Positions 1-64,000 of a stretch of 64,000 nt of DNA are shown in pieces. The DNA lies in NCBI GenBank assembly GCA_037447655.1, contig JBBHKE010002613.1:373692-437691 (forward strand). Reading direction: 5' to 3'. Positions within the stretch are counted from its first letter, which is position 1, and the number at the start of each line of letters is the position of its first letter. The notes under the pieces are model-generated. The model had not been told where the DNA came from, did not search any database, and worked only from the letters and a program-made list of their open reading frames with translations. Made by a program: the position numbers and the translations under genes. This DNA comes from Zygnema cylindricum. Taxonomy: Eukaryota; Streptophyta; Zygnematophyceae; Zygnematales; Zygnemataceae.

Positions 1-800
1 ACTATGTAGTGTAAACAGTGACCTTACAATTTAAAAAAACACATTCAACGTTATTATTCAATTAACACATTGAATTGAGACGGAAGATACAGACCGACGC
101 GAAAGGAAACTATTAGAATTCCTATACAAAAAATAAACTCGCGCGAAAACGAGATGAAATGAAACAAACCTTACAGAGAGAACATAATGAAAAAAAAATG
201 TGCGATGTATCGCACGACCAAACTTAACCACACTCATGACAAACCAGCATTGCGACATTGAAATTGATTCCGCACATTGCAAGTCTTAACACTCTTTCCT
301 CAAAGAATACTTCTCTTCCTCGGATCCTAGTTATACCATTTATAGGTTGTGGGAACCAACCACTCTCCTACTCAAATCAACTCACTACATTGACGACTTT
401 TCTATGATTTGAAATTTGAAGCCGAATCCTTTTTTGGAATCGAAGGCTCTTTGGGAATTTTTAATGGTGATAGGCAACCATTCTCTTCATGATGTGGCCG
501 TTGTCAGTACGGCTAAGAAAATTAAAGTGGATACTTTTACAGATCAAAAGTGACTAGATTAACATGCCAATTTTTTTCTTCCCTCTGCCCTCTCTCTTTA
601 GCAAACTCGCTTTACCCGTGTTGGATCACATTGTCGAATTGCGCTAAAAGACGCTTTGTCGGCCCAACATTTATATGGGGTTCGCGAACAAAAAGTAAAA
701 TTTCGTTTCACCCCCGTAAATATTTTGGTGTACGGATATTGTTTCGTGCGCTTACGGTGCACGTGCGAAACTGACTCTTTTGAAGTTTCGAACAGTCATA
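1..800. other. no gene recognised
   Basis: This is AT-rich sequence in which I see no exon, RNA gene or transposon protein. The short open frames are interrupted on both strands and lack domain-like composition. Confidence 0.5.
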
Positions 801-1027
801 CAGGTACACAGTGAATTGTTATTAGTGCTAATAATTTTTTCGACACTTAAAACATCTTTTCTCCGTACACACTTTTACTACTTTTACATGGAGACCGCCA
901 ATTGGAAGGTGAGAATCTTGCCGATCAAGCGCAACCGTCAGATCCATAATCTGTCATGCGTGTACGGAGAAAAGATGTTAAAAGTGGCAAAAAAAACATT
1001 AACACTAATAGCGATACACGGTGTACC
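801..1027. mobile_element. foldback MITE, family A, copy 1
   Basis: The element begins CAGGTACACAGTGAATTG and ends CGATACACGGTGTACC, so its termini are inverted copies of each other. Internally, AACATCTTTTCTCCGTACAC pairs with a GTGTACGGAGAAAAGATGTT arm, so nearly the whole element can fold back. It resembles copies at about 41.4, 53.8, 56.7, 58.8 and 60.1 kb. There is no transposase, so it is non-autonomous. Termini of the CAGTACAC type next to TA suggest the Tc1/mariner/pogo group, which is an inference. Confidence 0.75.
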
Positions 1028-1129
1028 TTGTGGGAGCCTCAACTTAGTTTGTTCAGCAATGGGCGATCAAGAACAACACCTCGCCCTCTCCACCGGACCG
1101 GAAATAGATTGGATGTAAGTGGGTATTTA

Positions 1130-1345
1130 AGCTTGAACTAAACCCAGATAATACCATTGAAAGATACAAAGCTAGATTGGTTGCTAAAGGTTATAATCAG
1201 AAAGAAGGAATCGACTATGAAGAATCCTTTGCAACCGTACTCAGATTCCCTTCTGTCAAAATCCTCTTAAGTTTAGCCGCAGCAGAGGATATGGAAATAC
1301 ACCAGATAGATATTAAGACCGCCTTCTTACACGGAGAAGGGAGAA
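1130..1345 (+). pseudogene. Ty1/copia reverse transcriptase fragment
   Basis: The frame contains RYKARLVAKGYNQKEGIDYE, then ESFATVLRFPSVKILLSLAA, then HQIDIKTAFLHGE. This is the conserved start of the copia reverse transcriptase (KARLVAKGxxQ...DYxETFAPV...QxDVKTAFLxG). The fragment stops abruptly at a GA-rich tract, and the catalytic YVDD and RNase H regions are absent. It is a truncated relic lying just after MITE copy 1, and it is better preserved than most copia debris in the window. Confidence 0.9.
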
Positions 1346-3025
1346 AGGGAGTGAGAGGGAGAGGGAGAGGGAGAGAGGAGTGAGAGAGAAGAGCCAATTT
1401 TTTTTTGGTCCGCGAGTGGTTGCTCACCATGCATCCGATTCCGGGTGCCACAAAGTCTAAATTCACATCGCTTAAGACGTGCATGCTACATTAAAAGTAC
1501 TAATGCTTTATTAAACAATATGTACTTCTTAGTGGTTTACACATACCATTGGTGGTATAAAAGATTCTTAGTGGTTCGTAAATACTTTTTGTAGTCTAAA
1601 GGATTCTTATTGGAATCTCTTCTGTCTAGGATTTCTTTTGCCGCAACTAGATCTACCTTCATAAGTTACGATCAGAATTAGTTATACCTTGAACCGCCTA
1701 AAGTTTTTTTGTTATCTATGTAAAATTTATCAATTGCAAAGACAACTCAACGACAAACCTCTTTTTTGTATCTTATTTGTCATCTCCTTACTTTGTAATT
1801 TGCCTACCTTTGGCTTTTCCTTTTTTGACCCCTTTCACTATTTTTTGTTTCTCTTTAGTTCCAACCTTTCACGGCCTCTCAATCAGTAGATTAAGGGCCT
1901 TCCCCTTCGTCTGTGTCGAACCCAGTCCCGAATTTTAAAGACAAAAACAAATACGATTGGATTTCTAGAGTCAACCACATTTTACCTTCGAAAAAATTGG
2001 GGTCACATCAATGGTGACTTCAGAATTTTCTGTCCTAAGTACCTCAACCACCGCCACTATGCTGCCATGCATACTGCTATCGTTTTAGGGTTAGCAAAAA
2101 AAAAACCGAAAAAAACCCTAATAGAAGGAGAAAGATTCGACTGCACTTTCGCAACTTGTCCTCTCATTGGACGGTCCGGTTTCGAATTTGATCCGAGCGG
2201 CTGCTGCGTCATTTTTAGTCACATAATTGAAAAACTTTTGCTGAAGTCGGCAAAGAGTTTATTTGCAGTCTCCGTACACAAATGACCAAGCCGTAAATGA
2301 AAAAAGAAAGTTTTTTATAGTGCTGGAAAGTAGACTCCAACAATCACGCGAGGAATCAGTTTACCGAAATAGAAAATTATTCGAAAAGGTGCTTTCGTTA
2401 TGGTGTCCCTAAGTTCATCGGGTTCTTTGTCGGACAAGTCCATTTCCAGCTCATTTGTTGAAATGGAAAGGAAAAAATATATATTTAAATGTCCGCAACA
2501 GCTGGCGAGAGCAGAAAATCAGCTAAAATATGGAAGGAAAATAATAAAAGTGTTATGTGTGTTGTTTCTTCAACTCGTCGCTTTCAATCACGATCCACTC
2601 CCTTCCTCGCGGCACTCTTTGTCCACCCTGTCACTTAGTTTTTCATTATCAAATTTTTTAAATATAAACAACAGAATTCCTAATAACCTAACTTTACAAT
2701 GGAAAATTATGATAAGTTAAACATATCCTTGAATATCAATGATAAAAGATCAAAAGATAAAATTGGATTTGTTCCCTTCTTCCACATTATGAACCAATGT
2801 CTTCTTTTAAGGATCTACGATGTTATTTAGACATTTGGAAAATAATACCATTAGATATTTAAAATGTTGTACTTGCATTTAAAAGAAAAATAACTATAAA
2901 ATAATAGAAAAACAATCTTAATGAATAGAAAATTATGATTGCTACAATCTAAAATCTGTTCGAATAATTTTTGCAACAAACCGTGACCATTTTGATGTGT
3001 AACGCAAACATTTCATTTGGCTTAC
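1346..3025. other. no gene recognised; GA tract then AT-rich DNA
   Basis: A short (GA)n-rich tract at about 1,340-1,385 is followed by AT-rich DNA with no LRR exon or transposon protein that I can identify. If the minus-strand LRR gene continues beyond its last visible exon at 3,026, its C-terminal domain is either not recognisable here or lies outside the window. Confidence 0.4.
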
Positions 3026-3097
3026 ATTTGTTCGAGGGATGTCAGGTTGCCGATGGACGACGGAATGATTCCACTCAACTGGTTGCTATGTAAGAAC
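3026..3097 (-). CDS. LRR exon 27 (last visible in transcription order)
   Basis: This 72-nt exon reads FLHSNQLSGIIPSSIGNL and continues TSLEQ. The acceptor is CACAG and the donor GTAAG. It is the 3'-most LRR cassette in the window; the next downstream exon was not found. Confidence 0.9.
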
Positions 3098-6000
3098 CTG
3101 TGTAACCGTGCAACCCCCCTCCCCTCTCCCACCCAATAACCTCCCAGTCAGTATGGCCTCCTAGTTTTTACACCAAAACATTTGAGCGAAAATTATTGGC
3201 AACTTTCAAGAAAAAAATCCAGCTTTGACCACACAAAAATCCATAAATGTTGACGTTGTAATGGATGGATTTGACAAATTTCAAAGACAATGGTACATAA
3301 AAAGTTTCATATAAACCCGATTTATCGGTAAAAAGTAAATAACACACTCAGGTTCGGAACCACATATAGCACCAAATATACTAATTTATTTTTATACAAT
3401 AAGAAACGTATACTTATATAATTAAGAATTTCACTTTTCATTTCTCCTTCCATTTCCTTCATCGGCTCTTCTCTTCATCATCCAATCTCAACTATATAAA
3501 AAGAGACGATGTTTTTTTTTTGCCTTTCAAACAAAACTGCTCCCGCTTCCAAGTTCTCATCAGTTACTTTCTTCTTCTCATTTATTCTCCCCCCTTTTAA
3601 CTACTCTTCTAAACACAACACTTTGTTTTAGATCGAGGTATTGTGTGAAAGTTAGCGTTTTGTACTCTAAGTCTACATGTTGTAAATACTTTGCACTTAG
3701 TTATTTTCACATATAAAGGGGTAATTCCATGTTTGCGATTTTTCTTTGATCCAATCGTGAAGGTTAAAAGTACAGAAAAAAAACATTTACAAAATGCACA
3801 ATCTTTACACCACATAAAATTTTGTTCACCATCTCTACCCTCCCTAACCATCACCCTCCAAAAGGCTAAATTGATATTTGCAAAACAAACTAAAATAAAA
3901 AAACTCCCTTAAAGACGGGCGTCAAGATACACAATTGTTAAATTTTCTAAACCAAAACGCTTCCAATCACAAATCCGGCCCCAACACCTTCTTGTCCTTT
4001 ATCATGTCAATTTTTTGATTAAAAAAAAAAGTAATATTAAGTAACTTCTAAAAACAAAGAATTCAGCTTCAAAAACCTCAATATTGACGATAAAAATCCA
4101 AAAGGTAAAATTGCTCTTGTTCCCTTCGCCTCACGAGAAGTAGAACCCCTTTTTGAAGGATCTATAACCTGACATGGACCTTTGAAACACAAAAACAACT
4201 AAATATCTGAAAGATTGATTTTGAATTTCAAAAATGAGAAAAATGATATATATACATATATATATATATATACAAGCTCTCAATTAATAAAGATGTAAAG
4301 TTCTTACAACTAAGATGTCGTATTGTATTTTTTACAACACGCCAAAACCATCTAGAGAAAAAAATTGACGCGTGCATAACCATTGCGTGAAGTGTCTTAC
4401 AATTGAGTGAGTTTTTCTAATCGGACAATGGACGACGGGATGCTTCCACTTAACGTGTTGTGATGTAGCTCTCTGTGACATCAGACATCCACACCCCATT
4501 AACACCCAAACCCCGAGTTGATCCCAGTTTAAATAAGCGACAAGGTAATACATCAAAAACAACTGAGCATAATTTTTTGGTTAATACATATGAAATACTG
4601 TTATCCGCTATCACACATGTGGATAGTGACAAACATGATCATAAATAGTGTTATCAGATTTGACTCTCAACTTTTGAAAATTCAAACTTAGAACATAAAT
4701 TTACACTGCATGTTACCTTTTTACAAAACCAGTTTATTACATGAATGGAATAGCATAAAAGAACTGGAGTTGTAAACCACAAAATCCACGTAGTTTTTTG
4801 TGTAGAATTAAGTTTCTACAATAGATGCACATATGCAATTATGTATTGTTTGGAATATTTACTTTAAATTAAAATATACATGTTTAATTGCCCTTATTGT
4901 TGGAGGTAAGACTTCAGTCTATTCAACGTGGTCCATTTTTTCTTTCGGACTTTTAAGGGCAAACTTTGGAGGAAGACAAACATCCTTGGAAGCCAAATAA
5001 GCTGGTCCATTGAATCTAGACATCGTCCGTCTAAAACTAACCTTCTGCCTAGAAATACATTTCTAACTTTGAATATACGTCCAGCGATCCTTAGGACTGA
5101 TAACTCCAGCACGGTCGAGGAACTATTAAGTCCTCTGTCCTAGGCTTCCCACCACTCTATTGGGCATCTATTGCATTGGGTTCTCAACTAAGGGAAATCA
5201 CGTCTAAGTTGTTGATTGTGTAAGCTTGAGTCTTGAGTTTGGATTGGATACGTGGGGAAAACATTGTGGTTGGCTTGCTTGTTGGTTTTTACTAGTGTCA
5301 TAGAGGGTGGCACAATCTCACAACTTACAAACAAAGTTTGATTGTTCCAACTACTTGTATTGGAATTGCTCCTCTAAAGCCTCTTTTGAGACATGTTATA
5401 TTTAGAAGTGTCGTTGCATCAAGCTCAACCTCTCAACACTAACGGTTTTAATTGAAAGAAAAAAAAACCGGAAAAAAAGCATTGGAAAAATGTCTTGGGA
5501 TCTAAGGAAATCGTCGAAAGAATGGAAGTCAGTTCTAATGATGATCAAAATAAAGCGCCGGAATAGTGGAAGATGAAAATTCAAATAGGGATAAAGAGAA
5601 AATACTGAAAGAGTGGAATATGAAACAAATCCAGCCCAAAGGTATACTGATGAGATCTCTGGTGATGGAAAAGACTGTAGTTATAGGACATATGTAGCTA
5701 GCTAGTGAAAGCTAATGAAATATAGGAGCATTTAGAGAGTAAATCTGCTATTGATTCGATTCAACATAAGTTTATTTTCACAAGGTAGAAAAGCTGAGTA
5801 TTCAGGTGGAAAGATGACTAATTACTGTTTTAAAATGGCATTACTGTTTAGTGAGGCCCTAAAAGTCTAAGCATCAAAGAATAAACAATGCCTAACTTGG
5901 CAGAGAAAATGAGTTTCTCTTAAACAGTTGACTCGTAAAGACACATCTGATTGGACTTGCAAAGGAGTTATGCATGCAATTAATTAAATAAGGTCAGGAC

Positions 6001-9000
6001 AAGACCATGAAGACCTACACTAGCTTTTATAAAGGAAAGGCAAAGGAGGGAAAAGACCACCATGGTCTTCTAGGAACATGGTAGCTCCATTCAAGTGTTG
6101 GTATTGCCTATCACTGAAAGTCTCCAGCTACACAAATTTGAATGCTCTAGTGTCCTTAAACAACCAGTATGATGGCTAGATAGGTGACGCCACGGCTCAC
6201 CATAAACGTGTAAGGATAGTTATCAGTTAGTTAAGTTTGAGAAAAAAACACCAAAAAAGGTATTTATGCGAGACGCAGTTGAGTGTTTGCTAAAGGAAAT
6301 GGAATAGTAAATGTTAATCTGAAAGTGGACGGTGGAGAGGATTGAACTTAGTTGTTTCATGTGAATTTTGTTCCTCAGTTCAGCAATAATTTCTCCATTA
6401 AGCTTGACATCGAAAAAGGTGTACAGTTTGATCGAAGTTGATGCTTTCTTCTCCGGCTAGAACCCAATGTGGATATGTAGCAGAAAAGGTTAGGACATGA
6501 TAATTATAAAAAGGTGTTAGTCATTGTCTCTACTCTAATAATAGGAGCTATCAAAAAAGGCATCTTCCAATATGTGTGATGGCTATGCTTTATGCAAGAG
6601 CCACAAACTCCAGTTTCCACTGGATAAAGTCGTCAAAGTTGAGCAAGTTTTCAAGATTATCCACTCAGATGTATGGGAACACCAATGTCAAGGAAGGGAA
6701 GGTCTAGTTTTGAAGGAAAGTAATTTTGAGGTCTCTAAGCATTTTCAATAATTTAAATTGAAGGAAAGTCTTTAAATCTAAGAACAAATAATGGACGTGA
6801 ATATATGCTAATGATTTTGTGGATTTTGTGAAACAGAAAATACACATAATCGACTCTCTTGCATTTTCCTCCATACTATATTAGGTTTTGAAAGAGTTGA
6901 TAGGAAACTTATTGAATCATCTAGAAATATGAGAGTTACCAGGGGGGTGGATTAGAAGTTACATGCAAAAGCTATGAATTGTACATCCTATATCAAAAAA
7001 AGGATAAGTACTTCATTTTTTCGAGAGAGATACCCATAAACTATGGAACAAAGAAGAAACTAGATGTAAGTTACAAGATGTAGCAGAAATGAAAAGGACG
7101 CTCGAGTAGAATTCAAATAGAAGCACAGTCAAGTTAGAAATAGAATTAGAGACTTTAGAGGAGGATAAGGGATTCATGTAGGAGTAGCTTTATAGAGATA
7201 CAGATGGAGGTTTGACATGTATTATGAGTTGTAAAAGACTACAAGTTGGCTTTAACAGTTGGGTCATTAAGCAAACATCTAAAAGCTCTCAATTAGTGTC
7301 AATTTCATGTATTTGGTTACAACAAATTTTGAGAGGACAAGAAGTCAAGATGGACACCAGGAATGATGATAAATATAAAGGCAATAAGGTCACTGAAAAT
7401 TCCAATATTGGTTATTATTCAAAGGTTGGAGAAGGATCATGTTGTTAAGGGAACAAATCCTAAAGTACAGTTGATTTGTCAACTCTGGCGGTAAAACACA
7501 AGTCATCCACCGATCTTTATACTACATATTTTCCCAGCGCATAACTTGTTCTAGGATTATAGTCACTCTTTAAGGCGTCTTATGTGATTTGGGTTTCAAC
7601 AAATGGAAAGCAGGTGTAACTTGTTGAGTGTGTGAGCTTGAGGCTTTAGTCTCTTTTGGATCTATGGGGCAGCTTTGTTGTTGGTTTGCTTCTAGGTTGT
7701 TGCTAGTGTCTTGGAGGGTAGCACAATTTCACACTTTATTAGACAAACACAACTTTTTTATTTGGCAATATGTGGTGAACTTTAACTTTTCAAAATTAAA
7801 ATAGGCTCAAAATGGTTCGTAAATCATCCTACATCATAATACTTGTATTTTATACGCTTGTCTAAATTTAGAATGCTAAAATGATAACCCCTTGTCTTTC
7901 CGATTCAATCCCTTCCCCCCTTATACCCCGTCAAGACCATGCATACAAAGACATTTGATTCCTATCTCCCAGCCTCCTCTTCCTTACGCCCACACCCTTC
8001 ACTTATACATCCGCATCTGTATCACAGATATGTATGCATATTTAGATCTCATCTGCCTCCTTTTGGCCACCTCCGTTTTAAATCTCTTATAATTAACAGA
8101 AAGGGAACCAATAAAGAACCGTATAAAATAGTGACCCCCAAAACTAATCTGAAAGAAAAGTTAGCAAAATTTGTAAAAGAACAATAATTTGCAAAAAACA
8201 ATGTTTTTTCACCACATGGCTTTGCTTACAATCTGATGGACTCCACCTCCTCGTCCTCCAGCAAAAACCATAACCATTTTGAGTGCAAATCTGAGAGTAA
8301 TGTGTGCAAATCTGAGAGTAATGTGTCTTACATTTCCTGGATGGATGTCATGCTGCCAATGGTCGATGGAATGATGCCACTCAACTGGTTGTAAGATAGA
8401 TTTCTGGGATGCCAACCATGCCCACCTCATCAATGCCCTCCCAAACCTCGACCAACCCAGTTTGTGTGAAGTACACATAAATGAATAACAAAATAATAAT
8501 TTACAGAAACAATTAAAAGAGAAAGTCAAGACAAAATTACGTACATATATACGCCCCCACTAAAATTGGCGGAAACGTTAAACAATTACAAAATGCACTA
8601 TTTACGCACCACATAGCTCGGTTTACAATTCCCCGCTCATTGCCCCTTCTCCTTCTATAACAAACCATATTTGTTTATTTAGAGTAGTCTTGATGTGTAA
8701 CATATCTAAAGTGTCCCTTTGAGGATTTTCAGTTGGTCGATGGAAGATGGAATGATTCCACTCAACTTGTTGCTATGCAGATGTATATGACGATGGGATA
8801 AGGAATTCATGAAGGTTAACGCACATAGGGAGACAGTAGGAATTTTGATATTTTAGAATATATAAGGTTTGAGTTGGTTAGAAGTTGGGACCTTGAACAG
8901 GCATTGACAAAATTCCAAAAACACAATTGGGAAACTGCTACGAGGGCCAGGTTTTTGATAATGACCAGAAACATATGGATGAGATTTGGGAGGACAAGAA

Positions 9001-12000
9001 TTCAAGATTGGAATCTGGAGTGGTGATGAATATGATCACAATTTGGAAATATGATAACAATGAGGTAGAACGTCAACTACTGGTCATGTTGATATTTTTT
9101 TGTAAAACACCATATCCATTTAAGATACATATTTGAAAGGTAGCATAACCACATTGTCATGTGTCTTACAGTTCCTCAAGGAGTGTCATTTGACCGATGG
9201 ACGATGGAATGCTTCCATTCAACTTGTTGCTATGCAGGTAACTATGACAGCGAGCATGCCCCCGGCCTCCCCCCAAGAATAAGTACACCCTCCTAGTAAG
9301 TATGGGCTACAACTTCATAGATCCAAAAGATTTGAGTAAATAGTGATTGCATTTGAAGGATTTTATTCAGCTTTGCACCTTTATAAAACTATAAACATGA
9401 TTCTAAATGAATTTCAGACTGTATCGGATGGATTTGAACTACCTTGCAATTAGAAATGTGTCAGGCAAGATTGCATGACATTTTTCATATCTAAAAATCC
9501 AATTAAACTATTGAAATTAGATAATACAAACAAACCTGGAAGCCAATAGTTATGAAAAAATTGCACATTCATTTGTTTGATTGAAACAGATAAACATTTT
9601 TATGTGTATATATTGTGAGTATTCACTTCAAATATTTAGCTATAATGGAATATTTTTTGCAGCAAACAATAAAAAATTGAGAAAACAAATCCGCAAAACC
9701 AATCTTTAGAAGAAAAACAAAAAACGCACAAATATGGAAAGAGAAAAAATCAAGATCAACGGAGATTATTTTCGTATGCGTTCTGTTTTCTTTCATGATT
9801 ATGATTTTAGTGAATACAGATGCATATTAAATCCTATCTCCCTCTCAAAGACCTTCCCTCCCTACGTCCATAGATTATACAATTTTAGAGATTTTTTACA
9901 CAAAAAAAAGTAAAAACCCTGAGAAAATTGGAGAAAAAAAAACAATTACAAAATGCTATGTCTTTACACCACATGACTTGGTTTGCAATACCCTCCCCGC
10001 CCGCCCCCTCTTCCTCCATCATAAACCATATAAAGTACAATTTTGATCCGTACCATAAGTACAATGTCATGTGTCTTACAAGAACTTGAGGGATGTCAAT
10101 TGAGTGATGGACGGTGGAATATTTCCAATCAACTGGTTAACGGATAGATCTCTGTGAAGCCAGGAATCCCCACAACCTCCCCCCTTCCAAACTACTTCCC
10201 AATTAGTATGGACTACAAGTTTATACTCAAACAAGAAAGGTATGAATCCTTGGCAAATAGATTTGACATGTTTTTATCCAACAACTTACTAAAAAAACAG
10301 TGAAACCTGATTTTGAATGGATTTCAAGTTGTTTCGGATGGATTCTAGTCCCCCCAGTTATACAGATTGAAGCATTTAGCACAAGATTGCATGACATGGT
10401 TCGTCTTTAAAAACGAAATTAAATCAAAAGAATAGAGACTCTAAAAGTAATCAGTTTGTAAACCACTTTTATTACATAGTAATAAATTTATCGAAGAGAA
10501 GTTTTGCAACAATAGTACATGGACATATTTTTCATTATGTAATTTTGTATGAATACATAACTATAAAATTGTAGATAATAAATTTAGCACTAGTAGCATA
10601 TGTGGAGACCTTTTGATTTTAGACAAAACATTTTATGTTAATTATCAATCTAGTAATTGTAAATAGTAAAGAAAAAGCATTTATTTTTATGGGAAATTTG
10701 GTTGCAAACCATAACCATTTAGAGTACCTATCTAAGGGTATTGTGTCTTACATTTCCTGGAGGGATGTCAATTTATCAATGGATGATGGAATGCTTCCAC
10801 TCAACTTGTTGCGCCGTACATCTCTGTGAAACAAGAATTCCCACCCCATCAACACCCTCCCCCCCCCCAGTTGCCCAATCATCATGGGGTACAGGGTTAC
10901 ACACCAAACAATATTGAGTGGAAATTCCCAGGCAAGTACATTTGAAAGGTCTTCATCAAACTTTACACATAAAAAATTATAAAAACAATTATAGATTGAC
11001 GGTTGTAACTATGGGTTTTGCCCCACCCCCCCTTTTACAAATTCAAATTTGTAAGACAAGATTGCCCGTGTTTCGTCTTTATAAACCCAGCGAATACGAT
11101 TAATAAACACGGTTTTTAATGGAATGTGCCACGTGTCTTACAAAAGTGTGAGGTTTTTCAGGCCACTGATGGTCAACGGAATGCTTCCACTCAATTGGTT
11201 CTCAGCTAGTTCTCTGTGACACCGGACATCCCACCCCAGCGAACCCCATCGCCCATTTTTTTTTTAATTAGTATGGACTATAAGGTGTATACCAAAGAAG
11301 GTATAAGTTCTTCATAACTATATTTGAAGGAATTTTATGCAACAACGCACTCAAAACAAACAAAGGAACATGATATTTAATCGATTTTAATTTGTACCTA
11401 ATGGATTTGTTGCCCGCCTCGCCTTTTACAGATTGAAGTAGTAAATAGATTATAAGAATTAAACAATACAAACCACCTAAGTTTGTAAATCGCGTAGATT
11501 ACATAGTGATAAATATACTGATAGCAATTTCATAGTAAGTGCAAATACACATTTATTTATTTCAATAATCGCATTTTATGTAAAATTGTAAAAATGTATC
11601 GAATTATGGAGTGCTAGTAGTTTATGCGGAAGCTTTTTTACTTTGAGAGTAAACATGGAATGTTATTATTCAATTGAGATAGTAAAAAAAAGTGCATCTC
11701 TTTTAATATTTTGGTTCCAAGGGAGACATATCCACCTTAGTATTGCAAAGTCGGCCTTTCGTGATTATTGCCATTTTTTTCTAAAAAGTCTCTACACTGT
11801 GGAAACTAAAATCCAATCACTTGCTGGGGACAAAAGGTATTTCAACAGTATTTGAAAATCTTCATTTTTTTTCAAAATAAATGCCGTTTAGTATGTAAGA
11901 ATATAATGTAGTTGCTCAAAAAAAAAAACTTCTAAAAAAACCAACAATCGAAAAATATTTGACCTATACCACTAGATTTTCCATGTTTAATTCAAAGTTC

Positions 12001-15000
12001 AGGAAAAGTAAAATTTTAGAAGGTGAAATACTTTTTCTTCCAATTCACCTTAACTCCCCAACTTTATATGTGATTCTGTTTTGATTGACATAAAAAGAAA
12101 ACAAAAACATCAAAAAATTCAAACAAATTGAAAACTATCAAATACGAAATTCCCACGAACAATGTCATTTTTTTGCATTGCTACTCCCCGCTCATCACCC
12201 ACCAGTTTTTCCTACATATATGAGCTCAACCAATCCAGTTTACAGCCGCTTAAAAAGTAAGCAAAACCTCAAATATAGAGGACAAATGTTAAAAAAAAAA
12301 AAAAAGGTCTAATATTCGTTATAAAAACATGTCAAAGCCTCAAACAACTAATATATATCTGTTTAATCTCTCATCCATACATATATAAAACTATAATGAA
12401 TACATATGCATATTTATATAACTTCTGTTGCACCCCCTCTTCTAGACCTAAACAATAATATTACAATAATGATCTGACAAACCAATTAAAAGAAAAAACA
12501 GCGAAAAAGTGAAGGAAAAAAAAGTTCTGCTAAATGCAAAGTCTTCACAAGACATGGCTTTTATTTACCATTTGCACCCCTTCCCATCTTCTCCATTCAA
12601 AAAAAAAGGAAAAAATATATTTTGCTTATAGAAGAACTCCCACAAAAATGGGCAAAAAAATACACAATTGCTGAATAAGATGTTTCCACACCAAAACACT
12701 TCTAATCACGATCCCTTCCCCTCCTATTCCTTCATCACGTCACTTATTTTTTTTATTAATTTTTAGGGTTTTTTAGGGTTTTTCTAGACCAAATACAGAA
12801 AGCAAATGATGTAGCTTAATTTCAAAAACCAAATAATTCAGCTTCTAAAGGAATAAAACCTCAAATATCGACAGTAAAAAACTAAAAGGTAAAATTAATT
12901 TTGTTTCCTTCTTCGCACTAGAAGTCCCCTTCTTATAGCCATTTGGACACAAAAATACCTAGATATTTGAAAAAATTAACCGCAATTTCAAAAATGAAAA
13001 CTTGCGGGGATAAAAAATACATCCAAATATATATCTATATATAACTTTAACAATTGTACCAGCTCTCAACTACTAAAGACGAAGTCTTACAGTCTTACAA
13101 TGTGGTAAAATATTTCTACAACAAACATTAACCATTCACCATAGAATTTTGATGTGTTCATAACCATTGTGTCATGTGCCTTACAATTGAGTGAGGTATG
13201 TCAATTGGCCAATGGAAGATGGGATGCCTCCACTCAACAAGTTGTCAGATAGGTTTCTGTGACAGCAGCAGTCCGTACGCCGCCAACATCCAACCCCGAG
13301 AGTGCCTCCCAGGTAAAACACGGTACAAGGTTATGTATCAAAACAATTGAATTTGAAGTTTTGGTAAAGTACGTATGGAATATTTTTATCCAATATTGCA
13401 CTTATGAATATTGACATGCAGGGTTTTAGATAGATATAAGTCGTCACCATTGGATTTGACTCCAACATTAACAGTAAAAACCCCTAAAAAACCCTTAAAA
13501 ACACAAATTTACACCATATGTTTCGTTTATGCTAACTCAATTTTATTACAAGAATTGAATTGTACAAAATAACTGGAGTTGTAACTACAACGTCACAGAG
13601 CGCTCTGCAAATATACATATTTATTTAGTTTGAATATTTATTTGAAATTTAAATGAATATGTGCAGTTATTGTCGGAAGTATGACTTTATAAGTCTAAAT
13701 CAATGCAATTTTTAAGTTGTTTCGGTTCAGAATGGACTTTAGGGGCAGACGCTTGAGGTTAGATATCTGGGAAGTTAGATAAGCCCTGTTTCACTAAATT
13801 TCGAAATTCACTGTTTGACCTTCAGTCAAGGATTGGCTTCCTAACGTTTGGTATTCATCCATTGATCCTTAAGATGGACAATTCTCTTGCTTGGTTTAGG
13901 AACTAAAATTTATTGCCTTGTTCTAGGTTGATGAGAGAAAGGAAGTTACTTGGGTAGCTTGCTTGATACCAAACAAGCTATACAAACTGAATTTGAATGA
14001 CCCTTAAATGATGTTTATCCCCTCTATTCTGGTGTAGAATCTCATATGGATACTATAATAATAGATGGAGCTACGAAATCAGAAGAGTAATATTCTAATG
14101 TGTGTGATGGTTGTGATAAAGAAGGATCCACGAACTCTCATTTCCAAAGGACAAGCTATCAGAGTTGATCAGATCTGGAGATTATCCAATCAAATGTATG
14201 GAAACCAATTATAACACAATCAAGGAGGGAAGAAGTACATATTGGCATTCACCGCTGATTAATTCAGGTACACCAAGGTAAATTTCATGTAGAGTAATTT
14301 GAGGAAGTTTTTTTTTACGAATTTAAAGTTTGGGCAGAGTAGCTTCATTCTAAGTCAATTTGCGATCTAAGATCAGCCAATGGAGGTGAATTAATTTCCA
14401 ATGATTTTGAAAAACTTATGACAAATGAAAAAAAACATCATCACTTGACATTTTCCTATTCCCCAAACCAAGAAGGGTTAGCTAAAAGTGTTAATAGTAC
14501 ACACTAGGGTTGGATTAGAACTGTACATGTTTTAGTAAAAAAATAATAAGAACTAAAGACGTCTGAGAGAAAATACCCTATAAACCCCCAGACAAAAAAA
14601 TAACTAGGGTGTCTCTTCTGTTTCTGTTAGATATAACTTACTTCGTAGGGTTCGGAAGTATGTTTGTCCTTAGTAATGATCATAAGAAATGCGAATTAGA
14701 TTGAAATTCTCTCCAATGAAATTCAGAGGGATATGATGAGAATATAGCTATAAACAGATGTATAATAGAGTTTTATCGATTCTTGACCGAAAATGAATTT
14801 ATTAGGACCAACTAATACCAATCAATTTATGTTAGCTTTGGAAAAGGTGAGGAATTTTTCTCTACATAGACTGTCTATGTGGATATCCTGAGAAGGTTCC
14901 TAACCACAATCTTAAAAGTTGAGAAAATGTCATCCAAGAGGTTTGAATTGAAGGATGTAGGGGAGGTCCAAGTATCATTTGGCAAATCTAAGAAGAAAGA

Positions 15001-18000
15001 TAAAACAAAAACTATAAACTTAACATAGAAAGAGGTTATAAGCAATATATCCAAAACATTTGGTCTAATGAAGGTTAATGGTTGTACCACAACAGTAGAT
15101 ATTTAAAGGAAGCCCGAAGAGATCTCAGCTAAACATACAGTTAAGCTCAAAACAGGGACTCCGAAGGAGAATAAGGAATGCATAAAGGACAGCCCTTATC
15201 CTTGGCAGATAGCTGGAATTCGATACAATTTTGGATTGTACAAGATCTGAGTTGGCTTTAGCAGGTGGGTCTTTCAATATGCAATGGCAAATCCCAATAA
15301 ACAGTTTTGGGAAGTTCTAAGAAAGCTAGGTATCTTGTGATGTCCAAAAAAATGTGGATAAATTTCGGGAGGACAGGAATGCAAGACTGGAGTACGATGA
15401 ATATATCACAATTTGGATGATGATGACTATAGAGGTGATCAGGTCGCCAGAACGTCAACCACTAGTCATGTTTTGAATGTGGAGAAGGACCATGTTGTTG
15501 GGGAAAATGATGCAAAGCACTGTTCTCTAATAACTATAGAGGTTTAATACATGCCTGCCAACAAATTTGGAGGTTTGCTACATGGTTGCCACCACTGCAG
15601 TCGTTAAAGATGTCATTTGTGTGAAAACCTTTCTAACAAAATTGGGATATGAACACGGCCCCTTTCGTAAATTGCATGTGATCATCAAGGATGTATTGCC
15701 TTTGCATCAAACCCTATTCAACACTTTAAAATTTAGCACACCAATCAAAAAAACTACATTTTGTGAGAGGATTTTCAAGAAAGGCAAATTAAATAAGTTT
15801 AAGTGGCAAGCATGAAAAAAATTGTTGACATGATGATAAAAACCTTAAAAAATCTTGAGTCAAAATTTAATTTTCAGGCTTGTGGGCTTAGCGAGAAAGA
15901 GTTACAATGTCTAAGGGCTATTGTTGGAGGTAAGGTTTTAAAATTCTTACTTAGTGTGGATAATTTTCTGTTTCAGTTCAATATGGACATTTAGGGGCAG
16001 GCGCTAGAGGAGGATATTTAAATATCCTTCGAGAAATAACTCGGTTTAGTGAATCTAAACTGCTTGCAATCAATATAGGATTAGCTTTATGTTGTCGAAT
16101 ATTCATGCAGCGATCCTTAAGAAGAAGGGCATATCTTGTTCTTGGCTTCGCATTGCCCTTTTGGGCGTTACCTTTGAGGTTTAGCTAATGGAAATCAAGA
16201 GTGTGGTGTTGAGTGTGAGAGCTTGAGGCTTGAGTTGGTTTGGTTTGCTTGTAGGTTGCTACTGGAGTCAAGAAGGGATGCACATACTATTCGAGGATAA
16301 CTAATACATACAACAATATGTAGTGTATGTGGTAACCTTCTATGTTAAAACAGCAGTCGCCAAAAATTGAATGCATCATAACATTAGATTTTCCATCTTT
16401 TTTGAAATTAGAGAAAAGTAGAATTTATAAATGAAAAATTCGTTGTCCTCTCGATCACCCTTCAACCCATTTTGTACACCCTCAAAAACATATCTATAAA
16501 AACATTTATAGCTTCTCTGTGCCCTCTCTCTCCTTAGGCCCCTACCATTGATGACGTAGCGGAAATATTTTTTTGCAACACACTATCCATTTCGAGTACA
16601 CTTTTGATAGGTAGCATAACCACATTGTCATGTGTCTTACAGTTCCTCAAGGAGTGTCATTTGACCGATGGACGATGGAATGCTTCCATTCAACTTGTTG
16701 CTATGCAGGTAACTGTGACAGCGAGCATGCCCCTCCACTCCCCCCAAGAGCCTCCTCGTAAGTATGGACTACAACTTTATACACCAAGTTTTTTGAGTAA
16801 ATAATAACTTATTTTGAAGGATCTTATTTAGCTTTGTACCTTAATAAATTGATAAACATGATTTTGAAAGAATTTCAAATTGTAATGGATGGATTTGAAC
16901 CACCTGTTTGCAATAAGAAATATGTAAGAAAAGATTGCATGATATTTTACGTTTTTAAAAACCCTAAAAAAACCCTAAAAAACCCTAAAAAACCCTAAAA
17001 ACCCTAAAACCCTAGAAACCCTAAAAAACCCTAAACCAATTAAACTATCGAAATTGAATAATGCAAACAATTTTGTAAGCTACATAGACCACTAAACGCT
17101 AAATATTCCAATATTTAACAACAACTACACATTCATTTGTTTGATCAAAATAGATGAATATGTATGTGTGAAGAAATTGTAAAAATTTACTTCAAATATT
17201 TTGCTATATGTGGAATAATCATAGCAACAAACTATAAAAATTAGAGAAATGACAAAAATATCCGTAAAACCAATTTCAAAAGAAAAACAAGAACGCACAA
17301 ATACGGATGGAAGAAAATCAATACCAACAAACATAATTTTTGTATGCATTCCATTTTTTTCCATGATTATGAGTTTTATAACTAAAGATTTATATTTATA
17401 TCCTATCTCCCCCCCCTTGACCTTCCCTCTCTAACTACACAAATCGTACAAGTCTAAAGCATTTTTACAATAAAAACCCTAAAAAAAAAAATGTAAAAAA
17501 CAATTATCTGCAGCAACAACCAAAAAATTCCCTAAGAAAATTAGAGGAAAAAAAATAAGAACAGACAAAAACTATTGCAAAAGAAGCTACAACGTTTTTA
17601 CACCACATGGCTTGGTTTGCACCCTCCCCCGCCATCTCGTCCTCCATCAAAAACACATCCGTTATTGTCATGCCACGTGTCTTACCAGAACCTGAGGGAT
17701 GTCAGTTGGGTGATGGAAGATATGTTTCCACTCAACTCGTTACCGGGTAGCTCTCTATAAAGCCAGAAATCCCCACCCCACCAACCCCAATCCAACTGCT
17801 TCCCATTTAGTATGGACTACAAGGTTATACTCAAACAAGAAGGGTATGAATCCTTGGGAATTAGATTTGACATATTTTATCCAGTAACTTATTAAGAAAA
17901 GCAATGAAACGTGGTTTTGAATGGATTTCAAGTTGTACTTGATATGTTCGAAACCTCCGCCAGTTTTGCAGATTGAAGCATTTAATAGAAGGTTGCATAA

Positions 18001-19222
18001 CACGATTTGCCTTTACAAACGCAATTTAGCTACAAAAATAGAAATATACAAACTAGCTCAGTTTGTAAACCACCTGAATAACACATGAATAAATATATTA
18101 AAGACACTTTACAGCAAGTGCACATGTACATGTTTATTTAATTTCATTATAGAATTTCGCAAGAATACAGAAACGTGCACTTGTTGTAAAATAGTAGCTA
18201 ATACATTTAGCACTAGTACACTGCCCATCCTTATTAGCGTTAAGGGTTATTATTATTAATGCGAAGTCAGAAAACATAATAGTAGTTTAGTACGAGGAGA
18301 CGTGGCAGATTGAAGTCCACTTCTTTAAATAGAGTTGTTAACACTATTTTATGGTTTTCGGCCAAAAAGAGTCGCAAACGATTTGGTGTTATCCACTGTA
18401 ATAACGATAGGCAGTTTTGTATATGTGGAGACCATTTACTTTTAGAGGACACATTTTATGTTAGTATTCAATCTGGCAATTGCAGATATTTAAAAAATAA
18501 CAATCGTATTATGAGAATTTTGATTGCAAGGACAACATCGTAGCGTATGACTTTACCCTTGAAAAAAAAAAATCGTTATAAAGTACAATTAAACACAACA
18601 ATAACATTAATCAATCGCCAAAACGAAACAAAAAAACAGGTTCTCAAAAAGCCAACATTTCGGAAATTCTTTTGTCACGATTGTAGAATTTCCATATCTT
18701 TTTCAAAAGTTAAACTATCGAACAGAAATTCTTGTCCTTAAATAACTTGTGCCCCCAAATACCTTCTCAAATGGACATATGTAATGATATACTTCATCCT
18801 GTCTCATAGCCCCCTCTCTTTTTCCCCCATCCTTCATATTACATTTCAAAAAACTTCAAAATCCAACAAAAAAACCCAAAACTAATTTTAAAAAATTGAA
18901 ACCTCTGAAACATAGCTTAAATTTATCTAGCAAAATCATAGTTGTTTGCATGGCCCCTCTAGACCCCTATCTAGCCACTGTCCCAACCATCCTCACTCCA
19001 CACGTTTCGACACTTAATTCCAATTTAAATAATTCATGAAAAAATTCCATCTTACAAATTCTTAAACATGGAAAGGACTCGAATACGGTCAACAAAAGTA
19101 AATAAAAAGTTAAAAAAAAGCCTATAACCTTCATTATAAATCTATATTTAATTAAAAAAAAAAAACAAATGATAGGATGGTGTACAGAAAAAAACTTACA
19201 TCATCATCATCATCATCTTCAC

Positions 19223-19297
<75 letters not shown>

Positions 19298-22063
19298 AAT
19301 CATCATCATCATCATCATCATCAGCTCGGCAAAATACACATAGATGACGCCGAGCTTTTTCTCACTCTCTTTTTAGAAAGTGCCTCCCTAACTTAGTCGC
19401 TAACACGAGCCTACTATACAAGGAACATCACCACCATCTTACAAATGCTTAAATATGGAAAGGACTCGAATACGGTCAACAAAAGTAAACAAAAGTTAAA
19501 AAAAAGCCTATAACCTTTACTATAAATCTATATTTAATTAGAAAAAAAAAACAAATGATAGGATGGTGTACAGAAAAAAAGTGCGCAGCACACACGCGGA
19601 AGTACTTACAAACTCACCATAAACATTCACATATTACATCATCATCATCATCATCTTCATCATCATCATCAGCTCGGCAAAATACACATGTATGAGGCCG
19701 AGCTTTTTCTCACTCTCTCTCTATTTTAAAAAGTGCCTCCCTTAGTCGCTAACACGAGCCTACTATACAAGGAACATCACCGAAAACATGTTCTATTAAC
19801 TCAACGGACCAAAAAATCATTCCCCCAACATAAAATGGGACAAACGCTGTTACACAAGGAGACACATTTCCGTTGAAACCAAAAGCGTGCACTGCACCGA
19901 AAGCACGAAAGCACAGTAAAACGTGACACGACGCACGGAACCAAACAATACCGTTCGGAACCAAAAATACGAAGACAACCGAAACAGACTTACTGACGCT
20001 CCACACTAAAACTTGGCCGATACGTCGATTCTCACAATATTAAATAACAACACATCCGTCGACCTCTCCCTTGCAGATACGTGTATAAATAGAGTATAAA
20101 TATATTTACATATATGTCCTTCTTGCACCCCTTTCCGCTGGCATCCAATTCAAATTGTTTGAAAGAATACGAAAACCTTAAATAGAAATAAAAGAGCTAG
20201 AAAACAAATCATATGCAAAATGCAATGTCTTTAGACCACATGGCTTTCGGTCGATCACCACCCGATTCTCTTTCTCCGAAAAAAAGAGAAAGAACTCGGA
20301 GAACCAACTAAAAGAAAGAACTTTGTAAACAAGGGAAGGAAAAACACACGGTTGTTAAATGTGACTTTTCCACAACAAAACTCTTCTAATTATGATGCCC
20401 TCCACCCCCTCAATCTTTCTCCATAAATTCACCTACTCCTGCAATCTAATTATTTAAAATATAAAACAAATAATATAGCGTAACTCAAGAAAATATAGCG
20501 TTAGAAAGAGTCAAAGACACCTCAAATATCGTCAACAAAAATTCAAAAATTACATCTCCTTCCATCTTTTTATTATTGCCAAAATGTATTTTTTAGGGAT
20601 CGATGATCCTAAGTATCCCTTTGGAGTTTAAAATCCAAATTTTCCTAAAAATTGAACTAGCCTCCTCAAAGTTTGTGGAGAAAAAACAAAAAAAAATTAC
20701 TTTCGATTGCTATGGCAACACTTGAACAATAAAGAACTACACTTTTAAAATATTTTCGCATGAAAAGACATCCATTTAAAGTACACTTTTTGATGGGTAT
20801 CATAACCATAACGTCACGTATCTTACAAATTTGTGAGTTTTCTCAAGCTACTGATGGTCGATGGAATGCTTCCACTCAATTGGTTGTTACCTAGATCTCT
20901 ATGACAACGAGAATTCCCACTCACCTCCCCCCCCCCCAAGTGGCCCAAGTGCCCAAGTCAAAAAAAATAAAATTAAAATACGATATTGTCGTGTAAAATC
21001 GTATTTGTTTGAGGGGCCCATCCCTCACCCACCCAACCAACAAACTACTTAACCGTTGACGCTTTCCTTTGTTCCTCACATAATTTTTTCGATTTCAATG
21101 TTCGACAACATATTAAAAAAAGAGTCAACAATTTTCATTTACAACTAGTTAACCGTGAAATTAACAAAATCAAATATCTAAGTCTTTTAATTCACATATC
21201 CCTTCGTTTGGCCATCAAGGTTACTCCATTCAAAAAAAAAATTGATAAATAAAAGAAACCAATAAATGAAGGTAAAAACTTATTCAGCAAAACGAATTGA
21301 GAAAAAAAGACAACCACTAATATTGGGAAAAATAAACAACTGCAAAACGTATTTTTTTCATTCCACGAGGCTTCGCTTACAATTCCCCGCCCATGCCCTC
21401 TCTCCGCCACCACAAACCATATCCACACAAAGTACACTCTTAATGGGTAGCATAACCACAATGCCACGTGTCTTACAAGACTGTGAGGGATGTCATGCTG
21501 CCGATGATGGATGGAATGTTTCCATTCAACTGGTTGTCGGATAGATCTCTGTGACGCGACACGATAATACACCAATGAAAAATGTTTTGGTAAATACATC
21601 CCCTCCCCATCAACACCATCAGCCCCACTTTTGCCTAGTCATCATGGGCTACAAGATAATATACCAATGAGAATTGAGTATGCATTTTTTGTTAAATACA
21701 TTTGGATGGTCTTTATCAAACAATGCCATCAACAAAATTCATACATGGATCTAAATTGTATGTTGTAACTAATGTGTTTGAACCCCCTCTTTTTAAAAAT
21801 ACAAATGTGTATTAAGTTAATGCTGACAAGTTTCGTCTTTACAAACGGAACTAAACTATAAGAATTCAATATAAAAATTCCCTTCACTGAATGTTTACTC
21901 AATATTTAGAGATTAACACGATTAATAAACATGATTTTGAATGGAATGTGACATATGTCTCACAAATATCCGAGTTTTTTTACGCTACTGAAAGTCGATG
22001 GAATGCTTCCATTAAACTGGTTATTGGGTAGAATCCTGTGACACCAAGCATCCCCATCCCACC

Positions 22064-22096
<33 letters not shown>

Positions 22097-25000
22097 GTGT
22101 TTTCCAATTAATATAGGATACAAGGTTATATACCAAAAAACACATTGGGTATAAATTCTTGATATTCTTAACATTTGATGAGCTTGTGTACAAAAACACA
22201 CTCAAAAAAACAAAGAGATATAAATCAACGAATAGTCATTCCGACGCATTCCATTTTTCTTCATAAATATGAGTTTTATGAAAAAGATGTATATTTATTC
22301 TTTATCTTCCTCCTTTTGACCTTCTCCCCCTACCTCCACAGATCATACAATCCCAAAGCCTTTTTACACTAAGAACAAAAAAACAAAAGCGATAAAATAA
22401 TTATCCGTAGAAACAAAAACCATAAATAACTAGCAAAAAAAGAAACCAATTATGAAATGCATTGTTTTTACACCTCATGGCTTGGTTTGCAATTCCTTGC
22501 CCATCCCTCCCTCTTCAACCACTACAAGCCATATACTGCCAAAGTACGCTTTTGATGGTTAACAAAAGTAGAGTTTCATGCGTCTTACAAGAACTCAAGG
22601 GATGGCAATTGGGAGATGGACAATGGAATATTTCCACTCAATTGGTTGTTAGACAGATCTCTATAAAGCCAGACGTCCCCATCCCACCAACCCCCGGCCC
22701 AAGTGCTCCCCAATTAGTATAGAATACAAGGTTATACTCAAACAAGACAGGTAGATTTTAAATGTTTCTATCCAACACTTCCTCACAAAAAAAGTGAAAC
22801 CTGTTAAAAGATTTCAATTTGTAACTGATAAATTTGAACCCCCCTCTTTAGAAATTGAAGAATTTAACAAATATTGCACGACGTGGTTCGCCTTTACAAA
22901 CGCAATTTTATTACAAGCATAGAAAATTGCAAACTTACTCTGTCTATAAACCACTTGAATTACATAGTAATACATTATTAAAGACAAATTTGCAACAATT
23001 GCACATCTACATATTTATTTTCATTGCAGCATTTCGCAAGAATACATAAATGTGCATTTATTGTAAAATTATAAGTAATACATTTTGTACTAGTAGTAGA
23101 TGTGGAGACCTTTTACTTTTAAAGGACAAATTTTATGTTAACATTCAATCTGGCAATTGTAGATAGTAAAAAAAAAAGCATCATAGGAATTTTGGTTGAA
23201 ACATGTTAGCTTATGAACTTTACCCTATCTAGTAATGGGTTTTTTTTTTAAATATTGTTAAAACTAAAATCCAGACATGTGGTGGGGCCGAAGGGTCAAA
23301 ATTGATTGAAAATTTTCATTTGTTTTCAGCAAAACAACCGATTCCAAAAAAAATGATCCGTTTTAAATACAATTAAATACGGTGAATAGGTAAATTAATC
23401 GCCGAAACAATATCAAAAAAAAGGTTTCCAAGAAACCAAAATTGCAAAAAAAAATAACCAATAATCCTGAATATTTCATATTTTTTTCAAAATTAGGCAA
23501 AGGGAAACTATAGAACAACATAAAACAACATAAAACAACATTAGAACTACACAACTACAGCATAGAATTCTTAAACAACTTGTGCCCCTCAAATACCTCT
23601 TCAAAAATACATTTGCAACAATATAGTTATCCTATCTCAGAGCGTCATCTCTTTACCCTCCATCCTTCATATTATATTTCAAAAGATTTGAAATCCAAAT
23701 AAAGCAGCCCAAGATTAATTCTCAAAAAACTGAAAACTGTCAAACATGGAGTCAATCACACATATTAAAATTCAATTAAAACCCCAAAACAAAACATACA
23801 TATCCGTCGGATCTCTACCCTACACATGTATATGCAGAAATAAAGTACACAAACATTTATAGTTATATCCCTCTTGCCTTTTTCTCAAACAGGCAATTCA
23901 AATATCGGTAACAACAACATCAGTAAATAAAATTACATTTGCTCTCTTCGCCTTAATGAACCAAAACGACCTTTCTAAGGATCAACGGTCCTAATTATAT
24001 CTTTTGCATTAAGTAAAATCTCAATTTATAGAAAAGAATGACCTAGCCATCCTCAAAATTTGTGGAAAAAACATAAAATTAATATAAAACAAATTATATT
24101 GCCAATAACTATGCCAACACTCAACTAATAAAGAACTACAATTTTTACAATCTACGTTGTGGAATACTTTATTTTACAAAAAACCATATCCATTTAGAGT
24201 AAACTTTTGATGGGTAACATATGCACAATGTCATGTGTCTTACAAATATCCGAGTACTTTCAGGCCACTGATGGTCGATGGAATGTTTCCACTCAACTGG
24301 TTGTAACCTAGATCTCTGTGACGTCACATCCTCCCTCACCCTCCCCCCCAAGTGGCCGAACCCAAGTCGAGGAAAAAATAGAATCAAAATTTTATATGGT
24401 CGCACACAATCGTATTTGTTTGTGGGGAGCCCTCCCCACCCTTTACCCACCCAACCGACAAACTACTTAAGCCCTGACCCTTTTCTACGTTCATCTAGTA
24501 ATTTTTTCGACTTCAATATTACAAAAAAATCAACAATTTCCATTTGAAACTTGTTGACCATAAAAAGATAAAAAATCTAAGTATTTTAAATCATATATCC
24601 CTTCTTTTGGCCACTCCTTCCTTCAGTAAGGTTATTCCGATTCAAGCATGTTTTGATAAAGAAAAGATACGAATACAAAAAGCTAAAAAAATAATCACCA
24701 AAACCAGTTAAGAAAAAACCCAATGAAATTGGGGGAGGGGAAAATAAACAACTGCAAAACGTATTTTTTTCATTCCACGAGGCTTCGCTTACAATTCCCC
24801 GCCCATGCCCTCTCTCCGCCACCACAAACCATATCCACACAAAGTACACTCTTAATGGGTAGCATAACCACAATGCCACGTGTCTTACAAGACTGTGAGG
24901 GATGTCATGCTGCCGATGATGGATGGAATGTTTCCATTCAACTGGTTGTCGGATAGATCTCTGTGACGCGACACGATAATACACCAATGAAAAATGTTTT

Positions 25001-28000
25001 GGTAAATACATCCCCTCCCCATCAACACCATCAGCCCCACTTTTGCCTAGTCATCATGGGCTACAAGATAATATACCAATGAGAATTGAGTATGCATTTT
25101 TTGTTAAATACATTTGGATGGTCTTTATCAAACAATGCCATCAACAAAATTCATACATGGATCTAAATTGTATGTTGTAACTAATGTGTTTGAACCCCCT
25201 CTTTTTAAAAATACAAATGTGTATTAAGTTAATGCTGACAAGTTTCGTCTTTACAAACGGAACTAAACTATAAGAATTCAATATAAAAATTCCCTTCACT
25301 GAATGTTTACTCAATATTTAGAGATTAACACGATTAATAAACATGATTTTGAATGGAATGTGACATATGTCTCACAAATATCCGAGTTTTTTTACGCTAC
25401 TGAAAGTCGATGGAATGCTTCCATTAAACTGGTTATTGGGTAGAATCCTGTGACACCAAGCATCCCCATCCCACCCCCCCCCCCCCCCCCCCCCAAGTGT
25501 TTTCCAATTAATATAGGATACAAGGTTATATACCAAAAAACACATTGGGTATAAATTCTTGATATTCTTAACATTTGATGAGCTTGTGTACAAAAACACA
25601 CTCAAAAAAACAAAGAGATATAAATCAACGAATAGTCATTCCGACGCATTCCATTTTTCTTCATAAATATGAGTTTTATGAAAAAGATGTATATTTATTC
25701 TTTATCTTCCTCCTTTTGACCTTCTCCCCCTACCTCCACAGATCATACAATCCCAAAGCCTTTTTACACTAAGAACAAAAAAACAAAAGCGATAAAATAA
25801 TTATCCGTAGAAACAAAAACCATAAATAACTAGCAAAAAAAGAAACCAATTATGAAATGCATTGTTTTTACACCTCATGGCTTGGTTTGCAATTCCTTGC
25901 CCATCCCTCCCTCTTCAACCACTACAAGCCATATACTGCCAAAGTACGCTTTTGATGGTTAACAAAAGTAGAGTTTCATGCGTCTTACAAGAACTCAAGG
26001 GATGGCAATTGGGAGATGGACAATGGAATATTTCCACTCAATTGGTTGTTAGACAGATCTCTATAAAGCCAGACGTCCCCATCCCACCAACCCCCGGCCC
26101 AAGTGCTCCCCAATTAGTATAGAATACAAGGTTATACTCAAACAAGACAGGTAGATTTTAAATGTTTCTATCCAACACTTCCTCACAAAAAAAGTGAAAC
26201 CTGTTAAAAGATTTCAATTTGTAACTGATAAATTTGAACCCCCCTCTTTAGAAATTGAAGAATTTAACAAATATTGCACGACGTGGTTCGCCTTTACAAA
26301 CGCAATTTTATTACAAGCATAGAAAATTGCAAACTTACTCTGTCTATAAACCACTTGAATTACATAGTAATACATTATTAAAGACAAATTTGCAACAATT
26401 GCACATCTACATATTTATTTTCATTGCAGCATTTCGCAAGAATACATAAATGTGCATTTATTGTAAAATTATAAGTAATACATTTTGTACTAGTAGTAGA
26501 TGTGGAGACCTTTTACTTTTAAAGGACAAATTTTATGTTAACATTCAATCTGGCAATTGTAGATAGTAAAAAAAAAAGCATCATAGGAATTTTGGTTGAA
26601 ACATGTTAGCTTATGAACTTTACCCTATCTAGTAATGGGTTTTTTTTTTAAATATTGTTAAAACTAAAATCCAGACATGTGGTGGGGCCGAAGGGTCAAA
26701 ATTGATTGAAAATTTTCATTTGTTTTCAGCAAAATAACCGATTCCAAAAAAAATGATCCGTTTTAAATACAATTAAATACGGTAAATAGATAAATTAATC
26801 ACCAAAACAAAATTAAAGAAAAGGTTTCCAAGAAACCAAAATTCCAAAAAAAATCAACCAATAATCCCGAATATTTCATATCTTTTTCAAAATTAAGCAA
26901 AATAAAACTATAGAACAAACATAAAACAACATTAGAACTACACAACTACAGGATAGAATTCTTAAACAACTTGTGCCCCTCAAATACCTCTTCAAACATA
27001 CATTTACAGAAATATAGTTATCTATCTCAGAGCGCCATCTCTATACCCTCCATCCTTCATATTATATTTCAAAAGATTTAAAATCCAAACAAAATAGCCC
27101 AAAACTAACTCTCAAAAACCTTAAAACTGTCAAACATGGAGTCAATATATATTATATATATATATACAAACGTACTCTTGACACCTACCTAGCTATTGTC
27201 CCAACCATCCTTGCATACCTTCCAACAAATTTTGCCAGTTTCGGTGATTTACGAAAAAATAAAAACACCAACTGAACAATTCCAATTTATGATTACTTAA
27301 TTATAAAAAAAACCCAAACACAGGCAGCAAAAGTAAACAAAACAAAAAAAAACTATTATATTTGTTACAAACACATAATTAAAATTCAATTAAAACCCTA
27401 AAACAAAACATACATATCCGTCGGATCTCTACCCTTCACATGCATCTGCAGATAAAGTACACAAACATTTATAGTTATATCTTTTTTGCCCCTTTTTCTC
27501 CAAGCCTTTTCTCCCATACATAATGTAGAATATTCCAATTCCAACTGTTTGAAAGAAAGTTAAGAAAACTGTTAAGGAAACCGTACAATAATAGTCCGAC
27601 AATAATAATAATAAAAAAGCTAGAAACGGGAGTAAATAAAACATATGGAAAATGCAAAACAGACCACATGACTTTCCGTCAGGATCGCCACCCCAAACTC
27701 GTGTTAAACAAAAAAAATAGAAAAAACTTGGAGAAACTTCAGAAAAGAAACTCCTAAACAAATGGAAAGAAAAATACACAATTGCTAAATAAGATTTTTC
27801 CATAACAAAAAACGATTCCAGTTATGATGCCTCTATCCCCGCCCCTTTTCCTCCATATCTCACCTGATGTTTTTACACCTAAATATAAAATAATAAAAGA
27901 CAAATGATAAAATGTAAACTTCAAATTATAAATATTCAACACTTTAAAAAATGCAATTCAAATATCGGCAACAACAACATCGGAAAATAAAATTACATTT

Positions 28001-31000
28001 GTTCCCTTCACCTTATTAGAACCAAAACGACTTATTTAAGGATTAACGGTCCTAATTATTCCTTTTGCATCAAGTAAATTCTCAATTTGAAAAAAAATTG
28101 ACCTAGCCATCCTCAAAATTTGTGGAAAAAACATAAAAATGAATAAAAAACAGGTTATAACTATAATAACTGGCCAATAACTATGCCAACACTCAACTAA
28201 TAAAGAACTATATTTTTTACAATCTATGTTGTGGAATACTGTATTTTACAAAAAACCATATCCATTTAGAGTACACTTTTGATGGGTAACATAAGCACAA
28301 TGTCATGTGTCTTACAAATATGAGAGTACTTTCAGGCCATTGATGGTCGATGGAATGTTTCCACTCAACTGGTTGTAACCTAGATCTCTGTGACGTCACA
28401 TCCCCACTCACCCTCCCCCCCAAGTGGCCGAACCCAAGTTGAGGATAAAATAAAATCAAAATAGTATATTATCGTATTTGTTTGTGGGGAGCCCTCCCCA
28501 CCCTTTACCCACCCAACCGACAAATTACTTAACTCCTGACCTTTTCCTACGTTCCTCACGTAATTTTTTCGATTTTAATGTTAAAAATAATCAACAATTT
28601 TCATTTGAAACTCGTTAACCATAAAAAGATAAAAAATCTAAGTATTCTAAATCATATATCCCTTCTCTTGGCCACTCCTTCCTTCACTAAGGTTATTCGG
28701 ATTCAAATATGTTTTGATAAAGAAAAGATACGAACAAAAAAAGCTAAAAAAAAAATCACCAAAACCAATTGAGAAAACACTCAATAAAATTGGGAGGGGG
28801 GGATAAAAAAATGCAAATCGTAATGTTTTTACACCACATGCCTTAGTATACAATCCTTGGCCATCTGCCACCTCTTTTTCTATCATAATCTATATCCATT
28901 CAGAGTACACTTTTGATAGGTAATGTAACCACAATGTCATGTGTCTCACAAGGTGTTGAGGGATGTCAAATTAACCATGGTCATAATTACTCTAGAAAAC
29001 ATGACGGCAGAAAATATAGTGGAAAGATAGATAGCCCGTTATGAATTTCTGAACTGATTGAAATGAAAGGACAAAAATAATTTTGTAATAGAAAGCAACA
29101 AATATCCCGAGAGTGACTAAAAGAATTTTCCTAAAGTTGGAAGGTCACTTGATCCTTCACCCAGAAGTTGCGTTATGAGGTCAATAATTATAGACAATCT
29201 TTGACCCGATTCTAATCGTACCTAAGGTATTTAGAATACCACAAATTGAAAAACAAAACAAATTGAGATACCGAAATCCTAGATACGAAAACATACTTAA
29301 TTCTACATTTCGGTATTCTAAATCATAACAAAAATTTTAGCGGGAGATAACTTTTATCAAATCCTAATCTTTGAACACCACCCTCTTATTCCGAAGTTAA
29401 GGTTGGCTGAAGTTCGATGGAATCCAAACTAAGAACAATGAAAAGCTTAGGTAAAAAAATCTAACATTTAATAGGAAGTCACGCAATATCGGAAGGTAAG
29501 AGTGTCATCTGTAATGGCTTCCGTGGTGAAGTGGAATTGGATACCAATGTCTTTGGTGCACTAATGGTGGAAGGGTTGTTTGTGAGAGGAAGGACTCCCC
29601 AGAGTCACAAGTTGGAGGAAATTGAAGATCGGAGAGAAGTGAAGCCATATGGCTTATTTGACGGCATGTGTGGCTGCCCATATATTTGGCTTCTATGGAA
29701 AAAAGAGAGACTGTGATTTTTTTTTTTGATGATCAAAAAATGAGAGCTCCTCCAAGAGAGAAGTAAACGATTAAAATAGCACGGCAAGTGTCATAAGCAA
29801 CCCCTCCAGTCCACATCACAAAACCCAGCACGAGAGAGGAGGCGCACAAGAAGGTGAGGCAAAAGAATTTGGTGCCTTTGAAGTACCGGAGGACCCTCTT
29901 CGCGGCAAGGAGATGTGCAAGCGTAGTGGTTCAATTGGTATAGCAACAGCAATGTCTCAATTGGTAGAGCAACAACAACCTCTCGCCAAGTGTTAGTCAT
30001 TAATATACAAGACGTTCAACCATGGATCGATATGAAACATGAATGTCTCCGTGGATGGGCCTATCGAACTTGCTAATGAGTCTATCGAACTCGCTAATGA
30101 GTCTAGTATTGCCATCTAGTGGGGTGGAAACAGAGGTGCAACTTGACATGGAAAATTTGTTTAAAACCTCAAAGATATATTTTACTTAGGAGAGGTAAAA
30201 TGTTTTGGTTGGTCAATCATGGTTGACTAGGATTCAAATATAGTAATCAATTCTCTTAAGTCTCTCGTTGTAAAATAGGAATTGAGCATGATTTTTTCTT
30301 GAAGGGTTTTAGAGATTGGAGACTAGATAAATAGAGATCATCTTTACAAATGATGATTATGACCACAGGGTCGTTTTTACCTTGTAGGAAGATTCCAAAG
30401 TCTGCGGCGAGTTTGAAAACAGTTATCTAGTTCGCGAGTAAATTTTCTTTTGTTGCACCTATTACAAGGGGGGGGTTTTCTTGTTCGCAAGGGAAGCTAA
30501 TCGTGTAACAAGACCTTTGGTTCATTGGTGAAAGCGAGTACTAGAAAGATGTCCGTAGCAAAGGTGCCTTTTGGAAAAGGTGGTATGTGGTGAGGTTATA
30601 TCCACGTTAGCAGAGCCAAGAGGAGAAAAAAAGGAAAAAATATACGTTTTCGTCTCTAACTCCTACTTTAGCGGGAATTTTTGTGGGGGGTAAAACGGTG
30701 ACGTGATCGAAGGAAAATGTAGTCGTGACCCCTAATTGTAAGGCCGCGTCGACCAAAATAGATCCTTTGAAAGTTCGGCAACAAAAAAGACGTTAAAAAG
30801 GTTAACGCTTTATTAGTTTATAAAACAAATAAGAGTGATGTGTGGCCGTGACATGGTGTTCTTACCAAGTAGTGTAGGTATTTGTAGACAGAGTGGGGCG
30901 AGTGAGAACAACCAATCAGAACGAGAACATACATGGCGAGAGGCGCCTGAAACAATATTCAGGCTGGTTTAGGTAGTAATAAAGCGGATTCAAGGGAGAT

Positions 31001-34000
31001 TGTAAATGTCATTAAGGCAAATCCAAATCGGATTGCGACCTTGAGTTTAGAGGAGTGAGTCAACCGCTGGATGGAGAGGTGGAGGAACGTCGGAGACACA
31101 TCAATGATGTGATTGGTCCCCTCGACAATAGCGGCAGATGATGGAGAAATATTTGGGTGGCTTGAGATTGGGTGAAATAGTTGCCAAGGCAAAACGTGGT
31201 TTGGTTTGAAATAACTTTTTGTTCCCTCATGGACTGAGCAAGCTGTTAAAGTTGGAATCGTCAATCAATCGTAAAATTTTCAAATGAAGGAAATAACGGA
31301 CCAATAGAAACAAAATAATGTCATCGTTAGGGAACGGATCATTGATGCTTTTAGTTGTCCAGATAGAGACTTGAGATATTGGACGTAAGATTTGGATAGA
31401 ATTGCTAAGCATCTTTCTGTAGAAGGTTACCGGTCGCTTGAGAAATAACTAGTTATACCAGGTTTGATTCTCATATGCCGAGGTCAAGAGTGACCATGCA
31501 TCGTGACCAAAGATTACGTAACGAATAATGTCAATATGGGAGGACTCAAGGGTGAGGACAATCGGGGAGTGCGCTTCATTTTTTCAAGCAAGCCAGGTGG
31601 TTCTTTTGGCAAATTCTATAGTTTCGGATTTGCTGCCACAAGTGATTGACCAAAGTTTTCCACGGTGTAGAAGGTGCTCAATCTGATAATTCCCTCTATA
31701 AAAATATGTGCCCTTGAATTTGGCAACAATATTTGTGTTGTTGGGCCCATAACCTATTACAGTAGAAGACATGCTTGCAAAAAATAGAGTGGAAAAATAG
31801 GTAGCCTGTAATAAGTTTTAGAATTGATTGAGATAAAAAGATAGAATTAGAGGTTAAATAGAAAACAAAAAATATCTCGGGAGTGACCTTTCGGAAACTA
31901 AAGGAACTTTCTTAACCTAAAGAGTTCCTTGACCCTTCACCCGAACGCTGCGGTCAAGATTTGCAGTCAAGATTTATAGGCAGATCTTTGACAGTGTTTT
32001 AATTGTTTTTAGGTACGTAGAATAAGACAGCCCGAAAAAAAAATTAAACTAAGATACTGAATTCCTAAACAGGCTACTTAATTCTAGATTTTGATATTCT
32101 AAATCAGAATTATATTTCAAACAAGAGATAACTTCAAAGCCTAATCCTCCAACAGGATGATGGAATGCGTCCACACAACTTGTTGTTATTTAGACCCTTG
32201 CAATGATAGGCATCACCACGCAGTCAACACCATCACCCCGCAAACCATCCAATCATCATAGGTTACAAAGCTATACACCAATGAAATATTGAGTATGCAT
32301 TTTTGGTAACTACACATAGATAGTCGTTCCCAAACAATGCACTAATCAAAAGTCATACATGCATGTTGTAACCAATGGGTTTGACCCTCCCCCCCCCTCG
32401 TAGAAATAAAAATGTGACAAGAAATATTGCCGACATGTTTTGTCTTCACAATTGGAATACCACAAATCCATAACTATAGTTTACTCAGTATCTAAGGATT
32501 AACATGATTAAAAAACACGATTTCGAATGAATTGCGTCATATATCTTACAAATATGAGAGTTTCTTCATATTAAAGATGGATAAAGGGATGCTTTTAGTC
32601 AATTGGTTGCCATAGAGACCTCTGCGACACCATACATTCCCACCCATCAAGCCCCCTCGCCCAAGGGCCACCCAATTAATATGGCTACAAAATGATACAA
32701 CAAAAACATGAGTATAAATCCAAGATAATTACATTTGAAAACCTTATACAACAACACACTCGAACAAATTAAGTAATATTTGTACCTGATGGATTCGACC
32801 CCTTCCCCTTTTTTACAAATGGATGTGTGTTACAGATTGCGTGGCATTGGCTACCAAATTTACAAAAGACAAACTCACTCGATTTGTTAGCTTGATAAAT
32901 TAGAGAGTTAGACATATTGATAACAGTAGTTAACACATACAGCAGTGTTACTGTAAATGTAAATAGACATTATTTTTTTTCCATTACAAAATTTTACATG
33001 AATATTTTAAAAATGTATAAAAGATATTTGACACCAGTAGTGTATGTGGAGATTTCTCGCTTTTCGTGAACACATTAATTGTTATTATTCAATCTTGCAA
33101 ATGCAAATAGTCAAAAAATGAATCTCATTTAATATTTTGGTTCCAAAGAAAACATGTCATTACGACTTTACCTATCAGCCTTACTTTTCTTTTGTGATTA
33201 TTGTTTCTCTGAACCAAAAATTCCAACAAACCGTGGAAACTACAATCCAATCACTAACTCGAGACAACAATTATTTCGAAAGTAGTTAAAAAGTTTCATT
33301 TGTTTTCAGTATAAAAACCGATGTCAAGGAAAAAAAACTTTTCAAATGCAGTTACGAAATATAAAGACAAAATGTAGTTGCCCTGAAAAAATAAAGGTTC
33401 CCAAAAAGCCAACACTTAAAAAATATTTGACGGCCGTAACACTAATTTCCCATATCTGCTTCACAATTTAGGAAAGGTACAATTTTAGAACATAAACTTC
33501 TTGTCTTCCAATTTACCTCAACCCCCAACCTTGATATACATAATTCCACTTCAAATGATAGAAAAACAAAGCAAAAGAAATCAAAAAACAAAAAACAAAT
33601 TGAAAACTCTCATATATGGAGGAAAGAGCTATATGAGACCTCCACACACAATTACATTTTTTTCCATGGACCCTGTCCACCTCCCATTCACCAATCACCA
33701 CCCTCCACTCCACCCCCACCCTCCACCTTTTCCAAAAAACATGAACTTAACAAATCTAAATTACGACTACCTAATTGCAAAAAAAATCATCAACAGACGG
33801 AAAAAGTGAAAAATATCAAACAAAGTTTTCAAATTCATTATTGAATCATGTCAAATTATAAAACAGCAGATATGTATTCGTCTGGCTCTTCCACACATAC
33901 TCTTGCAGATAAAAAAATAAATATGTATATATATATATATATTCATATCATTTATCTTGCTCTCCCTCCTTTTGGCTTTTCCTCCTGCAGATTATTCCAA

Positions 34001-37000
34001 TTAGAACTGTTTGAACGACGCATTGAGCAAACATACAAACAACCAAAAAAAAAAAAAATCGACGATCCAGCTCAAAAGTACAAAATGAAACACATCTAAA
34101 AATTTGGAGGAAAGAAAAATTATTTGTAAAATGCAAACTCTTCACACCAGGGGGCTTTTTTTCACGATCCCCACCCTTTTTTCTTCCACCAAAATAAAAG
34201 CAGGCATTCCAATAACCAACCCAAAAAAAAAAATATCTTCAAATATAGAAGTAACAATACACAAATGTTAAAGACGTATTTTTTACGTTAAAATGCTTCT
34301 AGTCACGATCCCCTCCCTCCCTCCCTCCCTCCCTCCCTCAATCATGTTAGTGTACATTGTGAGAATCGGCAAATCGGCCGAGTGTTTGTGGGTCAGTTTG
34401 TATCGATTCGAGTCAGTCTTATTCGATTGGTTCGGTTGTTTGAATTCTGTACTTCTATTTTCCTTGGGTATGCAGTGTTAGTTACGTAAAATATGTTTAT
34501 GTGCCCTCCTGTGGTGAATGCTTCCACTTTTGTGAACTTTTTGTTGATCCTATTAAATCAAACCTCTTCCTCCGTGACAAAAAAAGAAAAAAAATACTTG
34601 TAAAAGCTTTTCAAAACTATACCAAATTCCAGAAACAAAAAAGATACATGACCGTCCGGCTCCTCCACCATGCAATCATAGTTATGCTATTATGAATATG
34701 AACAAAAAAATACGCGTAAAAAATGAGTAAGTATAAGCATAGATATTTAAATATCGATGTAAATTTACATCCTTCCTCTTTCCCTTTGATCTTCCCTCTC
34801 TACCTAGTCAGATTATTCAACTTCAAATGTTTTGTGGCATAAAAGAACATATAACACAAATTATAATTATTTGAAAAACCATCAAAAACAAAACAAAATG
34901 AAAAAAAAATGGAGGAAAAAACACCAACTACAAGATGCAGTGTTTTCACATCATGAGGCTTGGTTTACAGTCCCCTGCTCACCACCCCTCTTCCTCCATC
35001 ACAAACCATATCTATTCAGAGTACACTTTTGATAAGTAGCATAACCACAATGCCACGTGTCTTACAAGCCTTTGAGAGATGGCAGGTTGCCGATGGTCGA
35101 TGGAATGCTTCCACTAAACCTGTTGTTTTCTAGACCTCTGTAATGACGGGCATCCCCAATAAAACAAATCCCCGTCAAATTCCATAACTATTGCTTACTC
35201 GGTATTTTGGGATTAACATGATAAATAAACACGATTTTGAATGCGTTATGTCATGTATTTCACAAAGGTAAGAGTTTATTCAAAATGTGTTTGAAGAATT
35301 GGTTGCAGGTTAGACCGCTGTGACACCGGATGCCGGGGATATCCGCCAAGTGTTAGATATTTGGCAAAAGAATTAGTTCTTTGCGCGGAAATTTAAGGTT
35401 GAGTTTCAGAGGAAATAACTTTGTACCTCGGCCACCCTGTTGGTGCGATGTGTGTTTTCACCTGGATGCAAAAAAGCTTGTAGGTGTAGATCCCTTAATT
35501 ATTGTGTATAATTACAAGATAATTGGGAAGTGCCAAAACAGCATAGGGTTATGATCATGCAGTGTTTTCAAAAAAATATCGTGTGTCCCTTTTGATTCTA
35601 ACACTTAGCGCTTTAAAATTATTTGTATGTCCTACCCAAGCCTAAACCGTTGACTAGTCTTAGTTTTTCTACTCTACCGAGTAGAGAGCCCTTCTGTGTA
35701 TGAAAGAAAAAGATCACATTTGATCTTTACTTAATATAATTGAGACAACAACCAAAGGAGAATTCTCTATTCATTATATTCTTGCCGTGGCTTTTCGTTG
35801 TCTTCTATCTAAACAGCTGCACCCGTTTATAAGATCAAGTAATATAATATCTACTGCAAATCATAACTACTTAGAGTAATCAATTGAAAAGAAAATCACG
35901 AAATCAAAAAACAAGAAAAAGTCTTAAGATGTAAGGAATAAAATCACAATAAAAAGAGAGTATTTCCAGTCTGAATCGGTTTTGGTTTCATAGGTTCTCG
36001 CCCCTCCCCTCCCATTTTCTACATTCCATCAGATATTTTCCATTACAAATAATTTATGAAAAGAAAAAGCAAGAAATTAACAAATCCAATTTACAACAGC
36101 CTCAAATATAAAGAAGCCTCAAAAATGGGTGAGGGAAATGAAAAATAGATAATTAATAAATTTGTAAATATCGAACAAAACTACGCCAAATTTCAAAAGA
36201 TACGTTTGTCCGATCACTCCCCAATAAATACATATAATACGTATTTTACATATGAACAAGTAAACATAAGCATAAATATTATGTAAGTACAAGCATACAA
36301 ATGTGTATGTACACTTATATCCTACCTCCCTGCCTTTAGCTTTCTCTCCTTTCATATAGAAGTTTCACATGTTTCATCAAAAGAATAAAGTGAAAATGAA
36401 ACATACAAAATAAACATTCAGAAAACCATTAAACAGAGATCATACAAATCTTAAAGAAAAAAACGATAACAAAATAAAATGTCTTCACACCACATGGCTT
36501 TGTATACAATCCCTTGCCAACCGCCTCCCTTTTCCTACGGTATAGTCCATATCCGTTTAGAGAACACTTTTGATGGCCCACAGTGTCATTAAACTTACAA
36601 TTGCTCGAGTGACACCATTTTTTCAATGGACGTTGGAATGATTCCACTCAATTCATTGGTATCTAAATTTCTGTCCTCAGGCATCCCACCCGGACAACAT
36701 TCGCCACCCGAAAAATCACCCAGTCATCATGAGGTACACGACTATAAACCATAAATTTTTTGAGTATGCATTCTTGGTAAGAATATTTGGAGGTTCTTTA
36801 CAAACCATGCACTGAAAAAATTTGAAACAAACGATTCTAGATTTCAAGTTGTAGCTGATGGGTTTTAACCCCACCCTTTTTTTTGCAAATCCAAGTGAGT
36901 AAGACAAGATTGCACAACATATATCCTCTTGACAAACCCAAATACACTATATATATTGAATATCACAAATTTCTTAACATCATTTTTACTTACTATTGTT

Positions 37001-40000
37001 AGGATGCAATATGCGAATGTACTAAGCTATTTCGTACGTAGTAACTGGTACCGTGTTCGGTCTAGGGCACAAATGTTTTTCGGTGAAATTGTGTCTTCGT
37101 CGCTCTGAGGTTTATTTCATAATTTGGTATTCAATATTTGTGTCCGTAGTGAAGTAGTGGAGAACATCAAGTGGTCGGTGGCCCTTGTACAGTAGAGATA
37201 GTAGTGATAGTGGAAAATAGTCGTTGTTGCAGGAAGGGAGTTAGGAGCATTGAGCACACAAGTCTGACTGAGAGAGCAACCTTTGTAAGAAAGAAAAGCT
37301 TTGGCCAAATATAATCATGTTTCATTGAATTTCAATGAGTTGACGAAAATGCTTCTGCTTGTGTGATTGAATCGCGCACTCTGAGTAAAAGAAAACTGTT
37401 ATCGATCCTATCAATCGGTATTGGAGCAGGCTTAGTCCTCCAATAGTGTGAGGTTGCATGGCAGATGGGGGGGAAGAAGGGATCGACTCCTTCTCCATTA
37501 ACGGGTTCCCAAACTTTTGGGGAGCCTTCAGAAGAGATGCCGTTCCCCGAAGAGTAGTTGAGAGAGATAAGTGAAAGGCCGTTCAACCGTGGCATGGAGC
37601 TGAAGAAGCATCACTTCTACTAGATTTGGAGGAGGAAGAATTTCAAATAATCAGCTTCGAATTATTTGAACATATGATTCGTTATATGGAAGAAGGTTCA
37701 TTTTGAGAATGGCAAGAAACCTGTGAAAGAGGAGCCGGATCCTGGTTTGGGTGGTGATAGTTTTGAAAGCGACGGAGAATATGCAAATAAAGAAAGAATT
37801 AGTAAAGAGGAACAAAAGGTTGAAAATGACCATTCGAGTTTTGACAAAAAACTAGAGTGCGAGCAGAGCTTCCAGAAGTACGAGAAACAGTTCTCTTTAA
37901 CACCTCAAACTATGCAGTCCCGAAGAAGTACAACTGTGGGCAGCTCGTTTTGAAGCGCCTTTGGAAGATTGTGAGTAGTAAAGAAAAAAAAACGGCAGAT
38001 CTTAATGCACAAAATTTGTGGCAACTTAAAGACATCATGGCAACCACAAGTCTCATGCAAAGTCGAACCAGATCAGTCCATGACCACTTTCCGAGCCATC
38101 ACACTTCGCACGTGTGTTGAAAGGCATTGGAAAACTAGTTGGAGAAAGGTGTGAAATACAAGAGACAACATGTGTTTCAGGATTTTATACAATTTAAAAT
38201 TGAGTCTGGGGCAGTGGTTGTGATCCCTATTGCAGCGATGGACAGCGGAAGTAAGGAATGTGAAAAACAACATTGGTGACGACCAAACTTTTGCGTTCTT
38301 GAGGTTGACGTCGGATTTGGAGAGTTGTCATGAGAAGCGTGAAAGAGAGTTGATTAACGATACAGGTGCGTCCCATCACGTTTGTACAATTTGATGACAT
38401 GAGGAGCTTTACAGTACTAAAATGGATAATTGTGGCTAACGGCCATGTACTTTTCATTGGTACCGTGGGGACAGTTTAATTGGACTAACAAACATAGGAT
38501 GGGAATGGTAACGAGTTCGTTAAAAAGACTAGGCTACACAACACACTTTATATTCCGGATGGTTCTGTGCACCTCATGAGCATCTAGCAAATTCAACGAG
38601 GAGTGTATTTGCACACGGAGACTTATCAGTTGAAACTCTAAGCACAAATGGGAAAGTGATCGCTGAAGGATTGGTAATTGACCCAATGCAAAGTCAGATC
38701 CGGAGGTACATAAAAGGCAAGGCAGGCAAGAACCAGTCCATAGGCATTCTGAACCAAATTTTTGAAATGAAGGGGAGCCTCAGTTTGTGGCACCATAGAG
38801 TGTGTCATACATCCACGGTGGATTTAAGGCGGATGATACAGAACTCATGTGTTTTCGATTTTTTTTTCTCGCACTGGCGAGAAGGTTAATGGAGATGGAG
38901 GATGTCGTCAAGGCACTAAATTCGAAAACTCCATCTCGTGAAAGATGTTAAGTAGTGAGCTCAACATCCTTCGGACCTGGTACATGTCGATCTTTGTGGA
39001 CATGCAAATGCCAAGCTTGGGGAGTAACCTATATGTTTTTGAGTTTCTAGATAATTATTTTGGAGATCATGGGTTTATTTACTGAAAAACCAAACAATGC
39101 ATTTGAGATGTTTGAGTGGAATGTGATGGTCGAGGGACAGTGGGAAAGAAAGTTGAAAGCAGGTTGGCTTGACAATGCGAGGAGAATTTGTTGTGTTTGA
39201 GGGTTACTGTAAGCAGTCCGCAATGGGGATTGTAAGCGATCTGCAGTGGGGACTATGGGGCGTGTCTGCGGTGGGGACTAAGGCACGAGTTTTCCTGCCA
39301 ATTATTCACTGAAGTCTAATGGAGTCACAGATTGAAAGAATTGACCTTCATTTATCAGATTCTAAGTTAGTCATTAAACGGAAGAATCGGGCTCTACAGG
39401 AGATGGTTCATTCTATGATTCTCAACAGTGGTTAAACAACTTCCTATAGGGATACACTATTCTTATAGCGAACTAATCCTCAACACTGGCACAACAACTT
39501 TGATGGGGCGACACGATTCTCATAGCAATCTACATTTATAACCAGAGACAAACTTTGTTCTAAGGGGACTAGACACTTCACTTGTGGAACGGACGGGTGT
39601 CGATGGTTCATCACGTCAGGATTGGGACTGTCGCGCAATTGTTTACGTGGATCATAACAAACAAAAAAGAAAAGTTCGCTGTGAGGCATTAGACTGGAAC
39701 TTTTGTGGGCTTTAGCTCACAGGGAAACGTGAAACAAGTGTATGATCTGGCGAGGAATATTGTGATGGAATCCTACAACGTCACCTTTCATAAGTATTTG
39801 AAATCAGCGGTGAAGTTTTCAATGAAATCTATGGTGGATTTGGATTTTCATGATAACAATGAGTCACGAGAGTTCCCAAAACGAGATTCCAACGACAAAT
39901 TCGAATCTCTGATTCAAACGAAAAAGGAAGGTCGGAAGTGAACGGAGGGTTCGGAAAAATCGAGAGTTGACATTAATGCCCGGAGTGATCACACTGCGTT

Positions 40001-43000
40001 CTCGATCGTCCCAAGACACTCGGGATTCTCAAAAATCAAAATCCAGGTTGCCGATCTCAAGTGAAAAGGAACCAAAGGACACAATCATGACGGTTACTCG
40101 TAGGAGCAACCGCAAAACAAGAGGGAAGAATTCGAAGAGACTTGTGTATAATCGGAAGGGTGGAGACGTCACCAACTCTCATTATTTTATGTTGAAACTA
40201 CATTTTTGGAGCACATTTGAGGAGGGAAGTACTTGGGTTTACACTTTAAGGTTTCCTCATTTAGGAGAGGTATGTTTGGGGTCAAAGTGATCTGTGAGAA
40301 CATAGGGGATATCAAGCTCACCTAGGAGCAATATAGCAAGGAAGCGATGGCGAGGTTTTCTATGACGGACGCAATCGCTTCGACACCTTTAGACTCAACC
40401 ATTAAGGTACCGAAAATTTGAGGAGCAAGAAGCCGAGAACGTTTTGTACCGGAGGCGATCGAACACCTCGTGTGTTTAAGCATTAAGACTCCGCCTAACA
40501 ATTTTGTGGCAGTCTCAGTTGTGAGTAAATTTTGTCACTTATTGAAAAAGTCACATTGGAAGGTCATGAAAAGGATTTTGAGGTATTCGTGGGAACCGTG
40601 ACTTTGGGACTTGTATTCAATTCGGTCCCAAAACCACTAAATGGATATTATGATACAGGTTGGGCTAAGTATTTTATTTCCGAAAATATTACGTCCAGGT
40701 GTGCCTTTGTATTTGGTGGGTAACTACCTTCGAGAGTTCTCGTCTACAACTGAAAGTGGCTTTGAGTCTAGGGTGGCCTTGAGTTTGATGTAAGCTCACT
40801 ACTACCATCGTGCCATGCCACAAAAGCTTTGGAGTAGATAAAGGAGATGTTACGTGAGTTGGGAGTTTCTATTAGATGTATGTGCATCCATTCGAATAGT
40901 ATGAGCTTGATGGCATTTGTGAAATATTCCGTACTCCAAAAGCACACAACCATGTACGGATCGCGTGGCATTTTGTTCCCGATCAAGTGGCGGCTAAAGA
41001 AGTGAAATTTAGTCTACGGTGGAAAAAACATTGAACATGATAGTAAATGTTGCTATCTATGATGTTGTAAGTTATTTTACTATGTGTGACGGTCGTCGTA
41101 AGTTACGGTTAGTATGATGTATATGTGTGGATTCCCACATTGAGAGGGAAAATGTTAGGATGCAATGCGTGAATCGTCGTATCAGTCGTGTTCGCTCGAT
41201 GTATTATATTGTACGTTTTATATGTATTAAGTTATTTTGTGCGCGGTATTTAGTACCGTCCCCGCTCCAACACACAATTTCGTTTCACCGAAATTGTGTC
41301 TTCTTCGTTTGGAAGTTGGTCTAATAGCTTGGTGTTCAATGTCTATGGTAGTGTGGAGAACGTTGAGTGGTTCGCGACTGCTATACAGTACACCGTGAAT
41401 CGCAATTAGTGTTAATGTTTTTTTCGTCGCTTAAAGCATCTTTTCTTCGCACACGCTTGTTTGATTGTAGATCTGATGGTTGCGATTGAAAGGTAAGATT
41501 CTCAGCTTCCGATTGGCGGTCTCAAATTGAAAATCGGACAAGTGTGTACGGATAAAAGATGTTTTGAGGGAAAATTCACTAACCCTAATAGCGATTCAAG
41601 GTGTAGTGATAGTAGAAAGCTTTGTTGTAGGAATTCATTTATAAGTATTGAGGATAGTAATTTGAGTTAGAGAAACAATCTTTATAAGAGAGAAAAGCTT
41701 TGTCCTAATACAATTATGTTTGGCTAAATTTTTGTGCATTGATGTGAATGTTTTGTTTTTGTCTATGTGATTGAATTGCGCAATATGAGTGAAAGATAAT
41801 TGTTATCAATCCTACCAGCTATTTAGGGATCAACATTATTATAAAAACAATTTTGATTGGATTGTGTCATGTGCCTCACAAAAATTGGAGGTTTGTCAAG
41901 AGTGCAATGGACGATGGAATGTTTCCACTCAATTGGTTTTTAGATAGATCTCTGTAGTGCCAAAATTCCCACCCCACCAAAAGGCCCCACACAAACGCCT
42001 CCCAATTATTATGAGCTTGAAGGTTATACACCAAAACAAATTGGGTATGTTTCCTTGATAAGTATATGTGAAAGCCTTTTGTAAAACAACGCACGCAAAA
42101 AACTAAGAAACAATATTTTGAAATGGATACTGTTCCAGATGGATTCTACCCCGCCCCTCTACTTTTAAAAATTAAATTGCATAACATAATATCGCATGGC
42201 ATAGTTTGTACTTACGAAGGCAATTAAATCACAAGAATTCAAAGAGACAAAGCAACTCGATTTGTCAACCTCATTGATTACATAGTGATAAATGTATTGA
42301 TAACAAGTTTTACAGGAAGTGCAAATAAGCATAAATATTTTTAATTCCATCATGGAATTTTACATATTTAACATGTACACTTGTTATAGTCCCTTCACTT
42401 TGACAAAACACATTGGATGTTATAATTTAATCTCGCAAACACAAATAGTAGAAATGTACACACCGTTTAATATTTTGGTTCTAAGGAATATACGTTGATG
42501 ACTATTTCACCTTTCCACTCTAGTTTGGCAAAGTTAACCTTTCGGGATTTTTTTTTCAACCAAATATGTCAAATACATTTTTGTGGAAATTGAATAATCC
42601 AATCACTTGCTGAAGCCATAAGTTTTTCAAAAGTAGATGTTAACTTTCATTTGTTTCCAACGGAATACATATTAAATAATGGCTCAGAAAAAAAAAGGTT
42701 CTCAAGAGACCATCATTACAAAATATCGAAGCCATCGTATTAAAGTTTCCATATCTACTTCAAAATTAAGGAAAAATAAAATGACTTTGTTAGATTCCAT
42801 TGGATTTAAGCCCCATTTTTTTTACAAAATGAAATGTTTACCCCAAGATCGAATAAAGTGTTTCAGTTTTAAAACACCATTAGAGTATAATAATTAATAA
42901 TAAGAAAATGATGTTGATGATTACTCTCTAAGATAAACGCTTTTGACCCCAGACTCTTTTTTCCTCTTAACCTTTCTAAATTCCTGAAGTGGAGGCGCAC

Positions 43001-43843
43001 AGTATAAAAAAACTTGAAATTTTATCCCTCAAACACAGATTTTTCTAAGCGAATAGACAGTCTATTGTGACTTCTAAAAGCAAACAAACCCTTAAAAATT
43101 ACACGTTTTGTTTTCCTAAGAAGGGGAAAAATACATTAGAAAATAAAAGAAAAGGGTGCAAATCGGTTGTGTTTGAGTGAATGTCTTGTTACAGTTCATT
43201 ACCTTATATCTATTGTTTTCACATAAGTGTTTAGCTTTTCGTTGGAATCATACACACAGTCCTGGGCGCATTGAATATCCATTCATATATTTTCGGTTAG
43301 CAATACATGTTTGTCTCCTAATATGTTTTAAATAGGTGCTAATTTCGTGTCTCAGGACTGAGTTAAGCTTAACTTGGTCAGGTGGCCGTTACTCGCGAGT
43401 TGTGTTTTAGTTTTTTGAGCGGAGTCTTGAAAGAGGAAAAATGTAAGAGAGTAGAAAAAAAGCTTCCGCCTAACACAAGTTTATTTGGCTGAGAACTAAA
43501 ACTGTTTTGTGGTATGCTTTTCTGTGTGAAAGAGTTATCGTTGTGAGTGTGTTTGAGAGCTTATGCTTGAGTACACTCTTATATAAAATCAATATTATCA
43601 ATAATAACCCTCCCTCCACTCCCCCTCATATGCCATTTTAGCAAAATAAAACTAAAGGATAGAAAAAAAAATGAAGATAAAATACAGTTCCAAATAAAAA
43701 TGTATTTTACTCATACGTTTATCTTTTTCTTTAGAGCATGAGATCTGTAACCCTTTCCAGTGTTCACTCACAAATGAAGCAAAGCTGTGAGGTTGCCAAT
43801 CTCCTTTGCAATACTTCCTTTTAGCTCCTTTTCTATTAGGTTT
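3026..43843 (-). CDS. modular LRR receptor-like gene (or array), one LRR per exon
   Basis: Twenty-seven minus-strand exons each encode one 24-residue plant-type LRR (LxxNxLSGxIPxxI). In every exon the reading is one base completing a split codon, 23 codons, then two bases, so all introns are phase 2. Donors are GTAAG or GTGAG and acceptors end in AG (CACAG, CATAG, TATAG, TACAG). Twenty-four exons look intact; 8,713, 28,950/32,155 and 35,264 are defective. LRR arrays of this type normally form ligand-binding ectodomains. No signal peptide, membrane span, kinase, GTPase or NB-ARC domain is visible, so the partner domains lie outside the window or are unrecognised. The array could be one very large gene or several adjacent genes. 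Introns carry four LTR elements. The exon-per-LRR layout resembles that reported for brown-algal ROCO-type LRR receptors; that comparison is from memory of the family. Confidence 0.8.
4401..4472 (-). CDS. LRR exon 26
   Basis: The exon is 72 nt and reads ELHHNTLSGSIPSSIVRL, ending EKLTQ. It has a CACAG acceptor and a GTAAG donor. It is paralogous to the exon at 13,185: both end LTQ and share about 1 kb of flanking intron on each side, including a copia element on the same side. Confidence 0.92.
4896..7745 (+). mobile_element. decayed Ty1/copia LTR retrotransposon inside an LRR intron
   Basis: The left terminal repeat starts TGTTGGAGGTAAG at about 4,899 and runs to about 5,330. A partial right copy covers about 7,565-7,740; the two share the AGCTTGAG...TTGGCTTGCTTGT...GAGGGTRGCACAAT segment. 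Internally, translated pieces such as HSDVWE at about 6,665 resemble the copia integrase motif (HSDVWGP), but stops and frameshifts are frequent. No reverse transcriptase core is evident. It is related to the copy at 13.67-16.3 kb, and both lie upstream (in plus coordinates) of paralogous LRR exons. One insertion followed by block duplication explains this. Confidence 0.7.
7746..8331 (-). other. LRR intron sequence
   Basis: This AT-rich intron holds the recurrent motif that lies beyond the donor in many LRR introns (ACACCACATGGC-like, here at about 8,210-8,225) and a tandem GTGTGCAAATCTGAGAGTAAT duplication at 8,283-8,325 next to the donor of the exon at 8,332. Confidence 0.5.
8332..8403 (-). 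CDS. LRR exon 25
   Basis: The exon is 72 nt and reads NLSYNQLSGIIPSTIGSM, then TSIQE. The acceptor is CCCAG and the donor GTAAG. With 8,713 it forms an extra pair absent from the paralogous block around 13-17 kb. Confidence 0.9.
8713..8784 (-). pseudogene. LRR pseudo-exon with lost splice sites
   Basis: The coding phase is intact and reads HLHSNKLSGIIPSSIDQL, then KILKG. The donor position reads ACTTT instead of GTAAG, and the acceptor position lacks AG. The cassette is therefore open but probably skipped or retired. Copia-like debris starts directly beside it at about 8,800. Confidence 0.75.
8800..9110 (+). mobile_element. copia fragment
   Basis: The segment GATTTGGGAGGACAAGAATT...CACAATTTGGA...GTCAACTACTGGTCATGTT is closely similar to 15,350-15,475 in the copia copy at 13.7-16.3 kb. 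It has no intact frame. It abuts the pseudo-exon at 8,713. Confidence 0.6.
9170..9241 (-). CDS. LRR exon 24
   Basis: The exon is 72 nt and reads YLHSNKLNGSIPSSIGQM, then TLLEE. The acceptor is CATAG and the donor GTAAG. It is identical over all 72 nt to the exon at 16,641, while the adjoining introns have diverged. Confidence 0.93.
10080..10151 (-). CDS. LRR exon 23
   Basis: The exon is 72 nt and reads DLSVNQLIGNIPPSITQL, then TSLKF. It has a CACAG acceptor and a GTAAG donor. It is paralogous to 17,686, 22,589 and 25,989, which share the TQL/SQL-xSLxF ending. Confidence 0.93.
10752..10823 (-). CDS. LRR exon 22
   Basis: The exon is 72 nt and reads DVRRNKLSGSIPSSIDKL, then TSLQE. It has a CACAG acceptor and a GTAAG donor. 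The first two variable positions carry arginines, unlike any other cassette here. Confidence 0.92.
11142..11213 (-). CDS. LRR exon 21
   Basis: The exon is 72 nt and reads ELAENQLSGSIPLTISGL, then KNLTL. It has a CACAG acceptor and a GTAAG donor. It lies only 318 bp from the previous exon, one of the shortest introns in the array. Confidence 0.92.
11214..13184 (-). other. long LRR intron with an exon-less repeat unit
   Basis: This is AT-rich intron. Around 12,520-12,960 it carries the recurrent flanking modules (the ACAAGACATGGCTT-like motif and a CAGCTTC...AATATCGACAG segment) that also occur near 4,080, 20,215-20,545, 23,930 and 27,950. The modules that would hold an exon are absent between 11,214 and 13,184. 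TTTTAGGG repeats occur at 12,763-12,785. Confidence 0.55.
13185..13256 (-). CDS. LRR exon 20
   Basis: The exon is 72 nt and reads NLSDNLLSGGIPSSIGQL, then TYLTQ. It has a CACAG acceptor and a GTAAG donor. It is the paralogue of 4,401, with similar flanks and a copia element on the same side. Confidence 0.93.
13668..16295 (+). mobile_element. decayed Ty1/copia retrotransposon, paralogue of the 4.9 kb copy
   Basis: The left LTR begins TGTCGGAAGTATGAC at about 13,671. The right LTR begins TGTTGGAGGTAAGG at about 15,924 and ends near 16,290; the two share the GGACTTTAGGGGCAGACGCTTGAGG-type segment. The best coding remnant is the RNase H end (15,567-15,870): VATTAVVKDVICVKTFLTKL, then FCERIFKKGKLNKFKW, then ACGLSEKE. 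These match the copia C-terminus pattern (YMALTTAxKEAxWL...DIRxHFIRE...ADMMTKxL). Integrase and reverse transcriptase parts are degraded or missing. Confidence 0.8.
15567..15890 (+). pseudogene. copia RNase H C-terminal remnant
   Basis: An 82-codon frame (EVCYMVATTAVVKDVICVKT and onward) carries the last part of a copia polyprotein, ending at FKWQA. The overlapping frame MKKIVDMMIKTLKNL continues the ADMxTKxL motif after a frameshift near 15,810. The right LTR starts about 30 bp later, which is the normal arrangement. It is non-functional on its own. Confidence 0.75.
16641..16712 (-). CDS. LRR exon 19
   Basis: The exon is 72 nt and identical to 9,170 (YLHSNKLNGSIPSSIGQM). It has a CACAG acceptor (9,170 uses CATAG) and a GTAAG donor. 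A CCCTAAA-type array lies about 250 bp beyond it. Confidence 0.93.
16962..17037. repeat. CCCTAAA-type interstitial telomere-like array
   Basis: About ten consecutive CCCTAA/CCCTAAAA units with variable A-tracts lie in the intron beside LRR exon 16,641. Isolated units occur elsewhere (12,763; 13,478; 17,470; 52,565-52,640). Whether this is the host's telomere repeat is not shown by the sequence. Confidence 0.8.
17686..17754 (-). CDS. LRR exon 18, one codon shorter
   Basis: This exon is 69 nt and reads ELPGNELSGNISSITQL, then TSLRF. The usual IPSSI is shortened to ISSI by an in-frame 3-nt loss. The acceptor is TATAG and the donor GTAAG. Frame and splice sites are kept, so it may be functional. 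Confidence 0.88.
18221..18414. mobile_element. 194-bp MITE, family B
   Basis: Terminal inverted repeats are CTGCCCATCCTTATTA and, at the other end, TAATAACGATAGGCAG (14 of 16 match). The element interrupts an intronic segment that is continuous near 10,590 and 23,085 (CACTAGTAG...ATGTGGAGACC), which fixes the insertion boundaries. It has no coding capacity. Confidence 0.8.
19055..19785. repeat. tandem duplication around a CAT microsatellite
   Basis: A block starting ATGGAAAGGACTCGAATACGG occurs at about 19,067 and 19,455. It ends with AACACGAGCCTACTATACAA in both copies (about 19,402 and 19,750). The first copy holds roughly 40 CAT/ATC units (19,199-19,322), the second about 13 (19,636-19,671). 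Each microsatellite is followed by AGCTCGGC...GCCGAGCT and a T-rich tract. The poly-His frame through the first tract is a by-product of the repeat. Confidence 0.85.
19322..19358. repeat. AGCTCGGC / GCCGAGCT hairpin followed by T-tract
   Basis: A perfect 8-bp inverted repeat with an 18-bp loop is followed by TTTTTCTC. An equivalent hairpin follows the second CAT tract at about 19,669-19,703 with a loop difference (GATGACG versus TATGAG). No function can be assigned. Confidence 0.7.
20827..20898 (-). CDS. LRR exon 17
   Basis: The exon is 72 nt and reads DLGNNQLSGSIPSTISSL, then RKLTN. The acceptor is CATAG and the donor GTAAG. It is paralogous to 24,244 and 28,316. Confidence 0.92.
21477..21548 (-). 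CDS. LRR exon 16
   Basis: The exon is 72 nt and reads DLSDNQLNGNIPSIIGSM, then TSLTV. It has a CACAG acceptor and a GTAAG donor. It is identical to 24,889. Confidence 0.93.
21964..22035 (-). CDS. LRR exon 15
   Basis: The exon is 72 nt and reads ILPNNQFNGSIPSTFSSV, then KKLGY. The acceptor is CACAG and the donor GTGAG. It is identical to 25,376. A long C-tract (G-tract on the coding strand) lies 30 bp upstream of the acceptor. Confidence 0.92.
22065..22094. repeat. poly-C tract (30 C) beside an LRR acceptor
   Basis: There are thirty consecutive C on the plus strand, so the transcript of the LRR gene would carry G30 shortly before the 21,964 acceptor. The duplicate copy has 21 C (25,474-25,494). 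Confidence 0.9.
22589..22660 (-). CDS. LRR exon 14
   Basis: The exon is 72 nt and reads DLSNNQLSGNIPLSISQL, then PSLEF. The acceptor is TATAG and the donor GTAAG. It is identical to 25,989. Confidence 0.93.
22661..24243 (-). other. LRR intron, 1.6 kb
   Basis: This is AT-rich intron made of modules also found at 26,061-28,315. No exon is recognisable. Similarity between the two copies is near-perfect up to 23,334 and then falls visibly, marking the edge of the recent duplication or gene conversion. Confidence 0.6.
24244..24315 (-). CDS. LRR exon 13
   Basis: The exon is 72 nt and reads DLGYNQLSGNIPSTISGL, then KVLGY. It has a CACAG acceptor and a GTAAG donor. It differs from 28,316 at only a few bases, two of which change residues (S/N and G/S). 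Confidence 0.93.
24889..24960 (-). CDS. LRR exon 12
   Basis: The exon is 72 nt and identical to 21,477 (DLSDNQLNGNIPSIIGSM). It has a CACAG acceptor and a GTAAG donor. Confidence 0.93.
25376..25447 (-). CDS. LRR exon 11
   Basis: The exon is 72 nt and identical to 21,964 (ILPNNQFNGSIPSTFSSV). It has a CACAG acceptor and a GTGAG donor. The adjacent C-tract is 21 nt instead of 30. Confidence 0.92.
25989..26060 (-). CDS. LRR exon 10
   Basis: The exon is 72 nt and identical to 22,589 (DLSNNQLSGNIPLSISQL). It has a TATAG acceptor and a GTAAG donor. Confidence 0.93.
26061..28315 (-). other. LRR intron, 2.3 kb
   Basis: This is the older paralogue of the 22,661-24,243 intron, longer by a segment around 27,120-27,950. 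It includes an ATATAT run at 27,146-27,168. No exon or transposon protein is recognised. Confidence 0.6.
28316..28387 (-). CDS. LRR exon 9
   Basis: The exon is 72 nt and reads DLGYNQLSGNIPSTINGL, then KVLSY. It has a CACAG acceptor and a GTAAG donor. Confidence 0.93.
28950..28980 (-). pseudogene. LRR exon 8, 3' part, disrupted by an LTR element
   Basis: The donor (GTGAG) and the coding end NLTSLNT are intact, but at the CCATGG site the exon stops and LTR-element DNA begins. The rest of the same cassette resumes at about 32,155. The intact sister exon at 10,752 reads across the same point (CAATGGATGATGG). Confidence 0.88.
29531..29716 (+). pseudogene. copia gag-like fragment in the opposite orientation
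   Basis: The frame has ALMVEGLFVRGRTPQSHKLE, followed by charged residues and a broken zinc-knuckle-like stretch (CGCPYIWLLWKKE). This resembles the VRGRS...CxxCxKxGH region of copia gag. It reads on the plus strand although the LTR polarity and gag start of the surrounding element are minus. Confidence 0.45.
29990..30950. other. unassigned interior of the LTR element
   Basis: I recognise no protease, integrase or reverse transcriptase here on either strand. The stretch carries repeated phrases (CTATCGAACTCGCTAATGAGTC twice at 30,063-30,105) and is probably rearranged element DNA. Confidence 0.4.
30959..31772 (-). pseudogene. decayed copia gag
   Basis: On the minus strand the start MSSTVIGYGPNN is followed by FKGTYFYRGNYQIEHLLHRG and LWSITCGSKSE up to a stop. 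After a frameshift, SLLTSAYENQTWYN and YRKMLSNSIQ continue, then INDPFPNDDIILFLL. This order matches the UBN2/retrotran_gag region of copia elements. Several frameshifts and stops make it inactive. Confidence 0.7.
32155..32197 (-). pseudogene. LRR exon 8, 5' part, disrupted
   Basis: The coding remainder reads GLNNNKLCGRIPSS on the minus strand. The expected acceptor has become GCAA rather than CACAG, so the exon is lost twice over (insertion and acceptor). Confidence 0.8.
32550..32621 (-). CDS. LRR exon 7
   Basis: The exon is 72 nt and reads GLYGNQLTKSIPLSIFNM, then KKLSY. The acceptor is CGCAG and the donor GTAAG. The usual SG before xIP is replaced by TK, so it is more divergent than most cassettes. 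Confidence 0.88.
32622..35065 (-). other. LRR intron, 2.4 kb
   Basis: This is AT-rich intron with the recurrent non-coding modules. It has a CTCC repeat at 34,310-34,340, ATAT runs at 33,925-33,945, and no recognisable exon. Confidence 0.55.
35066..35137 (-). CDS. LRR exon 6
   Basis: The exon is 72 nt and reads GLENNRFSGSIPSTIGNL, then PSLKG. The acceptor is TACAG and the donor GTAAG. Confidence 0.92.
35264..35317 (-). pseudogene. shortened LRR exon 5 (54 nt)
   Basis: The acceptor (CACAG) and phase are kept, but 18 nt of the core are missing and the GxIP motif is gone (GLTCNQFFKHILNKL). The donor is a weak GTGAA. It is probably a decaying cassette, though it is still frame-neutral if spliced. 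Confidence 0.65.
35345..35850. mobile_element. possible solo LTR or unclassified insertion
   Basis: This segment interrupts the usual intron modules. It begins TGTTAGATATTTGG and contains an ACTCTACCGAGTAGAG palindrome and GAGAATTCTCTATTCATTAT near its end, as many copia LTRs do. I could not find a partner LTR or clear target duplications. Confidence 0.35.
36599..36670 (-). CDS. LRR exon 4
   Basis: The exon is 72 nt and reads NLDTNELSGIIPTSIEKM, then VSLEQ. The acceptor is GACAG and the donor GTAAG. The flank beyond the donor has diverged from the common CACATGAC form. Confidence 0.9.
37690..41010 (+). pseudogene. copia gag-pol remnant
   Basis: Recognisable pieces appear in copia order. The aspartic protease motif ELINDTGASHHVC lies at about 38,349. 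The pre-integrase piece SLWHHRVCHTSTVDLRRM is at about 38,782. The integrase start HVDLCGHANAKLG is at about 38,984. The integrase C-terminal GFSSQGNVKQVYDLARN is at about 39,708. The end of reverse transcriptase, EQYSKEAMARFSMTDAIAST, is at about 40,330. An RNase H region is at about 40,530-41,010 (KRILRYSWEP, HFVPDQVAAKE). The YVDD-containing core is not visible and appears deleted between about 39,320 and 40,250. In-frame stops and shifts show it is dead. Confidence 0.85.
41386..41608. mobile_element. foldback MITE, family A, copy 2, inside an LTR
   Basis: Inverted ends are CAGTACACCGTGAATCGC and GCGATTCAAGGTGTAGTG, next to TA. It interrupts only the right LTR of the 37.0-41.8 kb copia element; the left LTR is continuous there (TACAGTAGAGATAGTAGTG). 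Confidence 0.85.
41880..41951 (-). CDS. LRR exon 3
   Basis: The exon is 72 nt and reads DLSKNQLSGNIPSSIALL, then TNLQF. The acceptor is TACAG and the donor GTGAG. It matches the plant LRR consensus best of all cassettes. Confidence 0.94.
41952..43771 (-). other. LRR intron, 1.8 kb
   Basis: This is AT-rich. The first part carries the usual intron modules (for example, the CTCGCAAACACAAATAG segment at about 42,433). The 43,200-43,560 part is different and LTR-like (TAAGCTTAAC palindrome, TATATAAAATC), but I found no partner. Confidence 0.5.
43772..43843 (-). CDS. LRR exon 2 (first visible in transcription order is this or upstream)
   Basis: The exon is 72 nt and reads NLIEKELKGSIAKEIGNL, then TALLH. 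The acceptor is TGCAG and the donor GTGAG. It keeps the frame and the GxI...IGNL pattern, but SG and IP are changed to KG and IA. Its flanks are CT-rich and unlike the other LRR introns. It is the most upstream cassette found. Confidence 0.85.
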
Positions 43844-44212
43844 CTGCACCCCCAATCCATAGGTCGTTGGAAGAGATCACTGTCTTACATACCCAAAGAG
43901 ATGTTTCCGCCACTTACCTATTGGTCATTAAACGATTATTATTCTCTTCCCCTTCCATCCCCCCTTCCCCCATCTTACACAAGCCAAAGAGGTATTTACA
44001 TCTTTCTCTTTGTTGTCAAACGAGACCTGCTTCCCTCTTCGCCCTCTATTTTTTACCCTCCTGTCTCCTCCAATCTAGTCCTAACACATCTAGACGTCCA
44101 CACCCTTTCCCTTGGTGCATCAAAATACCTTTTTAATTCTCCCATCCCCCTCACCCCTCCTCCCTCCTCCCTCCCTCTCTAGCCGTGCTCTCTCATTCTA
44201 TCCCTCCATTGT
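43844..44212. other. CT-rich non-coding DNA
   Basis: This is pyrimidine-rich sequence (CTCCCTCC runs). The phrase CCATAGGTCGTTGGAAGAGATC resembles 52,476-52,497, and the general CT-rich character is shared with 52,100-52,600. No gene is recognised. Confidence 0.5.
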
Positions 44213-44639
44213 GTTGAAGTAATCGTCTTTGTTACATTTTTTACGTTTCATGCTACGATATTTTTTCTGTTTACAGCTCTCGTTTGGCATCATTTACACT
44301 TCTTTAGTCTGTTTTTGCGATCTAATTATGAATTATAGTCATCTTATCCTTTTGAACTATTATAGTTGGTATCTACACCTTAGTAAATTCGAAGATGCAC
44401 CAAGATTACCTCTACGAAATTCTCCAGTTTTTTTCATTCGATATTGAAAGTAGAGCAAGCTCTAAAGTAGATTTAATCTGAAAAAAATTATCGAGTAGTC
44501 ATAAGAATTCCTCTGACCTGTCTTTGTACATCTACGATGCAGGTCATGTCCCCTCTATCTCAAACGCTCGTCTCGGATACGATTGCCAATAAAAACCTTT
44601 CCTCAGTGTCATTTTCTATGTTAAGTACGTCCAATCATT

Positions 44640-44925
44640 TCTTATGCCTATAATGGGGCCAATACTTCCAAAGGTTAAAGACCCACTCTATCTTTTGATC
44701 AGATTGTAAAGTTCGGAGGGTGACAATTTCCATAAGTAGCAATTCCAAGTTGAATTTCTCTTCAAGCGTCGAGACATTTGGGCAAATTCTTAAATGGTGA
44801 TGACGTCTAACCACCTGCCATAGCTTGTTTTCACTCTGGTGACCCGACAGGTCCAAAAAACGCTCGGCCAACATTGAGTCACAGGGTCACGTACGACAAT
44901 AAGAGCGTTGCCGACTGATGTGGAT
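44640..44925 (-). pseudogene. copia RNase H remnant, distal part
   Basis: The minus-strand frame starts VRSTSVGNALIVVRDPVTQC. This is the copia RNase H stretch (RSTSGYxxxxGxxPVxW), and it is followed by decayed sequence. It is the continuation of the fragment that stops at 49,278. Confidence 0.65.
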
Positions 44926-45055
44926 CGGACTGTTGATATTTGAGTATTTTCTAGGTCTCTATTAGGATAGAAAAAGAGCTGAGGCGGTCTGCCTCTAACT
45001 CCCCTCACCAAGTCCCCACACTTGTTGTAGTCACTGAAGGCAAGAGAGGGAGCTA

Positions 45056-45205
45056 GAGCCATGGCTGCCTCAGGAGAGGGAGCTAGAGCCGAGGGAGCTA
45101 GAGCCATGGCTGCCCAGGAGAGGGAGCTAGAGCCATGGCTGCCTCAGGAGAGGGAGCTAGAGCCATGGCTGCCTCAGGAGAGGGAGCTAGAGCCATGGCT
45201 GCCTA
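45056..45205. repeat. 30-bp minisatellite in the 5' LTR
   Basis: Units of GAGAGGGAGCTAGAGCCATG plus GCTGCCTCAG repeat about five times with one shortened unit. The 3' LTR carries a single unit (48,216-48,245), so the array expanded after insertion or was copied from an expanded parent. The length explains most of the difference between the two LTRs. Confidence 0.9.
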
Positions 45206-46210
45206 AGCTCTCCAGAGAGACAGGAGTAGATAATGGGATGTTTACTAAAAAACTATTTGACGGACCCAGGATGATCCTGCAACCGGGTCCGTCAAGACGA
45301 CCCAAGCCATTAGCTTTGTTTTAGTCTAGGACTAGTGCCAGGAAATACGAGTTTGATAATTATAAAAGATGTACACGTAGACAAATTCATTTAACTGTGC
45401 GAATTGATTCTTAGTACATAGATACAGTAGTACGGTTTACGGTACATCGCGAAACTAATACCGCGCATTTGTTTCAACACGAAACAAATACCGCGCACAT
45501 AATTTTGACGGGTAGAATTGAATGCCGGATTTAATCGACGGTCGTGGTGCGAGCTGAGATTCCGGAATGGCCGCCTTGGCGTTTTTTGGCGCCGCCACTT
45601 CGGATGACACGTGGAAATGCCTTGGAGGATTGCGAAATCTCTAGAACACAAGATAACAAGCTTGGATGTGACAGCTGTCACCTGTATGGTCCTATCGTAC
45701 GGTTGTCGTAAAGAAAGCAATCCGGCGCCTGTACTTTTCTGTGATTGGCGCCGTAATTCAGTAGAAGGGGTTTAGTGAAAGACTAGGACTTAGAATTTTT
45801 TGGGTATGTAGCCGCCTCTCCCAGAGAGCATCTTGTATAAAAGGCTAACTTTGGCCAGCTATATCAATCAACTCAGTTGACCAAATTCAGTGATTCTTTT
45901 TGCTGCGGACTCAGGGGAGTCTAAGCTACACAAGGGTGTAGTTGGTCAGAGTGTTTCTATGCCAAGGTGGTTGCATTTCTAAGGGAAATTCAAAGTGGGG
46001 ATTGTTATCCAAAACTCATATTCTAACTTTGCATTCTGTGGTGAAACTGAGCACACAGAAAGTCTTATTTCACGAAGGTGAAGCTTTAATGGGGTTCTGA
46101 TTGTCAAGGGGTCAATCATTTGGGTTTATATAAACTTGGAGTCTGCACTATCTAGATTAGCTTCTTTGGATTTGCGAATTTTGTGTGGCAATGGGGCCCA
46201 TAGAATTTTA

Positions 46211-48085
46211 GGTTATGGGCCCACCATCTAGGGTGACTATGTTCGATGGAACAGACTTCACTTATTGGGAGTTTACAATGGAGGGATTGCTTTTCGAAAA
46301 GCACTTGTGGGGAATTGTTTCGGGACAAGTGAGGTGTCCGCCACCGGGCTTTCGAAAAACTCACTATGGAGAATCATTTGGGGCTTTCTAGAGAACCAAC
46401 CGGAGTAAGGATGCAACAGAAGGTGAAGGGAAAATCATTACCATGGAAGGGGAAAAAAGGGAGAAAGATAAAGGGACTCCGATGGTGAGGGGAGCTAAGC
46501 TCTCGGCTACGGTTCCACTTGTGAGGATTATAACTGAACCAAACACTGAAGAAAATGACAGAAAAATTTGGGAATATCAAAACACTATAGCAAAACATCT
46601 CATACTTAGATATGTGTCTAAATCCATAGCTATCACTCTTTTAAATCTAACCAAGTCTTCGGAAATTCGGGAAACACTAATTCAGATTTATAAGAGTGAG
46701 ACTATATAGAGGCAGCAGTTAGTAAAACAAGAAATTGTGACCTATGTTTATAAAGGCGGTAGCATGATAGAGTTTTGCAATGATATTGCTGCATTATATG
46801 TTAAGCTTGCTAGTGCGGGATATGTAGAATCTGAGGAGAGAAAGATTAATACACTAAACTTTAAACTCCCAAATGAGTACGAAGACATCATTTACCGTAT
46901 GCAGGGAATGGATGTCTCCTCATGGACTTGGAGCATTACCATGGGGATAATACTTGTGAAGGAAAGCACTTTGGAGCTTCGTAGGGGAAGTGACAGGGGG
47001 ACTGCATTTACAGCTAGTGGTGACTGGCGGAAGCGTGATGTGAGGAACGGCCGTGATGAGCGGAAGCGTGATGAGAGGAAAAAAGACAAAGGTAAACCTT
47101 ATCGGAACTTTGGTGGAAAGAGAGGGAGAAGAAAAGAAAGGGGAACTTTGGAAAAAGGGGTTTGCTTCTTTTGAAGAGAACCGGGTCACCATATGGAGGA
47201 GTGTCCTCATTTGAAAGAACTTAGAAGTTGGAGTGTTAATGAGGAGGAAGAAGGGGAAGAGGAGAAAGAGGATGAAGAAATCTTGGAGCTTCTTCACATC
47301 GCTAGAATGGAGAAGAGAGAAAAGTACACAGAAATTCCACGAAGGCAACAGTGTGCATTTGGAGGTATAAGGGAAGTAACGAGAGAGGATGTACTTGAGG
47401 ATGTGGAGGAGTGTAGAGTGGATGACATAAAAATGAGAAAGTCAGATCTAAGATCCATAAGTGAAAATGGGAAAGATAAAATTTATGAGGATAACTTTAT
47501 AGACATTTTGAAAACAAAAAACTGGTCAGAAAGGGAGACTTCAACAGAAATTCCGAGGAAAGGGGAGAAGTGACACTAGAAGGGGTTTTAAAGGATAGGG
47601 GAGAAGAGAAATATTTAATGAAAGGTTTAGGGGAAGAGAATTATTTATTGGGAATAAATTTAGAAAGTGAGAGTGGAAAGATCTCCATGGGAGAGAGTGA
47701 GGAAATTTCATTTTTTGTGGGTAATGGGTTTGACATCACTAAAGGAAGTGATGGTATTTATGAAGGTGTGCTTGTAAAAGGGTTAGCATCTGGGTGTATG
47801 TGTCAGATTGGAGATGGGGCTGACTGTTTGGATTGTAAGAGGGAAATGGGTTTGTGTGTGGATGGAAAAACAATGAGGTGGATAAAATCTTTGCTCGGAT
47901 TTATGAAAAGTGGGATGTTAAAAAAAATGTGTGATGTAATTATTATTTCAGTTCATCTAATGCACTGTGTTAAATACGAGAGTATTTATTTAAGTTTTAT
48001 GAAAGGAAAAACAAAAAAGAAAAAGAAAAAGAAAAGGGGGAGGGGGTGTTTGTTTATTTGTTTGTGGGAGTTAAAAGGAAAATAG
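46211..48085 (+). pseudogene. gag of the nested LTR element
   Basis: The start carries VTMFDGTDFTYWEFTMEGLL and KHLWGIVSG, the copia gag beginning (F.G.NY..W...M...L....LW..V.G). Residues ENDRKIWEYQNTIAKHLILR and later INTLNFKLPNEYEDII fit the UBN2 gag region. A basic stretch (RKRDERKKDKGK) precedes the zinc knuckle CFF-stop-REPGHHMEEC at about 47,160-47,205. The knuckle's second cysteine is a TGA. A Glu-rich tail follows (47,220-47,570), and an open frame to 48,085 has no recognised domain. Two other stops (near 46,208-46,390 and 46,708) also break the frame. Confidence 0.82.
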
Positions 48086-49277
48086 ACTAGAAAATAATGG
48101 GAGTGTTGATGTTTGAGTATTTTCTAGGTCAGTATTAGGATAGAAAAAGAGCTAAGGCGGTTTGCCTCTAACTCCCCTCACCAAGTCCACACACTTGTTG
48201 TAGTCACTGAAGGCAGGAGAGGGAGCTAGAGCCATGGCTGCCTAAGCTCTCCAGAGAGAGAGGAGTATATAATGGGATGTTTACTAAAAAGGTATTTGAC
48301 GGACCCAGGATTTGATCCTCGTACCTACCGTCCGTCAAACGATCCGTAGCCGTTAGCTTTGTCCATTTAGTCTACGACTAATGCTAGAACATGTGGGGTT
48401 TGATAATTATATAAGTATGTACACGTAGATAATTCATTTAACAATGCGAATTGATTCTTAGTACATAGATACAGTAGTACGGTTTACGGTACATCGCGAA
48501 ACTAATACCGCGCATTTGTTTCAACGCGAAACAAATACCGCGCACATATTTTTGACGGGTAGAATTGAATGCCAGATTTAATCGACGGTCATGGTGCGAG
48601 TTGAGATTCCGAAATGGCCGCCTTAGCGTTTTTTGGCGCCGCCACTCCGGATGACATGTGGAAATGCCTTGGAGGATTGCAAAATATCCAGAACGCAAGA
48701 TGACAAGCTTGGATATGACAGCTGTCACCTATATGGTCCTGTCGTATGGTTGCCGTACAGAAAGTACTCCGGAGCCTGTACTTTTTTGTATGGTACAATC
48801 TTGTGATTGGCGCCGTATTTTAGTAGAAGGGGTTTAAAGAGGGCCTAGGACTTAGAATTTTTTGGGTAAGTAGCCGCCTCTCCCAGAGAGCATCTTGTAT
48901 AAAAGGCTAACTTTGGCCAGCCATATCTATCAACTCAGTTGACCAAATTCAGTGATTCTTTTTGCTGCGGACTCAGGGGAGTCCTACCTACACAGTGGTG
49001 TAGTTGGTCAGAGTGTTTCCTTGCCATATTGGCTGCATTTCTAAGGGAAATTCAAAGTGGGGAATGTTATCCAAAACTCATATTCTAACTTTGCATTCTG
49101 TGGGGAAACTGAGCACACAGAAAGTCTTATTTCACAGGGGTGAAGCTATAATGGGGTTCTGATTGTCAAGGGGTCAATCATTTGGGTTTATATAAACTTA
49201 GAGTCTGCACTATCTAGATTAGCTTCTTTGGATCTGCGAATTCTGTGTGGTAATGGAGCCCATAGAATTTCACGGAC

Positions 49278-50560
49278 AAATAAAGTTCAGCAATCGACCA
49301 ATTTAATTGAAGGAAAGATGTCATCTACCTGGTCTTATGTCGGTGGACTATCTGTATATAGGATCCTTTGATATATCATACTTTTTAGAAGACTTATTCG
49401 ATGATTTGTGATTTGATAGTGAGGCGGTCTACACCGGTTTTTTATACAATTTGTATCACACTAGCCGTAACAATCCAATTTGCCAGTCGATTGAAACGCC
49501 TCACCGGTACTCCAAGTCCCAACCAAGAACCAGAAGATTCTCTCCACTGCCTTCTAACGAATCTTTTCTGGTCAAAAACTTCGGTTGACAATTAAAACTA
49601 CATCAAAAATATTTGACTTTGTCCTTATACTCATGTACATCATGTAGTCGATTTCCTTTTTGTACGGGATATCTGATGTCTAAAGATCCCCGACTTGCAA
49701 AGCATAACTTTTGGATGTAAAGGAGTCGGAATCGGCTTAGCATCAGTCATTGAGAAGTGCGACAGGTCATTAAGAACCGCGTCAACACCTTCTTATAGCA
49801 TTGCTCCTCACTTAACATAAAGACTTTTTGAAGCATACTGAATATAACCTCAATTCCAAAATATATTTCACCTCTCCTATATCCGTAACCTTAAAATGTT
49901 GACCAAAATATTTTTTGTTTCATTAATCTGATCCAAACTATCATCGTCAAATCATCCACATAAATAGAAAAGATAATTTGTTCCTAACCTACAGACTTCA
50001 AGTAAAGACCAGAAGCCAAAATTGTTCTTGCGAAAACGGAATCTGTCAATACCTTATATAGTCGCAAATACCAGGTCCTTACGCTAGTTTTAAACCACAC
50101 AACAATTTCCGTAACCGTCACACCATACTGAGTTTTGCAATTACTCCCTTCACAACTTTCATTAAAACTTCCTCCTCTAGATCACTAATGATAAAAGTTG
50201 TCTTGATATCTATTTGATAGATGTGTTCCCTGCCAGCTGCTACCAAGGCTACAATCATTGTGTCTCCTACCACCTGATGCAAGGCCACAAGCAGGCAATA
50301 ATCATGTGTTGTGAATCAATTCTACCACGGAACATAGGTTTCTAGATAGTTCACTCCCTTTCTTTGTTGAAAGCCCTTACAATCCAAATTTGGCTTTATG
50401 CTTGATCACTTAACCTGACGAACATGTTTTGGCCTTAAATACCCACTTTGCATTGGTTGCCTTTCTTCCCGTTCAGCAACTCCACCTCCACAAATGTTTG
50501 GTTACCATAGGCAGTCTACTTTATGCTATGCAAGCACTAAACTAAATATCTCCATTGTTC
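49278..50560 (-). pseudogene. copia reverse transcriptase-RNase H remnant
   Basis: Going left on the minus strand I read GKKATNAKWVFK (about 50,450), then VVELIHNTWLLLALHQVVGD (about 50,290), VALVAAGREHIYQIDIKTTF (about 50,230), EEEVLMKVVKG, LCGLKLA, and an RNase H piece AVERIFWFLVGTWSTGEAF at about 49,520. This is the copia RT order. Many stops are present. The frame ends at the insertion point of the nested element. Confidence 0.8.
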
Positions 50561-51140
50561 TTTCTTACTTAAGTCAGTTAGCCTACATCACCCTCTCAGA
50601 TCAGTTCCATGCAACAAAAAATGGTCATGGGGTAGCTCTAGGCTACCAAATAAATTTCCTCTGGCCTATTCGAAAAAGTTTTCCTTTGCTCCTCTCAGCA
50701 CTTTCTTTGACAACAACTCCGAGTAACATTAATTTTTGACCCATGAACTCAAAAAAACAGCAAGCAATTCCACTATCTCCCATGGAAGCCCGGAACATGG
50801 CAACTCCCAATGCTACTAAAGAAGCCATGTGCCATGTGGCGTTGTACCCTTCTTTTCAACCTACACTTTCCACTTCTTGGACCCACTCCCAATTTATTCT
50901 CACATACTCATGAGTGGCCTTCTCATTCATTTGCAACCTAGGTTGTTTTCAATTAAAGAAACCAAATAGACACCTGGTTATAATTAACTCGAGAAGTAAG
51001 CCATAATTAACTCGAGAAGTAAGCCAGCAAGGCATCGTCCCTTTATGTTTGGCCCTTTGGCTTTCCAACACTCATTCTTCACAAAACGCCTTCATCAACA
51101 TCATTTCAAGAGACTTCTGCTTGCTACGGTTTTCACGACT
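50561..51140. other. probable decayed pol/5' region of the minus-strand copia
   Basis: No conserved domain is visible. ATAATTAACTCGAGAAGTAAG occurs twice in tandem at about 50,980-51,023. The location between the reverse transcriptase and the right LTR suggests deleted gag/integrase. Confidence 0.4.
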
Positions 51141-51479
51141 CACAAAATGGGGCAATGTTTAAATAAACTTTTTTTAACGTTTTTTACTTTTTATTCTTTT
51201 GATACGTTTTCTTTTCTTGTTTACAACACGGTTTTGTAACCATTTACTATTTTGAAAGATGTTTTCGTTCAGAAATAAAATCATAGGCAGGCTATCTTAG
51301 AAAGCGATTCTATATAGTAGCTTTGCCTTAGTAAATTTGCAAAGACACTCATTGTACTTCTTCAAAATTCTCCATATTTTCATATTTTATTTTGAAAGTA
51401 GAGCTAATTCTAGATTATATTTAATGCGTGAGATTATTCTTGACCAATCATAGGACTTCCTCTAACCGATTTCCCATTA

Positions 51480-51991
51480 TGTACGGGAATGGTCAATGAT
51501 TCATTGGCAAGCGATTGCACTCGAATGCAATCGATATAATTGAGCACGGGCCCGCAAAACTCGACAAGGGCTACGCCACGGCTGGTGGCGCAGAGGTTAG
51601 CGCGTTCACAACTATAGTGAAAGGTCCCGAGTTTTAAGCCCTTAACATCTCAATTTTCCAAAGTGTGGGTCATGCCAAATCTCGACTATTAGGGAATGTA
51701 ACATGGTATCAAAGCCATCAAGATCGTGGATGTACTTGACTGGCCACCTCTTGAGGAAGGGTTTTGAATTGGCTAGAGATTGCCGTTCAACTTCGGGGGT
51801 GTAATGTGGTCCGTCATACTCGAAAACACTCGAAATAACTGAGTGCGGACCACAAAATCCAATATGGGGGCTGGTTGCGTAGTTGTTAGTGGTTCATAGG
51901 TACTGCGAAAAGTCTCAGGTTCGAGCCCTGGCCGGCTCATATTTCCTAAGTGTGGGGCATGCCAAATCCCGGATTTTGCGGAATGCTGACA
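51480..51991 (+). mobile_element. TRIM-like element with tRNA-like LTRs
   Basis: Two related segments, about 51,480-51,703 (TGTAC...GTAACA) and 51,800-51,991 (TGTAATG...CTGACA), have TG...CA ends. TGGTATCAAAGCC directly after the first (51,704-51,716) matches the usual initiator-Met primer-binding site TGGTATCAGAGCC. A G-rich TTCGGGGG precedes the second. Each LTR contains a tRNA-like body: an A-box TGGCGCAGAGG in the first, a B-box GGTTCGAGCCC in the second. There is no coding capacity. Alternatively this is a pair of tRNA-derived SINEs. No target duplication was found. Confidence 0.6.
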
Positions 51992-52620
51992 ATCACGCCG
52001 CCTCTCTCGCAACCCTTTACTATAATCTTTGTCTCTTCTCAAAGATTCTTATTTATTCGAAAATTTCAAGTGAGCATCATTTTCTATATGTAAAATTGTC
52101 AATATTATCACCACCCATTCCACCCCCTCTCCCTCTCTCCATCCCATCCTCGTAACGGGATACCTTATTTCCTCCCACCTCCTCCATCCCTCCTCCTAAC
52201 GAGACTCTGTGTATTCCACCCGCATTCTCACCTTCCCCTTCACCCCATTCCTCTCCTCAGAATATTTCTCATCCCTTCCCTGCCCCCTCCCTCTCATCGC
52301 AAAATTCCCCATTCTCTCCCCCTTTCCCTTGCTCACTCGCTCTCCTACCTACCCATATAAAAAACCTCTTCCCCTCCCCTCGTTCCTAATTTTGTCAGCA
52401 AACTGAATGAATCCCTCATTATTCTCCCGAATCCCTCTCTCTCATATAACAAAGAAATATTACCATTTAGCTCCCATTGGTCGTGGAAGAAATCCTAACT
52501 TTCCCCTTTTCCTCTTTATCTCACCCCACTGTTTCCTTATGCCTCGTTATATTCCTGGAGATCCTACGAACCCTATAAACAAAACCCTATAAAATCCTTA
52601 AAAAACCCTAGAAAAAGTTG
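51992..52620. other. pyrimidine-rich non-coding DNA
   Basis: Long C/T-rich runs (CCTCCCACCTCCTCCATCCCTCC type) are followed by CCCTA-type units at 52,565-52,640. The open frames reflect the composition. No gene is recognised. Confidence 0.5.
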
Positions 52621-52679
52621 AACCCTAAAAAAATCCTTAATCTTCCCTTGCGCCCAAGCATTGATCTACGAGCGCATTT

Positions 52680-52915
52680 TCAGCACAGGATACATGCAGT
52701 CTATGAATCAAAATCCAGTGCGAGATTCAGTGCGAGATTCAGTGCGAGATTCATGCATGTCTATGAATCAAAATTCAGTGCGAAATTCAGTGCGAGATTC
52801 ACGCATGTCTATGAATCAAAATCCAGTGCAAGATTCAGTGCGAGATTCAGTGCGAGATTCATGCATGTCTATGAATCAAAATTCAGTGCGAAATTCAGTG
52901 CGTGGTTTTCGCAGG
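52680..52915. repeat. compound minisatellite
   Basis: A 12-bp unit (CAGTGCGAGATT) is repeated in runs and nested in a larger unit of about 48-60 bp containing GCATGTCTATGAATCAAAAT (four occurrences of the TCTATGAATCAAAA core). Two frames stay open only because of the repeat. Confidence 0.9.
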
Positions 52916-53149
52916 AAAAGTGCGAACATAACAGCAATAATCACTCACATGCGAGTCACGCGACGCTGACCGTTGCATGTAAAGGGATCCGATTCCTCTC
53001 CATAGCATTCGATTTTTGGAAATTCTCCCTCCGTTATGGCCTTCTTCACGGCCTCCAGAGCCTTTTCTGGAGTAGAGAGAGACAGAAGACACGTGTCAAT
53101 TGAAGATATTTAGTTAGACATTCCCACGTGTGAAGACATGGGTTGCAAC

Positions 53150-53325
53150 CCGAGAAGGGAAAAAAAGGAGGGCAGAAAATAAAGGGGGAAAAGGAAGGGT
53201 GAAAAAGAAAGGAAGGGGGGGAAAGGGAAGGAGGACAAGGAAGGGAGAGAAAGGGAAGGAGGAAAAAGAAGGGGGAAAGGGAAGGAGGACAAGGAAGGGG
53301 GGGGAAGGGAAAGGAGGGTAGCTCT
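53150..53325. repeat. purine-only GA/AAGG low-complexity tract
   Basis: About 170 bp are almost exclusively A and G (AAGGGAAGGAGGACAAGG-type units). It has strand-asymmetric polypurine character and could form triplex DNA. It has no coding meaning. Confidence 0.9.
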
Positions 53326-53806
53326 TACTGTCTTGCTCCAACATGTCTCCAGTGTAAACTCCCCATACGATTGCCACGTGGAACGCTAATGTGATCCATG
53401 TCACGACGCATACAGTGGCCGCCATGGCTAGACACTCGTCACGTCACACGTTTAAACAAAAGTAAAGTGGCAATTTTTCGTGCTTTTTCTATTAAGGATC
53501 TATTCGCTAATCCGTACAATAAAATTTTCTGGTCAATTTTTAATACGAGGAATTCGACGAATTTCTTTAGTTTTTGTCCACATGTGCCGATGGTGAGGAC
53601 GCACTTGTACGGAATAAAGGAGAATTTCAAGTTTTCAACTCACGACAGAATGTCTAGTACTTTAGCGTACTATTCGCCGACAAAATAATGTACTTTATTT
53701 CGTCGTTTTCTGAAAGGCAATCCTCGGTCATGTATCTGATCACATTCTTAGAATCTCGGGTTATGTGACCGTACAACAATAACTGAGGGAAGGTACAGTA
53801 CTGTAT
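53326..53806. other. no gene recognised
   Basis: This stretch of mixed composition holds a short open frame (53,398-53,688) without recognisable features. It contains CACGTG at about 53,376. Confidence 0.4.
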
Positions 53807-54040
53807 AGTATAGTACACCGCGAATCGTTATTAGCGTCAAGGTATTTTTCACCAGTAAAAACATCTTTTCTTTGTACACACCTGTCGGACTGCATATCTG
53901 ACGGTTGCGATTGAAAGGTAGCATTCTCAGCTTCCGATTGGCGGTCTCAAATTGAAAATCCAAGAAGAGTGTACGGAGAAAAGATGTTTCAAGTGGCGAA
54001 AAAAACCTTGACGCTAATAACAATTCGCGGTGTACTGTAC
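53807..54040. mobile_element. foldback MITE, family A, copy 3
   Basis: Ends are GTACACCGCGAATCGTTATTAGCG and its inverted copy CGCTAATAACAATTCGCGGTGTAC, flanked by TATA/GTAC. Internal arms ACATCTTTTCTTTGTACAC and GTGTACGGAGAAAAGATG pair. It has the best-preserved terminal repeats of the family. Confidence 0.9.
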
Positions 54041-56690
54041 TCTTGTGGCTAAGTAACGGTTATCTTCTGTCGTTTCCTTTAACAATGAATGTTGCACCGA
54101 CAAAATCCTCTGTCGTACAAATGAAGTGTATAAATTGATGTACCATACGAGTCATCCTGAAACACGTCATCTGTACAGTACAGTACTTCAATTTGGCGTC
54201 TTCCTATTTACGACCTTTGACACGTCATGCCAACGTGAAACAGCTTGGCAGTCGGTTTAAGGCAAAGTAACAATGCCAACGAATAGAAGCGTCTTCGCTT
54301 GTCGTACGGGATTTGAATATTTTCGCAGGAGGGAGTGGACACGCTAATTTATGTTTTGCCTGTCCCCCGCATGTATGGAAAAAGGAAATTGCAAAGGGTC
54401 TCATTCCTTCACTTTCAATCATGGGTATTTTAAAAAGTCTAAAGGTGTCGACGCCTCTCCCCACTCCTTGTTTCTAACATGAAACATGAAAAATTTGGCA
54501 TGAGACCTGAAAAAAATGCCCGACCATCCTTGGGCCAAATTTGGTGACATTTAGAGAGATAAAAGACAAAAACCCAAAAATAAGGAAGTCGTGGTGGCAA
54601 AAAGTTCTAAAATTAGTGACGTTGACGATGTCACTCAAAAGCATGGAATCACACTGTCGCAAAAAACTACATGACTACAACGCCACAAACAAATTGACCT
54701 ATATGGTGTTAAATAGTCACAAAATTACATAGCGCCTACATATGCCACTTTTACAATTATAACTGGTGACTTTAGTTTTCGACATTAGAACACCCAGCAG
54801 TCTACTACATAGAATCTCGATTCAAAGGTTGCCTTGATCCTTAAGTTACGATTACTTGGGCACATACACTAAGTGATCAAAAAAAAAATTTGTGTTGAAG
54901 ATTCTCCATATTATTTTTCCGCAATTATAATGTCCAAATACAAAATTCATAACGTAAAATATTAAAAAATATCGACGATATTTCTTTTTTCACGTTGTCG
55001 ACCTCATGTTTTCCATGCTGGCAAACGTTATGCTAACCATGGGAAGGTCAAACTCTTGTACAAATTGAGTTTTGGATTTCGTATCTTGGAAATAGATGCA
55101 AAAGAGGGGGTTTAAATTACCACGAAACACGCTTAGTATCCTCCACTGAGTGTTTGTGGGAATTACAAGTGCGGTTGTGGTGTCGCTACAAAATTTTATG
55201 GCCCTTTCTTGTTCTTGTGCATAAGGCCCTCTCCCATCTGTTTTTTGTCGTGTCCAAAATCATGCCGGCCTCACTAACGACGTTTTCGTGGCTCTTTTAA
55301 TACAAGAAAATCGTGGGAATCGATTCCCTTGGCACCTTGGATATACGACATTCTTATAAGGGTCGTTTATCAACTTGACTAACTAGTTTGATTATCCTAC
55401 GGAGATCAAAGGTGTCGTCCATCATGAGGTAGGCAGACCATTTTTGGAGACCAGCCGTTGCCTTTAAGGATCGACTGTGGAATTAAATTCATTGAAGAGT
55501 CCCGAGTTCGGTGCCCCCTATGCCCATCTCAGCCACGTCAACGAGCACCCGTTCACCAAAATTTTGAATGGTTTTCGCACAACTCTGCTAGAAAACTTGT
55601 CATGTATCATTTGCAACGTCGATATTGTCCAGCAAGTAGCCCAATGGGCGGTCATTTGATGTCTCCGAGAGTTGCAACATTGTGACCGGTTAGGGAAAAT
55701 GTTTGACCTTGAAGTCCATGTGTCTCGGCCTTGGGAACAACAACTAGATGGCCATCTTGACACTAAAAGATTGATTCCCCCCTACTCTTTTATATCTTTT
55801 TTAGTGTTGATGTCAATGAGTCCTTGGTTTCTTGTCTTAGTTGATTTACTCCCATGATCCATCAAAATCGTTTCCAATAAATATCTCACCCTCCTTCCCT
55901 AAGTTTTTCGTCACCTCTAACCGTTGTCGGTGTGCCCCCCTTCTCGCATCCGTGTGACCTCAAATTTATAAATCTTATGAGCGGCAAGAGAATCAAAATT
56001 TTTAGAATCCAAACTCGTCATATCCAACAATCGCACGTAAACTAGGTAACACACCCCCGTATAACCTCGTGTCTTTCCTTGTTCGACATCGTCAAAGGAA
56101 ATAATAACTTTAATCTTGGCACACCAATTTGGGAGATAGTAAACACAAAAAAGAAGTCCACCCTTGCTCTTAGGAGCGACCAATTTTGGGTGCCAAAGAG
56201 GACTTTAAATGGTTATCTTTTTCACCAGCAAAAATGTCAATGAAAGGAACATGGTATAACTGCCTTACATTTTCGTACTTTTAGGTTTGTTCTGGTACAC
56301 TTTCCGTATAATTACTTACATTTCTGTGTATTTTCGTACTTTTGAGGATTTTTTAAGATCTTTTAGGGTTTATTTAAGGAGACACTTCCGGTACATTTAT
56401 TTTACAGCGAAAACTATACGGAAATTACGAAAAGTATAAAATCGACGAATACCAAGCAAAAATAGTAGAAAAGTCCAAATCCGTACGAGTTGAACAACTA
56501 TGGTATACCTGCATTCTCCCACCGAATTTCACATTAAATAATCGCACCGAATTCTCATACGTTTTTCTCGTTCGTTTTTCAAAACCATAGCCACTGAATC
56601 GATTATCCATGGCTGCCACTGTCTGCTAAACCCTCTCAAATTCTCCAATCATCCGTCCTTTTCTCATCAATGTTATTCAATATGTACAGT
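54041..56690. other. unassigned stretch, possibly a decayed coding region
   Basis: No family was recognised. Between about 55,000 and 56,200 composition is less AT-rich and minus-strand frames are open for 80-90 codons at a time (55,518-55,763; 55,917-56,183) but broken by stops. This could be a decayed transposon or host pseudogene. A plus-strand reading (FGAPYAHLSHVNEHPFTKIL, from 55,507) is also open. I cannot decide the coding strand. Confidence 0.3.
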
Positions 56691-56691
56691 A

Positions 56692-56879
56692 CAGTACACC
56701 GCCAATCTCTATTAGCGTAGAAGTTTCTTTAGCGTATATGAATTTCGAAGAAATCGTCTATTCTAATTAGGAATTAGGCTTTTTTTTAAATAGTATGGAT
56801 AATTCTATTTGAGAATAAAAAAAAAAAAAAAAGGACGGAATTAGCGTACATTGCGCTAATAGCGATTGGCGGTGTAGTG
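56692..56879. mobile_element. foldback MITE, family A, copy 4, just upstream of the M16 gene
   Basis: Ends are CAGTACACCGCCAATCTCTATTAGCG and GCGCTAATAGCGATTGGCGGTGTAGTG. The interior is diverged and has an A17 run. It ends about 140 bp before the M16 start codon, so it may overlap the promoter. Confidence 0.85.
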
Positions 56880-57017
56880 TTCGGAAAGAAATTAAAAAAA
56901 AAAATGGGAAAACAAATGTAAATTGGGTTCTTTTTAGGAGCTTGATTAGTTGAATTGTACAATTTACATAAGTTTTTGAATCCACACCAATTAAGGTAAT
57001 CCCGGTGAGCGTGTTCC

Positions 57018-57764
57018 ATGGCCATGGCTGTCTTTCTGCCCTCTCCTTCTCCTCTCTTTCCTCTCAAAGATATTTCACCTATAGCTGCCACTGGGCGGAA
57101 ATCTGCCACGTGGCAACATTTCTCCCCTCGGCTATTTTCTTCTTCTCAGACATGTGGCAGATTCCGTACGAGCTGCCAGCTGGAGCCTGGAAACGACAAA
57201 TCCCTTAAAAACTCAAAAAGACAAAGCTTTCTCTCCCCGCCCTCTTTTCCCCCTCCTCCTTCTCCTTCTCCTTCTCCTCCTCTTTCTCCTTCTTTTCCTC
57301 CTTCTCTTCCTCCTCCTCCCTCTCCTCCCCTTCTGCCACGTGGCAACCCGCAATCTGCGCACCACGTGTCCGAAAAAAAATCTCCACGTGGTGAAACCGA
57401 GAGCCACGCTGCACTTCTGACCCGACGAACTGCTCTCTCTATGACAGCTGTCACAGCGACAGCTGCTGTTGTGACACCTGTCACGTGTACGGAACTCCAG
57501 CCGACAGCCGCCGCTTTCTCGGAAGCTTCGGAAACGATTCCAAACTTGACAAACCAAGTCCAAGGGGTCCAAAGGGGGTCTACGACAGAGGAAAAAACGG
57601 CCCTGAAGTCTCTGAAGGCACGTGTGCAGTCGTTTTCTCTGGCCAATGGGATGCGGTGGGTGGTGGTGGAGCGCCACGTGGCACCTATAGTGTCGTGCCA
57701 CGTGTATGCTGATGTCGGCGCGTCAGACGAAGTCGACGGCGTCACAGGACTGGCTCATCTGTTG
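57018..57764 (+). CDS. M16 family zinc metallopeptidase, exon 1 (plastid-type presequence)
   Basis: The start is ATG in a CCATGG context; a second ATG is 6 nt later. The exon encodes 249 residues. Residues 1-60 are rich in Ser, Pro, Thr and Arg with few acids, as in plastid transit peptides. Residues 72-107 are a Pro/Ser run. TRR at 135-137 followed by about 18 hydrophobic/small residues resembles a twin-arginine thylakoid-lumen signal. From about residue 200 the M16 fold starts: FSLANGMRWVVVERHVAPIV, then ADVGASDEVDGVTGLAHLL. The exon ends after the first half of the HxxEH zinc motif (HLL), with donor GTGAAA. The exon order and motif are typical of bacterial-type M16 proteases; the substrate is unknown. 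Lumen targeting is inferred from residue pattern. Confidence 0.9.
57240..57335 (+). repeat. CTC/CTT coding microsatellite
   Basis: A pyrimidine-only tract inside exon 1 encodes the Pro/Ser linker between the transit-peptide-like part and the twin-arginine-like part. On the minus strand it gives long Arg/Lys/Glu frames that are not genes. Confidence 0.85.
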
Positions 57765-57869
57765 GTGAAAACCCTAATCTTGGACAGCCCTAAACCATAT
57801 CTCTCTAACCCTAACCTGATCCCAAAATTGAACCCTTGTCCTTAGCCAATACCCTAACCCCATTCCTAA

Positions 57870-58115
57870 TCACAACCCTGATCCTAACTCTAACCCTAAC
57901 CCTAACCCTAATCCTAACTTTAACGCTAGCCAAACTTAATTCTAATCCTAATCTCAATCGTATGTCTAACCTTATCCCTAACCCTAAACCTAAATCTAAC
58001 GTAATCCCGACCCTTAACCCTAACTCTTACCTCCCGACCCTAACCTCCTAAGCCTACCCTCGACCTAACCTGACCTTAACCCTAATCCTCATCCTAACCC
58101 TACACTAACCCTGGA
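57870..58115. repeat. degenerate CCCTAA array
   Basis: There are many CCCTAA/CCTAAC units interspersed with variants (TAACCCTAACCCTAACCCTA at about 57,891). The orientation is C-rich on the plus strand. The matching G-rich array lies at 61,403-61,870. Confidence 0.88.
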
Positions 58116-58814
58116 GAAAAATGCTTAACCTTGTTATAGTTTGCTTTGGCGTAACAATTACATTTGCCATGGAAAGGAAGTTTGAAAAAGCAACCTTAAG
58201 TTTATAAAAGGAAGTTTAATTTTAAAAAAGGAAGTTTAGGCTTACAAAAAAAAAAAAATGGAAATATTTGTCGGTAAAAACCCTAAATCCTGAAATATCT
58301 TTGCGACAAATGCTAAAATATAACAACACCAAAAACATGCCATGAAAGAGGAAGTGTTTAAAAATAGTGTGAATTGTCGATAGCCAAATTTTATTAAAAA
58401 CAACATTAAAACATGGTAAAAAGGAACTTTTTAAAATATTTGATAGTGAAAACTCAAAAACTTGAAAAATTATGGAGAAAACTGTAATAATTTCTTGCCA
58501 TCACTAAAACTTGCCTTGCAAAGGAAATTCTCTAAAAAAAGTGTGGATTTTTTCGACCATCTTTTTTTTTTGGAACAATGGCATCACATGTTGTAAAAAG
58601 GAAACATCTTGAAATAAAAATTGCGAATTTTATTGGTCAAATTGCTTTGGAACAACACTGAAACGTAGGAGGAAAAGGAAGTGTATAAAAATAGTGTGGA
58701 TTATTTTAACCGTATGAGCTTGATTTAGTACGCCTAAACATAAATTGACCATACTATTTATGAAAAGATGGTGAAAAGGAAAAAATAATTGATTGTGGAA
58801 TTGCAACAACAATG

Positions 58815-59150
58815 TGTGACACCGTTTATCGCTACTAGCTTGAATGTTATTTTCAGAATTTAAACTCATTACACTTCGGATGATTATTCCTCAGTTGCGA
58901 TGGAAAGGTAAGTTGTTTACCTTCCGATTGGCGGTTATCAGTGAGGTGTGCACGGAGAAAAAAAGTTGAGTGTTTGCTTTAATGCTATTTCCACCATGTA
59001 AATCAACTTTTTTCTGTGCACGTCTGAAAACCGGGTTAAAACTTACCTTTCCATCTCAACCGTCAGATTAATGATTGGACAAGTGTGCACGAAGAAAATG
59101 AATTTAACGGTCGAAAAATACATTAACACTAATATCGATGCAAGGTGCAG
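58815..59150. mobile_element. foldback MITE, family A, copy 5, rearranged
   Basis: Outer ends are ACACCGTTTATCGCTACTAG and ACACTAATATCGATGCAAGGTG. The inside holds two versions of the family arm (TTACCTTCCGATTGGCGG at 58,917 and TTACCTTTCCATCTCAACCG at 59,042), so this copy looks nested or internally duplicated. Confidence 0.65.
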
Positions 59151-60119
59151 TTTCCTTTCTACACAAATTACAAGGAACGTGTTCGCTCTAAAATGTATAA
59201 AATGCTCAAGATTTCTGATACAAATATCAATTCTCGACGTTTTCAAACCATCTGCTAATTATGTTTTTCTTCAACTATAGTACAGCAAATTTTTTTTTAA
59301 ACAATCTCTTGAATTGATTAAAAAACTTCTTAAAGAAATACTAAAAAACCCTAGAAGCTATCCAAAGGCTGCAACCATCTATTTTTTCTAGCAACAAAGC
59401 CTTTTTCAAATAACACAAAACAACGAAAAGGCAAACAAAAGACAACGACAAGGCTCCAAAATAACAAAAGTTGCATTTTTAACACTGTTTACCGCGTTGA
59501 AAAAAAAACAACAACAACAACAACAAAAAGAAACAGTCAAGTTTTTCTAAAATTTCCTTCATAGATGATGTCGGTAGTCTTCAAATGATCTTTTTCCAAA
59601 TTCTATAGTTGACATCTTTTTTGGGAGTTTACCACGAAATTAGGGATTCTAAAAGAAAGGCTTTTGTGGACTTTTAGATTCCAAAAAAAAAAATTGTAAC
59701 AAATTATAGTCCACTCTATTTATTGTTTATACTTAAGAAAAAGGGCAACTAAATGTAGTATGTCATATGAATAAATCTATGGGTAGAGGTGTAGGTGGTG
59801 ACAATTGACTTGATGTTGGGGTTTTGTGTAGGGTTTATTGCCCTTTTTAGGCCACAATTTCGGTTATTACAAGATCATATTAAAAAAAAAAATTATCTCG
59901 GTGTTTTTTCTTGATTGTAATATGTTTTAAAGACACTTATCAAGTACGCATGCCATTATCGTAGTTTGGTTCCATGCTATTTGAGAACTTAGTGTATATT
60001 GTCAAAAGCTAGGGTGATTTTAGGATATAATAAAAAGCATGAGCCAGGGTGGAAGATTCTTGTTTTGGGAGAACATACCAATATTAATGTACTATGTGTT
60101 AATACTATTAACATTCATA

Positions 60120-60343
60120 ACTACACTGTGAATCGCTATTAGGGTCAATGTCTTTTTCACCACTTTAATCAACTTTTCTCCGTGCTCACCTGCTTGGTTT
60201 CTGTTTGGAAACCGCCAATCGAAAGGTAAAATTCTTACCTTTTCATCGCAACCATCAGAGTAGTAATCCGACAAGTGCGCATGGAGAAAAGATGTTTTAA
60301 ATGGCGAAAAAAAAGTAAACGCTAATAGCGATTCACAGTGTAA
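60120..60343. mobile_element. foldback MITE, family A, copy 6
   Basis: Ends are ACTACACTGTGAATCGCTATTAG and CGCTAATAGCGATTCACAGTGTA. Inner arms CAACTTTTCTCCGTGC and GCGCATGGAGAAAAGATG pair. It lies inside M16 intron 1. Confidence 0.88.
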
Positions 60344-60834
60344 CGCACATTTGCTTACAAAATCCAATCTCATGACAGTTTGTGATTTTTTTTTCAATGT
60401 TTTTTTAATTGCTTTTAGTTTTCTTTCATTAGAGGAGGTACTTTCATAGGTGTTAGTATTCTATAAACAATTTAATGACGTCAAATTTCTGTTTTTTGCG
60501 TGGAATCTGTGTAGTACTTCATACAATTTTTTTTGACTAATGAAAATAACAATTGGAGCTACAAAATGAAAATTAAAGCTATAAAACGACAACTACCTAC
60601 AACTTCAAGCTGACAAATGTTAATTGTCTATGGGTTTTCAAGAACAAAATGAAAATAAAAAAAATGATTCCACTATTTGATAGTCACAAAGTGAAATCTA
60701 CAAGAGGAAATCGAGAAATGATGCGTGATAGCATCATGAGCTAGAAACGATGAAAAATACGAAAGGAAAGTTACAAAAATGGGAGCTTGCGATATGAAAG
60801 CTATTAGAGAATGTTACTAACTTATAAGAGGATG

Positions 60835-60980
60835 TTACAAGGTTTTGAGAGAATAAGAGAATATAAGAGAATGTTACGAAGTAATAAGAGAATATAAGAG
60901 AATGTTACGAAGTTATAAGAGAATGTTACTAAGTTATAAGAGAAGTTTACGAAGTATGTTGCAAAGCTATAAGAAAAGTT
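60835..60980. repeat. imperfect AATGTTACGAAGTTATAAGAG repeats
   Basis: Five or more short units of the GAATGTTACRAAGTTATAAGA type lie in intron 1 of the M16 gene. A longer duplication follows at 61,000-61,135 (AATGTTTAAAAAGAAYAYAA...GAGATAGTTTTTGAAATTT...CATTATACATTTATAGAATGG). Confidence 0.8.
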
Positions 60981-61152
60981 GCAAGGAATGTTACAATGTT
61001 TAAAAAGAACATAACAAGATAGTTTTTGAAATTTACATTATACATTTATAGAATGGTTTTTGAAATGTTACAATGTTTAAAAAGAATACAACGAGATAGT
61101 TTTTGAAATTTGCATTATACATTTATAGAATGGTTTTTCATATGGGCTTTAG

Positions 61153-61237
61153 GAGCATCTCGCCTTTAAGGGGACGCGACGAGTCGGTACTCGAGATCTG
61201 GAAACGGAAGCAGTACTCCTCAATGAGTTGGATGAAG
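61153..61237 (+). CDS. M16 peptidase exon 2 (second half of HxxEH)
   Basis: The 85-nt exon starts after TTTAG and reads EHLAFKGTRRVGTRDLETEA, then VLLNELDE, plus one base. EH completes HLLEH, the inverted zinc-binding motif of M16 peptidases, and AFKGT is the usual continuation. The donor is GTGACT. The second acidic zinc ligand normally lies about 75 residues further on, beyond the window or in unrecognised exons. Confidence 0.92.
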
Positions 61238-61402
61238 GTGACTACGGAAAACAGACATTTTTATTTTAATCTATGTCGGAATTTTTTTTATTTTTTTTTA
61301 ATTTATGTCGGAAAAAAGACATTTTTTTTTAAAATTATATCGGAATATTATGCTAAAGTATGTCATGGTGCGATGTGTGGGGAGTTACGCTTCATGTTAT
61401 GA

Positions 61403-61870
61403 TTAGGTTAGGTTTAGGGTTAGGATCAGGTTAGGGTTAGGGTTAAGGTCTAGGGCGTAGGATTAGGGTGGGGTTAGGAGTTAGAGTTTAGATTTTATCA
61501 TTTAGGGTGTAGTGTTAGGATTAGGTCAGGGTTAGGGTTAGCGTTGGGGGCTTGGAGTTAGGGTTTATGGTGTGAGATTTAGGATTTAGGCTTAGGGGAG
61601 GGTTATGGTTAGGGGGGCGAGTGTCAAGGTTAGGAGTCAAGGTTTAGGGTTTTTTAGGGCTTGTGGTTTTGGGCTAGAGTTAGGGTTAAGGTTAGGGATG
61701 GGATTAGGGGATAGGGGCAAGGAGTTAGGGAGAGAGGGAGGAGGAAGGGGGGAAGGGGGGAGAGTTAGGGTTAGAGTATAGGCTTTAGGGATAAAGGTTC
61801 GGGTTTAGGGTTTAAAATTAGGGGTTAGGATTAAGGTTCGGATTAGGGTTAGGATTAGGGTTAAGATTTG
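61403..61870. repeat. degenerate TTAGGG array
   Basis: There are many GGTTAGGGTTAGGG units with variants (TTTAGGG, TTAGGAT). The orientation is opposite to the array at 57.9 kb. Confidence 0.88.
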
Positions 61871-62364
61871 GTTAAGTTAGGTTACATATTTGATGTTTTT
61901 TTAAGTTATGTGATGTTATTTTGTAAAATAAAAAAAAATTGAAGCTATAAAGAGACAATAAAGAAAGTAATTTTTTTTTTAATGTGTAGGTTATAAAATA
62001 GTGATGTTTCCTTTTTTTTATGTGAATTTCGAAAACTCTATAAAACTCCAAAAACCCTAAAAAACCGTAAAAATCCTAAAATCTCTAAGTAACCTTAAAA
62101 TGGTTATAAAAAAGGCTTGCTATTGGGACAAAAGGTAGTTAATTATTTGAAAAAAAAAAAAGCTTCTTGTTTTTTCTATCATTGGTTTAGTTTTTTAGAA
62201 GGAGAGAAGAGTTTTGGACCAAGGAAGATACGGAAAATTAAGACTTTCTTTTTAATAATTTGTTTTGCGAAAATTGTGAGACGTTGTAGTATTTTATGTT
62301 GATTCTATAATTGATGGAATAAATTGTTTTAATAATTGATAATTGATATGGTTATATATAGTAT

Positions 62365-62545
62365 TACATATATATATATATATATATATATGTGTGCATA
62401 TATATATATGTAATACTATATATATATATATTATATATATATATATATAGTATATTATATATATATATATATATTATATATATATATATATTATATATGT
62501 ATATATAATAGCATGTATATTCTATATGTATATATATATATGCCC
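62365..62545. repeat. TA-repeat palindromic zone
   Basis: Runs of (TA)n are separated by GTGTGC, TAGTATTA and similar. TAGTATTACATATATAT and ATATATATGTAATACTA form inverted arms around 62,360-62,420. The zone is prone to cruciforms. Confidence 0.9.
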
Positions 62546-62549
62546 TGTT

Positions 62550-62866
62550 CTATTATTTATTTGTTTATTTGTATGTTTAGTTTTTTATTTATGAACTTGT
62601 TTACTTATCTACTTATTTATTTGATCCTTCTTTAATTTTTAATTAATTTATTTATTTAGTTACTTATTTATCTGTTTATTTATTTGTTCATTCATTTATT
62701 TATTCATTTCTTCATTTGTTTGTTTAATGATCTATCTATTTCTTCATTTATTTATTTATTTGTTTCTTCAATTCCTGATTTATTTATATTATTTATTTAT
62801 TCATTTCTACATTTGCTTATTATTTTCTACATTTATTTATTTATTTAATTTATCTATTTTTTTGGG
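62550..62866. repeat. TTTA tetranucleotide-rich DNA
   Basis: Imperfect TTTATTTATTTA-type repeats fill this part of intron 2, continue in intron 3, and recur at 63,755-63,950. The long open frames here are composition artefacts. Confidence 0.9.
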
Positions 62867-62868
62867 AG

Positions 62869-62901
62869 TACTCTATGAGTGTCGGGAGGCAGAAGCTCGA
62901 G
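62869..62901 (+). pseudogene. truncated copy of M16 exon 3
   Basis: After a GGGAG acceptor-like site the sequence TACTCTATGAGTGTCGGGAG and GCAGAAGCTCGAG copies the first 33 nt of exon 3 with a few changes, then falls back into TTTA repeat. It lacks the donor half. Confidence 0.8.
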
Positions 62902-62999
62902 AATTCATTCATTCATTTAATATCTATTTATTTATTTTTTCTTTCCGTTTTTAATTTATTTTCTGGTTTATTTATTTGTTTTATTTATTTTTCTGGCAG

Positions 63000-63070
63000 T
63001 ATTCTACGAGCGTTTGGAGGCAGAAGCTCGAGGAAATGGAAAACTCGTCCGAAAACTTTCCGAAAAATTT
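63000..63070 (+). CDS. M16 peptidase exon 3
   Basis: The 71-nt exon follows a GGCAG acceptor. With the leftover G of exon 2 it reads VFYERLEAEARGNGKLVRKL, then SEKF. It continues the charged helical segment that follows LLNELD in this M16 subgroup. The donor is GTAATC. The phase agrees with exons 2 and 4. Confidence 0.85.
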
Positions 63071-63215
63071 GTAATCTATTTATTTATTCATTTATTTATT
63101 TATTCATCAGATATTCATTCATTCATTCATTTTTTTTCCTTTCTTTTTATGATCATTATTATTATTATTTTCATTTTTTTTATTTATCTACCTATTTTAT
63201 ATATTTTATTTACAG

Positions 63216-63254
63216 GAAAATTTAAAATCTCGAGCCTTGGACCTCGCCGACGCT
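63216..63254 (+). pseudogene. truncated copy of M16 exon 4
   Basis: An ACAG acceptor is followed by ENLKSRALDLADA-type coding, close to the first 13 codons of exon 4. It then turns into T-rich intron without a donor. If used instead of exon 4 it would soon reach a stop (TAA at 63,255). Confidence 0.78.
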
Positions 63255-63355
63255 AAACATTTTGTTTTTCTTTATTTATTTATCTATCATTCATTTATTA
63301 ATTTTTTTTTTTACTATAATTTATTATTTTTTGATTTTTTTAATTTTATCTACAG

Positions 63356-63467
63356 GAAAATTTAAAATCTCGAGCCTCGGAGCTCGCAGTTCCAAACGAA
63401 TATGGGGCCTTAATTTCTCGACAGGGGGGGGTCGGATTAAACGCCCAAACTTCTCAAGACTCTACAG
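63356..63467 (+). CDS. M16 peptidase exon 4
   Basis: The 112-nt exon follows a CTACAG acceptor and reads ENLKSRASELAVPNEYGALI, then SRQGGVGLNAQTSQDST plus one base. VPNEY and GLNAxTSxDxT are hallmark M16 strings of the bacterial/plastid-type enzymes. The donor is GTTTTT. Later exons are outside the window or unrecognised. Confidence 0.9.
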
Positions 63468-64000
63468 GTTTTTTTTAAATAATTATAATATTACTTTTTA
63501 CTTTGGAGGAAGGGATTTTAATTTTCTTTCATTTGATGCCCAAATTTCACAATTTTTTACAGTTTTTTGGTAGAAAATCGATGGTTTTTTCATTTTTTTC
63601 AATGGGAGGAGTGGGGTTAGAATTCGAGACTTTCCAAGACCCTAGATGTATATATAAGTAATAATTTTAGTTTGAAAGTCAGAGATTTTATAATGCTTTT
63701 TATTTAATTTTCAAATCCGAAGGAAATCCATATGTTCTTTTGAGAGAGTTGAAAACATCTTTATTTATTTGTTTATTTATTTATTTGTCATCTGTTAATT
63801 TATTTATTTATGAACTATTTGTTTATATGGTTTATTTATTTATTTGTTTACTTATTTTTTATCTTTTTGCTTATTTATTTGTTTATTTTATTTGTTTACT
63901 TATTTTCTAACTATTTGTTTTTTATTTATTTATTTTATTTGTTTGCTAATTCATTTTCTGGCCGGGTACTTTGGGAGGGAAGCGAGAGAGGGAGGGAGGG
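63468..64000 (+). other. M16 intron 4 (partial) with decayed exon 4 copies
   Basis: After the donor, two decayed copies of the exon 4 tail occur (GATGCCCAAATTTCACAATT at 63,536 and GGGTTAGAATTCGAGACTTT at 63,614). TTTA repeats and a final GGGAGGGA-type run follow. The next exon is not seen. Confidence 0.6.

What the first reader, a model, noticed from the sequence alone, without database searches (positions are those of the whole stretch)
3026..43843. Cassette array: 27 single-LRR exons, all frame-neutral
Every exon starts and ends at the same codon position (phase 2-2), and lengths are 72, 69 or 54 nt. Any subset, order or repeat number therefore keeps the reading frame, and each cassette is exactly one structural repeat. 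That is an ideal substrate for exon shuffling, alternative splicing or recombination to diversify a recognition surface. A similar exon-per-LRR design in brown-algal receptors has been proposed to support receptor diversification. This window may show an independent or related case with unusually long introns.
Basis: partly seen in the sequence, partly recalled or inferred. Interest (0 to 1): 0.92.

Follow-up and report, generated by a model that had tools for sequence, protein, structure and literature searches.

The report
Algal receptor gene built from LRR exons
A stretch of DNA, probably from a green alga close to land plants, holds two dozen small exons that each encode one leucine-rich repeat of a probable receptor; this one-repeat-per-exon layout is already known from plants, but here it still shows how the array grew by duplication through its introns and was then selected to vary its probable binding face.

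Summary
The array is real but miscounted. On the minus strand, 43843 to 3026, lie 24 intact GT-AG, phase 2-2 exons (23 of 72 nt, one of 69 nt), each one plant-type LRR, plus four decayed remnants; 200 shuffles gave none. A neighbouring peptidase gene is closest to Mesotaenium (74%), so the host is probably a streptophyte green alga, not a brown alga. The same design (72-nt phase-2 exon, intron splitting the first Leu of xxLxLxx) is reported for rice LRR kinases: a known kind. Paralogous cassettes align through their introns, so the array grew by tandem duplication of exon-intron blocks and lost copies by decay. Scaffold codons are conserved (omega 0.1-0.2) while concave positions change faster than introns (omega 1.5-2.7), which fits diversifying selection on a binding face. 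'Any order' is not quite true: one cassette makes a stop before 19 of the 24 exons. Acceptors carry a G-rich tract instead of a pyrimidine tract, unexplained. Nothing shows alternative splicing or somatic recombination. Most likely an LRR receptor gene, conventionally spliced; no kinase or N-terminal cap was seen, but the scans were weak for short exons and the gene leaves the window.

The parts
43772..43843 (-). cassette 1, 72 nt, NLIEKELKGSIAKEIGNLTALLHL; looks like a first LRR (A in place of P)
41880..41951 (-). cassette 2, 72 nt
36599..36670 (-). cassette 3, 72 nt
35227..35330 (-). decayed cassette remnant
   Evidence: nhmmer E 8.5e-5; a stop in each of the three frames
35066..35137 (-). 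cassette 4, 72 nt
32550..32621 (-). cassette 5, 72 nt (GLYGNQLTKSIPLSIFNMKKLSYL)
32125..32210 (-). decayed cassette remnant; LRR frame breaks off after GRIPSS and runs into a stop
   Evidence: nhmmer E 9.1e-11
28912..28990 (-). decayed 3' half of a cassette with its donor side; older copy of the 24889 type (D')
   Evidence: nhmmer E 5.2e-11; alignment 23887-24907 with 27947-28968
28316..28387 (-). cassette 6 (type A'), 72 nt
25989..26060 (-). cassette 7 (type B), 72 nt
25376..25447 (-). cassette 8 (type C), 72 nt
24889..24960 (-). cassette 9 (type D), 72 nt
24244..24315 (-). cassette 10 (type A), 72 nt
22589..22660 (-). cassette 11 (type B copy), 72 nt
21964..22035 (-). cassette 12 (type C copy), 72 nt
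21477..21548 (-). cassette 13 (type D copy), 72 nt
20827..20898 (-). cassette 14 (type A'', diverged), 72 nt
17686..17754 (-). cassette 15, 69 nt, ends in TG: stop codon if joined to an A-starting exon
16641..16712 (-). cassette 16 (type E), 72 nt
13185..13256 (-). cassette 17, 72 nt
11142..11213 (-). cassette 18, 72 nt
10752..10823 (-). cassette 19, 72 nt
10080..10151 (-). cassette 20 (B-like), 72 nt
9170..9241 (-). cassette 21 (type E copy; exon identical to 16641, introns 83% in the aligned part)
8702..8795 (-). decayed cassette: LRR frame still open, but no AG acceptor or GT donor at the cassette edges
8332..8403 (-). cassette 22, 72 nt
4401..4472 (-). cassette 23, 72 nt
3026..3097 (-). 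cassette 24, 72 nt, last seen in the window
20522..27146 (-). tandem duplication: 20522-23756 aligns with 23898-27146 (about 3.4 kb apart, B-C-D-A block), 90% over all columns; the part from about 21349 to 23349 is 99-100% per 100 columns except one bin of 88%

Best explanation
This is the ectodomain part of a large plant-type LRR receptor gene (LRR receptor kinase or receptor-like protein) of a streptophyte green alga. Each of at least 24 LRRs is encoded by its own phase-2 exon, and the pre-mRNA is most likely spliced in order into one long LRR solenoid. Because every intron splits the same Leu codon of the xxLxLxx strand, tandem duplications with breakpoints inside introns add or remove whole repeats without changing the frame. 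The array grew that way, lost some copies by decay, and the surviving copies were then selected to differ at the concave, probable ligand-binding positions. Shown from sequence: the exons, phases, splice dinucleotides, intron-through duplications, decayed copies and site-specific rates. Inferred: receptor function, membrane location, that all cassettes are joined in order, and unequal crossing over as the cause.
For: 24 intact cassettes, 23 of them found by a scan that gave 0 in 200 shuffles; one open frame through all 24; Pfam LRR_1 at E 1.1e-69 and LRR_8 at 1.1e-63 on the spliced peptide. In the capped protein search (8000 candidates scored, 7990 with E <= 0.001, 120 listed) the listed hits that name an organism are, as far as I read them, land plants, many labelled receptor-like protein or LRR receptor kinase, at 29-45% identity. 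The architecture matches rice LRR kinases: 72-nt phase-2 exon, one LRR, intron at the first Leu of xxLxLxx (PMC3050792). Best hit of the adjacent M16 peptidase gene is Mesotaenium at 74%; the next named ones are Botryococcus and Cymbomonas at 59%. Duplications run through introns: about 3.4 kb, about 4.06 kb and several older ones. Relative rates: scaffold codon positions 1+2 0.15, concave 1.89, third positions 0.66, introns 0.98 and 1.13 (analysis, values); omega concave 2.73 (LRT p 7.6e-7), or 1.47 (p 0.0075) if the exon neutral rate is set to the intron rate; scaffold 0.19 or 0.10.
Against: No LRR N-terminal cap or kinase was recognised and signal-peptide and transmembrane predictors were not run, so receptor class is unproven; the Pfam scans of stop-bridged frames were insensitive, recovering only one sub-threshold LRR_1 match although most cassettes lay in the stretches scanned. 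No transcript evidence. Exons are not more similar than introns overall: exon identity exceeded intron identity in only 12 of 28 paralogous alignments, some of them redundant; I read this as fast change at exposed positions plus gap-inflated intron identity. Averaged over all 171 pairs pN does not exceed pS at concave positions (0.574 against 0.627, near saturation). Taxon rests on a short part of one neighbouring gene; a search aimed at longer homologues found none. The near-identical part of the 3.4-kb block could be an assembly artefact.
Confidence: 0.72

Rival explanations
1. The cassettes are alternatively spliced (exon skipping in varied combinations), so one gene yields many LRR ectodomains, as reported for brown-algal ROCO genes.
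For: All lengths are multiples of three and phases match; 557 of 576 ordered junctions make no stop; acceptors lack a pyrimidine tract and have a G-rich tract, which might weaken or regulate exon inclusion (inference); brown-algal ROCO genes with the same exon design show splice variants (PMC11378527, sections 11 and 15 seen).
Against: No transcripts. Same phase and length follow from descent from one ancestral exon and are reported for rice LRR kinases. Donors look uniformly strong (GTAAG or GTGAG in 24 of 24). One cassette creates a stop with most partners.
Confidence: 0.13
2. A brown-algal or other stramenopile LRR gene (ROCO-like) with the same exon design.
For: Same exon size, phase and repeat length as brown-algal ROCO LRR exons (PMC11378527).
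Against: The part of the neighbouring M16 gene compared is closest to Mesotaenium and, among named hits, then to chlorophytes; no ROC or COR match, though those scans were weak and the region downstream of the LRRs is outside the window.
Confidence: 0.04
3. A dead or silent reservoir of LRR cassettes.
For: Four decayed copies, copia gag and pol pieces inside one intron, low overall exon-intron contrast.
Against: 24 cassettes keep frame and splice dinucleotides, and scaffold codon positions 1+2 evolve at relative rate 0.15 against about 1 for introns.
Confidence: 0.07
4. Somatic or programmed recombination of cassettes between individuals or cells.
For: Recent 3.4-kb duplication; strict G-quadruplex motifs in the last 70 nt before 11 of 24 cassettes against 85 of 16849 other sampled 70-mers of the array.
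Against: No second individual or recombinase was examined; ordinary unequal crossing over explains the duplications.
Confidence: 0.02

Closest known systems
Plant LRR receptor kinases with one-LRR exons (rice LRR kinases; PMC3050792)
   Same: 72-nt phase-2 exons of one LRR each, 69 nt among the other lengths, intron splitting the first Leu of xxLxLxx; plant-type LSGxIP repeat
   Different: here at least 24 LRR exons over 41 kb with introns to 5.2 kb, G-rich acceptors, visible block duplications and decayed copies; kinase not seen
Brown-algal ROCO genes (PMC11378527)
   Same: 72-bp phase-2 one-LRR exons, duplication, positively selected sites on the concave face
   Different: lineage differs; ROC-COR not found; no splice variants shown here
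Tetrahymena 90-bp exon LRR genes (PMC6564038)
   Same: tandem arrays of uniform-length exons with phase-2 introns, growth attributed to ectopic recombination
   Different: 90 bp instead of 72, thousands of genes, a ciliate

Membership tests
Plant LRR receptor kinase or receptor-like protein gene | plant-type 24-residue LRRs (LxxLxLxxNxLSGxIPxx; motif recalled) | tested here: met
Plant LRR receptor kinase or receptor-like protein gene | one-LRR 72-nt phase-2 exons, intron at first Leu of xxLxLxx | tested here: met
   reference description in PMC3050792
Plant LRR receptor kinase or receptor-like protein gene | LRR N-terminal cap upstream | tested here: inconclusive
   none recognised on the minus strand upstream of 43843 by Pfam or motif; transposon-rich region, weak scans
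Plant LRR receptor kinase or receptor-like protein gene | signal peptide and transmembrane segment | not tested
   no predictor was run; a hydrophobic start in an open frame at 53117-53443 minus was seen by eye
Plant LRR receptor kinase or receptor-like protein gene | kinase domain downstream (for kinases) | tested here: inconclusive
   no kinase match or HRD motif in the stretches scanned; the downstream part lies beyond base 1
Plant LRR receptor kinase or receptor-like protein gene | green-lineage host | tested here: met
   neighbour gene best matches Mesotaenium, then among named hits Botryococcus and Cymbomonas; rests on part of one gene
Brown-algal ROCO LRR gene | 72-bp phase-2 LRR exons | tested here: met
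Brown-algal ROCO LRR gene | ROC-COR domain C-terminal to the LRRs | tested here: inconclusive
   not found in the stretches scanned; downstream region not available
Brown-algal ROCO LRR gene | brown-algal host | tested here: not met
   one gene
Alternatively spliced cassette array | transcripts with different cassette subsets | not testable with these tools
   no transcript data

The most novel reading that the evidence does not exclude
In an algal relative of land plants, a receptor gene carries an LRR exon array whose acceptors have G-rich, often quadruplex-capable tracts in place of pyrimidine tracts; these make cassette inclusion variable, so the gene produces many ectodomains by exon choice, while the same tracts promote the intron-borne duplications that renew the array.
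Probability: 0.1. Interest if true: 0.85.

Novelty: new member of a known kind. Interest (0 to 1): 0.4.

Why it matters
The locus keeps a readable record of how a one-LRR-per-exon receptor grows: duplicated exon-intron blocks of several ages, decayed copies, and selection focused on the probable binding face. If it is a streptophyte alga, the exon design known from land-plant LRR kinases predates land plants or was kept outside them, and the G-rich acceptors give a simple test of whether such arrays are spliced in full or in choices.

Tried and rejected
Pairing between intron ends: the duplex of the two ends is stronger than with shuffled 3' ends, but native pairs are no better than permuted ones (p 0.85, 0.82 and 0.64 for three lengths, 23 introns), so no evidence for a euglenid-like intron structure (comparison recalled). 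G-tract constraint: identity at -21 to -40 between 11 related pairs (some share a cassette) is 0.78, against 0.76-0.80 from -41 to -120, so shared descent may explain the tract. Search for an N-terminal cap or kinase by motif and Pfam gave nothing. Not given to Pfam: minus-strand 42501-43699 and 58700-64000, and plus-strand 1-43699. These scans recovered only one sub-threshold LRR_1 match from the array itself, so they say little about domains on short exons. Exon exchange by gene conversion: the 16641 and 9170 exons are identical while introns are 83% identical; not tested further. A paper search for 72-bp phase-2 LRR exons by phrase gave nothing. The whole-genome search could not be used.

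Selection analysis used 19 of 24 cassettes: dropped were the three copies in the 3.4-kb block (22589, 21964, 21477), the first cassette (43772) and the 69-nt cassette (17686). Concave positions were set from recalled LRR structure; I had seen the cassette sequences before setting them. That set ranks 37th to 43rd of 2002 five-position sets of the 14 non-scaffold positions in the four settings tried, near the top but not the top. The codon model ignores gene conversion and takes the intron-flank tree as true.

Full report
What is there. The cassettes lie on the minus strand. A pattern scan for AG, a phase-2 LRR reading frame and a donor found them only on that strand; profile searches at protein and DNA level completed the set. 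There are 24 intact cassettes from 43772-43843 to 3026-3097, 23 of 72 nt and one of 69 nt, and four decayed remnants (35227-35330, 32125-32210, 28912-28990, 8702-8795). The 72-nt scan gives 23 on the minus strand, 0 on the plus strand and 0 in 200 dinucleotide shuffles. Joined in order the 24 exons give one open frame. The 23 introns are 318-5209 nt.

Host. The window is 36.6% GC (from the counts). A gene on the plus strand from 57018 has M16-peptidase exons at 57018-57764 and 61153-61237 and a further piece near 63356-63467 (sequence, compared with P0121; exon ends read by eye). Pfam gave no family for the first exon alone; the hits of the joined peptide carry PF00675 in 18 of 20 rows. Residues 190-277 of that peptide gave 20 hits of 130 candidates: best a protein with the JGI name Mesen1 (Mesotaenium endlicherianum, expansion recalled) at 74%, then proteins without a named organism at 66, 66 and 65%, Botryococcus (JGI name Botrbrau1) at 59% and Cymbomonas at 59%. 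Candidates were limited to about 152-485 residues, so full-length land-plant homologues could not appear; a second search meant to admit longer ones found none of 61 candidates at E 0.001. A streptophyte green alga is the best reading, not a proof. The introns of this neighbour are also kilobases long, so long introns are not special to the array.

What the exon design means. The split codon at each junction is the first Leu of xxLxLxx. The rice LRR-kinase paper (PMC3050792; passages and section 6 seen) reports 72-nt phase-2 exons of one LRR, other lengths including 69, introns splitting that Leu, and growth by exon duplication and shuffling. Brown-algal ROCO genes have 72-bp phase-2 LRR exons (PMC11378527; abstract and sections 11 and 15 seen), and Tetrahymena has 90-bp phase-2 arrays (PMC6564038; passages seen). 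The design is therefore a known kind. A survey of plant receptors reports LRR-RLK expansion in green algae and SERK co-receptors in Zygnematophyceae, and holds no mention of exons or introns in its main text (PMC10834447; passages seen). I do not claim that streptophyte-algal arrays are absent from print; searches listed no paper with such an array in the title or the start of the abstract.

How it grew. Self-comparison shows paralogous cassettes aligning through introns: 20522-23756 with 23898-27146 (about 3.4 kb apart; 99-100% per 100 columns from about 21349 to 23349 except one bin of 88%), 23887-24907 with 27947-28968 (about 4.06 kb apart, 86%; it brings the decayed remnant at 28912-28990 into register with cassette 24889), 9092-9500 with 16565-16964 at 83%, and several longer ones at 66-71% such as 9543-10595 with 17108-18218. 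In gene order the stretch from 29 to 20.8 kb reads D' (decayed), A', B, C, D, A, B, C, D, A''. Duplication by breakpoints in introns followed by decay of single cassettes explains this; unequal crossing over is the likely cause but inferred.

Selection. For 19 of the 24 cassettes, mean entropy is 0.32 bits at scaffold positions, 2.72 at concave positions 1, 3, 4, 22, 23 and 1.84 at the rest. Relative rates on a common tree: scaffold codon positions 1+2 0.15, concave 1.89, other 0.88, third positions 0.66, upstream intron 0.98, downstream intron 1.13. A codon model on the intron-flank tree gives omega 2.73 at concave positions (LRT p 7.6e-7), 0.19 scaffold, 1.38 other; with the exon neutral rate fixed to the intron rate 1.47 (p 0.0075), 0.10 and 0.77. 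The concave set ranks 38 of 2002 on the flank tree. Positions 16, 17 and 20 also score above 1 in the first setting, so the signal is not confined to the concave face. Seven sister pairs: pN 0.373 (32.0 of 85.8) and pS 0.209 (4.0 of 19.2) at concave positions, 0.043 and 0.199 at scaffold, 0.193 and 0.227 overall. Against a simple picture: over all 171 pairs concave pN is 0.574 and pS 0.627, near saturation, and exons were more alike than introns in only 12 of 28 alignments with at least 60 exon and 150 intron columns, several of them redundant.

Interchangeability. All cassettes but one end in a T as second base of the split codon, so junction residues are L, I, F or M; the cassette 17686-17754 ends in TG and makes a stop before the 19 exons that start with A. 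In its native place the next exon starts with T and the junction is Cys.

Acceptors. From -40 to -21 the introns before the 24 cassettes are 54% G against 18% in intron background. The pyrimidine share from -20 to -4 is 0.29 to 0.59. A strict quadruplex motif is in the last 70 nt before 11 of 24 cassettes, against 85 of 16849 other sampled 70-mers of the array on the same strand. Of the two acceptors of the neighbour gene that I read, one is clearly T-rich. Whether the tract acts in splicing or only shows common descent is open.

Verdict. A probable plant-type LRR receptor gene of a streptophyte alga, of a known exon design, with an unusually readable duplication history and signs of diversifying selection. 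Cassette choice in splicing is possible and untested.

Noticed in passing
3026-43843, acceptors of cassettes, minus strand: G-rich tract (54% G at -40 to -21) replaces the pyrimidine tract at cassette acceptors; strict G-quadruplex motifs before 11 of 24.
   Followed up: partly
57018-63467, plus strand: M16 zinc-peptidase gene with a targeting-like, proline-rich first exon and kilobase introns; best match Mesotaenium.
   Followed up: partly
46536-46904 plus; 49765-50469 minus; 31431-31679 and 30756-30950 minus: Copia-type gag, reverse transcriptase and pol pieces upstream of the array and inside the intron between cassettes 5 and 6 (coordinates computed from the frame positions).
   Followed up: no
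800-1028, 41384-41610, 53807-54041, 60117-60342: Repeat family of about 225 nt; several copies also match themselves or each other inverted, perhaps a foldback element; one copy sits in an LRR intron.
   Followed up: no
45175-46208 and 48214-49270: Direct repeat of about 1 kb, 90% identical, 3 kb apart, around the gag piece; possibly LTR-like.
   Followed up: no
53117-53443, minus strand: Open frame with a hydrophobic, signal-peptide-like start upstream of the array, followed by low-complexity sequence; link to the LRR gene unknown.
   Followed up: no
about 57830-58100: Degenerate CCCTAA-rich stretch, telomere-like, inside the first intron of the M16 gene.
   Followed up: no
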